A stretch of DNA of 64,000 nt. Source: Sabellastarte sp. h YS-2021 (Eukaryota; Annelida; Polychaeta; Sabellida; Sabellidae). A model generated the notes under the pieces. That model did no database searches, was not told the DNA's origin, and saw only the letters and a list, made by a program, of their open reading frames with translations. The number at the start of each line of letters is the position of its first letter. The stretch's first letter is position 1. The translations under genes and the position numbers were made by a program. The DNA lies in the NCBI GenBank assembly GCA_964017235.1, contig OZ024929.1, positions 157,031,609 through 157,095,608 of the forward strand, read 5' to 3'. This document shows positions 1 to 64,000 of this stretch, one piece after another.

Positions 1-840
1 AAAAGTCAATCTGAGACTTCCCTTGTAGGTGAACCTATTAAATCAGCCATTCAGCAACATGCTTCACAACTACCTTGCTCATCTGCATCTTCATACTTGG
101 TATCTAGAGTCAGTCATGAACATTCAGAAAGACTCTCACAGGAAGTGGTGAACTGAATTAAGACCCTCAAGGAGGATTTATGAATCAAGGTCATCTGTTT
201 TGGGAAAGTTGGTTTGAAGAGAGCCAGGTGGACATCTCAGACCCCACTATTCCTGATGTAGCAAATTTCCTCAGCTACTTGTTCCAGGAAAAGAATCTCA
301 AAGCATCTAATATTGCTGGCTATAGAACAACATTTGCAGACAGATTGGGCTTGAAGGGTGAAGAAGTGTCTAATATTCTTGAGTTGAATAGACTATTAGC
401 AAGTGTGTATAGAGACAAACCAGTAGCCAAAAGATGTATCCCTCCTTGGGAGTCTTTCTTTTGACTTTGGCTTCGGGCAAAAGAAGGAAGTGAACTTCAT
501 GCCTGGACCTACTCTTCCTGTAGTTATAAAGAGAGTTCACATCACAAGTAACTCTGGCTCTATCAACTGCTTTTTAGGTAAAGAACCAGTTGTCTTTGGT
601 TTGTTGGCATTAAGGAAGTTTTATAAAAGATATCTCCAGGGCAGATATCTTATCTTGGTTTTGGCTTATAAGAAGTCAGATTCTGAGCCTCAATAACTAC
701 GCCAGGTTAAAGCTTATGATGATTGTCTTGCATCTTGAGCTTTAAAGATGGTGTTTCCATGCACAAGTTTTGGATGCATGTTACTCGAAATCATAACACT
801 TTTACCAATTTATGTCTCAAAGTCCTCTGTTGGCTAGTGG
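1..840 (+). pseudogene. DIRS tyrosine recombinase relic
   Basis: A decayed DIRS recombinase can be followed in pieces. Positions 180-464 encode a stretch reading VANFLSYLFQ, an AGYR block and RLL..RDKP, which match the N-terminal core-binding part of the recombinases at 13.6-14.0, 37.3 and 58.9 kb. About 465-510 is a broken version of the LLALASGKRRSEIHAW arginine box. About 595-650 matches the RALRYYLDR block. About 775-830 keeps remnants of the HW/HNTFT..F end. Stops and frameshifts separate every block, so it is inactive. It is much more diverged than the other copies and probably a separate, older insertion. It runs off the window start, so any upstream RT is not visible. Confidence 0.6.
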
Positions 841-1195
841 TCAGACTTTGAAATTGGTTCCTACAGTTTGTTACTTTATCAGTATATGCTTGATGTACTT
901 ATGTATTTGTTTGTATATATGTCTGCCGTACTGTCTTTTTATATTAGACAGCAAGGTTTGCTTAATTATGACTTTCGCAGAATTAAGCAATGTGCTGATT
1001 ACACTTCCAAGTTTGGTTTGACCTTGTCTTGGTTTTAGTTTTTATAGTGTAGATATGCCTGCTACTCTTCATCTGTTTACAACATTCAACTGCAGCATGA
1101 ACATTGTCAGCATTTGTGAGAACTACAACAACATACTGCCATCTAGGGATGTTGTATGGTATGTTGTGAAAGTTGGAAGTTTATATATTTAGAAT

Positions 1196-1440
1196 GTGTC
1201 ATGTCACATCCTATCAAGAAAACTCCACTGGCTACCTGTTTCATACTGTATCCTTTTCAAATACAACCTTCTCATTTGTAAAGCCATAAATTTCCCCACC
1301 CATTTGACATCTCTAACCAGGTCTAGTAGTCTGACACATGCAAATAGACTTCTTCAGTCCATCCCAGAAAGGCCATAGACAGGCATGGTTTGCTACGGGC
1401 GCACCAGTGGAATGGAAGCAAGGTTTAAGGACTGTCCCCT
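1196..1440 (+). pseudogene. LINE reverse transcriptase C-terminal relic
   Basis: Residues 9-33 of the frame starting at 1196 read like the LHWLPV.Y.ILFKYNLL..KAINF block downstream of the RT domain in the LINE at 14.0-15.05 kb. The flanking sequence keeps weaker similarity to the PxEWN end of that protein, near 1410. It is short and interrupted. I infer a 5'-truncated, decayed copy of the same or a related CR1/L2/jockey-like LINE. No target duplication was found. Confidence 0.5.
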
Positions 1441-1825
1441 TTGTATTCCAGTGCATTAAAGGATTTTCATTAATGTTGCTCTATACAAGTGTTTCTGTTA
1501 TCTATTATTAACACGATGATAATCTCTCTTTCTGTTGTCACAAAATTGCAAAAGTACAGCAAAGATAATAGACTGGAAAAGTGTGAGCCCCCTAGCAGTT
1601 AGTCTCATCACAGAGAAACAACAACAGCATAGTATAGGATATTGATAATTTAAGCAGTCATAAATAACATTTCAAACAGTATTTTAGGTTTACATTTGAT
1701 CCCTTTCTCTTGTTTGGTTTTCTGTCAGTTTTACTTATAAACAGTGCTGGGTGATATATAGATCAGTGCTCTAAGAAGCTGAAAAGTTTATCATACTGAT
1801 AGGTGTGAGGTGATGTAGTAATGTT
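1441..1825. other. No recognised feature
   Basis: AT-rich sequence between the LINE relic and the left end of the TIR element. I see no coding region or repeat structure in it. Confidence 0.5.
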
Positions 1826-2153
1826 GGAGCCCAACTTAGGAGTCAGCCCATCTTAATATCGGCCATAGCCCAACTTAGGATCCTAAGTTGGGTAGCCTAT
1901 GGGCTAGAACATATTAGCCCAACTTAGTATAATGAAATTCAAGAAGGTTTTTAAATCTAAAATTTAATATTTTCTTTTTGACAGAATGTCTATAGCAAAA
2001 CAATCAATGACACTGAATGGCCTGTTTAATTAGCCAGTTTATTTAAGTAATGAAACTTTAATCAAACAGCCTACGATTGCTAATTGGAATTGTTATTTAA
2101 AGGTTTTTCTGCTTATCCTTCCAAAATATTTGCTTACAGATACAGACACAAAA

Positions 2154-2377
2154 TATAATTTGCGCAGGCAGTTTTTATTTTCAGACTAAAATAATATTAT
2201 TTACTATTTTACCTATATTTTATCTCTTTTATTTACTTCAGTATGCATTGGTAGGATTAGTCCAACTTATAATTTGCACAGGCAGTTTTTATTGTCAGAC
2301 TGATATAATATTATTTACTATTTTTCCTATATTTTATCTATTTTATTTACTTCAGTATGCATTGGTAGGATTAGTCT
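2154..2377. repeat. 114-bp tandem duplication
   Basis: Two adjacent units (2154-2267 and 2268-2377) begin TATAATTTGC and end around GTAGGATTAGTC. They differ at only a few positions. They lie inside the TIR element at 1826-3696, left of the nested MITE. Confidence 0.85.
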
Positions 2378-2687
2378 GGATTCATTATTTATTCCAAGAC
2401 AGTTAATTTGTTTGACTTTGGGGGGATCCTTAGTGGACAAGATGTCTATTGTTCAACAAATCCTTTGAACTTGATTTGATTTAATTCTGGGGAGTGATTA
2501 GGCAACTGGATTACATTGTGATTTATCTATTGTTTCAAGACTCTTTTTAAGTTGATTTGTTTTTGACTATGTGTGTGACTTGTTAACTGGATTAGTGTTA
2601 AGATTTACCTTTTTTCCAGCATTACTTTTGAGCTTGATTTGTTTACCTAGTGCTTGAGTAAAAGGATTAAATAGGTATTATTGTAAG

Positions 2688-3098
2688 TAGTGGTGTGGCG
2701 ATTAGACGTATTGTCGATTAATCGTCGGTGACAGTGTAGAATCATTAATGTTTTCTAATGATCAAATATTCAGCTTAAATCTTACCTTTCCTGATTTATC
2801 TCAATATCCACATATTTTCCATATATTTTACGAATTTTTACTTAATAAATCAACAGATTTGTCATGCATTTCGAGTTTGTTTATGTCTACCGCCATATTT
2901 ACAAGAAGTGGGTGCTTTTGGTAGATTCTAAATGTTGGAACACTGTTATTCTTACCGGATTGACCTATACTTTAATATTTAAGAAACACTTTCCAGGTTA
3001 AACAATAAGGGAGTAAAATAATCGATTATGGGTCGATCATCGCTCGGAAAAATGTAGGAATAATCGACCATGAAAATTGAAGGCGATTCCCAGCACTA
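2688..3098. mobile_element. hAT-type MITE with perfect 8-bp TSD
   Basis: The 411-bp element starts TAGTGGTGTGGCGATT and its right end reads, in reverse complement, TAGTGCTGGGAATCGCC. This is an imperfect TIR of the hAT CAGTG type. ATTGTAAG flanks it perfectly on both sides (2680-2687 and 3099-3106), and 8-bp TSDs are typical of hAT transposition. There is no coding capacity. It lies inside the larger TIR element, so it is the younger insertion. Its core (about 2735-3000) reappears at 6140-6415 inside an element with different ends. Confidence 0.85.
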
Positions 3099-3710
3099 AT
3101 TGTAAGATTCTTTTAAGGTATTTTTTACATGTTTAAAGCAAAACAATTAATGATAATTTTAAAAGCTAGGTTTTTAAATAGACATTTTTTTTTGTTAAAC
3201 CGAATTCACAAGATAAATGTGTTTGATTTAATTAAATTTTAGTGGTAACTTAAAAAAGGTTATTTGCATTTTTTGTGAAAATAAAGTGCTGTTTATAAAA
3301 CTTTGTTAAATTTTATAATATGACTCGCCCGTAAAATAACATATGGGTTCCCCTTTAAAGGTTTGATAGAATTAAGCCTCGTTATATTTTGATATTACAT
3401 TAATGATGATTTGTTTCACTTTATGATTTGGGGTATTCCTATTATATACTTCACCCACCCCAAGTGGAACAAATCAACATCAATAGAATGTAGAAACAAT
3501 AGCCAAAATCCACTTAGGAAATCATCCATATATAGACAAATAAATCAACATCAAAGGAATATTTTAATGGTTTTCAGGGATCAGGAAACACAATTTATTT
3601 TGGTTTCTGCAGTTAAACACAGTTAAGCCCAACTTGGAATCCTAATTTGGGCTATAGCACATCTTAAGATGGGCTGACTCCGAAGTTGGGCTCCAGCAGT
3701 AACACATACC

Positions 3711-6044
3711 TTTGCAATATTCAGCTTACTTTTTCTTCTATGACAATGATTATATCTACTTTTCAACGTAATATAAGACTATGCCCATAATTTGTCTTTT
3801 TGTAACACATATTTTCAAGGAATCTGGAATATTTATTACAGAAATTTTACAGACATTTATAAGTAATAAACCGAAGTTTGGAGACTACTCAACCTCAGTT
3901 TGAAGAGTTAGTACTAGTATCAGAATAATAATACTGCTGCTGCACAGTGAAATATTCTTATCAAAGATTACTGTTATTTCTATATTTGGAAGGTCAGAGA
4001 GTACTTTCTGGAATTACCTTGAGATATGCCCTACTTCTAACTCCCATCCGTTTCATGCATATAAACTTCTGGCATAAGCAGGCAATCTTGTGTATGAAAA
4101 ATAATGTGTGTAATTTTCAAACCTTATTCATTAAGATTTAAGAAGAAAATTTAGATTCATTCTTAGTTAATTTTTATTGGAGTATATGGGATAATGTTAC
4201 TTTTAGTGTAAACAATGATCATCTTTTTTGGCTTCAAATTACAATAGAGTATTTAAGATACTCTGATGCTTTAATTATCTAGTGTGTATAAGTGCATATC
4301 TATCTACTTAAAACTAGTTGAACCGGGTTTAAGGTCCAAACTTCATAAAATATAATACTTAAGAAGGTGTAGAAGTAGAAGCAGAAGATGGCACTAACTT
4401 AAAGAACCACATGCTGTGGATTTGGGAGGTTTTAGGTATAGAGTTTGCTCTGTGAGGTATGCATTAATTTATAAAAATTTACAATCACCCACAGAGCAGT
4501 TAGATAACTTCTGTTGCTGAGACTCGGCTATCTAAACAGATTAGAAATCCCTCCATTAATTGAAAATAGTTGAAGTTTTGTCCCTCGCTTTTGCTAAAGT
4601 GGAAAAGGGGGACATTAATTCTCGCTCATCTATCTGTGTCTGTGGCAGTAAAGTTAACCTGACCCATAACCTTCAACCTTCCCCAAATTTGGCGAAAAGG
4701 CGTGTCCAAAAGAGATCTACAATTGATTACATTTTGGGCAAGATCTGGTAACTGTTGCTATAGCAATCGTTTTTAATAAAATTTTCCAGTTTGAGCATTT
4801 TGTTATGCACACTAAACTCTTTGCCGGATTATTCAGATTTTGGATTTTTCAGGTTTTCAGATTTTGTTTGTTCCCACAGATGGAACCCTTTGATAGAGTT
4901 TCAGTAAATTTTTGGTGACAAGTTATACCCCTAAGAGATCTACTCTGCCACTTCCAGTATTGTGATTTGTCTCCATGTCACAGACTAACCCATTGACACA
5001 GTTTCACCATTTTTAATGGGAAGTCTTCATGCACCTACAGAGATGATCTGCAGTTTTTGTCAGGTTCTGATGAAAATTTGCAACTGTTAGCTTGGAAATC
5101 AATTATATTTTTGTAATCCGCCGAAATGCAAAAGAAATCATTTTATAGACAGCCTAAGGTCAAATATGGTATAGCTGTACAACCCTAAGATATACACTTG
5201 AGATTAGGTTTCGGTCATGATAGTGTGTTGACTGTTTTTTAGTTGTTTTATTGTGTGTTACATTAAATCTGCATAAACCCACAGGAAAAACCCTTTCATT
5301 TTAATTATTTACAGGAAGGCTTTGCTGAATAATATATATCAACAACTGCTGTATGAATATACAGAACAAAGTAATATTTCTTGTTAGAATTTATCCCAAA
5401 GTAGCGTACCATTACTCTGTGAATTTTCGTGTTACCTTTGGTCTCAGCCACATTTGCACTACACAAAAATTACCATTCAGAAACCTAATTAAGCCATGCA
5501 TCCAGAAATCTCAGCCTTTAGGAGCTTGTAACTGCACTAAGTGGGCCCGTGCAGTGTTTCCCATTCAACACTGTTTGGTTAGAAGACCTTGTTTCTTATT
5601 AACAATCTTTGGTTCTCTGTCTTGGAAGACAGTGGAGTAGCTTTCTGATGGTTTCTAAAGTAAGAAAGAATTTTTGATTTACCATGACGTCATTGCAAGA
5701 TCATGTTTTCATCCATTTTAGACTCCTTATATTCAGCCTATAGCTGAATCTCAGTTCTTTCTGTTAACTGATGTTGAGATTTCTTGCATTAAGAGCCAAT
5801 TTTAACGTATGTCCTGACACTTCATGTAGCACACAACTACTTCAAATTGGCATAAGCTGAAATTGATTTGGCAATAAATAGTGAAGAGTATTATTTTTCC
5901 ATTTCCATGTTAGGTAGATGTGATGCTAAATTTTGTAAATATTGACCACAACATTATTCAGAAGTGACAATTATGTTCACCAAAGAGACCACAAAATACC
6001 AGGGAGATATTTGTACAGTTTGTAGCTATGCACTGAAACTGTAA
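3711..6044. other. AT-rich DNA without recognisable features
   Basis: About 2.3 kb of AT-rich sequence. The frames at 3947, 4560 and 5353 encode fewer than 100 residues, have no motif I recognise and no codon bias. I see no strong tandem repeat or inverted repeat. Confidence 0.5.
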
Positions 6045-6512
6045 ATACCGTAAATGACCTATTTAGCGCATCCGCCCTTGTAACCGCACCCTATCTCTTT
6101 TCAAAGCAATATACATGACAACTTCTAATGGGTGAACGATCAGACAGTGACAGTGCACAATCGCGGTTGGTTATAAAAGGTTACTAATGATCGATTATTC
6201 AGCTTAAATCTTACCTTTCTTAATTTTTCTCAATATCCACATATTTTTCTATATAATTTACGTATTTCTACTTAATAAATTGACATTTTTATCACGACTT
6301 TAATTCGAGTTTGTTTTCATCTACCGCCATATTTACAGGAAGTGGGTATTTCTAAATGTCGAAACACCGTTTTTCTACCGGATTGACCGAAACTTCATCC
6401 TGGAAAGTGTTTCATGATGGGTGCGCTAAAAGGGACGTTTTTTCCCAACAAATATTGAATAAAAATAGACTTTGCTTAGCGCACTGTGCGCTAAATAGGT
6501 CATTTATGGTAT
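6045..6512. mobile_element. MITE with ~25-bp TIRs
   Basis: The left end ATACCGTAAATGACCTATTT and the reverse complement of the right end (ATACCATAAATGACCTATTT) match over about 26 bp with one mismatch, both continuing into AGCGCA. The element is 468 bp with no coding potential. Its core, about 6140-6415, is strongly similar to the hAT-type MITE core at 2735-3000, although the termini differ. No target duplication could be fixed. Confidence 0.75.
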
Positions 6513-6686
6513 CTGCAGTAATTTTTCAATTCCAAGTAGATTATGACTGAGACCTGAAAATTAATAAATTGCAAACTGGTACCAAACTGGAATTTGTAAC
6601 AAATATAAGCCATCAGAAACAAACGTAATTGATATTTAACATCATGTGTATCTGAACTTTTTAGTCTAATATTTCTGAATATATGA

Positions 6687-8690
6687 ATTAAGCATCCCAT
6701 AACGGACGTTTGTTTGTATTTAGGGGAGAGGGGACAGAGAGTGGGTATGCCGGCTCCTGCAGTTTCTATTGCTTATAGCTCGGCAACCACTGGGCAGATT
6801 CTCTTCAAATTTAGCACATGTATGCAGTAGCCCTGGGAAAAAAACCCCGAATATGGTATCATGACATATTAACCAATCAGAGAAGTCACATGACCAAAAA
6901 GTGCTTCACCTATTCTCATGAACTTGGGAAGTAGGTTCGTTATATAGATGTCTGGAAATCATTAACTTTTGGAAGTGATCCAATACAAAATGGCCAACTT
7001 ATTGACAATTAACTAAACGGCATGATTTTTCTTAACGCTGAAAACACAAAAATGCGCTCATCTCAGAAACGGTGCGAGATAGAGCGATTTCAAAGAAATT
7101 TTTGACCCACAGGGTATGCATTATCAACTGGCAAGTTTTCGCAAAAGTCGTTTTCCCACTAAAAGCGGCAGCCATCTCGAATTTCTGCATAAAACGCAAA
7201 ACGCATTGATCTCTGAAACGGAGTGAGCTAGAGCGATTTCAATGAAATTTTTGACCCACAGTTTATCTGCAGAGTCTACTGGCAAGTTTTCCCAAAAACT
7301 GTTTTCCTGCCACCTTTGGCGGCCATCTTGGACTTTTGTGTAAAATGTAAAAATGTGTTTATCTTGGAAACGGAGTCAGCTAGAGCGATTTCAACAAAAT
7401 TTTTGACCCACATGGTATCTGCAGAATCCTTGAGCAACTTTTCCAAAAAATCATTTTACCCCCACTTTTGGCGGCCATCTTGAATTTCTGTGTAAAACGC
7501 GTTTATCTCAGAAACTGAGTGAGCTAGAGCAATTTCGATGAAATTTTTGGTATCTTCAGAGGCTATTGGCAATTTTCCCCAAAAATCATTTTCCTGCCAC
7601 TTTTTTGAAACGTGTTTATCTTGTAAACGGTGCCAGATAGAGTGATGTTGACAAATGTTTTGGCCCACAGGGTATCAGCAGGGTTTACTGGCATTTTTTG
7701 CCAAAATTGTTTTCCCGCCATTTTTGACACCCATCTTAAATTTCTGCATAAAACAAATTTGCAGGATATCTTCATTGGGGGAAAGCTTCTATGGGAAGGA
7801 AATTAGCCTCATTCTGAAAAACAACATGGCCGCCGCAGGCATTTCTTTGAAAATTATGTACATTTTTCTACTGGCTGTTTCTCATAGGCGGAAGGTTGAA
7901 TGTCTTCATAGGTGATATGTATGACAGATATATATGTCCTCTACAACCTTGCACACATTTGACCTTGAAGCTCTTAATTCAAGGTCCTCCACGGAGTGCC
8001 AAAGTAACCCACATAGCAGACTTTAAAAGTGCTTATATCTCCCTTATTATTGGTCCTAGAGGTTTGTCAAACCAACATATAAGAAATCATGTGCTGCGAA
8101 TCTTTTGATGTGGTCAGATTTGACTTTGGACCCCTCCTTCAAGGTCAAACGAGGATAGCCAAACTTAAAAGTGCTTATAACTCGCTTATTAGTGGTCCTA
8201 GAGGTTTGGGATGGTAAACCAACTTCTAGGAAATCATTGGCTGGGAATCTTTTGATGTGGTCAGATTTGACCTTGGACCCCTCCTTCAAGGTCATATGAG
8301 GATAGCCAAACTTAAAAGTGCTTATAACTTGCCTATTATTGGTCCTAGAGGTTTGCAATGTGAAACCACCTTATAGGAAATTATGGGCTGGGAATCTTCT
8401 GATGTGGTCAGATTTGATCTTGAGCCCCTCCTTCAAGGTCAAATGAGGACAGCCAAACTTAAAAGGGTTTTTAACTCATTTATTATTGATCCTAGAGGTT
8501 TGCAATGTGAAACCAACTTGCAGGATATTGTGGGCTAGGAATCTTCTGATGTCAGATTTGACCTTTGGCCCCTCCTTCAAGGTCAAATGATGGTTCACTG
8601 GCTTTGGTGAGTTGTCTTTCCAGTGGATACAGATTTGCATCGGTTCTCCGATGCGTAGGTCTAGTCTTCTTGTGTTTCGTGTAAAACTTG
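6687..8690. mobile_element. Composite minisatellite element, hairpin-start family
   Basis: It begins AATTAAGCATCCC followed by GGACGTTTGTTTGT, the diverged counterpart of the hairpin start at 15881. The next 300 bp also match that element: the CAACCACTGGGCAGATTC region, the AACCAATCAGAGA block and the ACATGACCAAAAA block. Then come ~150-bp units with the GGCGGCCATCTTG motif (about 7040-7770) and ~145-bp units (7990-8590). The last 90 bp (8595-8690) are the inverted counterpart of 42090-42185. It has no coding capacity, and I infer a non-autonomous repeat element. Confidence 0.6.
7990..8590 (-). repeat. ~145-bp minisatellite array (satellite A, inverted)
   Basis: GGTCCTAGAGGTTTG recurs near 8053, 8196, 8341 and 8488, giving a 143-147-bp period. 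The unit also contains GACCTTGAAGGAGGGG in reverse complement. It is the same unit as at 42186-43256 and 50177-50860, in the opposite orientation. Confidence 0.85.
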
Positions 8691-9442
8691 CTGCTGTATG
8701 TTTCAGGCCAGGTTCAGTAAAACTTTGAAAAGGAAGAAGTGACAGAAAATAAGAGCAGACTGTACATCTTGCACCAAGCCCTGGCATCAGTGTCAACTCC
8801 CCACCACAAAAAATGGTCTTTGACCTGAAAAGGTGAGAAGATATTGTATAATGTATATTAACTAAGGCTGAAATAGTTACCTGCACTAAGTTCTATCCAA
8901 ATATTAAGCTGTCCAAGTAATAGCCAATGCCAGTGTTGTTGAATAGGCGAGTTGTTTTCTTAGGTATATTTTGTCATGTGGGATTTTACTTGATAAAATT
9001 CTAAATATGTTGAGTCATAAACTTAAAATGTACCAATTGAAAGTATTTATTTTATTTCATAAAAATGTAATATACTCTACCATATGTAAAAGGTAAATAA
9101 AATGGAGGAAGGGTGAATAAAACAGCAGAAGTGTACTTACAGAGCATCAAATATGTGTAAATGCAGGTCTTAATGAGGTAGCAAAAACGCCTGTTGACAC
9201 TTCAACCGCCACAAAAAGAATGAACTCTTTCTGTATTACTGCGCATGGCAGAGTGAATTAGGTCACCAGGGGTCAAAGGGTAGCAAGTACATAGGTTTAA
9301 AGAGAGTCTCCCCTCATAGTTTAAATTCTTTGTATGGTGTATGTGGCAGTCATGTTTTCATATGGAAGGTAAATACATTTTGCTTCATAAAAATGTATTT
9401 TACATTTAAAAATATGAAAATTTATATTATGTTAAAATATAA
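8691..9442. other. No recognised feature
   Basis: AT-rich flank between the minisatellite element and DIRS copy A. The minus-strand frame at 8476-8886 runs across satellite sequence and looks fortuitous. Confidence 0.45.
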
Positions 9443-9446
9443 TTTT

Positions 9447-9600
9447 ATTATGCTACAATAGCTTACCATGTGGGACTTAATGCTGTTCTCGGGTTGCCAC
9501 ACCCGGGGCCAACATCTTAGAAAAAAAGATCGTTCTTGTTAGCCACCGGATATACTGGTAGTTGTCGTCACATGATAACTTCTGACTAATCGCCCTACTT
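9447..9600 (+). repeat. Left inverted terminal repeat of DIRS copy A
   Basis: It matches 21283-21420 in direct orientation and 34123-34278 in reverse complement, over GCTTACCATGTGGGACT, GCTGTTCTCGG, the GGCCAACATCTTAGAAAAAA block and a decayed CCTACTTTCT end. It is more diverged than those two, so copy A may be older than copy B/E. Confidence 0.8.
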
Positions 9601-9833
9601 TCTCGTTGGCCACGATTGACTGGTAGCAGTTTGTAAATATACAGACATTTTCATTTATTTCTCTGTCTTTACTTTTTGTTGGACGCTAATATTTGCATAT
9701 TTCTTGTAATATATATCATAGATCATTCTGTAAAATTTTAATTTTCACAGGATAAGTATTTTCTTGCTTTCGCATGTTTTGAGTTTTCCTCAGTTCAGGT
9801 AATTATATTGTATGTCTTTTTATTGCGTATAAA

Positions 9834-11009
9834 ATGTCTCTCCATCAAGCAAATAAAGACAAACCGAGAGCTCAGAAATGCCGCCACTTTTGCTTCAGTT
9901 TCGACCTACACAACTACTGCCCTACCTGTAGGGAGGCTGGCAAGGGAGACGACCCCTGTGTCACCTTCGAAGCTCCCTGTCAAGTCTGTACCTCTTTTTC
10001 AGATGAACAATTGAAAAAAATTCAGAACAGGAAATGTTACCTAAAAAAGCAAAAAGCGGAAACTAGTTCCAAAGATGATGAACTAGATCTTTTGGGTGAA
10101 GGCGACGGGGATTCCTTCACTGGATCAAATGCAGACCTCGAGAGTGCTGCTGATAATCTGTTTACCTCACCCCCCCGCCCTCAACCTCTCACCTTCAGTT
10201 CCTTGTCTTTAAAGACCCCAGCCAAGTCTGTCCCACCCACCCCAGGTACAGCTTTGCAAAATGAAATCCAGAAAAATCTTGAGAAATCCCTGGGCGATTC
10301 CTTAAATATACACTTACAGCAGCAAATGGGTCCCTTCCAGGCATCCATGTTGGAAGTGTTTCAGTCACTCCGAGAGGAGTTGGCTACACAAAAGAAAGTC
10401 GAGGTAGAATCCTCGCTTCCTGCTTCCAAACCTGGCTCGTCCAGTAACAATGCTGCCCATCTGGATTTACCCCCTCCGAGATCTAGTACTAACATTCAGA
10501 GCGAGGCAATGGATGTGGACTACGGTCCAGCACTCCCTCCTCATCTAGTACTCAACCAAGATACCTCGGATCAGTACGTTGCCCCCTCTGAGGGTCATCC
10601 CGAGGAGGTCTCGTACTCTCACAAAAAGCAAAGCCATAGGCAGCCAGTTGACCCGAGCTCTGCCTCAGACCAACTACATGAGGATTCCAACCAACCTCGG
10701 ATTCCTTCTTCTAGACCTAAAAAACACTCTGACAAGAGCAAACACAAATCAAGGTCTAGATATGTGTCATTTTCTTCAGAGGAAGATCAGTCACCTGTAG
10801 CCAGACACAGGTCTTCTAAGCCCTCTAGGGCTCAGCCCTCAGGAGTAGCTTCTGATCAAGACCTCCCACAACATGATCCAGACCCCCCCTATTATAGGGA
10901 AGTAGCTTTGTCTGACATACCCTCACAATACTCTGAAGAAGTAGACACCTTCAGGCGTATTCTCTCAGGAGTTGAATACAGACTTTGCCAAGATCTGTAT
11001 TACTCCTAG
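9834..11009 (+). CDS. DIRS gag-like protein, N-terminal part (copy A)
   Basis: The 391-residue frame begins with a cysteine-rich segment: residues 12-60 carry C..F.F..HN.C..C..AGKGDDPC..F..PC..C.SF. This looks like a metal-binding domain and also appears in the family-2 gag near 61250. The middle is hydrophilic, rich in Ser, Pro, Gln and charged residues (SHKK, PKKHSDKSKHKSRS), and looks disordered. By position it is the structural or RNA-packaging protein. The frame stops at 11009, while homologous coding continues in the +1 frame from 10972, so the gene carries a frameshift, either mutational or programmed. I chose ATG 9834 because it precedes the Cys cluster; an upstream ATG at 9808 is out of frame. 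Confidence 0.75.
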   Translation: MSLHQANKDKPRAQKCRHFCFSFDLHNYCPTCREAGKGDDPCVTFEAPCQVCTSFSDEQLKKIQNRKCYLKKQKAETSSKDDELDLLGEGDGDSFTGSNADLESAADNLFTSPPRPQPLTFSSLSLKTPAKSVPPTPGTALQNEIQKNLEKSLGDSLNIHLQQQMGPFQASMLEVFQSLREELATQKKVEVESSLPASKPGSSSNNAAHLDLPPPRSSTNIQSEAMDVDYGPALPPHLVLNQDTSDQYVAPSEGHPEEVSYSHKKQSHRQPVDPSSASDQLHEDSNQPRIPSSRPKKHSDKSKHKSRSRYVSFSSEEDQSPVARHRSSKPSRAQPSGVASDQDLPQHDPDPPYYREVALSDIPSQYSEEVDTFRRILSGVEYRLCQDLYYS

Positions 11010-11745
11010 GCCTCCTGGGGCCCCAGTAGCCAAAGTTCCCCTGCCAGTTCTCAAGGAGCTGGAACACCAGGCTAGACAAAATATCTCAACCCTCAACTTC
11101 ACCGCTGCATTTGCCAAAACCTCTTCTTCTTGCAATGCTTCCTTGGAAAAATGCCAACATAGCATTAAGTCAACTGTCAAGAAGATTAAATCTCAGATCC
11201 AGAAAGGTGCCAATCCTGAGAAAGCAGCAAAGCGCGGATATGAGGAAGTCACTGAGTACATGGATTTCTGGAACAAGACAGTTCTTGTTCAACACAGGGC
11301 CCTCACCTGTCTCAGCAAATCTCTAGCCCATATTCTCCAGAGGGAGTTATATGCTATGGCTAATACTGGCTTGCTTAGGCGTGAAGCCGAGATGACTGTA
11401 TTACATCCACAGTTAGGGGAAACGAGACATCAAGAACTTAGGAACTCGTCCTTTTGGGACCCGTCCTTGTTCGAGTCTCAACTCATGAAGGAAGGTGAGG
11501 ACTTCCTTCTCAATAAAGGCACCTCAAAAGATTCCCAGGGTTTCGCACCCTACCAGAATAAGCCCTTTCGTGGTCCCCACAAGAAAAGAGGCTCCTACAG
11601 GAAACGTCCCTATGGGGGCAATACCTCTCAAAGCAGTAACCAATCCTTTCCCTCGGGAAGAGGAAAACCCAACTTCAGAGGTTCTAGGGGTCGTTTTCGA
11701 CCCCACAATAGGGGAAGGGGGCGTGGAAATCCCCCTTCCCAATGA
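10972..11745 (+). CDS. DIRS gag-like protein, C-terminal part (copy A)
   Basis: A 257-residue continuation of gag in the +1 frame. Residues 20-160 resemble the family-2 gag blocks on the minus strand at 40046-40465 and 59685-60083: a helical region, then MANTGLLRREAEM, which corresponds to NLTLVRRDAYL. The last ~65 residues are Gly/Arg/Asn-rich (SFPSGRGKPNFRGSRGRF), a typical basic RNA-binding tail. The real start is probably not the ATG at 10972 but a frameshift from the upstream frame. It overlaps the RT frame by about 250 bp. Confidence 0.7.
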   Translation: MNTDFAKICITPRPPGAPVAKVPLPVLKELEHQARQNISTLNFTAAFAKTSSSCNASLEKCQHSIKSTVKKIKSQIQKGANPEKAAKRGYEEVTEYMDFWNKTVLVQHRALTCLSKSLAHILQRELYAMANTGLLRREAEMTVLHPQLGETRHQELRNSSFWDPSLFESQLMKEGEDFLLNKGTSKDSQGFAPYQNKPFRGPHKKRGSYRKRPYGGNTSQSSNQSFPSGRGKPNFRGSRGRFRPHNRGRGRGNPPSQ

Positions 11746-13801
11746 CTCCTACAAAGCCTCACTCAGTCCACCAGTAGGAGATTGCCTCCGTTCTTTCAAG
11801 AGAGACTGGCTAACAAACAAATGTTCTCAAAACGTGTTAAACATTATCACCAATGGCTACGTTCTGCCATTCCATTCAAAGCCAAACTTGATCAGATTTC
11901 CTCTGATTCTGTCAGAGTACAAGGCCCAACAAAAAGACCAAGCCTTGGCCACTTGTATCCAGTCTCTCCTGTCAAAGAACACTATCGAAAGCATGGAAAA
12001 TGTAAAATCTCTCAGGTTTTACAGTCGCCTGTTCCTAGTACCCAAGCCTCACCAAAGGTGGAGGCCAGTCATAGACTTAAGCAGGCTCAACACTTTTCTA
12101 CACGTAGAAAAGTTCAAAATGGAAACTCCAGAGTCCATCAGGACTTCCCTGGTTCCAGGGGAGTGGGTATCGTCGATAGACCTGTCAGACGCTTACCTTC
12201 ACATCCCCATCCACCCAAACTCAAGGAAATACCTAAGGTTTTGCTACAAGGCTCAGGTGTTCCAGTTCACCTCCCTACCTTTCGGACTGGCCACAGCCCC
12301 CCAGGTCTTTACGATGATCGTAAAGGAAGTGAAACTAATGGCCCTCTCAAGAGGACTCAGAATTCACCAATACCTGGACGACTGGCTGATCAGGTCCCAG
12401 TCTCAGGAGGAAGCCCAAGTGAACACACAGGCAGTGGTAGACCTAACTCAGTCCTTGGGGTGGATAATAAATCAGGAAAAATCAGAACTGAAACCTACTC
12501 AGGTGTTTTCGTTCGTGGGCTACGAATACCACCTAGATTCAGCCCTTGTAAAACCCACTCAAGAGAGATGGCTCAAACTTCAGGATTTGATCCTACGACT
12601 CAAGTCAAAACATGTTTTGACTGCAAGATGTTTGATGTCTCTAATTGGGTTGCTAGCCTCAACGGAGAAAATGGTCCCGGAGGGACGCCTTCACATGAGG
12701 CCCTTTCAGTTTCATCTCAAGGAGCACTGGAGATATCCTCAGTCGCTGGACATCCTCCTTCCTTGGACAGAAGCCATTGCAGCCCACCTAGATTGGTGGC
12801 AAAATCCCTCAAACGTGATGAAAGGTGCAGATCTTCATCCCAAAGACCACAGTATCCAGCTCTTTACCGACGCCTCAAATGAAGGTTGGGGCGCTCACTT
12901 AGACCAAAATTCTACAAAGGGTCTGTGGTCAGATCGGGAAAAAAGGCTACACATAAATGTCCTAGAATTGAAGGCGGTCTCCCTGGCCCTTCGAGACTTC
13001 AAGGACCAGTGCCAGAATCAAACAGTGTTAGTTGCGATGGACAACTCAACAGTGGTAGCCTACATCAACAAACAAGGAGGAACTCACTCAGCAGAGATGT
13101 GCGCTCTCCTGTGGAAAATCATGACCTGGTGCCATCACTACCACATAACATTGAAAGCCAGGCACATTCCAGGGTGCCTGAATATGATGGCCGACCTACT
13201 GTCCAGGTCCAACCAAGTGCAGTCAACAGAATGGTCTCTGCACCCACAGGTGTTCAAACAGATCTGCCAGAAGTGGTTCACACCTCATGTAGACTTATTT
13301 GCCACTCACCTGAACCACAAGCTCCCACTGTACGTGTCTCCTATCCCAGACCCAAGGGCCTGGGACATAGATGCTCTAAACATAGACTGGACCAACCTCA
13401 CGGCCTATGCTTACCCTCCTACGGCTCTCCTTCACAAGGTGATCCAAAAGATCAAGCAATGCCATTGCCTGATCATCGTGATAGCCCCAGGCTGGCCAGG
13501 GATGCCCTGGTTTTGGGACCTAGTGCATCTCTCAACAGAGATCCCACTACAACTCCCAGTGTCAACGACCCTACTCAAACAGTCCCACAAGTATGTGTTC
13601 CACAACAACCCCCAGCACCTGAACCTCCACGCCTGGTGTCTAGGAGCGGACAACTCCAAGAACAAGGCTTCTCTGTGGAGGTGGCAGAGAGAATTGCTGC
13701 TCCTCAGCGGTCATCAACAAAGACCATCTACAAGTCAAAGTGGGCCCTATTTGAAAAATGGTGCAGAGAAAATTCGGTGGATTTCTCCACTCCATCTGTG
13801 A
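11495..13801 (+). CDS. DIRS reverse transcriptase/RNase H polyprotein (copy A)
   Basis: The 768-codon frame is open throughout and is the best-preserved RT in the window. RT spans residues ~110-400: RLFLVPKPHQRWRPVIDLS at ~180, catalytic Asp in SSIDLSDAYLHIPIH at ~230, LPFGLATAP at ~262, and YLDDWL at 293-298. RNase H spans ~455-575: FTDAS (Asp 459), VLELKAV, MDNSTVVAYIN and ADLLSR, the usual acidic residues. A third conserved region (~590-710: VDLFAT, PDPRAWDIDAL, YAYPPTALL, IVIAPGWPGMPWFWDL) lies where a Dam-like methyltransferase has been proposed in DIRS elements; I cannot confirm that from sequence alone. The first ~85 residues overlap gag in another frame, so translation may start later. 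The C-terminus overlaps the recombinase frame. Confidence 0.9.
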   Translation: MRTSFSIKAPQKIPRVSHPTRISPFVVPTRKEAPTGNVPMGAIPLKAVTNPFPREEENPTSEVLGVVFDPTIGEGGVEIPLPNDSYKASLSPPVGDCLRSFKRDWLTNKCSQNVLNIITNGYVLPFHSKPNLIRFPLILSEYKAQQKDQALATCIQSLLSKNTIESMENVKSLRFYSRLFLVPKPHQRWRPVIDLSRLNTFLHVEKFKMETPESIRTSLVPGEWVSSIDLSDAYLHIPIHPNSRKYLRFCYKAQVFQFTSLPFGLATAPQVFTMIVKEVKLMALSRGLRIHQYLDDWLIRSQSQEEAQVNTQAVVDLTQSLGWIINQEKSELKPTQVFSFVGYEYHLDSALVKPTQERWLKLQDLILRLKSKHVLTARCLMSLIGLLASTEKMVPEGRLHMRPFQFHLKEHWRYPQSLDILLPWTEAIAAHLDWWQNPSNVMKGADLHPKDHSIQLFTDASNEGWGAHLDQNSTKGLWSDREKRLHINVLELKAVSLALRDFKDQCQNQTVLVAMDNSTVVAYINKQGGTHSAEMCALLWKIMTWCHHYHITLKARHIPGCLNMMADLLSRSNQVQSTEWSLHPQVFKQICQKWFTPHVDLFATHLNHKLPLYVSPIPDPRAWDIDALNIDWTNLTAYAYPPTALLHKVIQKIKQCHCLIIVIAPGWPGMPWFWDLVHLSTEIPLQLPVSTTLLKQSHKYVFHNNPQHLNLHAWCLGADNSKNKASLWRWQRELLLLSGHQQRPSTSQSGPYLKNGAEKIRWISPLHL

Positions 13802-14010
13802 AACAAATCTCAGATTTTTTCATGTACCTGTACCAAGACCTAAACAGGCGCCCCTCGACCATTGATGGTTACAGGACTGCAATCGTTGACACTTTGTGCC
13901 CAACGGCCCACCATATTGCACATAACGCAGACCTTCATAGGTTACTCTCCAGTTTTCACAGGGATCGTCCCAAAAGTTCCAGAAATTTACCCAAGTGGAA
14001 CCTTTCTGTT
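13600..14010 (+). pseudogene. DIRS tyrosine recombinase, N-terminal half (copy A)
   Basis: This frame overlaps the end of the RT ORF and encodes the core-binding domain: EQGFSVEVAERIAAPQRSS, YKSKWALFEKWC, ISDFFMYLYQD, STIDGYRTAI and LHRLLSSFHRDRP. It stops just after KWNLSV because a LINE was inserted at 14011; the last residues before the stop at 14022 are LINE sequence. The protein resumes at 15063. The same frame is open upstream to 12886 across RNase H. In DIRS elements this enzyme inserts a closed circular DNA without staggered cuts. Confidence 0.85.
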
Positions 14011-15053
14011 AGAATAGAATAGAAACATTTATATAGCGCAAAATTGATGCAACATCCTCTAATGCGCTTGAAATCAAAAAGGGAAAGTCGAGGGATGTTC
14101 GAGGTCATGATTCAAGGTTAGCGCCCGCCAGGTAGATGTACTATGGTGGAGGATATGCTAATCTAAACAAGTAGGTCTTTAGCTGGCTACGGAAACCTGT
14201 AATTGTTTGTTGTGATTGTACTGATTGTGGGAGTCTGTTCCATTCTATGGGGGAAGCCACTGCAAAACCTCTCCTACCGATGGCCTTTTTGTGAGAGGCT
14301 GAGGAAAGAGAAAGACGATTTCCACGTGTTAGACAACTGGTTTTGATCAAGGATGATAGGTATGTGGGTTGAGAGAAATTTATAGCCTTGAAAGTAATTA
14401 GATTGTACTTAAACAATATACGGTAAGTGATAGGAAGCCAGTGTAGTTTTTGAAGAAAAGGAGTGACATGGCTAGTTCTATCAAGTCTAAAAACAATTCT
14501 ACAAAGGGCATTTTGTATCTTTTGGAGTTTAGCAACATTGTACTTACTGATGCCATAAAGTAGGGAATTGCAGTAGTTAAGTCGACTACTGATCATTGAG
14601 TTTGCAAGCAAGGCTGCAGTTTCCATACTGAGGTATTTACGGATACGTCTTAGGTCCTTAAGGTGGTAGTAGCAGGCTCGACACGTATTAGTTATGTGGT
14701 TGGAAAAGGTGTTTCCAGAGTCAAAAATTACACCCAGGTTCTTGACTGTATCAGTAGGGGAAATAGAATTTCCGAGAAGTTGAGTAGGGAATTTATTTAT
14801 GAGGGACTCTCTGGCTTGTCTATCACCTATTATAATAAATTCAGTTTTCTCGGGATTGAGTTTCAATTTCACGCCAGCCATCCAGTTTTGGATACATGTG
14901 AGACACTCTGTAAGCTCAGCGAAACTGGAATCAAAATTCCTATTGTCCAATGCTAGATATATTTGGGTGTCATCAGCATATAGATGGTGGGTGACATTGA
15001 AATTGGAAACGATATTACTGAGAGGGGTTGTGTAAAGGGTAAAAAGGAGGGGT
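14011..15053 (-). mobile_element. 5'-truncated LINE inserted in DIRS copy A
   Basis: The perfect 9-bp direct repeat CTTTCTGTT flanks it (14002-14010 and 15054-15062). The intact allele of the site is seen in copy B, where TGGAACCTTTCTGTTG is continuous (minus strand, 22766-22781). On its sense strand the element ends in GCGCTATATAAATGTTTC and a short ATTCT repeat, which fits LINEs of the CR1/L2 type. Only the last ~1 kb was inserted. Confidence 0.92.
14141..15053 (-). pseudogene. LINE reverse transcriptase, C-terminal portion
   Basis: The frame encodes the RT palm and the region after it: LYTTPLSNI, the catalytic HLYADDTQIYL motif, LKLNPEKTEFIIIG, VKNLGVIFDS, LRRIRKYLS, LNYCNSLLYG, LQKIQNALCRIVF, FLQKLHWLPITYRILFK and the terminal EWNRLPQSVQSQQTI. 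The apparent 373-residue frame continues upstream into DIRS DNA read on its antisense strand (68 residues); that part is not LINE. The endonuclease and the N-terminal RT are missing by 5' truncation. The family is CR1/L2/jockey-like; the exact clade needs a tree. Confidence 0.88.
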
Positions 15054-15062
15054 CTTTCTGTT

Positions 15063-15818
15063 GTCCTCAACGAGCTCACAAAAGCACCATTTGAGCCCAT
15101 GAAAGACACAGACCTCAAACATCTTACCCTCAAAACTGCTTTCTTGCTAGCTTTGGCCTCCGGCAAGCGCCGCAGCGAAATCCATGCCTGGGTCGCAAAC
15201 AAAGTATCTAATCTAGGCCAATGGGAAAAGGTTGCCTTGTTCCCTTCTGATTTCATAGCCAAAAACCAACTAGCAAGAGAAGGTTCTCAAAGTGTGTCTC
15301 CGGTGACTCTTTCTGCTTTGACTACCATTGTAGATAGACAATTTAAAGAAGACAGGACCTTGTGTCCCGTGCGGGCCCTGAGGTTTTATTTGGACCGAAC
15401 AAAAGACCTGAGAGGGTCTCGTTCTCTCCTTTTCATCTCCTTTAAGAAAGGACATACCTCAGACATCAGACCCGCTACACTCTCTTCATGGTTGAAACAA
15501 ACCATTCTACTTTGTTACAAACAAGCAGATCAACAAGCCTTGGACTTGGTCCAAGTCAAAGCGCATGACATCCGGGCCTTCGCGGCCTCTAAGGCCTTTT
15601 ACGGTGGGGTATCGGTGGACCACAACACATTTACAAATTTTTACCTAAAAGACCTTACTTGGTCGGACACCGACAACAATATGTATCTGGGACCCGTAGT
15701 GGCGGCACAACAAGTCCTAGATCCTTCCCCTCAGACCAGTTGTCCTCGGAAAGAAAAAAGAGGGGGGGGGGGCACATCCGCTACAACCAAGTCTTCAGGA
15801 GTCTCTCCCAGGATCTAG
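15063..15818 (+). pseudogene. DIRS tyrosine recombinase, catalytic half (copy A), HW box deleted
   Basis: Continuation of the recombinase after the LINE: LKHLTLKTAFLLALASGKRRSEIHAW (first catalytic Arg), VRALRFYLDRT, LLFISFKKG, KAHDIRAFAASKAF (H-x-x-R), then FTNFYLKDL with the likely nucleophilic Tyr. In copy B the segment after VLVD includes ACHWKAHNTF. Here 30 bp are missing in frame, removing the box-II His-Trp (ACHWK) while the flanking residues are intact. The frame then reads into the A/G tract. The enzyme would be inactive even without the LINE. Confidence 0.88.
15747..15772 (+). other. Polypurine tract after the recombinase gene (copy A)
   Basis: An A-rich then G-rich run (AAAGAAAAAAGAGGGGG and more G). 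The same arrangement, purine A-run then G-run on the sense strand, is present at 22030-22048, 28426-28440, 34811-34828 and 57865-57886 in both DIRS families. Confidence 0.7.
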
Positions 15819-16274
15819 GTATTCCTTTACCTTCAAGATATTACGGGTAAGGTCATTTTATTTTTTAGTTATCAAGTAATTAAGCGTCCCTTGCGGGACG
15901 CTTGTTTGTGTATGGGAGAGCTTCCGGCTCCGCCGGCTCCTGCGGCTCCGCCGGCTCCGCATTTTGTTTTCCTTATAACTCTGTAACCGTTAGGTGGATT
16001 CTTTTCAAATTTGGCAGGTTTAGGCAGTAGCCTTGGGGAATTTTTTTGAATATGCTGCAGTGACATTTCAACCAATCAGAGAGGTCACATGACCAAAAAT
16101 GTCTTTTTTCGATGGGGAAGCTTGTCCGGATGATAACTTGAAAGGAATTTTATCAATTCACCTGAAACTTGGCAAATACATTCATTCTATTAAAATCTGG
16201 AAATCATTAGATTTTGGCATTGATTGGTCAAGAAATGGCCGAGTAATTAATGATTAATTAATCATTACGAATTT

Positions 16275-17575
16275 TCCAAATAAGGAAAATACAAAAATGC
16301 TTATATCTCGAAAACCGTGCTAGATAGAGCGATTTCGACGAAATTTTTGACCCGCAGGTTATTTCTGCGGAGTATTTTTCCCAATTTTCAAAAAAATTTT
16401 GTCTCGCCCAAAATGGCGGCCATTTTGAATTTTCGAAATTTTCGCAAAAATTGCAAAACACAAAAATGCTTATATCTCAAAAACCGTGCTAGTTAGAGCA
16501 ATTTCGACGAAATTTTTGACCCGCAGGATATCTCTGCAGAGTACTTTTCTCAATTTTCAAAAAATTTTTGTCTCGCCAAAAATGGCGGCCATTTTGAATT
16601 TTCGAAATTTTCGCAAAAATTGCAAAGCACAAAAATGCTTATATCTCGAAAACCGTGCTAGTTAGAGCGATTTCGACAAAATTTTTGACCCGCAGGGTAT
16701 CTCTGCGGAGTAGTTATCCCAATTTTGAAAAAAAAATTTTCTCGCCAAAAATGGCGGCCATTTTGAATTTTCGAATTTTTCGCAAAAATTGCAAAACATA
16801 AAAATGCTTATATCTCGAAAACCCTGCAAGATAGAGCAATTTCGACGAAATTTTTGACCCACAGGGTATATCTGCAGAGTAGCCATGCCAATTTTCAAAA
16901 AAATTTTGTCTCGCCACAAATGGCGGCCATTTTGAATTTTCGAATTTTTCGCAAAAATTGCAAAACATAAAAATGCTTATATCTCGAAAACCCTGCTAGA
17001 TAGAGCGATTTCGACGAAATTTTTGACCTGCAGGGTATCTCTGCAGAGTAGCCATGCCAATTTTCAGAGAAAAAATTTCTCGCAAAAAATGGCGGCCATT
17101 TTGAATTTTCGAATTTTTCGCAAAATTGCAAAACACAAAAATGCTTATATCTCGAAAACCGTGCTAGATAGAGCGATTTCGACGAAATTTTTGACCCACA
17201 GGGTACCTCTGCAGAGTAGCCATGCCAATTTTCAGACAAAAAATTTCTCGCAAAAAATGGCGGCCATTTTGAATTTTTGAATTTTTCGCAAAATTGCAAA
17301 ACACAAAAATGCTTATATCTCGAAAACCGTGCTAGATAGAGCAATTTCAACGAAATTTTTGACCCACAGGGTATCCCTGCAGAGTAGCCATGCCAATTTT
17401 CAAAAAAAATTTCTCTTGCCAAAAATGGCGGCCATTTTGAATTTTCGAATTTTTGCGCAAAAATTGCAAAACACAAAAATGCTAATATTTCGAAAACCGT
17501 GCTACATAGAGCGATTTCGACGAAATTTGTTATCTTCAGGGTATCTCTGCAGAGCAGCTATCCCAAAGAGCTTTC
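16275..17575. repeat. ~169-bp tandem array, eight units
   Basis: AAAAATGCTTATATCTCG recurs with 168-170-bp spacing (16297, 16466, 16635, 16804, 16973, 17141, 17309, 17479). Each unit holds AGAGCGATTTCGACGAAAT and AATGGCGGCCATTTTGAAT. The minus-strand frames across the array are repeats of a fortuitous reading frame, not a protein family. Two diverged units recur at 20100-20330. Confidence 0.95.
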
Positions 17576-19970
17576 ACTTGGTGAAGTTTCAGACCCATAG
17601 CTAATTGCTCACCTACTCAAAAAGAGTAAATGCGAATTACCTCTAAAAGTATTGCAGATGGCCAATTTTTCTCAAATAACTCATTCACCTACTTTTGGAA
17701 GAGCTTTCACTTGGTGAAGTTTCAGACCCGTAGCTAATTACTCACCTACTCAAAATGAGTAAATGCTAATTATCTCAAAAACTATTGCTGATACCCAATT
17801 TTTATCAAATAACTCATTCAGCTACTTTTGGGAGAGCTTTCACTTGGTGAAGTTTCAGACCCATAGCTAATTACTCACCTACTCAAAATGAGTAAATGCG
17901 AATTATCTCTAAAAGTATTGCAGATAGCCAATTTTTGTCAAATTAATCATTCACCTACTTTTGGGAGAGCTTTCACTTGGTGAAGTTTCAGACCCATAGC
18001 TAATTACTCACCTACTCAAAATGAGTAAATGCGATTTATCTCTAAAAGTATTGCAGATAGCCAATTTTTCTCAAATAACTCATTCACCTACTTTTGGGAG
18101 AGCTTTCACTCTGTGAAGTTTCAGACCCATAGCTAATTACTCACCTACTCAAAATGAGTAAATGCGAATTACCTCTAAAAGTATTGCAGATGGCCAATTT
18201 TTCTCAAATAACTCATTCACCTACTTTTGGAAGAGCTTTCACATGGTGAAGTTTCAGACCCATAGCCAATTACTCACCTACTCAAAATAAGTAAATGCGA
18301 ATTATCTCTAAAAGTATTGCAGATAGCCAATTTTTCTCAAATAACTCATTCACCTACTTTTGGGAGAGCTTTCACATGGTGAAGTTTCAGACCCATAGCT
18401 AATTATTTACCTACTCAAAATGAGTAAATGCTAATTATCTGTAAAAGTATTGCGGATACCCAATTTTTATCAAATAACTCATTCATCTACTTGTGGGAGA
18501 GCTTTCACATGGTGAAGTTTCAGACCCATAGCTAATTACTCACCTACTCAAAATGAGTAAATGCGAATTATCTCTAAAAGTATTGCAGATAGCCAATTTT
18601 TCCCAAATAACTCATTCACCTACTTTTGGGAGAGCTTTCACTTGGTGAAGTTTCAGACCCATAGCTAATTACTCACCTACTCAAAATGAGTAAATGCGAA
18701 TTATCTCTAAAAGTATTGCAGATAGCCAATTTTTCTCAAATAACTCATTCACCTACTTTTGGGAGAGCTTTCACTTGGTGAAGTTTCAGACCCATAGCTA
18801 ATTACTCACCTACTCAAAATGAGTAAATGCGAATTATCTCTAAAAGTATTGCAGATAGCCAATTTTTCTCAAATAACTCATTCACCTACTTTTGGGAGAG
18901 CTTTCACTTGGTGAAGTTTCAGACCCATAGCTGATTACTCACCTACTCAAAATGAGTAAATGCGAATTATCTCTAAAAGTATTGCAGATAGCCAATTTTT
19001 GTCAAATTAATCATTCACCTACTTTTGGGAGAGCTTTCACTTGGTGAAGTTTCAGACCCATAGCTAATTACTCACCTACTCAAAATGAGTAAATGTGAAT
19101 TATCTCTAAAAGTATTGCAGATAGCCAATTTTTCTCAAATAACTCATTCACCTACTTTTGGGAGAGCTTTCACTCTGTAAAGTTTCAGACCCATAGCTAA
19201 TTACTCACCTACTCAAAATGAGTAAATGCGAATTATCTCTAAAAGTATTGCAGATAGCCAATTTTTCTCAAATAACTCATTCACCTACTTTTGGGAGAGC
19301 TTTCACTTGGTGAAGTTTGAGACCCATAGCTAATTACTCACCTACTCAAAATGAGTAAATGCGAATTATCTCTAAAAGTATTGCAGATAGCCAGTTTTTC
19401 TCAAATTAATCATTCACCTACTTTTGGGAGAGCTTTCACTTGGTGAAGTTTCAGACCCATAGCTAATTACTCACCTACTCAAAATGAGTAAATGCGAATT
19501 ATCTGTAAAAGTATTGCAGATAGCCAATTTTTCTCAAATAACTCATTCACCTACTTTTGGGAGAGCTTTCACTTGGTGAAGTTTCAGACCCATAGCTAAT
19601 TACTCACCTACTCAAAATGAGTAAATGCGAATTATCTCTAAAAGTATTGCAGATAGCCAATTTTTGTCAAATTAATCATTCACCTACTTTTGGGAGAGCT
19701 TTCACTTGGTGAAGTTTCAGACCCATAGCTAATTACTCGTCTACTCAAAATGAGTAAATGCGAATTATCTCTAAAAGTATTGCAGATAGCCAATTTTTCT
19801 CAAATAACTCATTCACCTACTTTTGGCAGAGCTTTCACTTGGTGAAGTTTCAGACCCATAGCTAATTATTCACCTACTCAAAATGAGTAAATGTGAATTA
19901 TCTCTTAATAGTATTGCAGATAGCCAATTTTTCTCAAATAACTCATTCACCTACTTTTGGAAGACCTTTC
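17568..19970. repeat. ~133-bp tandem array, about 18 near-identical units
   Basis: GAGCTTTCACTTGGTGAAG recurs every 133 bp (17568, 17701, 17834, 17967, 18100 and on to about 19960). Units differ by only a few substitutions. Shared small variants, such as AAATTAATCATT in place of AAATAACTCATT, recur in non-adjacent units, which suggests multi-unit duplication. The array is sandwiched inside the 169-bp array. No CRISPR architecture: there are no unique spacers. Confidence 0.96.
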
Positions 19971-20474
19971 ACACACGAAAATGAAAAATTGTGAATATCT
20001 CGGAAAAGCTATTTCTTCTGCTTTAATGCTCGGCGGGAGATACACACCACAGCAGTGGTCTTGACAAAAATTTTTGTCTCCCCAAAAATGGTGGCCATTT
20101 TGAATTTTCAAAGTTTTTGCAAAACACAAAAATGCTTATATCTCGAAAACCATGCTATATGGAGTGAACTCAACAAAATTTTGGACCTGCTGGGTATCTC
20201 TGCAGAGTAGCCATGCCAATTTTCAAAATATTTTTGTCCCGCCAAATATAGCGGACATTTTTAATTTTTTTATTTTTTGCAAAACACAAAAATGCTTATA
20301 TCTTGAAAACCGTGCTAGATAGAGCAGACTGCGCTGACTTTGGTTGCCACAACAGTATAAGGCTAGAAACGAAGCATTTTCTTAATACTTTAGCACTCAC
20401 CTTTATATCCTTTTCGGGACGCTTTGTTTTTGCTATGCAAAAACATTATCTTTTTTTTTTGCGAGCGATCCTCT

Positions 20475-20590
20475 AGTTTATAATTGGTCCTAGAGGTTTG
20501 GAATGGTAAACCATAGGAAATCATGGGCTGGGAATGTATTTGTGTGGTTAGATTTGACCTTGGACCCCTTCTTCAAGGTCGAACGAGGAT
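20475..20590 (-). repeat. Single satellite A unit
   Basis: GGTCCTAGAGGTTTGGAATG through CAAGGTCGAACGAGGATA is one copy of the ~145-bp unit found at 7990-8590 and, inverted, at 42186-43256. Confidence 0.75.
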
Positions 20591-21155
20591 ATTGCATTTG
20601 TAGTATTTCTTTAAATATGTTTTAACCTATTTTTTACACTTAAACAATTACCTTGTTATTTTCCTTCATAATACCATTTACAGGGCACAACTTTTTTATC
20701 CTTTTCTTCTGTCAGCTTCGGAATTTCTTTCGAACTTGCTGTTCAGTTACCATTTACTGTATTTCTGTACAGCCCTTTTCCTGATAATTATTCTGTCCTC
20801 TAATCACCTTCACAAATCAAAAACACTCAGTCAGCTGACACAGTGCCCGTTCACGGGCACTCTCGTTTTGTCCATTTGTCTGTCCATCAACATTTCTGTT
20901 TCCAGACACTAACTTGAAAATGCTTTGTCCAATCGAATTCAAACTTGACAGGGAGATAGGTCACCATCATAGCTGGGTTCCTTTTGAAATTGGTGTAATT
21001 CCGTCTGTTCGTTTGTCCGTTTTTTGTCCGTTTGTCGGTCCATCAACATTTCCGTTTCTGGACTCTAACTCGAAAACGGTTTGTCCAATCGAATTCAAAC
21101 TTGAGGTTGGTTTATTTAACCATTACCGCACACACCCTGTTATTATCTAGAGTTC
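20591..21155. repeat. Dispersed repeat with hairpin AGTGCCCGT-TC-ACGGGCACT
   Basis: A 9-bp perfect hairpin at 20843-20863 is followed by a leader rich in GTCC/GTCTGTCC and a direct repeat: AACATTTC..TTTC, then GTCCAATCGAATTCAAACTT at about 20926 and about 21087. The block 20590-20870 matches 53340-53520 (CATTTACAGGGCACAACTTT and the hairpin region). This is the tip-hairpin plus GTCC-rich leader layout. No coding capacity. Confidence 0.65.
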
Positions 21156-21159
21156 TTAG

Positions 21160-21240
21160 ATATCCCCCTTTTCTGGCTACCCTCCATCCAATGGGTAGTT
21201 ATTCTGCATCTGTCCACTAGGTAAGCTGTATTAACACAAT
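21160..21240 (+). mobile_element. Family-3 DIRS remnant, left half of its ICR
   Basis: GGTAGTTATTCTGCATCTGT, CACTAGGTAAGCTG and TATTAACACAAT lead to AAAA at 21241. This is the family-3 counterpart of the family-2 ICR left half at 28640-28680. CACTAGGTAAG recurs in the family-3 right ITR at 41970. The sequence is cut here by copy B/E and resumes at 41686. Confidence 0.75.
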
Positions 21241-21244
21241 AAAA

Positions 21245-21440
21245 TTGAAAATTTTGATTACTTAAATGTAGCTTTTATAAGCTACAAGCTTACCATGTGG
21301 GACTGAATGCTGTTCTCGGATGGCCGCAGGCATCCGGCCAACGTCTAAGAAAAAAAGACATTTATTGTTGGCCGTAGCCTCAGGTTGCCTTCTCACGGAA
21401 CTCTGAGATTTCTTCCTACTTTCTTGTTGCAATTTTAAAC
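21245..21440 (-). repeat. Right ITR of DIRS copy B/E
   Basis: Terminal TTGAAAATTTTGATTACTT, then GCTTACCATGTGGGACTGAA and GGCCAACGTCTAAGAAAAAA to CCTACTTTCTTG. It is inverted relative to 34123-34278 over about 150 bp. The first ~40 bp are specific to this end. Confidence 0.88.
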
Positions 21441-21480
21441 CATACCCCTCTGCTGTAATACAGCAGGGAGGGACTCTCCT

Positions 21481-21584
21481 CAGGCCCACATGGTAAGCTT
21501 GTGGCTTATAAAAGCTACATTTAAGTAATCAAAATTTTCAATTTTATTGCGATACAATAGCTTACCCTGTGGGACTGAATGCTG
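21481..21584 (-). repeat. Internal complementary region (ICR), family 1
   Basis: One half matches the outer tip of the right ITR inverted (AAGCTACATTTAAGTAATC). The other half matches the left tip inverted (ATTGCGATACAATAGCTTAC). They meet at AATTTTATTG. This is the layout expected of the DIRS ICR, the template that joins the two cDNA ends into a circle. Confidence 0.88.
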
Positions 21585-22149
21585 AATCCAACCACCCAGT
21601 GGCGGGATTACAGCTGAGACTGGAATATATGTCTTCTTTTTTTTTTGGTAGGTTTGAAGTAATGGATTAGAATGAAAGTTTGAAAGTACCAGTCCGAGTC
21701 CCGTTTACAGTGCCCCAATCCCGAAGACCGGGCCTTTAAACCTAAATTGAATGAGTGACAGATCTAAAACCTGTTTGGATGTAGGAAAGAAGTGAAGCCG
21801 TGCTCACTTACACAGAGTAAGGCCCTAGAGCCAATCCACGATATAAACCAGCCCTAGGCTTGGAATTCCTATATTTTGCCATCTAATATGAAATTAATGA
21901 CAACCTTGATAAATCCTTAATCCGTAACACACAATATATACTGATAATAAGAAAAAAGACCTTACCCGTAACATCTTGAGAGGTAACCTAGACCCTGCGA
22001 TTAGACTCCTGAAGACTTGTTTGTAGCGGATGTGCCCCCCCCCTTGTTTCTTTCTGAGGACAACTGGTCTGAGGGGAAGGATGTAGGACTTGTTGTGCCG
22101 CCACCACTGGTCACAGATACATATTGTTGTCGTCTGACCAAGTAAGGTC
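21585..22149 (-). other. 3' region of DIRS copy B/E with polypurine tract
   Basis: Non-coding segment between the ICR and the recombinase end. The run of C at 22036-22046 is the G-tract of the sense strand, in the same position as in copy A. The stretch 21960-22060 matches copy A at 15745-15870 (TTACGGGTAAGGTC end). Confidence 0.7.
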
Positions 22150-22781
22150 TTAAAGGTAAAAAGTAGTAAATGTGTTGTGAGCTTTCCAGTGACAGGCTTG
22201 CATGATTTGGTCCACCAATACCCTACCGTAAAAGGCCTTAGAAGACGCGAAGGCCCTAATGTCATGCGCTTTAACTAGGACCAAGTCCAAGGCTTGTTGA
22301 TCTGCTTGTTTATAACAAAGTAGAATGGTTTGTTTCAACCAAGAAGAAAGAGTAGCGGGTCTGATGTCTGAGGTATGTCCTTTCTTGAAGGAGATGAAAA
22401 GGAGGGATCGAGACCCTCTCAGGTCTTTGGTTCGATCCAGATAGTACCTCGGGGCCCGCACCTCAAGGTCCTGTCTTCTTTGAATTGTCTATGTACAATG
22501 GTAGTCAAAGCAGGAATAGTCACCGGAGACGCACTTTGAGAACCCTCTCTTGCTAGTTGGTTTTTGGCTATAAAATCTGAACAGGGGAACAAGGCAACCT
22601 TTTCCCATTGGCCTAGAATAGATACTTTGTTTGCAACCCAGGCATGGATTTCGCTACGGCGCTTGCCGGAGGCCAAAGCTAGCAAGAAAGCAGTTTTGAG
22701 AGTAAGATGTTTGAGGTATGTGTCTTTCATAGGCCCAAAAGGTGCTTTTGTGAGCTCATTGAGAACAACAGAAAGGTTCCA
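22150..22781 (-). pseudogene. DIRS tyrosine recombinase, catalytic half (copy B)
   Basis: Encodes VLNELTKAPFGPMKDTYLKH, ASGKRRSEIHAW, LWIEPKT after a frameshift near 22450, then FISFKKGHTSDIRPATLSSW, VKAHDIRAFASSKAFYG, DQIMQACHWKAHNTFTTFYL. All catalytic boxes (Arg, HxxR, HW, Tyr) are readable, unlike copy A. A frameshift near the RAL.YYLD block splits the frame. It is cut from its N-terminal half (29018-29300) by copy C. Confidence 0.85.
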
Positions 22782-22785
22782 TTTT

Positions 22786-22945
22786 ATTGCGTTAATACTT
22801 CCTATCCAATGGACAATTGCTAATCCGGTCGGCGCGTCCTGTGTTGCCACCGGCTGGCCGGTCCGTAGTACTGTGCACTCCCCAGATGGCGCCTCGTACT
22901 TCCTTCCTGTCTAGACAACCTGACGTCATAGCATCTTTTTCGTTT
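22786..22945 (+). repeat. Left ITR of DIRS copy C
   Basis: Starts ATTGCGTTAATACTTCC, then CCAATGGACAATTGCTAAT, the CCGGCTGGCCGG block and TGACGTCATAGCATC. It is inverted against 28797-28985. The right copy carries about 30 bp (the GCCCGCCAAACGCC part) missing here. Confidence 0.88.
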
Positions 22946-24218
22946 GGCGCGTGTACTGTGCAGACGTAGTTTCTACAATCTCCAAGATTTTTTAAAGAAA
23001 TGTGTGCATTATGGCGGATTTTCAACCTCATATGTGGATATTTTCAGTGTAGAAGTGTTATCTACTAATCAAGCACGGATATACATTTAGAAATCTGCTG
23101 GAAACGCTCCCTAGTTGACTCAATTTAATTTTGATGATAGGGCAGTATCGACGAGAAATATGAAGGCAGCCATTTTGCTAGTTTCCTCCCATTCAACCAT
23201 TGTGTTGTTTAGGGGCAGATCGACAATATGGAGGAATTATGGATATACTTCTTACAGGTATTTTTATCCGTGTCTTTTGTTTGAATGAACCTTCTGTAAC
23301 CTTCCAGCTACAGTTACCATAGAAACGTCTTTTCTAGTACTACATATGCAAATCCCGGAAATCTTCAGTCTACGTAGTTTTGAACACTGCATATAGAGGG
23401 AATTCCCCTATGGAAGGTGCATTCTTCATCAGAGCGCACTGGTACAGACTTCTCTGCTGTAAAGCATCAGTCACACCAGCCTAGCTCAAGTATTTTTTCA
23501 TCAGAAGCAATAGATGAATTCTTCAGATTTCTTCAGAGCGCACTGGTCCAGACAATCTTTGCTGCAAAGCATTAGTCGACCGGCAAGCTTATATGTATCT
23601 ACATAGAAGGCATCCATCAGAAGAGCATGAAGGTTGAACACACGTCTATTGTGATATCAGTCCCTCCCTTGCGGACCCAGCTTTGTTGTCGGTAGTGAGG
23701 GTTGTGGATGGCCAGTTCACTTGTTTTATCACGAAAGGAAGAAGGAATTTCATCTACAAATCTTCAGAGTGCACTGGTCCAGGCTCCCCTGCTTTTAAAG
23801 CATCAGCCGGCCGGCCAGCTTAAAAGAACGCGACCTCTGACGTCATATCCAGTCAGCCAATCGCGTTCCTTCCTTCCAACTCACGAAGCTGGTCACGTGA
23901 TTCACCGACCAGGTCACGAAGTTAATCACGTGATTCACCGAACAAGAAGGTCGGAAGTGCATTCTTTGCACTCACGTCTACTGTGACTCCAGTTTTTAGT
24001 TCCTGAAATTCACCTCCAGCGCACTGGTACAGACTTCTCTGCTACAGGCATCAATCGACCAGTCACCTCACGTTTACTGTGATATAAGGAAAGAACGCGT
24101 CCAGGGAGGGCATCTCCCCGAAGTTGGTCACGTGATTCACCGACCAGGTCCCGAAGCTGATCGTTATCTCCAATCAGCCAATCATATTGTCCCTCCGACC
24201 CGCAAGCGGGTCACGTGA
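22921..24218 (+). promoter_or_regulatory. Cluster of TGACGTCA, TCACGTGA and CCAAT-like motifs
   Basis: TGACGTCA at 22921-22928 and 23838-23845. TCACGTGA at 23893-23900, 23926-23933, 24128-24135 and 24211-24218. AGCCAATC near 23856 and 24175. These palindromes match CRE/ATF and E-box/MiT-TFE binding sites. Fragment D keeps one of each (31604-31611, 32745-32752). I infer an element promoter or enhancer; function is untested. Confidence 0.45.
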
Positions 24219-25190
24219 CACACCGACCAACATTTGTTTCTAAATATAGCTCACAAGGGCTTTCCCAGCAACTGTCAAATCTCAAATAAGACGTGCTTCC
24301 AAAGAAATACTTTTATTAATGGTGGAAACCTACAGCCAGCTGAATTCAACACAAAAGAGAAATGTAAAATTGCTTTAGCAATTGGTTACAGAGTGTACCG
24401 ATCAGTACCGGCTACACTGCCTTGTACACTTGCTTCAACAACTGGTTACAGAGTGTACCGGCTGGTACTGGCCACACAGCCTTGTACACTTGCTTCAACA
24501 ACTGGTTACAGAGTATACCGACCGGGTACCGGCTACACAGCCTTGTACAGTTGTTTCAACAGCTGGTTACAGAGTGTGCCGACTGGGTACCAGCTACACA
24601 GCCTTCACTGAACGGTTCATATTAGCCGGTTTATCTTAGCCGGTTACAGAACCTTCCTGCCTATTACCAACCAGCACCAAGAATCACAACTCCAAGGTCT
24701 ACCAGCTGGCCATTCCTCATCAGCAGCCTATTCACCGGCCTAAGACTGATGACAGGCCTAATAATGTGTAGTTCCTTCTTACACAGAAACTGAGTTCACC
24801 AACCGGTTACCGGCTATATAGTTTTCACTGAGCAGTTTTGCTTCACACCAGCTGGTTACAGAGAATACCGACCTATCAGGTGCAATTGCTGTCTTGCCCC
24901 TTTTTGCAATACTGGTTTCAGAGTGGGGATCACCTAGTTAGTAGACTAGTAACTTACTTATTAAATTTGCAATTTTGTACACTTGCTTCAACAACTGGTT
25001 ACACAGCCTTGTACACTTACTTCAACAACTGGTTACAGAGTGTACCAACTGGTACTGGCTATACAGCCTTGTACACTTGCTTCAACAACTAGGTACAGAG
25101 TGTACCGGCTGGTACTGGCTACACAGCCTTCTTCAACAACTGGAAAAGGCTGAGCTGGCGAAATATAGACCAGTAGATGTCAAAATTCAT
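22946..25190 (+). other. Long 5' region of DIRS copy C, in place of gag
   Basis: About 2.2 kb without a recognisable gag frame. It is shared with fragment D (31600-33222). It contains blocks built on GAGCGCACTGGTCCAGAC / CATCAGCCGG (23420-24060) and two clusters of a 60-bp repeat. Copies F and G have gag close behind the ITR instead, so C and D look like a separate, gag-less subfamily. Confidence 0.6.
24380..25145 (+). repeat. 60-bp tandem repeats in two clusters
   Basis: GGTTACAGAGTGTACCG recurs at 24384, 24444, 24504 and 24564 (60-bp period), each with CCTTGTACACTTGCTTCAAC. A second cluster lies at about 24970-25145. Related units are in fragment D at 32900-33215. The three frames across the cluster are open only because of the repeat. 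Confidence 0.85.
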
Positions 25191-25559
25191 TGGTGACCCC
25201 AGCTGAAATTTGGTTACAGAGAATTCTTAGACCAGTCAGTGGGCTTGGTGATATGACCGTGTCCCAAGCTGTGGTCGATAGTCAGACAAGCTCTTCATCA
25301 TGTCCGGCCAAGGGTCAGTCATCCCAATTTCTTGTAAAGGCTGCACCTTGCAAGATGCTGGCCTGGGGCAAGAGTCTTTTAAATGTGAAAAGTTGTGTCA
25401 GCCCCACCGGACCGGACCACAGCAAGAACAGAGAGAATGTTTTCTCGGATCATTGTCACCAGACCGGTCCAGTGTCCGGAGGCCGGAGGGACAGAAATGT
25501 TTGTCAGACTAGCAAATGTCCCGAATGTGGCACACATCTGCCTGTAGGGTCCAGACTAA

Positions 25560-26440
25560 CCCCGTTTCGGGACTTAGGAAGCCTTGGGGGGCTGGACCCT
25601 AGGTAGTACAAATGTTGAAGGAGGGCTACACTCTCCCTTCACAGGAACCTATTGGTTAGAAGCATTACATCAGCTTATGGACAAGGAATGGTGCAGTCGA
25701 GCCAGTTCAGAATCTCTGGGCTTCTTCAACCTTGCTTGGTTCCAAAACCACACAACCATTGGAGACCTATTCTAGGTCTGAGCAAACCAAACCTTTCGGA
25801 GACCATCAGGACCATCCTCCAACAATGGGAGTGGGTTACCTCATTAGATTTCAAGGAGGCCTACTTCCATATACCAATACAGGAACAGTCCAGGACATGT
25901 CAAATTTCATGTCCAGGGTCGGACATACCAGTTCAAAGCACTGTCTTTCGGTCTGTCCACTGCACCCATGGAGCTCACTGTAGTAGCAAAGGAGTTGAAA
26001 CTGATGGCCATATACAAGGTTATAATAATCCACCAGTACTTAGACCACTGGTTGGTGAAAGCCACATCCCACCGGGGTTGTCTCCGGCATACACTAGATC
26101 TAGTGAAAATATGCCCAAGTTTAGGTTACCAGTTCGACCTCATGGCCGGTCGGGTCCGTCCTATACCGGACAGAACCTTCAGGACAAATACTAGAAATAC
26201 TGTCACTACCGGTGTGTCCGGTCCAGCAGTTCATGTCTGATAGGTTTACTAACAGCCACAGGAAAGCATTTTCACCTAGGCCGACTTCATAGGAGACCCA
26301 TACGGTGGCATCTCAAAAACAACTGGAGGGTACCAGAGTCACTAGAAAAGGTGATTCCAATACCAAGGTGATTGCACCCACTTTTACAAGGGTGGTTGCA
26401 AGAGGACAATGTCATTACAGGCCAACCATTACACCCAATA
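25560..26440 (+). pseudogene. DIRS reverse transcriptase, frameshifted (copy C)
   Basis: The pieces, in different frames, are LEALHQLMDKE, SLGFFN, a NHWRPILGLSKPNL block, WVTSLDFKEAYFHIPIQE and HQYLDHWLVKA. The YLDD catalytic box is YLDH (26037-26048), so the second metal-binding Asp is lost. At least three frameshifts occur. Similarity is to copy F at 38630-39730, not to family 1. Confidence 0.82.
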
Positions 26441-27235
26441 AAGCATGATCTGCAAATTTTACAGATTCATCAAAAGCAGGGTGGGGTGCTCACTTAAACG
26501 AACACACTGCAGGAGGCACCTACTCCTGGAAAGCAAGTTGCATATCAATTACCTAGAACTCAAGGCAGTCTTTCTAGCCTTACATGAGTTCCAAGACCTC
26601 GGTATACACAATATAGTACTTGTAGAGACAGACAACACCACAGTGGTGTCATACATAAACAGGGAAGGAGGCATGAGGTCGGGCCCACTTTGTGCTTTAC
26701 TATGGAGAATTTTGATCTGGGGTGCCAGAAATCAAGTAACTCTACAAGCCCGACTCATTTCAGGCTGGCTGAGTGTGGTCACAGACAAGCTATCCAGGCT
26801 AGACCAGACCACCCAAACAGAGTGGTCTCTCCTTCAGAAGGTCTTCCAAGCAATATGCAACAGGTGGCACCGGCCTCAAATAGACCTATTTGCCACGAGG
26901 TTCAACCTCAAGTTGCCCTTGTTTGTGTCACCGGTACCGGATCCCCTGGTTACAGCAGTGAATGCGTTCAGGTTGCCATGGTAGGATCAGGAAGCATACA
27001 CCTTCCCACTATCAGTCATATTGGGCAAAGCGGTGATGTTGCAGGACTCCCCATACAAGAGGATCATTCTGATTGCACCGGGGTGGCCCATCATGCCTTG
27101 GTTTTGGGATCCAGTGGCCATGTCCAGCAAAATCCCACTGAGCCTGCCCAATCTGCCCAACCTGTTGACACAACCACTCAGTCAGATCCCTCACAGAAAT
27201 CTGACAAATCTTAATCTTGATACACGGCTCCTGGA
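26441..27235 (+). pseudogene. DIRS RNase H and connector region (copy C)
   Basis: RNase H is readable: FTDSS near 26447, YLELKAVFLAL, ETDNTTVVSYIN, TDKLSRL. The connector follows with IDLFATRFN, PVPDPL, then after a frameshift IILIAPGWPIMPWFWD. The alternative frame 26690-27214 is also open, as in the other copies. Confidence 0.8.
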
Positions 27236-28250
27236 GCCTCAGAATTCGAGGAGCAGGGCTTCGCTGAGGCGGTGGCAGCAAGAATTGAGGCTCCTCAAAA
27301 GGGCATCAACCAGATCAGTCTATGAGGCAAAGTGGACCATTGTTACAAGTGGTGCGTCACTAATCAGGTGGACCTCAGGGTACCTCTGTAACGTCAGTTG
27401 CTGACTTCCTTATGTACCTTATGAGGACAGGAAACTACAGCCCAGCACCATTGAGGGTTACAGTTCAGCCATTGCTGATTAACTGGGAAATTCACCCTTC
27501 AACATCAGCAAGGACAAAAATCTCGCTCGTCTCCTGGACAGTTTCCACAGAGACAGACCCAAGGGTAGGAGGGGCGTACCCTCCTGGAACCTCTCACTGG
27601 TCTTGCACCAGCTGAATAAGGCTTCGTTTGAACCTATCAAGGAGGCCCCCTTGAAGCATTTGACCTTCAAGACGGTATTCCTCTTGGCCCTTGGGTCGGG
27701 CAAACACAGAAGTGAGATTCATGCTTGGCAAAACAAAAATATAGACACCAATCCGATTGGTCAATGGTGTCCCCGTATCCATTACCCAGCTTTCTCTCCA
27801 AGAATCAGCTGGCCAAAGAGGGTCCAGACAGTGTGGCCCCAGGGGTATAACAGCCCTGGCCCCCAACTCTGGATAGATTCCTCAAGTCTGACAGGTCCCT
27901 CTGTCCAGTCAGAGCACTCTGCTACTATTTGGACAGGACCTCGGGCAGAATAAGGAGGTGGTTTTTGCCTCCTTTAAGAAAGGTTTTGACAAAGACATCT
28001 CACCTGCCACTATCTCTTCTTGGATCAAGCAGACTGTGATCCTATGTTATGAGCTCTCTGACCAGGAGGCCCACACTTTACATCAGGCTAAAGCCCATGA
28101 TGTCGGGGCCTTTGATGCTTCTAAGGTCTTCCAGTCGGGAGTTTCCTTGGATACAGTCTTGTCAGCCTGCCTCTGAAGTCACATAATACCTTCACATAGT
28201 TCTATTTGAAGGGCGGGGCTTGGGCTGATTCAGAGCTTTACCAATTGGGC
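27236..28250 (+). pseudogene. DIRS tyrosine recombinase, broken (copy C)
   Basis: Blocks are EQGFAEAVAARIEAPQ, SVYEAKWTI, SLVLHQLNKASFEPIKE, LLALGSGKHRSEIHAW and FASFKKGFDKDISPATISSW. The H-x-x-R box reads AHDVGAF, so the Arg is lost. The ACHW box reads ACL followed by a stop (codon TGA for Trp). Several frameshifts. It is inactive. Confidence 0.85.
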
Positions 28251-28425
28251 TCGGTAGTGGCTGCTCAGCAGATCCACAAGTGGCCTTTAGATTGAGGAGA
28301 ATTGTATATATGTATAAACAGTTTCTTCATGTACATAAGAATTAAGTGGCGTGCTTCCTTCAGGAGGTTTATTTGCATTCTGGGACTGAACTCATCCCTC
28401 TCTTCCCCTACCTCAGAGCAGGTCT

Positions 28426-28440
28426 GCAAAAGGGGGGGGG
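28426..28440 (+). other. Polypurine tract (copy C)
   Basis: CAAAAGGGGGGGGGC, between the recombinase end and the ICR, preceded by CTCAGAGCAGGTCTG that recurs next to the tract in copies F and G. Confidence 0.6.
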
Positions 28441-28639
28441 CAACGGCGGTATAGCCCCGGTTAACCGGCTGCTGGCAACCGACCATGGCCTTACAGGGTT
28501 TCCTGACCTTAAGGTCAACCCAGGCCTGGGCCTATAGGTCTCCTGACGAAGTCAGCCTAGACCTTAGGTTAAAATTTGCTATTACTTGTGAGTTCACATA
28601 AGTCCCTAGTAACCTACCCGCCGACCAAGCGGTAGTTAT

Positions 28640-28740
28640 TCAGCAATTGTCCATTGGATAGGAAGTATTAACGCAATAAAATTGCAAATTTAATAAGTAA
28701 ATTAAATTTTTATAAGTTAATACCCTATCCAATGGACACA
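28640..28740 (+). repeat. Internal complementary region (ICR), family 2 (copy C)
   Basis: ATAGGAAGTATTAACGCAAT is the exact reverse complement of this copy's own left tip. It passes through AAAA into TTGCAAATTTAATAAGT and TATAAGTTAATACCCTATCC, the reverse complement of its right tip. The private GGAAG variant of the left tip (CTTCC; TCATCC or CATCC in F and G) is copied in the ICR, as expected if one is templated from the other. Confidence 0.9.
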
Positions 28741-28796
28741 CAAGACCCTCCCACCGACCCCGCTATCAGCTTACTAGGGGTCTAATAGGTTTAGAC

Positions 28797-29012
28797 AACG
28801 AAAAAGATGCTATGACGTCAGGTTTTCTAGACAGGAAGGAAGTACGAGGCGCCATCTGGGGAGTGCACAGTACTACGGACCGGCCAGCCGGTGGCAACAC
28901 AGGACGTCTTTTTCTGGCGTTTGGCGGGCCGGTCTGCGCCGACCGTATTAGCAATTGTCCATTGGATAGGGTATTAACTTATAAAAATTTAATTTACTTA
29001 GTAAATTTGCAA
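28797..29012 (+). repeat. Right ITR of DIRS copy C
   Basis: Runs from ACGAAAAAGATGCTATGACG to the tip ACTTAGTAAATTTGCAA. It contains TGACGTCA at 28813-28820. Next to it, 28690-28796 repeats the inner side of the ICR, including CCGACCCCGCTATCAGCTTA. Confidence 0.85.
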
Positions 29013-29017
29013 TTTTT

Positions 29018-31164
29018 GAAAATTCCTGGAAATTTTTGGATGATCCCTGTGAAAATTGGAGAGTAACCTGTGAAGGTCTGAACTTTGTGCAATATGGTGG
29101 CCCGCTGGGCCCAAAGTGTCAACAATGGCCATCCTGTAACCATCAATGGTCGAGAGGGGGCCTGTTTAGATCTTGGTACAGGTACATGAAAAAGTCTGAG
29201 ATTTGTTTCACAGATGGAGTGGAGAATCCACCGAATTTTCTCTGCACCATTTCTCAAATAGGGCCCACTTTGACTTGTAGATGGTCCTTGTTGATGACCT
29301 CTGAGGTGCAGCAATTCTCTCTGCCACCTCCACAGAGAAGCCTTGTTCTTGGAGCTGTCCACTTCTAGACACCAGGCGTGGAGGTTGAGATGTTGTGGAT
29401 TGCTGTGGGACACATAATTGTGGGACTGTTTGAGAAGAGTTTTTGACACCGGGAGTTGCAGTGGGATTTCTGTTGAGAACTCCACTAGATCCCAAAACCA
29501 GGGCATCCCTGGCCAGCCTGGGGCTATTACAATGATCAGGCAATGGCATTGCCTGATTTTTTGGATCACCCTGTGAAGGAGAGCCGTTGGAGATTAAACA
29601 TAGGTAGTGAGACCCGTCCAGTTTAAGTTCAGAGCATCTATGTCCCAAGCATTTGGGTTTGGGACTGGAGACATGTACAGTGGAAGTTTGTGGTTCAGAC
29701 GAGTGGTAAAGAGATCATGAGGAGTGAACCACTTTTGACAGATCTGTTTGAACACCTGCGGATGCAGTGACCGTTCTGTTGACTGCACTTAGTTTAACCT
29801 GGTCAGGAGGTCGGTCATCACATTCAGACACCCTGGAATGTGTCTGGCTTTTAATGTTATGTGATAGCAATGACACCATGTCATGATCTTTTACAGGAGA
29901 GCGCACATCTCTGCCGAGTGAGTTCCTCCTTGTTTGTTTATGTAGGCTACCACTGTTGAGTTGTCCGTTGCAACTAGCACTGTTTGGTTCTGGCACTGGT
30001 CCTTGAAGCTTCGAAGGGCCAGGGTGACCGCCTTCAACTCTAGAACGTTTATGTGTAGCCTTTTTCCCGGTCTGACCACAGGCCCTTTGTAGAACTTTTA
30101 TCATAGTGAGCTCCCCAACCTTCATTTGAGGCGTCTGTAAAGAGTTGGATACTGTGGTCTTTGGGATGAAGGTCTGCACCTCTCATCACATTTGCAGGAT
30201 TTTGCCACCAGTCTAGGTGTGCAGAAATGGCTTCTGTCCAAGGAAGGAGGCTGTCCAGCGACTGAGGATATCTCCAGTGCTCCTTGAGATGAAACTGAAA
30301 GGGCCTCATGTGAAAGCGTCCCTCTGGGACCATTTTCTCCGTTGAGGCAAGCAACCCAATTTGCGACATCAAACATCTTGCAGGCAAAACATGTTTTGAC
30401 TTGAGTCATAGGATCAATTCCTGAAGTCTGAGCCATCTCTCTTGAATGGGTTTTACAAGGGCTGAATCTAGATGGTATTTGTAGCCCACGAACGAAAACA
30501 CCTGAGTTGGTTTTAGTTCTGATTTCTCCTGATTTATTATCCACCCCAAGGACTGGGTTAGGTCTACCACTGCCTGAGTGTTTACTTGGGCTTCCTCCTG
30601 AGACTGGGACCTGATCAGCCAGTCGTCCAGTTATTGGTGAAGTCGGAGTCCTCTGGAGAGGGCCATTAGCTTCACTTCCTTTACAATCATTGTAAAGACC
30701 TGGGGGGCTGTGGCTAGTCCGAATGGGAGGGAGGTGAACTGGAACGCCTGTGACCTGTAGCAAAATCTTAGGTACTTCCTTGAGTGTGGGTGGATGGGGA
30801 TGTGAAGGTAAGCGTTTGATAGGTCTATCGACGATACCCATTCCCCTGGAATCAGGGAGGTCCTGATGGACTCTGGAGTTTCCATTTTGAACTTTTCTAC
30901 ATGTAGAAAGTGTTGAGCCTGCTTAAGTCTTTTACTGGCCTCCTGGTGAGGCTTGGGGACTAGAAACAGGCGACAGTAAAACCCAAGAGATTTTACATTT
31001 TCCACCCTTTCTATTGCGTTCTTTGACAGAAGAGACTGGATACAAGTGGCCAGAGCTTGGTCTTTTTGACGGGCCTTGTATTCTGACTGAATCAGAGGGA
31101 ATCTGACCAGACTTGGTTTTGAAAGGAATGGCAGTACGTAGCCATTGGTGATAATGTTTAACAC
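29018..31164 (-). pseudogene. DIRS RT/RNase H and recombinase N-half (copy E part of B/E)
   Basis: On the minus strand, right to left: NGYVLPFLSKP, RLFLVPKPHQ, SSIDLSNAYLHIPIHPHS, LPFGLATAP, then LHQ followed by a stop. The YLDD Tyr codon is TAA here (complement of 30631-30633). RNase H follows (FTDASNEGWGAH, ATDNSTVVAYIN). The connector is near 29500-29750, and the recombinase start (EQGFSVEVAERIAAPQRSS, TIYKSKWALFEKWC) near 29240-29340. A short deletion plus frameshift also removes the RWRPVIDLS block. It ends at 29018 where copy C begins. Confidence 0.85.
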
Positions 31165-31437
31165 GTTTGATGAACATTTGTTTGCCAGTCTCTTCTGAAA
31201 GAACGGAGGCGACCTCCTACTGGTGGACTGAGGGAGGCTTTTAAGGAGTCATTGAGGGAGGGGTTTCCACGCCCTTGTCCCCTAGAGTGGGGTCGAAAAT
31301 GACCCCTGGAGCCTCTGAAGTTCGGTTTCCCCCTACCTGAGGAAAACAATTGGTTACTGCTTTGTGAGGAGTTGCCCCCATAGGGGCGTTTCCTGTAGGA
31401 GCCTCTTTTCTTATTGTGGGGACCTCGAAAGGGCTTA
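31165..31437 (-). pseudogene. DIRS gag C-terminal tail (copy E part of B/E)
   Basis: Encodes SSGRGKPNFRGSRGHFRPH, the Gly/Arg-rich gag tail of copy A. It breaks at the sequence equivalent to the NKPF codons of copy A (11561), where fragment D starts at the TTTT core 31438-31441. Confidence 0.8.
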
Positions 31438-33222
31438 TTTTATTGCGTTAATACATCCTATCCAATGGACAATTGCTAATCCGGTCAGAGCAGACCGGCT
31501 TGCCAAACGCCAGAAAAAGACGTCCCGTGTCTCCACCGGCCGGCCGGTCCCAGTACTGTGCACTCGCAAGGTGGCGCATCGTACCTCCTTCCTGTCTAGA
31601 CAGTGACGTCATAGCATCTTTTTCGTTTGGCGCGTGTACTGTGCAGACGTGTTTTCTACAATATCCAGATATTTTAAGGAAAAGTGTGGATTATGATGGA
31701 TTTTTAACCATATTTGCAAATATTTTAGTGGAGAATTGTTATCTACATATCAAGCACAGATATACATTAAGAAATCTGCTGGAGCTGACTCAATTTAGTG
31801 TTGATGATAGGGCAGTAAGCGACGAGAATTACATATGCGGCCATGTTGCAAGTTTCCTCGCAACTTTTTTGTTGTTAGGGGCAGATCAACAATATAAGGA
31901 AAAAATACTGGATATACTACTTACAAGATAATTTTATCCGTGTCTTTTGTTTGAATGCACCTCTACAGTTCTCCAACGAAACGTCAGTCTTTTCAAGTAT
32001 TTACAACGTAGAATGAATCCCCTTCAGAAGAGCATGAAGTGCATTCTTTTGAACGTCTAATACATAGAAGGAAGTTCATCTTCAGTCACTCTCAGTCCCA
32101 CCCTTGTGGACCCGGCACGTGCGTCGGTAATAAGGGCAGTGGATGGCCAGGACACTGGTTTGAGTGCACAGCCGGCTGAGAAAGAAGAACAGACTTCAGA
32201 CCGGCACCGACCAGGTTTTTTTTTTCATCTTCAGAGCACACTGGTACCGACGTCTCTGCTGTAAAGCATCAGTCACACCAGCCTAGCTCAAGTATTTAGT
32301 GTTTTTCATCAGAAGCATGAAATGCATTCTTCAGATTGCTTCAGAGCGCACTGGTCCAGACATCTCACACTGGTCGACCGGCAAGCTCCAGTTCAGCCGA
32401 CCTCACAATAGATAGTCACCTTCAGAGCTTCAGAGCGCACTGGTCCAGGCTTCTCTGCTTTTAAAGCATCAGCCGACCTGCCAGCTCGAAAGAACGTGAC
32501 CCTGATGTCATCTCCACAAAGCTGATCATGTGATTCACCGACCAGGAAGGTCAGAAGTGCGTTCTTCAGAACTCACGTCTACTGTGATTCCAGTCCCGGC
32601 CTTGCAGACCCGGCCTTGTCGGTAGTGGGGTTTTGTGGACAGTCAGAATACTGTAAAGTTGCCGGTTAAGTATCACACAAAGAAAGCGACCACTGATGTC
32701 ATCTTCAATCAGCCAATCACGTGTCCTTCCGACCAGCAAGCTGGTCACGTGACACGCCGACCAACAATTGCTTCTAAAAATAGCTCACAGGGGCTTTCCC
32801 AGCAACTGTCAAATCTACAAATAAGACGTGCGCTTAAAAGAAATACTTTAATTAATGGAGGAAACGCGCAGTAAGCTGAATTCAACACAAAAGATAGTTG
32901 TAAACTTGCTTCATCAACTGTTTACAGAGTATACCGACCGGGTACCAGCTACACAGCCTTGTACAGTTGCTTCAACAACTGGTTAGTGTACCAACCAGGT
33001 ACTGGCTACACAGCCTTTGTACAGCTTACCCGACCCCAACTTGTTACAGAGTCATCCGACCCAGTCCATTCAACTCTGTGTTGATTCTGGGGCAGGTAGA
33101 CCGCAAGTATCTACAAATATGGCTTCAACTGACCGGTTACAGAGTCTTCAAATCACCAGACCAGTTTACCAGCTATACAGCCTTGCTTCACCAAAACCGG
33201 TTACAGAGTCTACCCACCTCCA
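31438..33222 (+). mobile_element. DIRS fragment D (family 2), 5' part only
   Basis: Left ITR from TTTT (31438-31441) through CCAATGGACAATTGCTAATC and TGACGTCA (31604-31611), then the long 5' region shared with copy C (60-bp repeats at 32900-33215). It is cut at about 33222 by an unrelated repeat; RT, recombinase, ICR and right ITR are absent. No gag. Confidence 0.78.
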
Positions 33223-34075
33223 ACATATTTGAGAGAAATTGTGCAGCTGCAATACTTTTGAAGATCTAAGCCATTTACTCATTATGATTATCATTAAAAA
33301 TTCACAAAGTAGCCATTACTCACTTAGCTATGGAAATACAATTCCAAACTACTGACCATGTTGTAGCTGTGGAGAAAGTTACTCACTCAAAAGTAGCCGC
33401 CAAAAGTAGCGAAAATTGAAATTTTTCCCCTTAGCATAGGATACTGTTGTACTATCCTGTGGGTCAAAAATTTGCTCAAAATTGCTGTATCTCTTACGGT
33501 TTGCGAGATATTTGTGATTTTTCACATTTTCACTAAAAGTAGCAATAAAGTAGCCATTACTCACTTGTACATTGAGCAACAGTTGTGAAACTTAAATATG
33601 TTACAGTTCACAAAAAAGTAAATGAACAACATATTTGAGAGAAATTGTGCAGCTGCAATACTTTTGAAGACATAAGCCATTTACTCATTATGATTATCAT
33701 TAAAAATTCACAAAGTAGCCATTACTCTCTTAGCTATGGAAATACAATTCCAAACTACTGACCATGTTGTAGCTGTGGAGAAAGTAGCTGAACAACATAT
33801 TGCAACAAAATACTCTAAATGCAATACACTGTAGTTTGAGAGTTATAAGTCATATAATTATACTAGGTAAAAGTGCTATTACTCTCTCAAAAGTAGGCCA
33901 AAGTTCACCAAACCCAAAAAATATTGAGTGTAAAAATTCATTAGGACAAGTAATTTACCAAAAATGTATAACTGTAATAGTTTCAGAGAAAACTGCGTGA
34001 GCCACGCATGCACACACACATGCAAATTATAATCTCCCGCCGGCGAGCCGGGCAGGACATAATAACCAAAAATCA
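33223..34075. repeat. AT-rich repeat element with 160-bp direct duplication
   Basis: 33224-33382 is repeated at 33628-33787 (period 404 bp), starting ACATATTTGAGAGAAATTGT. The ATGTTGTAGCT block also resembles 53530-53640. A GC-rich hairpin CCGGC-GA-GCCGG lies near 34038-34049. It fills the space where gag of copy B/E and the rest of fragment D should be. No coding capacity. Confidence 0.7.
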
Positions 34076-34122
34076 ACATCCAACAATACGTATGTGCTCA
34101 GAAATAGATGAAAATATCTGTG

Positions 34123-34278
34123 TAGAAAGTAGGAAGAAATCTCACAGAGTTCCGAGAGAAGGCAACCTGAGGCTACGGCCAACTATAAATGTCTTTTTTT
34201 TTCTTAGACGTTGGCCGGATTCCTGTGGCCATCCGAGAACAGCATTCAGTCCCACATGGTAAGCTATTGTAGCGCAAT
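34123..34278 (-). repeat. Left ITR of DIRS copy B/E
   Basis: Reverse complement of the family-1 left tip: CAGTCCCACATGGTAAGCTA then TTGTAGCGCAAT, ending at AAAA 34279-34282. It pairs with 21283-21420. Confidence 0.9.
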
Positions 34279-34282
34279 AAAA

Positions 34283-34500
34283 TTGCAAATTTAATAAGTA
34301 AATTAAATTTTTATAAGTCAATACCCTATCCAATGGACAATTGCTAATCCGGTCGGCGCAGACTGGCCCGCCAAACGTCAGAAAAAGGCGTCCTGTGTTT
34401 CCACCGGCCGGCCGGTCCCTAGTACTGGTGCACTCGCCAGATGGCATGTCGTACTTCCTTCCTGTCTAGACACAGTGATGTCATAGCATCTTTTTCATTG
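34283..34500 (-). repeat. Right ITR of DIRS copy F
   Basis: Tip TTGCAAATTTAATAAGT, then CCAATGGACAATTGCTAATC to GATGTCATAGCATCTTTTTC. The CRE-like palindrome is mutated (TGATGTCA). Inverted against 41579-41681. Confidence 0.88.
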
Positions 34501-34558
34501 TCTAAACTTATTAGACCCCTAGTAAGCTGATAGCGGGGTCGGTGGGAGGGTCTTGCTT

Positions 34559-34647
34559 GTCCATTGGATAGGGTATTAACTTATAAAAATTTAATTTACT
34601 TATTAAATTTGCAATTTTATTGCGTTAATACATCCTATCCAATGGAC
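34559..34647 (-). repeat. ICR of DIRS copy F
   Basis: TCCATTGGATAGGGTATTAA through ATTTGCAATTTTATTGCG to CATCCTATCCAATGGACA: the inverted right tip fused to the inverted left tip, with AATTTTATT at the joint. Confidence 0.9.
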
Positions 34648-34810
34648 AACTGCTGAATAACTACTGCTTGGTCGGCTAGGATATTAAGTGAATTCATAAA
34701 CAGAACTAAACAAAATTTCCTCTGGCCTGGATCGAGTGGAGATAAGGAGACCCCAACAAGGCCTTTGTCGGGTAGCAGAGAGCGGTTACCCGGAGCTATA
34801 CCGATGTTCC

Positions 34811-34828
34811 GCCCCCCCCCCCTTTTTT
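34811..34828 (-). other. Polypurine tract (copy F)
   Basis: Seen on the plus strand as a C-run then TTTTTT; on the element's sense strand AAAAAAGGGGGG, next to CAGACCTGCTCTGAGGTAGG, which is shared with copies C and G. Confidence 0.65.
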
Positions 34829-34914
34829 AACAGACCTGCTCTGAGGTAGGGCAAGAGAGGCATGAGTTCAGTCCCATGAGAAGGAAATAAACCTCCCGAA
34901 GGAAGCACGTCTGA

Positions 34915-36520
34915 GTTTTTAGTCGAATCTTTGATTCGAGTTATGTACTGAGTTGCGGTCACGATTTTAAATTCGCCGTTTAAACCCTTAAATATCAATT
35001 CTGCATAATATTTTCTTCACATATCTGTACATAAAGGTGTATCCTTCTTGAACCAGAATCCGGTCCATTCCACTTTCCGGTCTAAACGGTTTTAAAGTCA
35101 GACGTATGTATGTTTTTGTGCAAAAATATTAAAAGAAACTGTATATTTTTATAATAGAAGTGTTGTTTGTCATACAAACGATATTTCGTAACAAGAAAAA
35201 AGCACTAAAATGTTTCAGAAGTGACGGCTAAATGATATTGTCCAATTTTTGTAATAGACTGGAAATAGGTACAACAATCATATATTATACACTCTGCCAT
35301 TTTGAAGATTTTTAATGCTTTTATTCAGTTATATTTTATAAAGTAAAAAGCTTGTCTAGCACTTCGTCTGGCTTTCTCAAAGAACCCGTATGTCCTAGAA
35401 ACTATTGTGTTACCCATTGTGATGGCCTACTCGAACGAGTCTTTTTTAACGGTTTCATCTGCTGGTTTCTAGACGTGAACCCCCATCAATTTATTTGTCT
35501 GCTGGTGTATCACGCAGTCACTGTTAATGTAAAATTGTTGTCTGCGCATCTACCCATTTGTCAAACAAATAAACCGCAAAGAAATTAATGAATAAAGTGA
35601 CGTCACGGTAGTACTATACATTTTTCGTTCAGCCAATCAGAATCTAGAACACCTCTGGCAGAGACAATGAAAATATTTCAAACTCCGTAGTTCTACATTC
35701 AACCACTCGAAGGCGCTTTTGCATGTCCTAGAAGTTATCATGTGATTTCATTTTTCTGTCAATCCGTTTCTTATCTTGGAAGAAGTTGTCTTCCAAATTG
35801 TTTTACAGTATATTTACAAAATAAACCAGTTCGCTAATCTTATTTCCTGACAATATTTTATAAAATGGACGTTTCGACAAAGATCAAATACTGTGTCCTC
35901 GATTCTGATTCTGATTGGCTAAACGACGAAATACTTCATCGGTAAAATACAGCATAATCTCTGGCTCCCTATTATCGCTTATTGTAGCTATCGTAATATT
36001 GTAGAAACATCACACAAATATTTTATTTAAATACTTACAATTTGCTTCTGTAAAATATCCATATACAGTACTATATATCCACGCTTCAAAATTGAAATAT
36101 GTCTTCTCATTTCAAAATCAAATTTCAAACTGCAAGTCCGTGAACAGGAAATATGCTGGTAGTTTTCGTCTTAAACCAGCCTTGTAAAATATTGTCACGA
36201 AACCCCCACAAAGAACTGCCGTGACTGCGCATATTTGCTCATTAATATTAATGAGGCAAGTCCGTGAACAGGAAATGCACTGGTAGTTCTCATCTTAAAC
36301 CAGCCTTGTAAAACTTCGCATCTACAGACCCTTTATATTTGTAAACCTTTCACATCGCATCACTACAAATACCCATATCGCTACACAAATCTGAAAACAA
36401 CTCTGGAAGCGGTTTGCAAATGCGGGCAATAATACCGAGTTTAAAGATTTCAACACCCAGTGCTGCCCTAAGATTCGACTGTGTGGTTGGCAGAAGGCCA
36501 ATCACTTCACCCTTGTTTTT
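34915..36520. mobile_element. 1.6-kb insertion in the 3' region of copy F
   Basis: In copy G the GAAGCACGTC..GAGTTTGTTT segment joins directly to the ATGTACA..CTATTTACATAT segment. In copy F they are separated by about 1.6 kb of unrelated DNA. AGTCGAATCTT at the left (34921) recurs inverted near 36473-36483 (AAGATTCGACT), a possible short TIR about 35 bp inside the right boundary. It contains a 60-bp direct repeat (36140-36198 and 36253-36311, GCAAGTCCGTGAACAGGAAA). No coding frame of note. Exact ends are uncertain. Confidence 0.55.
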
Positions 36521-36641
36521 GTTTTTTTTGTGCATTTAACTATGTACAAACTATTTACATATATACATATCTCCTCAGCACCAAGGTCACTGGTGGATCT
36601 GCTGGGCAGCCACTACAGGATCCAGGTGAAAGAGCTCAGAA

Positions 36642-37545
36642 TCAGCCCAAGCCACATCCTTCAGGTAGAATTGGGTGAAGGTGTTGTGTGACTTCCAGTG
36701 GCAGGCTGATAATATTTGTTCCAGAGAGACTCCTGACTGGAAGCTGCAAAGGCCCTGACATCATGGGCTTTAACCTGATGTAGGATGAGGGCTTCCTGGT
36801 CCGAGGCTTGTAGCATAGGATCACAGTCTTTTTGATCCAAAAGGAGATGGTGGCAGGTGAGATGTCCTTGTCAAAGCCTTTCTTGAAAGAGACAAAGACC
36901 AACTCTTTATTCTGCCTGAGGTCTGAGGTCCTGTCCAAATAGTAGCGCAAAGCTCTGACCGGACAGAGGGACCTGTCAGACTTTAGGGACCTATCCAGAG
37001 TTGGGGCCAGGGCTGGTATAATCACTGGGGCCACACTGTCTGGACCCTCTTTGGCCAGCTGGTTCATGGAAAGAAAGCTGTGTGATGGATACAGGGACAC
37101 CTTTGACCAATCAGATTGGTGTCTGATATTTCTGTTATGCCAAGCATGAATCTCACTTCTATGCTTGCCCGACCCAAGGGCTAAGAGGAAAACTGTCTTG
37201 AAGGTCAAATGTTTCAGAGATGCCTCTTTGATAGGCTCAAAGGGAGCCTTGGTCAACTGGTGCAACACCAGAGATAGGTTTCAGGAGGGGATTCCCCTCC
37301 GGCCTTTGGGTCTGTTTCTGTGGAAACTATCCAGGAGACGCGTGAGATTTTCGTCTTTGCTGATGTTAAAAGGTGAATTGCCTAGTTTATCAGCAATGGC
37401 AGACCTGTAACCATCAATGGTGCTGGGCTCTAACTTCCTCTCCTGAAATAGGTACATTAGGAAGTCAGCAACTGACTTTACAGGAGGTGCCCTGAAGTCC
37501 ACCTGATTAGTGACGTACCACTTTGTAAAAAGGGTCCACTTTGCC
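36642..37545 (-). pseudogene. DIRS tyrosine recombinase (copy F)
   Basis: Reads VADFLMYLFQERKLEPSTID, GYRSAIADKLG, RLLDSFHRNRPKGRRGIPS, then after a frameshift LHQLTKAPFEPIKEASLKH, LLALGSGKHRSEIHAW, CPVRALRYYLDRTSDL and FKKGFDKDISPATIS. Near 36770 a frameshift hides the AHDVRAF box. The HW and Tyr region follows in another frame (plus-strand 36660-36720, reverse of CACTGG...). All catalytic boxes can be found, but not in one frame. Confidence 0.85.
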
Positions 37546-38422
37546 TCATAGACTGATCTGGTTGATCTTTTTGAGGACCCTCAATTCATGCTGCCACTGC
37601 CTCAGAGAAGCCCTGTTCCTTGATTGCTGAGGCTCTAGGAGCCATGCATGGAGATTTAGGTTTGTCAGATTTCTGTTAGGGATCGGATTGAATGGCTGTG
37701 TTAACAGGTTGGACAGGTTGGGCAGGCTCAGTGGGATCTGACTGGACATGGTCACTAGATCCCAAAACCAAGGCATGTTGGGCCACCCCGGAGCAATCAG
37801 AATGATTCTTTTCCATGGGGAGTCCTGCAGCTTCTCCACCACTTTGCCCAAGATGGCTGCTGGTGGGAAGGCATATGTGTCCAGATCCTCCCATTGGAAA
37901 CTGAGTGCATCCACTGCTACTGCCAGGGCATCCGGAACTGGTGACACAAACTGAGGCAACTTGTTGTTGAACCTCGTGGCAAATAGATCTATCTGAGGTC
38001 GGTGCCACCTGGTGCATATGGCTTGGAAAACCTCTTGAAGGAGGGACCACTCTGTTTGAATGGTCTGGCCTAAACAGGATAGCTTGTCTGCTACCTCGTT
38101 CAGCCGGCCCGGAATGTGTCAGGCTTTGAGAGTTACCTGGTGTCTGGTGCACCAGGTCAAGATTCTCCATAGTAGGGCACACAGAGGGCCCGACCTCATG
38201 CCTCCTTCTTTGTTTATGTAAGACACTACTGTAGTGTTGTCGGTTGCCACAAGTACTATTTTGTCGTTGCAAAGGTCTTGGAACTCTTTCAGTGCTAGAA
38301 AGACTGCTTTTAGTTCCAGATAGTTTATGTGCAGCTTGCTTTCTGGTAGGGACCATGACCCTCTTGCAGTGCGTTTGTTTAAGTGAGCGCCCCACCCTTC
38401 TTTTGATGCATTGGTAAATATT

Positions 38423-38617
38423 AAAACAGAAAACAAATGCAGAAGTGGTAGTAGTCACAGATAAAGTTCACTTTATACCAAATATATATGGAGTTGGGCC
38501 TTATACTGTTGTGATGTTATACACAACTGTATTTCGATAGTCAAAGTGTGCTATCTCATCAGAGGCTGGAGAATTAGTCTAACAATCCCCGTAAGTAATT
38601 TTTCAGAAGTGCAATCT
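38423..38617 (-). mobile_element. 195-bp insertion carrying a hammerhead ribozyme
   Basis: Flanked by the perfect 9-bp direct repeat GTAAATATT (38414-38422 and 38618-38626), and absent from the RNase H of copies A, C and E. It holds one complete hammerhead motif on the minus strand. It has no coding capacity and no A/B boxes. Hammerheads are known in Penelope-like elements and in small retrozymes, so it may be a truncated Penelope-like terminus or a retrozyme. It is not a copy of the PLE at 43257-50176 by simple inspection. Confidence 0.8.
38499..38567 (-). ncRNA. Hammerhead ribozyme motif HHR2
   Basis: Minus strand, 5' to 3': stem I GCCU, core CUGAUGA, stem II GAUAG...CUAUC with a 10-nt loop, GAAA, stem III AUAC-A-GUUGUG paired to CACAAC-A-GUAU (10 pairs, one A.A mismatch, 8-nt loop), U16.1, cleavage-site A17, then AGGC closing stem I. 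All invariant core positions (CUGANGA, GAA, A15.1-U16.1, H17) are present. Cleavage would fall between 38503 and 38502. Confidence 0.85.
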
Positions 38618-38640
38618 GTAAATATTTGCAGAGTATGTTT

Positions 38641-39870
38641 TATTGGGTGTAATGGTTGACCTGTAAGAACGTTGTCTTCTTGTAGCCACCTTTGTAAGTG
38701 GGGGTGCAGTGACCTGGGAATCGGGATTACCTATTCTAGTGATTCGGGTACCCTCCAGTTGTTTTTGAGATGCCACTGTATGGGTCTTATGTGTAGTCGG
38801 CCTAGGTGAACTTGCTTTTCTGTGGCTGTTAGCAAACCTATCAGGGACATGAACTGCCGGACCGGACAGGCCGGTAGTGACAGTATTTCTGATATTTTGT
38901 CCTGAAGATTCTGCCACCGATCCGGTGTGGGTCGAACCCGACGGGATCTGAGGTCGAACTGGTAACCTACAAAATCAAAGATCTACTTTGGCTCCAGCTC
39001 TGACTTTTCCAAATTCGCCAGCCAACCTAGTTCTTGGCATATTTTCATTAGATCCTGAGTATGCTGGAGACAGACCTGGTGGGATCTGGCTCTCACCAAC
39101 CAGTCGTCTAGGTATTGGTGGATCCTTCTACCCTTGTGTATGGCCATCAGTTTCACCTCCTTTGCCACTACAGTGAACTCCAAGGGTGCTGTAGACAGGC
39201 CTAAAGGCAAGGCTTTGAACTGGTATGTCTGACCTTGGACATACTCAGATATTTCCTGGACTGTTCCTGTATTGGTATGTGGAAGTAGGCGTCTTTGAAA
39301 TCTATTGAGGTGACCCACTCCCCTTGTTGGAGGCATGTCCTGATGGTTTCCGGTGTCTCCATTTTGAATTTCTCCGCCTTGAGGAAAAGATTCAGTTTGC
39401 TCAGATCTAATATAGGTCTCCATTTGTTGTTGGGCTTTGGGACCAAAAATAGTTGGTTGAAAAACCCGAGAGAAGTTTGGTTTTGTACTAGCTCTACCGC
39501 ATGTTTGTCTATAAGCTGATGTAATGCCTCCAGCAGGTAGCTGTTCCTGTGGGGATTGACATAGCAGCTTATGACCGTGGGAGACCTTGTGAGTTTCGGC
39601 CAGAAGGGGAGGGTGTAACCCTCTTTCAGGATTTGAACTACTTTCGGACCGGCACCCAGATCTAGCCAAGTTTGCCAAAAGTTTTGAAGTCTGGCCCCTA
39701 CAAGACAATTGAGTGACACAAGAAGCACTTGTCACATACTTTAATCTGTGATTTTTGTAATAACAACTTGCTGACCTGGGACTTAACTCTCTCTTTTGGG
39801 AGTGCCCAGGTGCAGAAGGTACAACATTGACAACATTTAAGTTTACAGTCTGTTTGAAAGAAGTGTTCAT
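38641..39870 (-). pseudogene. DIRS reverse transcriptase (copy F)
   Basis: In two overlapping frames: EGYTLPFWPKLTRSPTVIS, LLEALHQLIDKHAVELVQNQ, GFFNQLFLVPKPNNKWRPIL, WVTSIDFKDAYFHIPIQEQS; after a frameshift LPLGLSTAPLEFTVVAKEVK and HQYLDDWLVRA (catalytic YLDD, complement of 39103-39114). This is the only family-2 copy with an intact YLDD. A frameshift between the DFKDAYF and LPLGLSTAP blocks still disables it. Confidence 0.85.
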
Positions 39871-40045
39871 TGTCTCTCCTGTGTAAGTGCTCCCGGCCAG
39901 CAGTCAGTCCTGGAACCTGGTCATACAGTGATTGTCATTTGTATGACTGCTGGCCCTTGGCAGATCATGATGAAAAGTTAGAGTTCTTGCTTCTACTTCA
40001 TCTAAACTGATGCCTCCCAATATTTTTAAGGCAGGTCTCTCCTGC

Positions 40046-41578
40046 TTAGCCTCCGACCGACCTCTTATCATGCCTTTCATAAGGATGGAACCGACCTTTG
40101 TGGTGTGAAGACGATGCAGTTAACGGTCCTTTGTTATCATAATGCGCGATTTCCTCCTCTGCCCATTTGATGACTGCATCCAGAAATAATGTTGAAATGT
40201 GAAGGGGCGCTGTCCTGAGAGCTGCCAACGTATCCGGTTTGATGCCATTCTTCACATGGTTCAAGTAAGCATCACGACGGACCAGAGTAAGATTTCCCAT
40301 CGTTATGAAAACAAAATCTGTCAGATGCTCCATCGCCTTCACCGCTGCCTGTGTGATACTGGAGTTGAACTCCATGAGGAACTGCAGTTCTTCAGTTGCT
40401 TCAGAGGATTTAGAGGGTCTCTTGCCTTTGCTTTCGCTAAGTATCGTCTTAAGTTGTGTTTGCATGTCTTTCTGGACCTTAAACGAGCAGCGATTGATTA
40501 CACACTACCGACGCCTCTCTGGCAGTCCTCTCCCATCTTCTTAGGGTATCTTGCGATATCCTACGTGATGCTGGTGGGGTGGAGGCCAAGGCTGCCTTCC
40601 TGGAGATCCTGCCAAAACTACTGTTCAACTTGCAGTGGCCTGTGTACCAAGAGGAGACCTTTGTCAGATCGGCTGGTTGGTCGGAATAAAGTCCATACCA
40701 CTTGGCTTGCAATCTTGGGGGTCTCAAAAAGTGGTCCATAGGTAAACTACCAGCTTCTGCAGTTTTCAACGGATAACCCTCTACTAAGTTGATATTCAAT
40801 CTGCTCAGCTTTTTGCAAAGCCACTCCTCAGTGGGCATCTGTACAGAGACCTTGCTAGGAGCCGGAGTCTTGGGTCCAGCAAAAGGGTTGTTGTCTGAGG
40901 GGTTGGAACTGTCTACATCCGGTACATGCGATCAACCCATAAAGGACCGGATACCCCTCATCGTTTCTCTGTACGTCTGCTCCTCTGAGGTTGGTAGATC
41001 ATGCTCAGTAAGCTCTTGCTCGTCCGACAACTCTCCTTCCTCAACAAAAAGTTCAACCGGAGGTCTGTCTGAAAAATCACTGCTTCCGACTCAATACTAG
41101 AAATACTGTCCCTTCTGGAAGCTTTCCGCAAAGTAGGTGAATCAGAGCCAGTGGTGAAAGCAGGTTTAGGTCGGTCGGTAAGAGGTCAGTTGGTGAGAGG
41201 AGGGTCGGTGAGTGACATATTGGTACTCTTAGCAGGCAGGCTGGAAGGTCGGTGAGAGTCAGTGTGTGGCTTGCCGGTCAACTTGCTCTTAACAGTAGCC
41301 ATGTCTGGACCAGTGCGCCCAGTTGAAGGCTTGTGTCGACTGTCTGACTGTAGCTTGCCGGCCGACTTCTGCTTTGTAGCAGTACTGTCTGGGCCAGTGC
41401 GCTGTAAAGATGAACTTCCTGAAGCCGAACTGTCTGTAGGCCAGTGCGCTGAGGAGTTGAAGAAACATCCTTAGTTCTGTTGGTCGGCTGAAAAAATGGT
41501 TCAGTGTCTCTGGCGACATTGGCAGAAGGTGAGTGAGAAGGGGAAACTCTAACCTCAGATGAGAAAGTCGGCTGCAGA
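40046..41578 (-). pseudogene. DIRS gag-like region (copy F)
   Basis: Pieces on the minus strand: 40479-40838 (EWLCKKLSRLNINLVEGYPL, FLRPPRLQAKWYGLY), 40046-40465 (QTQLKTILSESKGKRPSKSS, KAMEHLTDFVFITMGNLTLV, HPYERHDKRS) and a Ser/Pro/Asp-rich N-terminal part up to 41578. They match copy G piece by piece. Stops and frameshifts separate the pieces. The N-terminal Cys-rich segment seen in copy G is not found; the join to the ITR at 41578 suggests a deletion. Confidence 0.7.
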
Positions 41579-41681
41579 GATGGCCGGTGGAAACACAGGA
41601 AGTCTTTTTCTGACGTTTGGCAGGCCGGTCTGCACCGACCAGATTAGCAATTGTCCATTGGATATGATGTATTAACGCAAT
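41579..41681 (-). repeat. Left ITR of DIRS copy F (shortened)
   Basis: GGCCGGTGGAAACACAGGAA to GATGTATTAACGCAAT, ending at the AAAA core. The inner part with TGACGTCA, present in G and C, is missing. Confidence 0.85.
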
Positions 41682-41685
41682 AAAA

Positions 41686-42018
41686 TGGAAAATTTAATTT
41701 ACTTAGAAGTTAATACCTTACATAGTGGACAAGGGGATTCCCACCCTACCTCCCCGCTTTTCTAAGCCAAAGGGGACTTTCTTCAGTGGGCAACAAAAAG
41801 AGGAAGAGTGCATGCGCAAGCATGCGCAGTACACTGGCAGGCAGGCTACACAGCCACCTGGTGAGTGAACAGGACACTACCGGTCTCGGCCAGAGCCCAG
41901 CTCAGAACATTTTTTTTATAACGTTTGGCGAGACCGGCAGGGCACTGGACAAATGCATCTGTGCACTAGGTAAGGTATTAACTTATAAAAATTTAATTAC
42001 TATTAAATTTTCCATTCT
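41686..42018 (+). mobile_element. Family-3 DIRS remnant: right half of ICR and right ITR
   Basis: It starts TGGAAAATTTAATTTACTT, then GTTAATACC and a GTGGACAAGGGGATTCCCAC segment parallel to the family-2 ICR flank. It ends CACTAGGTAAGGTATTAACT, then ATTAAATTTTCCATT, the inverse of its own start. With 21160-21240 it rebuilds one ICR plus right ITR. The ITR interior differs from families 1 and 2. Confidence 0.75.
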
Positions 42019-42185
42019 GCATTGTCTAAAAGTTGTACTAAGCAAACTCAGCTCATTGTTTTGAAAAAAAGTGATGAATTTTATAGCACGAGATTTAAAA
42101 ATAAACTAGACCTATGCATCAGAGAACCAATGCAAATTTGTATCCACTGAAAAGACAACTCACCAAAGCCAGAGAACCATTCTTT

Positions 42186-43256
42186 GACCTTGAAGGAGGG
42201 GCCCAAGGTCAAATCTGACCACACTAAAATATTCCCAGCCCATAATTTCCTTTAGGTTGGTTTACCATCCCAAACCTCTAGGCCCAATAATAAGCAATTT
42301 ATAAGCACTTTTAAGTTTGGCTATCCCTGTTTGACCTTGAAGGAGGGGTTCAAGGTCAAATCTGACCACACCAGAAGATTCCCAGTCCATGATTTGCTAT
42401 AGGTTGGTTTGCCATCCCAAACCTCTAGGACCAAAAATAAGCAAGTTATAAGCACTTTTAAGTTTGGCTATCCTCGTTTGACCTTGAAGGAGAGGTCCAA
42501 GGTCAAATCAGACCACATAAAAAGATTCCCAGCCCATGATTTCCTATAGGTTGGTTTACCATCTCAAACCTCTAGGACCAATACTTAGCGAATTATAAGC
42601 ACTTTTAGGTTTTGCTATCCTCGTTTGACCTTGAAGGAGAGGTCCAAGGTCAAATCTGACCACACCAGAAGATTCCCAGTCCATGATTTCCTATAGGTTG
42701 GGTTGCCATCCCAAACCTCTAGGACCAAAAATAAGGGAGTTATAAGCACTTTTAAGTTTGGCTATCCTCGTTTGACCTTGAAGGAGAGGTCCAAGGTCAA
42801 ATCAGACCACATCAAAAGATTCCCAGCCCATGATTTCCTATAGGTTGGTTTACCATCTCAAACCTCTAGGACCAATACTTAGCGAATTATAAGCACTTTT
42901 AGGTTTTGCTATCCTCGTTTGACCTTGAAGGAGGGGTCCAAGGTCAAATATGACCACACCAAAATATTCCCAGGACATGATCTCCTCTAGGTTAGTTTAC
43001 CATCCCAAACCTCTAGGACCAATAATAAGCGAGTTATAAGGACTTTTAAGTTTAGCTATCCTCGTTTGACCTTGAAGGAGAGGTCCAAGGTCAAATATGA
43101 CCACATTAAAAGATTCCCAGCCCATGATTTCCTATAGGTTGGTTTACCATCCCAAACCTGTACGACCAATAATAAGCGAGTGATAAGCACTTTTAAGTTT
43201 GACTATCCTCGTTTGACCTTGAAGGAGGGGACCAAGGTCAAATCTGACCACACCAG
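42186..43256 (+). repeat. ~147-bp minisatellite array (satellite A), left block
   Basis: AAACCTCTAGGACCAATA recurs with 146-148-bp spacing (42273, 42419, 42567, 42714 and onward). Units also share TCGTTTGACCTTGAAGGAG and AGATTCCCAGCCCATGATTT. The frames seen in it are fortuitous. Confidence 0.95.
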
Positions 43257-43257
43257 G

Positions 43258-43335
43258 GCCTCTGAAGAGAAAGTTCAATTTATATAATAACTTTCGAAAC
43301 ACAATACATACAGTATTATATATATTGTGTAAGGC
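43258..43335 (+). ncRNA. Hammerhead ribozyme motif HHR1 at PLE 5' end
   Basis: Stem I GCCU (43258-43261) with AGGC (43332-43335). Core CUGAAGA at 43262-43268. Stem II GAAAGUU with AACUUUC (43269-43275 / 43289-43295), 7 perfect pairs. GAAA at 43296-43299. Stem III from A43299-U43330 through CACAAUA/UAUUGUG, 8 pairs in all. Cleavage-site A at 43331. Hammerheads are an established feature of PLE termini. It begins one base from the TSD. Confidence 0.9.
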
Positions 43336-43622
43336 ATATACAACACAATATAATTGTGACTTGTTACTTAGTGTTCTTAACACTTCAGCTATAACTTTTT
43401 AATTTACTTACCAATCATGAGTGTGGTATCTGAAAGTGAAAGCAACACTACCCTGGTTGATGCAGTGTCCAGTTGGAACATACAGAGTGAAGGACTGGGC
43501 ATTAGAGCAGCAGACACTCCTATTCCCTCTGAAAGATAACATTAGACCTACTGTCAGCAGCCAGCGAAAAACTGACTAATGACACAACCCTTGGACAGCA
43601 AACAAGCAAGAAAAGGAAGACC

Positions 43623-44213
43623 ATGGATAGTGCCCAAGACAAACCCAGCACCTCCACGGACAGAAATAACTACCCAGTTGAGTCTAAGCCTATATACCTG
43701 AGACTCAAGACTAACCAAAGGAAGAAGATCAGCACAGCCAGCTTAATCAATAAGATGCACAGCCAGTTGCTTAAAGGTATCTACCCTTCCTGTGTTCAGT
43801 TTAAATTCAATATCAATTCTACAAGAAGTGAACCAGTTAAAAAATCCTGGGAAAGATGCATCAAAGAGTGCAAAGATAGGATGACCAAGGCATTACTTGA
43901 TGACCTCTTTGTAAAGTACAGTTCCCTAAAGAACAGTATCAGCAAAGACTATGACCAACTATCACACATCCTAAATGAAACCCAGATCAGGGAGATCAAG
44001 GATTCTCTCAGAAAAAGGGATGTGGGAATGGCACCCATACTCGAACTCAAAACTAAGAGACAATTTGAGCCAGCCAAACCCCAACCCAGACAGAAACAGA
44101 GGACAGTTATGGTTCCCAGAAAAAGGAAGATGCCCCAACAGAAAGGCAGACCCCAGAACCAGAACAAGCAATTACAAGGCCTGGTTAATCAACTGCGGAA
44201 AATACTGAATTAA
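43623..44213 (+). CDS. PLE upstream ORF, basic 196-residue protein of unknown function
   Basis: An uninterrupted frame between the hammerhead and the RT ORF, inside the PLE boundaries. The N-terminus is Ser/Thr/Asp-rich. Residues ~40-130 are mixed charged and look helical (SWERCIKECKDRMTKALLDD, LSHILNETQIREIKDSL). The last ~60 residues are strongly basic and Gln/Pro-rich (KPQPRQKQRTVMVPRKRKM), plausible for nucleic-acid binding. I know no named domain in it. It may be a PLE ORF1. Some frames on the opposite strand are shadows. The start ATG at 43623 is the first in frame. Confidence 0.6.
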   Translation: MDSAQDKPSTSTDRNNYPVESKPIYLRLKTNQRKKISTASLINKMHSQLLKGIYPSCVQFKFNINSTRSEPVKKSWERCIKECKDRMTKALLDDLFVKYSSLKNSISKDYDQLSHILNETQIREIKDSLRKRDVGMAPILELKTKRQFEPAKPQPRQKQRTVMVPRKRKMPQQKGRPQNQNKQLQGLVNQLRKILN

Positions 44214-44439
44214 CTAAATAAAGTTACAAGTTTGATAACCATAAACTGTATAATTACCGCTTCTAATAAGTTCACATTACCTGTCTTCAATATAGTTTTG
44301 TTTATACTTACCACTGTATCTATCAAAACACACATCACCAATAATAAAGGTATGTCAATCTAAAAAACAGGTGCATTTCAATTTTCAAATAGTACCTCAG
44401 GAGACACGTAAATCACACTTACTCTCAACTTTGGACTAA

Positions 44440-45595
44440 GTGATCATGGCACTATCAAAGGAACAAATTGAGCTGGCTGCCTTAGATTCCCCACCAGGAA
44501 TTTTACCACCTGATACTGAATTTGAAAGTTATATAGGTCATAATGTCATAAATATCTCTAACATAGATCTCAATGAACATCAAGTTTCAGCCCTAGAAAA
44601 AGGGCTGACTTTTTGTCCCACACCTAAAGGACCTGATAAATCGGAAATTTGGAATGTCATAGAAGACTTGAGTTGGTACAGTTCTTCAAATCAAATGATG
44701 AACATACCAATGTTGATATTGGTATATCACAAAGCATTATAGACTTCATGAATGCCAATACTAATGATGATCAAGAAGAGGAACAAAACCCCTCGAACTT
44801 TGACCATATCCATAAACAATTCAAGAATAAATCCAGTTGGAGACCATACCCTCCTAACAAAACTTTGGATACTTTCAAGAGATCATTCAAAGTCAACTTA
44901 CTTGAAAGCAAGATAAACCAGTCCAAAACTAGTAACCTAACCAAAGAACAATGGAAAGGTATTAAGGATTTACAGGATAACCCAGATATAGTAATAAAAA
45001 AGGCAGACAAAGGCTCTGCCATAGTAATCATGAATACAACTGATTACTTAAAAGAAGGGTACAGACAGTGGGGAGATAAGCATTTTTACACCAAGCTGAA
45101 GGAAGACCCTACCATGGACATCTCAAAAAAGATCTGTAATGTCCTCACTGAAATGAGAACACTAAGTCTCATATCCCAAAAAACTTTGAATATTTAAACA
45201 TCAAAGAACCTAAAGCAGGTAGATTTTACTTGTTACCAAAAATCCACAAGAAGAATGTACCTGGAAGACCAATATGTAGCTCTGTTGGACATCCCACCTG
45301 TAACATCAGCAAATTTGTTGATGCACATATCAAACAATATGTACCAAAAACAAAGTCATATGTAAGGGACACCCAACACTTCATCAGTAGGCTTAAGGAA
45401 GTAGGTAAGCTACCGCCAGGGGCACTATTAGTAACCTTGGATGTGTCCTCTCTATACACGAACATCCCTAACAGAGAAGGCATCTTAGCTGTGGCTGCAC
45501 AGTTAAGAAAGGATAGAACCAAAGATTCTATCACCCCATTTATCTTAAGACTTCTAGAATTAGTCTTACACAGTATGAACTTCAAATTTAACTAG
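44440..45595 (+). pseudogene. PLE reverse transcriptase, N-terminal half, two frameshifts
   Basis: Frame 1 (44440-44690) has ALEKGLTFCPTPKGPDKSEI, a typical PLE start. Frame 2 (to ~45180) has WRPYPPNKTLDTFKR, IVIKKADKGSAIVIM and FYTKLKEDP. Frame 3 (45230-45595) has RFYLLPKIHKKNVPGRPICS, the catalytic LVTLDVSSLYTNIPN, and LLELVLHSMNFKFN. The shifts are single-base, near 44690 and in an A-run near 45180. Coding stops at about 45595 where a foreign element enters, and resumes at 48873. Confidence 0.88.
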
Positions 45596-46739
45596 ATTGG
45601 GCCAACTCGGCGCCAACATATCCCCAGACAGGTCATCACTCACGCCACAGGTTTTGATCGGGAATTTTTTAAAACATAATTACCCATTATTATATGAACT
45701 TCAGCACATCAATCTACTCTGTTTATATCTCCCCAAGGAAGATGGTGTATCCCCAGACGCCGAATACATAACTCAAATTATATTTTCAATCTTCCTGCAA
45801 TGATAACTCTAAACCTATTTTCAAAGTATTTAAATGATTGATGATTGAATGTCCATTCTAAAATAATAATCCCAAAAGAGCATATCTGTTTCTATATTTG
45901 TTGACAAATAAAATATTATTTTTAACTCAACTCATCATATTTTTCAATCTTCCTTCAAAGTATTTAAATGATTGATGATTCAATGTCCATTCTAAAATTC
46001 ATAATCCCAAAAGCGCATATCTGTTTCTATATTTGTTCACAAATAAAATATTATTTAAAAAAAATTATTTATATTATTATTTTATTATATTATTTTTAGA
46101 ATTTGCAAATTGTTTTCAGTTATTCATTTCCTCTATACCTATATATGTGGTCCATATATATATGCAACCTAAATATGTGACACAATCTCAGTTCTGACTC
46201 CCCTTTGTGTTATATGTAATGAAGCCCACCACCTCCCACCCCCACCCCTCTCCCCTTCTCCACACCTCTCTCACTATTACACAAGATCTGCAACCCCATT
46301 GAGTTCTTTGTTTCTCATCTGATATCATTAAATACCTTTGTTTATTTAGTGTCACTCAATATAGCTGGAGGTCCCAGAGGTGGGTGGGGGGAATCCGGGT
46401 GGGGGATGTGGGTTGAGCATAAATGGTAAACAAACAATCTATATAAAAGGGGTACTCAAATACAAAAAGAATTGAGAATTTTAAGTATGTGATTATCAAC
46501 TGAAATGAGTTCATAACTGTAGGAGCTGTGCCAAAATTAACTGAGGCAAGTTGAATAAAACTGGGCTAGTTGAGGGTTAAAAATCCCCTAGTTTTACTAC
46601 ATAAGGATATAATTTCATTAATATTGGGACTTAAAGCTCACTTAAAGTGTCCATTTTGTCTACTTGAATATGTTTAACCAGTTTCATTTTAAAAAGTGAA
46701 AAACTCAGCAAGCAGAGGTATAACACACAAAAATAAGTT

Positions 46740-48600
46740 CTTAAAAGGCTAAGATAGCCATAACATTATTAATATTCAAAATTTAAATAGACAGGCATTT
46801 CCTTTTAAAAATTCAAAGATTTCAGCTCTATAACCCACATAGTTTGACAGTTACTGGGCTTTAAAGTGGCATAATATCCATAAATTGGGTTTCTGTGGGC
46901 ATTTTACAATTGTTAAAGAGACCTTAGCAATTAAACTACAGATCTGAAACTTTTTGGGGGACATACATAACAAACAAAAATTATATATAATACAGTTTAA
47001 GACTTGTCACACTAAGCATTTCCAAATAACAGGGCAAAATACGGAAAAAATGTCAAAAAGGGCACTTGGGCGAGTGTCTATGGCCCTCATACACAGGTTA
47101 AATGTCTACTAAAAACCTTGATTTTCGGCATATGTAAAAAGGACATAATAATGCATTCCCAGATGGGAATTCAGCTCCATCAATCACATAGTTTAACAGT
47201 TACAGGGCTTAAAGGTGGTAAAAAGTCCAAATATTGGGTCATTGTGGGCCTTTTAGAGATCTCGATGTGGCTTTCAAATTAAAGCTTCAGACTTAAAATT
47301 TGTTACATACTAAGATTACACATAGAATATGTATCTAATAAAGTTTGAAACTTCTGAGACTTACCATTTCCAAGTTACAGAGCAAAATATGTGAAAAATG
47401 TCTTAAAAGGGTCACTCAGGTGGGTGTTTAAGGTCCTCATACACAGGTAAAATGTCTACTTGAAGCCTTGATTTTTGGCACATGTAAAAAGAACATAATA
47501 ATGTATTCCCAGATGAGATTTCAGCTCTATCAGTCACATAGTTTAACAGTCACAGGCCTTAAAATTGGCAAAAAGTCCAAATACTTGGTCTTTATGGGGC
47601 CTTCTAGAGACCTAAATGTGGCCTTCAAATTAAAGCTTCAGACTTAAAATTTGTCACATACTAAGATTACACATAGAATATGCATCTAATACAGTTTGAA
47701 ACTTCTTAGACTTACCATTTCCAAGTTACAGGGAAAAATATGTGGAAAATGTCTAAAAATGGTCACTCGGGTGGGGATTTATGGTCCTCATACACAGGTT
47801 AAATGTCTTCTTAAAGCCTTAATTTTTGGCACATATAAAAATAACATACTAATATCTTCTCAGATAGGATTTGAGCTCTATCAGTCACATAGTTTGACAG
47901 TCACAGGGCTTAAAAGTAGCAAAAAGTCCAAATATTGGGTCTTTGGGAGCCTTTTAGAGACCTCAATTTGACCTTCAAAATTAAAGCTTCAGACTTAAAA
48001 TCTGTTACATACTAAGATTACACACAGAATATATATCTAATACAGTTTGAAACTTCTCAGACTTACCATTTCCAAGTTACAGGGAAAAAGATGTGAAAAA
48101 TGTCTTATAAGGGTCACTCGGGTGGGTGTTTATGGTCCTGATACACAGGTTAACTGTCTATTAAAGGCCTAAATGTTCGGGTACATATAAGAAGACACAT
48201 AGATATATTCCCAGATGATATTTAACTTAGATGAGAGACATAGTTTGAAAGCTACAGTGCTTGAAAGTGGCAAAAAGTGCATAAATTGGGTCTCTGTGGG
48301 CACTTTTGAGACCTTAAGTCGACCCCTTTGGGTAAACCTACAGCCCTAAAATTTTCTACAGACAAGGATTACATATCAAAGTTATACCTAGCGCAGTTTG
48401 AGACTCATCAGAATTATCACTTCCAAATTATAGGGCAAAATATGTGTAAAGTATAGCAAAAAATCCCTAAGTGGGGGTATTTATGGGCCTCAAACACAAT
48501 TTTCTCCTCAACTTAAAGTCATGATTTTCGGCACATGTACTAAGAACATATTAATGTGTTGTCAGGTAAAATTCCAGCCAGCTGAGCATCATAGTTTGTG
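46740..48600. repeat. ~351-bp tandem array, about five diverged units
   Basis: GGTCCTCATACACAGG recurs at 47085, 47435, 47786, 48137 and (diverged) 48488, a 350-351-bp period. Each unit has ATAGTTTGACAGTCACAGG and CTTCAGACTTAAAATTTGT. Units are clearly older than those of the 133-bp array. Confidence 0.9.
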
Positions 48601-48788
48601 ACCTACAGGGCTCTAAGTGGCCAAAAGTGCAATTTCTGACCTTAAGGTGGCCATAAGTTCTTTTTTACTGGGAGTTTAAGGTCACCTTAAAATAGGGATC
48701 TTCCTTTGGGCACCCTTAACATGTGTACCAAGTTTGAAAAAAAAATATTAATTTGTTTTTGAGTTATCGCGTCCACAAGGAAATTTCT

Positions 48789-48789
<1 letters not shown>

Positions 48790-48825
<36 letters not shown>

Positions 48826-48826
48826 G
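48790..48826 (+). repeat. (CGG)n microsatellite
   Basis: About eleven GGC/CGG triplets just upstream of the terminal hairpin of the 45596-48872 element. Confidence 0.95.
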
Positions 48827-48872
48827 ACGGACCTGAATCCAATATATCCCCGACTTTCGTCTGGGGATATAA

Positions 48873-50115
48873 TGATGATCATTATCTACAAATAGGGGGA
48901 ACTGCCATGGGCACGGCATTGGCACCTAACTATGCCAACCTCTTCATGGACAGATTTGAAACCAAAGCTTTAGATGGTTGGCCATTTAAACCTCTATTAT
49001 GGCTCAGGTTCATAGATGATATCTGTCTTATCTGGACTCATGGACAAAATGAACTCAAAAAGTTCATTGAGTACCTAAATAACATCCATCCAAAGATCAA
49101 GTTCACTTCAGAAATTAATGAACATTCAATCAATTTCTTAGACACCACAGTTAAGATTGATGAGGATAGATCATTATACACAACCCTATACGAAAAACCT
49201 ACTGATACACATCTATATCTACACTATGACTCAGCTCACCATAGCCCATGTCACAAAAAAGGCCCATATGGGCAATTCTTAAGAATTAGAAGGATATGTA
49301 CAAAAAACCAAGATTTCATCGATAATGGCATAAAAATGGTTAAACACTACATTAAAAGGGGTTACCCATTTAAGCAACTGAAAAAACACTTGCTTAGAGC
49401 CAGTAAATATACACAAGATGAATTACTGGAGGTAAGAGATAAGAACCACACCTCAACCCCAGTAATGACAACCAAATACAACCCACAAAACCCTAGAATC
49501 AAGGACTTTGTGCACGACAATTGGAACATTATCCAACATAGTAATGACTGTTCTTCCACCTTTCCAGATAAACCTATCATAGGATTTAAAAGATTACCAA
49601 ATCTTAGAGATATTTTAACCAAGGCTTCTATCACATACCCACCACAGCCAAAGGAAGCCAAAAGCATTATCCCCACGCACTGCACAAGATTAGGGAAATG
49701 CACTTACTGCCCCCAAATTTGTAAGATCAATGAAATTACGTGTAAAATCAGTGGGCAAAAACATAAGCCCATTGACCTCCCAAAACACCCTTCTTGTGAA
49801 TTAAGTGACATTGTGTACTTAATTACATGTAAGAAATGTGATAAATATTATGTAGGAGAAACAGGCAGACCGTTCAGACAAAGAATGTATGAACACCAAC
49901 TTTCAGTTAATAAACCAAAGGATAGCAGAACTACACCTGTTTCCAAACACTTTACTGGAAAAAACCATTCTGCTAAGAACTTGAAGTTCTCTATACTTGA
50001 GTGGTGCACTCCCAAGTACAAAGCACCATCAATTGTTCACAGGAGAAGGCGTGAACAGTGGTGGATGTGGAATATTGGAGCAATCCACCCCATTGGCATT
50101 AATCAATTTATTTGA
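48873..50115 (+). CDS. PLE reverse transcriptase C-terminal part and GIY-YIG endonuclease
   Basis: Open from the insertion boundary to the stop at 50115; the in-frame ATG at 48907 is internal to the original protein. RT: GTAMGTALAPNYANLFMDRF, catalytic FIDDICLIW (two Asp), INFLDTTVKI. Linker with LPNLRDILTKA. A CCHC-like cluster (CTRLGKCTYCPQIC). GIY-YIG nuclease: DIVYLITCKKCDKYYVGETG, RPFRQRMYEHQ, SKHF, ending near EQWWMWNIGAIHPIGIN. The CxxC between GIY and YIG is typical of PLE endonucleases. This half looks functional, but it is cut off from its N-terminal half. Confidence 0.93.
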
Positions 50116-50176
50116 TTTCTGGGCATTTTTTGGTCTTTTTCACCACACTCATGGGACCAACCCTTATTAATTGCTT

Positions 50177-50860
50177 CACACCAGAATATTCCCAGGACAT
50201 GATTTCCTATAAGTTGGTTTACCATCCCAAACCTGTACAACCAATAATAAGCGAGGTATAAGCACTTTTAAGTTTGGCTGTCCTCGTTTGACCTTGAAGG
50301 AGGGGTCAAAGGTCAAATATGACCACACCAAAAGATTCCGACCCCATGATTTTCTATAGGTTGGTTTACCATCCCAAACCTCTTGGACCAATAATAAGCG
50401 AGTTATAAGCAATTTTAGGTTTGGCTATCCTCGTTTGACCTTGAAGGAGGGGTCCAAGGTCAAATATGACCACACCAAAATATTCCCAGGACATGATTTC
50501 CTCTAGGTTAGTTTACCATCCGAAACCTCTAGGACCAATAAGTGAGTTATAAGCACTTTAAGGTTTGGCTATCCTCGTTTGACCTTGAAGGAGAGGTCCA
50601 AGGTCAAATATGACCACATTAAAAGATTCCCAGCCCATGAATTCCTATAGGTTGGTTTACCATCCCAAACCTGTACGACCAATAATAAGCGAGTTATAAG
50701 CACTTTTAAGTTTGACTATCCTCGTTTGACCTTGAAGGAGGGGTCCAAGGTCAAATCTGACCACACCAAAAGATTCCCAGCCCATGATTTCCTATAGGTT
50801 GGTTTATCATCCCAAAACTCTAGGACCAATAATAAGGGAGATATAAGCACTTTTTATGAC
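50177..50860 (+). repeat. Satellite A array, right block
   Basis: It resumes the ~147-bp units exactly at the PLE TSD (CACACCAG then AATATTCCCAGGACATGAT). About 4.7 units, then a tail with GGCGGCCATCTTG. Confidence 0.93.
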
Positions 50861-51130
50861 TGACAAAGAAACACCCATGGCGGCCATCTTGTTTTTCAAA
50901 ATGAGGTCAAAACTAATCCCAGACAAGATTTTGTAATGAGGAACATACCCTGCGAATTTGAGATCTCTACCTATAACACCCTTTGCTCTAGAGGGCCAGC
51001 AAAAGTCCTTGCTGAAAGTCGAAAAAACGCCCATGTCGGCCATCTGTTTTTCAAAATGAGGCCAAAAATATTCCCAGGCAAGATTTTATGGTTATGAATA
51101 TATCCTGCAAAATTGAGAAGGCTAGCTATA

Positions 51131-52300
51131 ATCTTTTTTTTTCGAAATGGGAGTAGAATATATCAACAAACTTTGATGCCAAATTAAAAATCAAAAGTGA
51201 ACCAGTAATCTACTCAAGAATTGAACAGACGAGAATGACAAAAAGACACTGATCTTTATCAATGCAGCACAGAAGCAGCATTCACTTTATTATACAATTT
51301 TCAAAGCTTCTACATACACTACCCAGAAAAAAGATCAGGTCCAAACAGTTCCGGGTATTGCTAGGCCAGGATTGAACTAACACAGAATCAAAATACATGT
51401 AAAATGTTTATCACACAGGAGGTCTAGGACCTCCATTTTGTGGTAACTACAAATAATGACCTAGAACTTAACCACAACTATGACAGTCAAATGTGTGCAG
51501 AAGGTACCGCAACAAGCAAACCAACATGTCTTTCACTATTTTGGCACAAAATCAGTTAATTTCCGCTACAGGTGACCAAATACACAGTGGACATTATCTT
51601 TCAAAAGATTTTAAACACAATCTAAGTTTTGCAAAATAAAGTTCAAACCTGACACCCTCTGGGATTGCTCAGAACACCAGTAGTAATGACTCTAGCCAGT
51701 TAGAACAGTTTCTAAACCAATCCATTCTCATTATGTAAGACCAAGATTATTGAGACCCTCTGATGAAACACTTAATCCTCCACTTTATCAGTCTTGTACA
51801 GATTCTTATAACGGCAAATTGTGGGAGAGCTCACGGAAAAGTTTGAGTACACAATATTATAAACAAAAACATCACAAACCACGGGCCACTTTTTCCAGGG
51901 TAGTGTATTTCCACCATGTGGCCACAAAGAAACCAATACATGCATATACAAAACAACATGAAAAAATACAAATCTAGCATTTTGAATATGAACTGGATGA
52001 GAACATTAATGCTTGGATCAAAAGCACAAATAGCTGAAATGCGAGACTTTCACATACAGATCAGAACCTTTACCATTTTAAAAAGTCTAAAACACAGCAC
52101 CACAAAGCAAATGTTGCTGTAATAGTGCATATTTCACATCAGCAGAACTTCTATTCTCATTCGTGCCATTGGAATATCAAATACATGTTCAAAACAGGTC
52201 AATTTTCACAACTAAAATGTAATCTTTTGAATAACTTATGGTAAAAGTACAAGTACTCTATTTCATGAAACTATCAAAACTACTAAAAATAAGTAGCATC
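51131..52300. other. AT-rich DNA, no recognised feature
   Basis: No coding frame above 75 residues and no strong repeat. It could be part of a long 3' UTR or intergenic DNA; I cannot tell which. Confidence 0.4.
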
Positions 52301-53130
52301 AGAGATGTCTGTATGGGAGACTATCAGCACAGACTGTAAGTTCTGTAAAGGTACAAGAGAAAATGTACGTAAAGACAAAGCATCAAGATAAAACAATAGC
52401 AACACAACAGCATTAATTAGTAACCTAAAAGTTAGGAAGCTGTAAAATTATTAATTTAAGTATAACTGTCACTGGAGATGGCATAATTGGGTTAAAGTAT
52501 ATAATCAGCTGCAGCAATCCATATATTTTTGTGAAAGGAGAAATATGTCAGAAATATCACAGCAGAAGTCATTCTTGCGAGCTAAGGTCCAAGGCTACAC
52601 CTTGCAATTTCTGAGATAAAGCCCAGACAATTATTTAAAGGCCACGGTCAATACGGCATATTCAAATCAAGGACACCTCACCAATGTCCCTACTAAATAT
52701 CAACTTTCTACACCTTATGGTTTCCGAGATACAGCCCTGAAAAATGTCATGATTATTATGGCAAAGTCAAAGGTCAAATTAAGGTCACACCATGACATTG
52801 CAGACCAACACCTCCTCCCCCCCCCCCCCCCCGCCTTTCCACAGCCAATGTCCCTAATAAGTATTAACTTCCTACACCTTAAGGTTTCTGTGATGTAGCC
52901 GGGATAAAATGTTAAAGGTCAAGGTCACTACGGCAAGGATAAAGGTCAAATCAAGGTCACAAGACATTGTATACCTACAAGCCCTAACCAATGTCGCTGC
53001 CAAGTCTCAACATGATACGTCTTATGGTTTGTGAGATAAAGCCCAGACAAGATTTTCTGCCCACAAGAAAGCCATGGGTGAAAACAACACCCACACAGCA
53101 TGTAAAGGTTGAGTAAAATTAAAGCTTTTT
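52301..53130. repeat. Dispersed element with ~137-bp AAGGTCA-rich repeats
   Basis: The leader (AGCATCAGAGATG, CAGCAATCCATATAT) and diverged units with CAATGTCCCTACTAAATATC and GGTTTCCGAGATACAGCCC are shared with 62800-63800. The tail reads CCATGGGTGAAAACAACACC and the terminal hairpin is decayed. It has a C-run at 52818-52832. Confidence 0.7.
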
Positions 53131-53339
53131 GTGAACAAAAAGCGCCCCAATAAATTTTAAAAACACAAAGTGTTAAACTGTAAAGGAAGGGAAAAAAGGA
53201 AATAGTACTGTTTAAACTTTATCTCATACAGAAAGAATCATTATGGAAGCAGATTTGTAAAGTTATTGTTAAATACTACACTCTGGAACAGATATTACAA
53301 AATGATATCTTTGATGAAGGGAAAAAGTCATATTTATAA

Positions 53340-53520
53340 TGCATTTACAGTATTTTGTAAATATGTTTTCTACCTACTTTTCACACCTTAATAGTTAACG
53401 TGTTACTTTACTTCTGAATACCATTTGCAGGGCACAACTTTTGTGTTCGTTCCTTCTAATCTGAAACTGAAAACACACAGTCAGCGGACACAGAGCCCGT
53501 TCACAGGCACTGATTGCTAG
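53340..53520. repeat. Copy of the 20591-20870 dispersed repeat
   Basis: Shares ACCATTTGCAGGGCACAACT and the CAGTCAG..GACACAG..GCCCGTTCAC block. The hairpin is imperfect here (GCCCGTTCACAGGCAC). Confidence 0.65.
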
Positions 53521-53865
53521 TTTTTCCATTGTCCATGTTGTAGCTATGAAAAAAGTAGCTGAATAACATATTTTACCATAATGCCCTAAATGCCATACTT
53601 TTCAAGTTAAAAGTGATTTAGTGCATGATTTCGTGAATTTGAATGCATTAAAATTTATTTTAAAAATTTACAAAAAAATAATTAAGAAAGATCCAGGTCT
53701 TATACTCACACAAAATAATCTACCTGTGGCCTAGTACACATATGCAAGATAAGAGAGAAATCCCTCCAATAGTCAATCAGAAAATTGAGATAAAGTGTTG
53801 AAATTTTCACACTGTAATATCCTCGTGTATATCAGTTCTATTAATACTTGGGCTTCCGGGGATTC

Positions 53866-53955
53866 CCCTTTAGCTCAGCTGGTTAAAGAGCTAGACTTGT
53901 GTTTATTTCTGTGTGTAATCAGAAGGCTGTGAGTTCGAGACACAGAAGAACCAAT
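53866..53955 (+). other. tRNA-like sequence (tRNA pseudogene or SINE head)
   Basis: TTTAGCTCAGCTGGTTAAAG is a good A box with a GCTC/GAGC D-stem, and CTGTGAGTTCGAGACACAG gives a B box with a T-stem. Between them AGACTTGT and AATCAGAAGG look like an anticodon arm interrupted by about 15 bp. The 5' TTCCCCT does not pair with the 3' side, so no proper acceptor stem forms. A pseudogene or tRNA-derived SINE is more likely than a working tRNA. Confidence 0.4.
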
Positions 53956-54700
53956 CAATAATTTCTCCTTTCCCACTACAACATGCTTCTAATGGCTCTG
54001 GGGAACAGACAAACACACAGATCTGCATGAATTTTACAATTTATCATCCTCGATAAAGTATATTATAAAAGTAACAGCATGTCTCTGGGCCTTGTACTTT
54101 CGGTGGAGAAGATGTTCACGCGGACGCAGACACCGCATAGTGATTCTATAACGTCAGCCGACTAACAAGTCAGCTGACATAAAAAGAGAGGAAAGTTTCT
54201 CCAAAAAGGAGTGGTACTGAACTGAAATGGACTGTGTATCCCTTTCATGTGGCTTATAAACATGTGGATAGTATAGAGACAGAGATATCTTAGTGTCTCA
54301 CAAAAAGTAGATCACAAGCACATTTAAGCGAAAAAAAAGCTATTTTTATCCTTAACTCGCTATAGTGAAAAATTTCAAACTTCAGGTGGCCAGGACGCGG
54401 TTAATGTTATACCTCTACCTATAGCTCTGAAAACCTTGACTGCACACATAACACAAAAATAATTTATGTTGAACAAATTATTTTAGCCTAAAAATGCACG
54501 TCCATTTAAATTATTACAAACATAGTTTTTGTTGAATTATTTACTAAATGTGAAAATGTGTGAAAATTCCCAAGAAGTACCCAGTAGTAAGTAAATACTG
54601 CAGATAGAGGTCTGAAAGAAGCTGAATAACTTCTAAGAAAAGGGTGAAACCCGACAGTTTCTGAGAGTGACCAAGTATCCATTTCAACACCAGTTTGACC
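53956..54700. other. No recognised feature
   Basis: AT-rich sequence. The minus-strand 83-residue frame at 54506 has no motif I recognise. Confidence 0.4.
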
Positions 54701-56280
54701 CACAGCAGAGGAGTGTATAAAACTGACTGTCTCTTTAGATTGCATATGCTTTCCCATTTACTTCCAATTTATTCTAAAGCTACAAAAGGAAAAGTGAAAG
54801 AGATACAAGCAATACCCATGAAACTATGATTTTTATGACCCCGGTTTGATAAAAAATAGAGGGGAGGAGCGATTCAGTGATTCCAGTTTAAAACATTAAA
54901 AAGGCCCTGGAAAACAAAATTTTACTTATATTTAGCCTAAATGTCTAATTATAGTGAATATGGTGACTAGTCCTTTGAGTAAAAAGTGTTGGTTCTGAAA
55001 ATGTTCAATTTACTGGTATTTTAATTGAACCATTTGTGCTCTGCTGGTACATTTGTTTTTACCACGGGTGATATTAAATCTGTGAAATTAGCATTTTTGT
55101 AACCATGTCCATTGAAAATACAGGATAATTTCTGTTTATTATTAAAATACTTTTTAAAATAACATTGGTGCCTTAAAAGATTTGGAAAACACATATAGAA
55201 ACACGTGTGGAATGATGAAGAACTGAGTTTATGTAACTAACAAATGATCACATAATCTCAAACAATCCATGATTTTCGATTCAACATTTTCAAATAGTGA
55301 CAAATTTTGCCATTGTACCAGTAAGTGTAGTGAAATATTCTCTATTTTACCTTTTGATATTTTGTTCCAAAAATGTTCTTTTCTGTGGTGTAAAAATTTG
55401 TAAAGCAAAAGGAAATGGTTCCTTTTTGTATATTTTTGTATTTCTGTTCTTCATATGCTTTAAATCCCTCAAAGATTAGTACAACTTCTTTCTTTCCAAA
55501 TGTCACTATTTAACTTGTCAGACTATAATTACCTATTTACATTTAAAATCAGGGTCATTACATTTAATCATTTAAAAATTGATTCTTAATCTAACAAGTG
55601 TGGATTCATGAAGAAAGAATTCACACTTTTTCTATTGCCTTTCCCTCCAGAAGTGGTTTAATATCACCTCCCAATACATTCAAAAGCTCTAAAAGCAAAA
55701 CTGAAGGATACACAAGCTAAAAACACAATATTTGTGATTTTATGACCCCAGTTTGACTTATGGGGGGGGGGGGGAATCTGTCTGCCTTTCTAGACTCTCT
55801 GCATATGATTTCCTATTTCATCATAAATACATTCTAAAGCTCTATAACTAACTGAAAGGGAGATAATAGTCAAACACATAAAATGCAATTTGTGACCTCA
55901 GTTTGAGCCATGGAGGAGGGGGTGGGATCTGACCATCTTCCTAGACTCCTTGCATATGGTTTCCTACAATCTCCTAATACATTAGAAAACTCTTAAAGGA
56001 ATAATGAAGGCGATATTGGCCAAAAACTCAAAATCTCTGATTTTATGACCCCAGCTTGATCAATAAGGGTGGACTGGGTGGAAAATGTGACCAGATTTTC
56101 ATATGCTCTACATAAGGTTTCCTATTATTGCCTGATACATTTCAATTCACTAAATGCAACAAATAAGGAGCTAACAGGGGTTCTGACGAATTTAAGCTTT
56201 GTGGTTTCTACCCGGTGTAAAAATGCTCATAATATTGCTCAATTTTGGTCCAATCGCTCCCAAAATCTAATCAGCTATTG
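54700..56280. repeat. Diverged ~145-bp repeats, old satellite
   Basis: Units with TTTTATGACCCCAGTTTGA, GCATATG.TTTCCTA and ACATTCTAAAGCTCT recur at about 54725-54860, 55650, 55790, 55930 and 56080. A G-run lies at 55763-55774. They are strongly diverged and interrupted by AT-rich DNA (54900-55600). Confidence 0.65.
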
Positions 56281-57367
56281 ATATCATTAACATGTAAAAT
56301 GACACCAACTGTAGTAGTAATTAGTTTTTGGCAGGCTGCAATGACAAGCAAGTGTACCCAAAAAAACTTACTTTTGATCATTTGACTTTGATTAAGATAA
56401 TGGTCACATATAAGGCTGTGGAAAAATTTTAAGTGTCAAAAAAAATTGTAAGTGTCAAAAATGGTTAGAAAGAGCCCACTAATAAGGGAGATATTACAGG
56501 GATACCACAATCCGGCGGTGGCTGTAAGCAAACTCAACCCAAAAACAAAGAAGCACCCTTTTCAAGGGATGCTTAATAATATTAACTACATTTTAATTCT
56601 GTACATTACAAGAAGTTCCATAACTTATAATATCAAACATTTAGAGTGTTTAAAATTGTGTATCTTTGGGAAAAATACAATGCTGTCTGTTAACACAGGT
56701 TACTTTATCAACATCATAAATATCATTTCTACTGCAGTTTACAACTGCTTCCAGTATCATGTATTTATAGTGTTTACCAGCATATATATCTATGGAAAGG
56801 TTAATGATACACTGACAAAGATGAATAACTTTAATTTACCTCTACCCCATGAATATCAATGTAAAAGTCTCCACCTTATTTGATTATTAAAATGATGACT
56901 TCTGACTAGAAAATTCTTACAAAAGACACAATATGACAAGATCTTTTGACAAGAAAGGTGTGTTCCAAGTCAAACATCAAGGTATTTCAGACCCCCTTCC
57001 AGTAGAACTCTGAGAAGACAAACTCCTGTTACAACGGCTTCACCATATTTTGCCATTTAAAAGATGTTATCAAAATGATATAAAAAGAGAAACCTGAAAA
57101 CAGTCAGCCCAGTATTTGGGCTTTCTTTCTGCCGCAGTCACAACGGTTTTAAAAGTACTTTTTAATTTAAGAGATCAGCCAAACTAGTCTGTGTACATAG
57201 TCTACTCTGCACAGTAGTCTTTGTTCTTGATTCAAAATTAAAATAAAAATAACCTCATTAGCTGTTATTGCACTGAAATTAAAGTAGAAATGTACCTGAT
57301 TAAACACAAGGCATCAAACCCTACATTTTAACTGATTTCACCAATGGTGTATATAAAGTAAAGGGGC
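56281..57367. other. No recognised feature
   Basis: AT-rich flank of DIRS copy G. The 143-residue frame at 56452-56883 is rich in Ile, Asn and Tyr and looks like chance in AT-rich DNA. Confidence 0.4.
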
Positions 57368-57371
57368 AAAA

Positions 57372-57600
57372 TTGCAAATTTAATAAGTAAATTAAATTTT
57401 TATAAGTTAATACCCTATCCAATGGACAATAGCTTATCCGGTCGGCGCAGACAGGCCCGCCAAACGTCAGAAAAAGACGTCCTGTGTTTCCACCGGCCGG
57501 CCAGTCCCAGTACTGGGCACTCGCCAGGTGGGCACTCGCCAGGTGGCGTGTCGTACTTCCTTCCAATCTAGACAGCGTGACGTCATAGCATCTTTTTCAT
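57372..57600 (-). repeat. Right ITR of DIRS copy G
   Basis: Tip TTGCAAATTTAATAAGT to TGACGTCATAGCATC (TGACGTCA at 57578-57585). It contains a small tandem duplication of GGGCACTCGCCAGGT (57516-57545). Inverted against 61442-61634. Confidence 0.9.
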
Positions 57601-57662
57601 TGTCTAAACCTATTAGACCCCTAGTAAACTGATAGCAGGGTCGGTGGGATGGTCCTGTGTGT

Positions 57663-57748
57663 CCATTGGATAGGGTATTAACTTATAAAAACTTAATTTA
57701 CTTATTAAATTTGCAATTTTATTGCGTTAATACATCCTATCCAATGGA
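57663..57748 (-). repeat. ICR of DIRS copy G
   Basis: CCATTGGATAGGGTATTAAC through TTGCAATTTTATTGCGTTAA to CATCCTATCCAATGGACA; same design as in C and F. Confidence 0.9.
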
Positions 57749-57864
57749 CAATAGCTGAATAACTACCGCTTGGTCGGCGGTTAAGTTACTAGGGACTTAG
57801 GTGAACTCATAAACAGAACAAAAAATTTCTATCAAGCCTGGGTTAACCGGCCCAAACCGACTTA

Positions 57865-57886
57865 CCCCCCCCCCCCCCCCCGTTTT
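57865..57886 (-). other. Polypurine tract (copy G)
   Basis: A run of about 17 C then GTTTTAACAG on the plus strand; AAAA then a G-run on the sense strand. A second T-run lies at 57980-58005. Confidence 0.65.
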
Positions 57887-58062
57887 AACAGACCTGCTCT
57901 GAGGTAGGGGAACAGAGGGATGAGTTCAGTCCCATAAAAAGTAACATAAACCTCCTGAAGGAAGCACGTCAGAGTTTGTTTTTTTCGGGTTTTTTTTTTT
58001 TTTTTTTTGGGCGGGGGGTTCTTAAATATATGTACAACTATCTACATATGTACAGATCTCCT

Positions 58063-59090
58063 CTATGCCCTGGGCTGTTGGTGCATCTGTTGAGCAGCCA
58101 CTACAGGCCCCAGATGGTAGAGCTCTGAGTCGGCCCAAGCCACATCCTTCAGATAAAATTGTGTGAAGGTATTATGAGATTTCCAGTGGCAGGCTGACAG
58201 TATCTGCCCTAAGGAAACTCCCGACTGGAAGGCCTTAGAGGCAGCAAAGGCCCTGACATCATGGGCTTTAACCTGATGCAGGGTGTGGGCTTCGCCATTA
58301 GAGAGTTCATAGCACAGGATCACAGTTTGCTTGATCCATGAGGAGATAGTGGCAGGGGAGATGTCCTTGTCGAAACCTTTCTTGAAAGAAACAAAGACTA
58401 GCTCCTTGTTCTGCCTGAGGTCTGAGGTCCTGTCCAAATAGTAGCGCAAAGCTCTGACTGGACAAAGGGACCTGTCAGACTTGAGGGATCTATCCAGAGT
58501 TGGGGCCAGGGCTGGTATAACCACTGGGGCCACACTTTCTGGGCCCTCTTTTGCCAGCTGATTCTTTAACAGAAAGCTGGGTGATGGGTACAGGGACACC
58601 TTGGACCAGTCGGACTGGTGTCTGATGTTTTGTCAGGCATGTATCTCACTCCTTCGCTTGCCCGACCCAAGGGCTAAGAGGAATACAGTTTTGAAGGTCA
58701 GATGCTTCAATGATGCCTCTTTGATTGGTTCAAAGGGAGCCTTTGTCAGCTGGTGTAAAACCAGGGAGAGGTTCCAGGAAGGGATTCCCCTCCGACCTTT
58801 GGGTCTGTCTCTGTGGAAACTATCCAAGAGACAAGTGAGATTTTCATCTTGCTGATATTAATGGATGAATTTCCTAATTTATCAGCAATGGCAGACCTGT
58901 AATTATCAATGGTACTGGGCTGTAACTTCCTGTCCTGAAAAAGGTACATCAGGAAGTCAGCAACTGACTTTACAGGGGGTGCCCTGAAGTCCACCCGATG
59001 AGGCACCACTTTGTAAAAATGGTCCACTTTGCCTCATAAACTGATCTGGTTGATCCCCTCTGAGGAGCCTCAATTCTTGCTGCCACTGCC
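58063..59090 (-). pseudogene. DIRS tyrosine recombinase (copy G), nearly complete
   Basis: Three pieces. 58746-59090: GFSEAVAARIEAPQRGSTRS, VADFLMYLFQDRKLQPSTID, YRSAIADKLG. 58633-58827: RDRPKGRRGIPSWNLSLVLH, LLALGSGKRRSEIHA. 58063-58599: CPVRALRYYLDRTSDLRQNK, VSFKKGFDKDISPATISSWI, KAHDVRAFAASKAF, ACHWKSHNTFTQFYLKD. All catalytic boxes (Arg, HxxR, HW, Tyr) are intact, making it the best recombinase C-half here. Two single-base frameshifts (near 58850 and 58610-58630) break it. Confidence 0.88.
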
Positions 59091-59692
59091 TCAGAGAAGC
59101 CCCGTTTCTTGATTGCTGAGGCTCTAGGAGCCATGCATGGAGATTCAGATTTGTCAGATTTCTGTGAGGGATCTGATTGAATGGCTGTGTCAACAGATTG
59201 GGTAGGTTGGGCAGGCTCAGTGGGACCTGACTGGACATGGCCACTAGGTCCCAAAACCAGGGCATGTTGGGCCATCCCGGAGCAATCAGAATGATTCTCT
59301 TGCACGGGGAGTCCTGTAACTTCTCCACCACTTTGCCCAATATGGCTGTCGGTGGGAAGGCGTATGCATCCAGATCCTCCCATGGCAGACTGAGTACATC
59401 TACTGCTGTGGCCAGGGGGTCCGGTACCGGTGACACAAACTGAGGTAACTTGTTGTTGAACCTTGTGGCAAATAGGTCTATTTGAGGTCGGTGCCACCTG
59501 CTGCATAATGTTTGGAAGACCTCTGGAAGGAGAGACCACTCCGTTTGGATGGTCTGGCCAAGTCTGGATAGTTTGTCTGCTACCACATTCAGTCGGCCTG
59601 GGATATGTCGGGCTTTGAGAGTTACTTGTTTCTTGGTACACCAAGTCAAGATTTTCCACAGTAGGGCACACAGTGGGCCCGACCTCATGCCT
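59091..59692 (-). pseudogene. DIRS connector and RNase H remainder (copy G)
   Basis: EGGMRSGPLCALLWKILTW and VADKLSRLGQTIQTEWSLLP (end of RNase H), IDLFATRFNNKLPQFVSPVP, DAYAFPPTAILGKV, IILIAPGWPNMPWFWDLV. Open in this frame from the deletion junction to 58957. The parallel frame 58970-59734 is also open and runs into the recombinase, as in copies A, C and F. Confidence 0.85.
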
Positions 59693-61330
59693 CCTTCCTT
59701 TGTTCCATTGCTTTGGCCATAGCATGACAAACACTGGAGTTGAAATCTACAAAGAACTGCAATTCATCTGTAGCTGATGAGACCCTGCTTGTTGCTTTGC
59801 CTTTAGATTCTGTCCGGATGGTTTTTAGTTGAGCTTGCATATTTTGCTGGACCTTGAGAAGGCAGCGATTGAATCCGGCTGCTTGATTGCAAATAATGGA
59901 TGATTCCCTGGCAGATCTCTCCCATTTACGCAAGTTCTCCTGAGAAATGGGTCTGGACAAAAGTGGATTTGAAGCATTACCAGCCTGTCGGGCTATCCTC
60001 AGATATGTACTGTTTATACAGGAAGAGCCGGTATTCCATGATTTAACAGTGTTACTAGAGTCCTTCCTAGTTTCTGAGTGCAAGCCGTACCATTTACTCT
60101 GGGACTTGGCCGGTCAGACAAACTGGTCCCTTTGAAGAGTTCCAGCTTCTGCAGTAGGTGAAGGGTAACCCTGGACCAATGTAATATTAAGTTTGCTCAG
60201 CTTGTTGCACAACCATTCGTCCATGGGGAGATTGACAGAAACTTTGCCAGGAGTTTGCAACTTAGGTCCAGCGAAAGGGTCGTCATCCGACGTCTTGGCA
60301 CCTGAATCTACATCTGGAATGTGGGTCCACTCCATGTAGGACCGGATCCCCCTCATGGTCTCTCTATATGATTGTTCCTCTGAGAGGGATTGGTCAGGGT
60401 CAGTGAAAGAGACCTCATGATCGTCGGACAGCTCACCCTGCTCTGGATACCAGTCAACTGGAGGTCAGTCAGAAGTGAAACTTTCTGAGTCCGAATCACT
60501 GGAAGATGTGTCCTTCCTAGCAGTATCAAATGCAGCTGCAAATTGTCTCTGAGTAGTAGACTGGTCGGTCACACCGGAAGTTCCTGGTCAGTGTGAAGGC
60601 TGAGAAGAGTCAGAACCGGCCTTAGAAGCAGTAGCAGGCCTGTGAGGCAGTAGATGAAGGTCGGTGAGATTGTTGAGAAGGAGAAGGCTGGTCTGAAGGC
60701 TTCAAAAAGGGTTCAGATCTAATGGCACTGGCCGGTGGAGCATGGGTCGGTGTGACCTTGACAGCACTGAAAGTAGGCCCCTCGGGTCGGTCCAAAGTCT
60801 TGGCCAATAACAACACTTCCAACCGGTTGAACCGGTCCGACCATTTCTGTTCCATCACCTCAAGCTTCTGGTCGGTAGAATCTGAAGAAGGTCGGTGAGT
60901 AGACTTAACCGACTTGTCCGGCTTGGACCTGGAAGCCTTCTTTTCTTCTTTCTTCTTTCTTTTCTCAGCCGGCTTCCCACTCAAACCAGGCGACCCGGAG
61001 GTGCTCTGGCCATCCACAACCCCCACTACCGACACAAGTGCCGGGTCCACAAGGGTGGGACTGAGAGTGGTATCAGAAGATGGCGGATTCTTAGCTGGAG
61101 CAGACTTCAACTCACGCTTCTCCTTCTTCATCTTGTATGTAGGCGTGGAGAGTTGTGACAGTTGTTCAGGCATGAGCATTACAATGGTGACAATCAGATC
61201 CAGGCTTCTCTACACAGGGATCTTGTCCCTTCTTCTTATCACGACAGCGTGCACAGACGCTGTGCAAATCAAAACCTGCCATCATGTGGCCACAACCTCC
61301 CCTTCGTTGACTGGGCAAAGACATGTTAAG
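59693..61330 (-). pseudogene. DIRS gag-like region (copy G)
   Basis: N-terminus near 61310-61170: a Cys-rich start with DLHSVCARCRDKKKGQDPC and DCHHCN, the family-2 version of the Cys motif in copy A. A one-base shift follows, then 60622-61179 (Lys/Ser/Pro-rich, KKKEEKKASRSKPDKS), 60114-60356 (PMDEWLCNKLSKLNITLVQG) and 59685-60083 (QAQLKTIRTESKGKATSRVS, FNSSVCHAMAKAMEQ). At KAMEQ the sequence jumps to RNase H. The Gly/Arg tail is lost. Confidence 0.75.
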
Positions 61331-61441
61331 CTATAAGTCTTTAAGAATCCGTAGAATATAATAAAATATCAAAATATAAAGAGTTCTCACAAAAACTTTG
61401 AAATTACAATTCTCTCAAAAATTCTGTGTGTACAGCACAAG

Positions 61442-61634
61442 CGCCAAACGAAAAAGATGCTATGACGTCACGCTGTCTAGACAGGAAGGAAGTACGACAC
61501 GCCACCTGGCGAGTGCACAGTACTGGTACCGGCCGGCTGGTGGAAACACAGGACGTCTTTTTCTGACGTTTGACGGGCCGGTCTGCACCGACCGGATAAG
61601 CTATTGTCCATTGGATAGGATGTATTAACGCAAT
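61442..61634 (-). repeat. Left ITR of DIRS copy G
   Basis: From GCCAAACGAAAAAGATGCTA (TGACGTCA at 61463-61470) to GATGTATTAACGCAAT, ending at AAAA. Confidence 0.9.
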
Positions 61635-61638
61635 AAAA

Positions 61639-62799
61639 TATAATATTCCCAAGACAATACACAAGTGATCCAGCATCAATTTGAGGAATTAATTCTTGCA
61701 CATAACCTACTACAAACTACTAAACATAACTGCACAAAAAATCATCACAAATGTGTTGACCTATTCACTGTACACATACAAATCAATAGTCTTGCTGACC
61801 ATTAACACCAGGCTACAGTAAAATTCAGAATTCCAGAAGTATTATTGGCTCATTATTACAATCTTCTGTTCCAATAGATACTTATTTCCACAGGACATGT
61901 TACTTTACATTTTTTCAACAAATATTCTGCTGTAAAAATAGTTTTGTGTCTCCCTTCAGGTTTGTGCTAAATTTCATGTGAAAATGTCATTGTACTGGCG
62001 GAAATATAATTACTGACATCATTCTGGAAGTGCATTGTTGACTGTGATGCATTGCAGTCCCAGTGTATTACAAGTTCAAATGCACTGGACTATATTACAA
62101 GTGTCATTGCATTGTACTGAAACCTCTGACACCTGACTGTGTTAGGAGGGCATCATTTTACAATCAAGCAGTCTGAAAAAGTTAACTTTCCAACTCTAAT
62201 ACAAACTGGGTCATAAAATAAACAATTTGAACAAGATGGGTCAAGAAAAGAAAAATCTCCTGTATTGTGTGAAAGTGCTCAAGCAAGAACTGCTCAGCTT
62301 TTTCATCCAACTATCTTGACATATTTGATGCAACAATCTAAATATTAGACTTCAATAGCATCCTGAACCAAGCTCCACTCCGAAGCATTCAATAGAAAGT
62401 CAGTGAAAATGAATGCTAAAAGAAGAAGGGCATTTTAATTATAATGTCATGTTAGAATAGTATGAGTTAAATGAGTCTGGGGGAAAAGACAACAGATATA
62501 AATAATAGAAAAGAATGTGTTATTTTTAAAAAATCAATGCCTTTTAAACTACACACCAGAGCTTTGTAAATGCATATTACTTTTATTATTATTATTATAG
62601 CTCCACTGCCCAAATGCCCAAACAACAATCACAAACATAGTGCCAACTGCAACACAAACTCTTTCTAAGCATTTACTTGAGAGAAAAAGCATTTTTCTCA
62701 AACTAGGTACTGTCAGTTGACTTGTGTAGTAAGGGGGCAAACTTAAAAGTATATATACATACGTCAACAAGAAATACAAGTTTTTGCAGAGGACAAAAA
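61639..62799. other. No recognised feature
   Basis: AT-rich flank of copy G. Contains a short TTA microsatellite (62581-62600). No coding frame with a recognisable domain. Confidence 0.4.
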
Positions 62800-63830
62800 A
62801 TAGCATCAGAGATGCCCGTACCCCACAGCCTGGGGAAATAGTTTTGAACACCATGAAATATAGAAATAGTGAAAAAGTACAAAGACCGGGATACTTTCAG
62901 CGCAGTGTCACTTATATACAGGTCTGAATAATGTTTAAGTAGAGAAAATGACATCTAAGAGAAAGAAACTGTATGTAAAGATAAAATACTAAAACAAGAC
63001 AATTCAATAGCAAGATAAATGCATCAATGAGTAAACTAAAAATATGAAGCTGTAAAACTTATTAATTGGAGAATAGCTGTCAATGGAAATAGCACAATTA
63101 TGTAAAATATAATAATCAGTTGCAGCAATCCATATATTATCTTTTTCATAAAAGAAAGATGTCTCAAATATGGCAGGTGAACACACTTTGGCAGAGCAAA
63201 AAGGTCACACCATGATGCACACCTAACCCATAACCATTGTCCCTACCCAGTGTCAATGTGCTAAACCTCATGGAATCCAAGAAATAGCCCATACAAGATT
63301 TTAAAACTCATGGTCACCATAACAAGGTCAAAGGTCAAATCAAGGTCGCACCATGACGTTACACCCCCTAACCAATGTCCCTACCAAGTATCAACTTCCT
63401 ACACCTTACAGTTTCCGAGGTATAGCCTGGATAAAGATTTTAAAGGTCAAGGTCACTACAGCAAAGTCAAAGGTCAAATCAAGGTCAGACCATGATGTTG
63501 CACACCTACAACCCCTAACCAATGTCCCTACAAAGTATCAACTTCCTACAACTTACGGTTTCCGAGATATAGCCCGGACAAGATTTTCAAACGCAAGGTC
63601 ACTACGGCAAGGTCAAAGGTCAAATCAAGGTCAGACCATGACGTTGCACACCTACACTTCCTAACCAATGTCCCTACCAAGTATCAACTTCCTACACCTT
63701 ACTTTTTCTGAGATATAGCCCGGACAAACTTTTTCCCGCCGCCCGCCCATCCGGACACCATGGGTGAAAACAATACCCCGACAGCCCCTAAGGGCTGTGG
63801 GGTAATAAAACTCATTTTATCTGAAGAGGT
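62800..63830. mobile_element. Minisatellite element with terminal hairpin
   Basis: Leader shared with 52301-52560; then ~140-bp units (63240-63720) with AAGGTCAAAGGTCAAATCAA, AACCAATGTCCCTACCAAGT and CGGTTTCCGAGATATAGCCC. The tail has GCCGCCCGCCCATCCGG, GGGTGAAAACAATACCCCGA and a hairpin ACAGCCC-CTA-AGGGCTGT inside CCCC/GGGG (63768-63802). No coding capacity; same design as 45596-48872. Confidence 0.75.
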
Positions 63831-64000
63831 CAGAAAACAGATTTCAATTACATGAACAAATTTTGCTGTGGCAACTCTTATGTTATCTGTTAAAATAGTC
63901 AGTACAGTGTACATCTCCACTGTTTGTAGTTTTGCTGAAGAGCCAGATGTGTACCAGTAGTTCAGTATGCATATATAAGAGATGACAGCAATACAACTGA

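Follow-up and report, generated by a model that had tools for sequence, protein, structure and literature searches.

Two DIRS elements nested at the AAAA core of a split ICR from a third DIRS family

How do two DIRS elements come to lie next to each other inside a third one, with only four bases at each boundary? The question is raised by a locus in a 64,000-nucleotide stretch of contig OZ024929.1 of Sabellastarte sp., the whole of which is referred to here as the window. Elements B (21245..34278, minus strand) and F (34283..41681, minus strand) are nested at the AAAA core of a family-3 ICR, which they split. At the left boundary the host sequence ...GTATTAACACAAT ends at 21240 and is followed by AAAA (21241..21244, plus strand), the core of the family-3 ICR, and by the B tip TTGAAAATTTTGATTAC from 21245. 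In the middle, B ends at 34278 with ...TGTAGCGCAAT, and AAAA (34279..34282, plus strand) separates its left tip from the right tip of F, TTGCAAATTTAATAAG, which starts at 34283. At the right boundary F ends at 41681 with ...GTATTAACGCAAT, AAAA occupies 41682..41685 (plus strand) and family-3 sequence resumes with TGGAAAATTT from 41686. The ICRs of B (approximately 21480..21585, minus strand) and F (approximately 34557..34660, minus strand) sit just inside one tip of each element, which marks 21245 as the right end of B and 34283 as that of F; their left ends are at 34278 and 41681, respectively. Both elements are oriented opposite to family-3, with AAAA after each, as matching of the cores predicts. 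The initial annotation had described two DIRS elements, AAAA cores and family-3 ICR halves on the outside, and this anatomy is borne out by the sequence and the end positions.

The host element is a remnant. Left of the split, 21104..21240 (plus strand) comprises ICR-adjacent sequence and the ICR left half (approximately 21206-21240), which is complementary to the left end of the family. Right of the split, 41686..42018 (plus strand) contains the ICR right half (41686 to approximately 41733), a spacer and the right inverted repeat with its extension, up to the right tip at 42018. A point missing from the initial annotation is that the remnant is truncated on the left at approximately 21104 and its body is absent. 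The possibility that 21206-21240 is instead a terminal left end was ruled out, since the right half of the family's own ICR follows in 38 of 39 other genomic copies, picked with a query that included neighbouring sequence. In 30 of these 39 the right tip is found 280-567 nt downstream of the ICR left half, and a comparable neighbour (TAGTTATTCAGCA) lies next to the ICR of F. The initial annotation had proposed deleting the stack in silico, and the resulting join of 21104-21244 to 41686-42018 indeed aligned near full length with all nine family-3 copies tried among the 39 fetched, at 84.7-88.5% identity. Gap-free alignment of the join was inspected in two of the nine copies, and the letters across the core were seen for all 39. 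Divergence between tip and ICR is low in B (2/62 and 2/39 substitutions) and F (1/58 and 2/35) and higher in the right half of family-3 (4/39 substitutions and two gapped positions), so the host looks older than its inserts.

Two more DIRS elements, which the initial annotation did not mention, interrupt B: a complete F-like DIRS at 22786..29012 (plus strand) with TTTT on both sides, and a second one at 31442..33220 (plus strand; right limit approximate), which follows CTTA-TTTT and retains its left part only, the right part being lost. The gag-side sequence of B is lost as well. Another DIRS, at 57372-61634, has AAAA on both sides. In the accessible text of Piednoel et al. (2011, PMC3266345), the DIRS1-like superfamily is described as having inverted terminal repeats, a right extension and ICRs complementary to both ends, and as integrating without target-site duplication, through recombination at a short motif of the circular junction. 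Inverted terminal repeats with a right extension are present in B, F, 22786-29012 and 57372-61634, and in all four the ICR differs from the tips by 0-2 substitutions per half. For family-3, of which the window holds the right end only, complementarity of ICR to tip is degraded, as judged from the right half, the only one comparable. At 22786-29012 and 57372-61634, nothing beyond the short core is duplicated at the target site. The junction is 2 to 3 bp in that text (PMC3266345), whereas a shared AAAA core, loosely matched in targets, is found here.

Among coding domains, RVT_1 scores above the cut-off in element A and in F, and below it in 25619-26194; RVT_3 matches 26442-26984. The broken frames of B that were scanned gave no match to reverse transcriptase or RNase H, and the body of B is homologous to element A, its DNA being 89.5% identical to the reverse transcriptase region of the latter. 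A Phage_integrase match below the curated cut-off (E 4.5e-4) lies at 58063-58632 (minus strand) in element 57372-61634, and DNA homologous to that region occurs in F. No tyrosine recombinase match was obtained in B, and no methyltransferase domain among the 20 ORFs scanned, many of which are broken.

We regard the stack as the probable outcome of successive tyrosine-recombinase integrations at cores resembling circle junctions, more often those at element ends than those in ICRs. The family-3 DIRS1-like retrotransposon would have been resident first and have lost its left part later. DIRS circles of B and F would then have integrated in turn, a tyrosine recombinase exchanging strands at the 4-bp AAAA, a core that the family-3 ICR and the circle junctions would have in common (left arm CAAT, AAAA, right arm TTG/TGG), and every integration would leave AAAA on either side. 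Such a stack could go on growing, because each new boundary would again be a left-arm/core/right-arm site open to another circle. The circles and the recombinase as agents, the succession of events and the order in which B and F arrived are what we infer from this arrangement.

Similar joins are not confined to the window. An exact 35-mer that links a left arm of F/family-3 type to the right tip of B occurs 52 times in the genome, the window included, and a 35-mer across the B-to-F join 13 times, i.e., at the window and at 12 other places; the reversed control gave 0 in both cases. These are absolute counts, not rates per element. Outside the window, 11 of 63 joins were inspected (10 of 51 left arm-to-B and one of 12 B-to-F), and all 11 have DIRS on both sides, 10 being end-to-end and one at an ICR. 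Seven have F-like left ends (L096, L097, L106, L107, L111, L112 and L113), and the other left partners are a family-3 left end (L110), an odd DIRS-like left end (L109) and a B left end (L114). At L108 the left half of a family-3-like ICR is joined to a B tip, a single junction being seen. Two further end-to-end joins were found (L098 and L100). The recurrence of end-to-end DIRS joins suggests that the families can reuse each other's joining sites.

An assembly error might be feared, as the locus is rich in repeats, but it is a most improbable source of the stack: the window is free of N, the contig measures 189 Mb and the same types of join occur on many other contigs. It is also unlikely that B and F were joined beforehand, by recombination between two circles at their common core or as a composite, and entered the ICR in one integration, the recurrent joins being composite copies. 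The single AAAA between B and F would fit such an origin, as would two local arrays of joins, three at approximately 3.4 kb spacing on C2 and three at approximately 6.9 kb on C19. Nevertheless, the joins are spread across many contigs, both F/B and B/F orders are found and the left partners vary in family and subfamily (F-like, L107 type, family-3 and ICR). Since the left-hand partners differ, several origins of the joins are favoured. On C11 an F-like left end meets a B tip at 57017056 and a B left end meets an F tip at 57023366, 6.3 kb away and in the same orientation; judged by these two junctions, this is likely a second triple stack.

Under another explanation, a DIRS circle can enter wherever a suitable A-rich site is present, and it is by coincidence that the ICR core qualifies. 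Against this, chance joins would be expected approximately 0.03 times with 1,000 elements per class and 2.8 times with 10,000, against the 52 and 13 observed; the estimate assumes these element numbers and 3.6e7 sites, and 30,000 per class would give 25. In favour of coincidence, the ICR core ranks within the top approximately 1% of sites when scored with a target motif derived from 67 sites of insertion (69 flanks minus L017, a local duplication, and L037, a stack; the core at 57368 was disregarded in the scoring), and the cores at 39 F tips are AAAA, but also AAAT, GAAT, CAAA and CATT. The site was defined after being seen, and the weight test on it was given no weight as proof. The third point in favour is that none of the 69 sampled flanks adjoins an ICR; one of them lies in a stack (L037, a same-family tandem). 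On the other hand, per base, the F ICR carries no more motif weight than the F body or flanks, so an excess in ICRs is not what the motif by itself would lead one to expect, and motif density was rejected as a cause; yet the 78 sampled loci yielded two DIRS insertions in ICRs and none in body stretches, with three tip types detectable. Overall, coincidence is an improbable account.

The initial annotation had gone further and proposed the ICR as a cross-family attachment site and hotspot. The stack in the ICR core, its expected orientation, the match to the empty site and the recurrent joins at cores agree with attachment. The hotspot part fared worse in the sampled enrichment check: besides the flanks, 39 further family-3 ICRs and 39 ICRs of F were inspected, and none of their cores abuts a known DIRS tip; there is thus no enrichment at ICR cores in these samples, which are small enough to leave room for a modest excess. 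One-sided DIRS insertions a few bases off the core were seen inside ICRs at L029, L046, L095 and L099, each by a single junction. Several candidates were discarded. L085 is not a second ICR nest, the sequence 6.2 kb away being a same-type left end in ordinary DNA and not the other ICR half of a host; L004, L082 and L083 proved to be ICR-to-left-ITR chimeras in the sequence beyond; and L008, a candidate for F having entered the body of a family-3 element, has family-3 similarity over 242 nt only. In one set of 11 places inspected, four left ends (L102-L105) lie in ordinary DNA.

Chimeras of ICR with ITR or right extension at short shared motifs (L004, L082, L083 and L008), together with the inverted ICR fusion at L085, would fit template switching among ICRs, ends and ITRs, and the joins could then be replication by-products that arose before integration. 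This is very unlikely for the stack, where B and F keep both tips, the host ICR halves flank both sides and each join falls exactly on the 4-bp core.

Serial integration thus remains the reading we prefer, and it may be part of something more general, which we put forward tentatively. Families with an AAAA core might share the logic of their attachment sites, any left-arm/AAAA/right-arm junction, boundary or ICR, accepting circles of other families; arrays would then build up through repeated integration across families, in the way that phages accumulate at a single attachment site. The ICR has its role in the formation of circles and would be open to such integration as a side effect. If the boundaries are shared attachment sites, target choice becomes testable at single-base resolution wherever a genome is rich in DIRS, the nesting and clustering of DIRS can be traced to a definite cause, and the DIRS recombinases are candidate enzymes for integrating DNA site-specifically at a short, AT-rich core. 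To our knowledge, DIRS target choice has been little studied beyond an old report of DIRS-1 preferring DIRS-1. Dictyostelium discoideum DIRS-1 reportedly inserts preferentially into DIRS-1 copies, according to the title of a 1984 paper by Cappello, Cohen and Lodish. In the accessible parts of two later sources, DIRS landing in DIRS is ascribed to tyrosine-recombinase-mediated recombination into existing copies (PMC5006619, PMC5633606). The likeness to DIRS-1, as far as these parts go, is that DIRS inserts into DIRS; in contrast, the partners described here belong to different families, and the joins fall at one exact 4-bp core and are scattered genome-wide. No report of cross-family DIRS stacking or of DIRS insertion into an ICR was found in the accessible parts of the literature searched, mostly non-subscription (including PMC5633606, PMC5006619, PMC5977194, PMC9210276, PMC9506716 and PMC3266345).

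Finally, four F flanks (L046, L052, L074 and L076) match the stretch of B at approximately 33220-33830. This stretch is presumably a non-DIRS repeat inside B and was hence left out of the DIRS counts.

In the window (G000:C3:157031609-157095608 of a genome of 1.786 Gb in 647 contigs), the family-3 ICR is split into halves lying 20.4 kb apart. Here the names 3, B and F follow the initial annotation, A designates a relative of B (9447 to ~15890), and an element's right end means the end adjoining its ICR. The left half of the family-3 ICR (+ strand) ends at 21240 and is followed by the AAAA core (21241-21244), while the right half (+) starts at 41686 and continues through a spacer and the right inverted repeat to the family-3 right tip at 42018. 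Between the halves lie B (21245-34278, - strand) and F (34283-41681, -), each followed by AAAA. Each of them has a right tip, its own ICR inward of this tip and, at the opposite end, a left tip matching that ICR, and thus both are whole insertions as far as their ends are concerned. B itself is interrupted by a complete F-like element (22786-29012) with TTTT on both sides and is broken by the left part of a second one from 31442. The uninterrupted counterpart of the 22786-29012 insertion site is seen in A, except for an adjoining LINE-like insertion. The latter carries a reverse transcriptase (RVT_1; 14141-15286, -) and a 9-bp target duplication, AACAGAAAG. Satellite-like tandem arrays with spacings of ~168, 133 and 147 bp flank the nest on both sides (16270-19972 and 42183-43256).

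The family-3 flanks joined in silico align with all nine copies tried (84.7-88.5% identity). The stacking of two DIRS elements in the ICR of a third, as proposed in the initial annotation, is real, and its parts are typical of DIRS. For a sample of family-3 ICRs, a 101-nt query across the left junction was used, and the best 40 of 1773 first-look candidates were scored, window included. All 39 non-window places were taken; in 38 of them AAAA is followed by family-3's own right half (T(G/A)GAAAATT-like), and the remaining one, L004, is a chimera. None of these 39 best-scoring copies has a DIRS tip at the core, and occupied cores should not be hidden in the sample, since cores followed by a B-type right tip are favoured by the query no less strongly than intact cores. 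Similarly, a 118-nt F right-end query, blind to the ICR (best 40 of 990 candidates scored), gave no known DIRS tip at the ICR core in 39 other F copies. A cross-family insertion hotspot at the ICR core, also suggested initially, is not borne out by the sampling (at-core tips 0/39 in each family).

DIRS ends near the core, not at it, were seen in 2 of 78 ICRs (95% interval 0.3-9%), with one junction seen in each. At locus L029 a DIRS left end lies 7-11 nt beyond the family-3 core, and at L046 a B right tip is located inside an F ICR, at a TAAA situated 7 nt away from the core; the insertion bases are homologous, the tips and the ICRs belonging to different families. Three further F loci lack part of the ICR (L049, L071) or its outer left part (L055), and known DIRS tips are absent there.

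Viewed from the insertion side, none of 69 sampled right tips (39 of F and 30 of family-3, the latter found in 30 of 39 loci) abuts an ICR. One abuts the left end of another family-3 element (L037), and one F tip is located in an F-like body (L047). The cores at the 39 F tips are AAAA (14), AAAT (7), AAAC, GAAT, CAAA and TAAA (3 each), CATT (2), and GGAA, GAAA, GAAC and CAAT (1 each). The target motif has A at -6 (49/67 sites), -4 (44/67), -3 (66/67) and -2 (63/67), and A or T at -1 (59/67). By this motif the family-3 and F ICR cores rank among the best 0.6-1.0% of sites; the F ICR, the F body and the flanks have motif weights per base of 3.1, 3.9 and 3.6, respectively. The tip search covered 47.5 kb of family-3 body and, inward of the ICR, ~1.3 kb of each F locus (judged from the locus lengths, with continuity assumed); it showed no tip of the three known types there, compared with two in ICRs, the numbers being small and only known tip types visible.

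Joins between families do recur. A right-junction query (F left end/AAAA/family-3 ICR right half; best 40 of 3109 candidates scored) matched at full length and 100% only in the window among the 40. This set is selected by similarity and yields no rate. The 11 non-window matches covering the left end and reaching across the core were inspected; the other 28 start past the left end and were assumed to be ICRs without inspection. F-like left ends adjoin a B right end (L096, L097), a family-3-type right end (L100) or a degenerate DIRS right end (L098), or lie within a family-3-like right extension (L101) or at the equivalent position in an ICR right half (L099). At L095 an F-like right tip is in a family-3 ICR right half, and at L102-L105 left ends are in ordinary DNA. 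The exact pattern of an F/family-3 left arm plus B right tip occurs at 52 places, window included (reversed control 0); 10 of the 51 others were inspected, and the left-hand partner is a left end in nine of them and an ICR left half in one (L108). At L106-L113 the sequence ends before B's right end is distinguishable from its ICR right half. The B-to-F join occurs at 13 places, window included (control 0), and the one inspected of the 12 others (L114) is a left end. On C11 the two patterns share an orientation and are separated by 6.3 kb (F-like/B/F, middle uninspected). Two groups of three joins, C2:55016803-55023628 (spacing ~3.4 kb) and C19:30117452-30131236 (~6.9 kb), look like local amplification.

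Chance joins, calculated as N*N/sites with assumed values both for the number of elements per class (N) and for the usable sites (3.6e7), would number 0.03 at N=1,000, 2.8 at N=10,000 and 25 at N=30,000. The recurrent joins likely exceed chance, by a margin that depends on N. Because the joins recur, reuse of circle-junction-like cores of other families is supported, mostly at element ends among the inspected cases. The mechanism matching the nest best is repeated circle integration, in which circles would be inserted at a shared core by tyrosine recombinase time after time. According to two articles, DIRS-1 prefers existing DIRS-1 copies, which is ascribed to the recombinase (PMC5006619, PMC5633606). 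No report of cross-family DIRS stacking or ICR insertion was found in the literature searched, which was covered in part and did not include the 1984 DIRS-1 paper.

Other composite structures were also encountered. At L004 (C2:166180972), L082 (C1:178756003) and L083 (C18:22920187) an ICR gives way, at or near a shared TTAATAC motif, to an inverted repeat that runs into an element's 5' region; these look like template-switch chimeras of DIRS replication. In L004 a family-3 ICR is joined to an F-like left repeat. In the pair L085 (C19:34891010) and L094 (C19:34883400), a DIRS right tip is linked through TTTT to the ICR and body, in inverted orientation, of another F-like element. The structure was rejected as a clean nest: it is an inverted fusion, and a matching left end sits 6.2 kb off in ordinary DNA. 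At L008:440-540 a fusion at ATAAAA links the left half of an F-type ICR with a right extension ending in other DNA; the element's own ICR may have served to reconstruct its right end.
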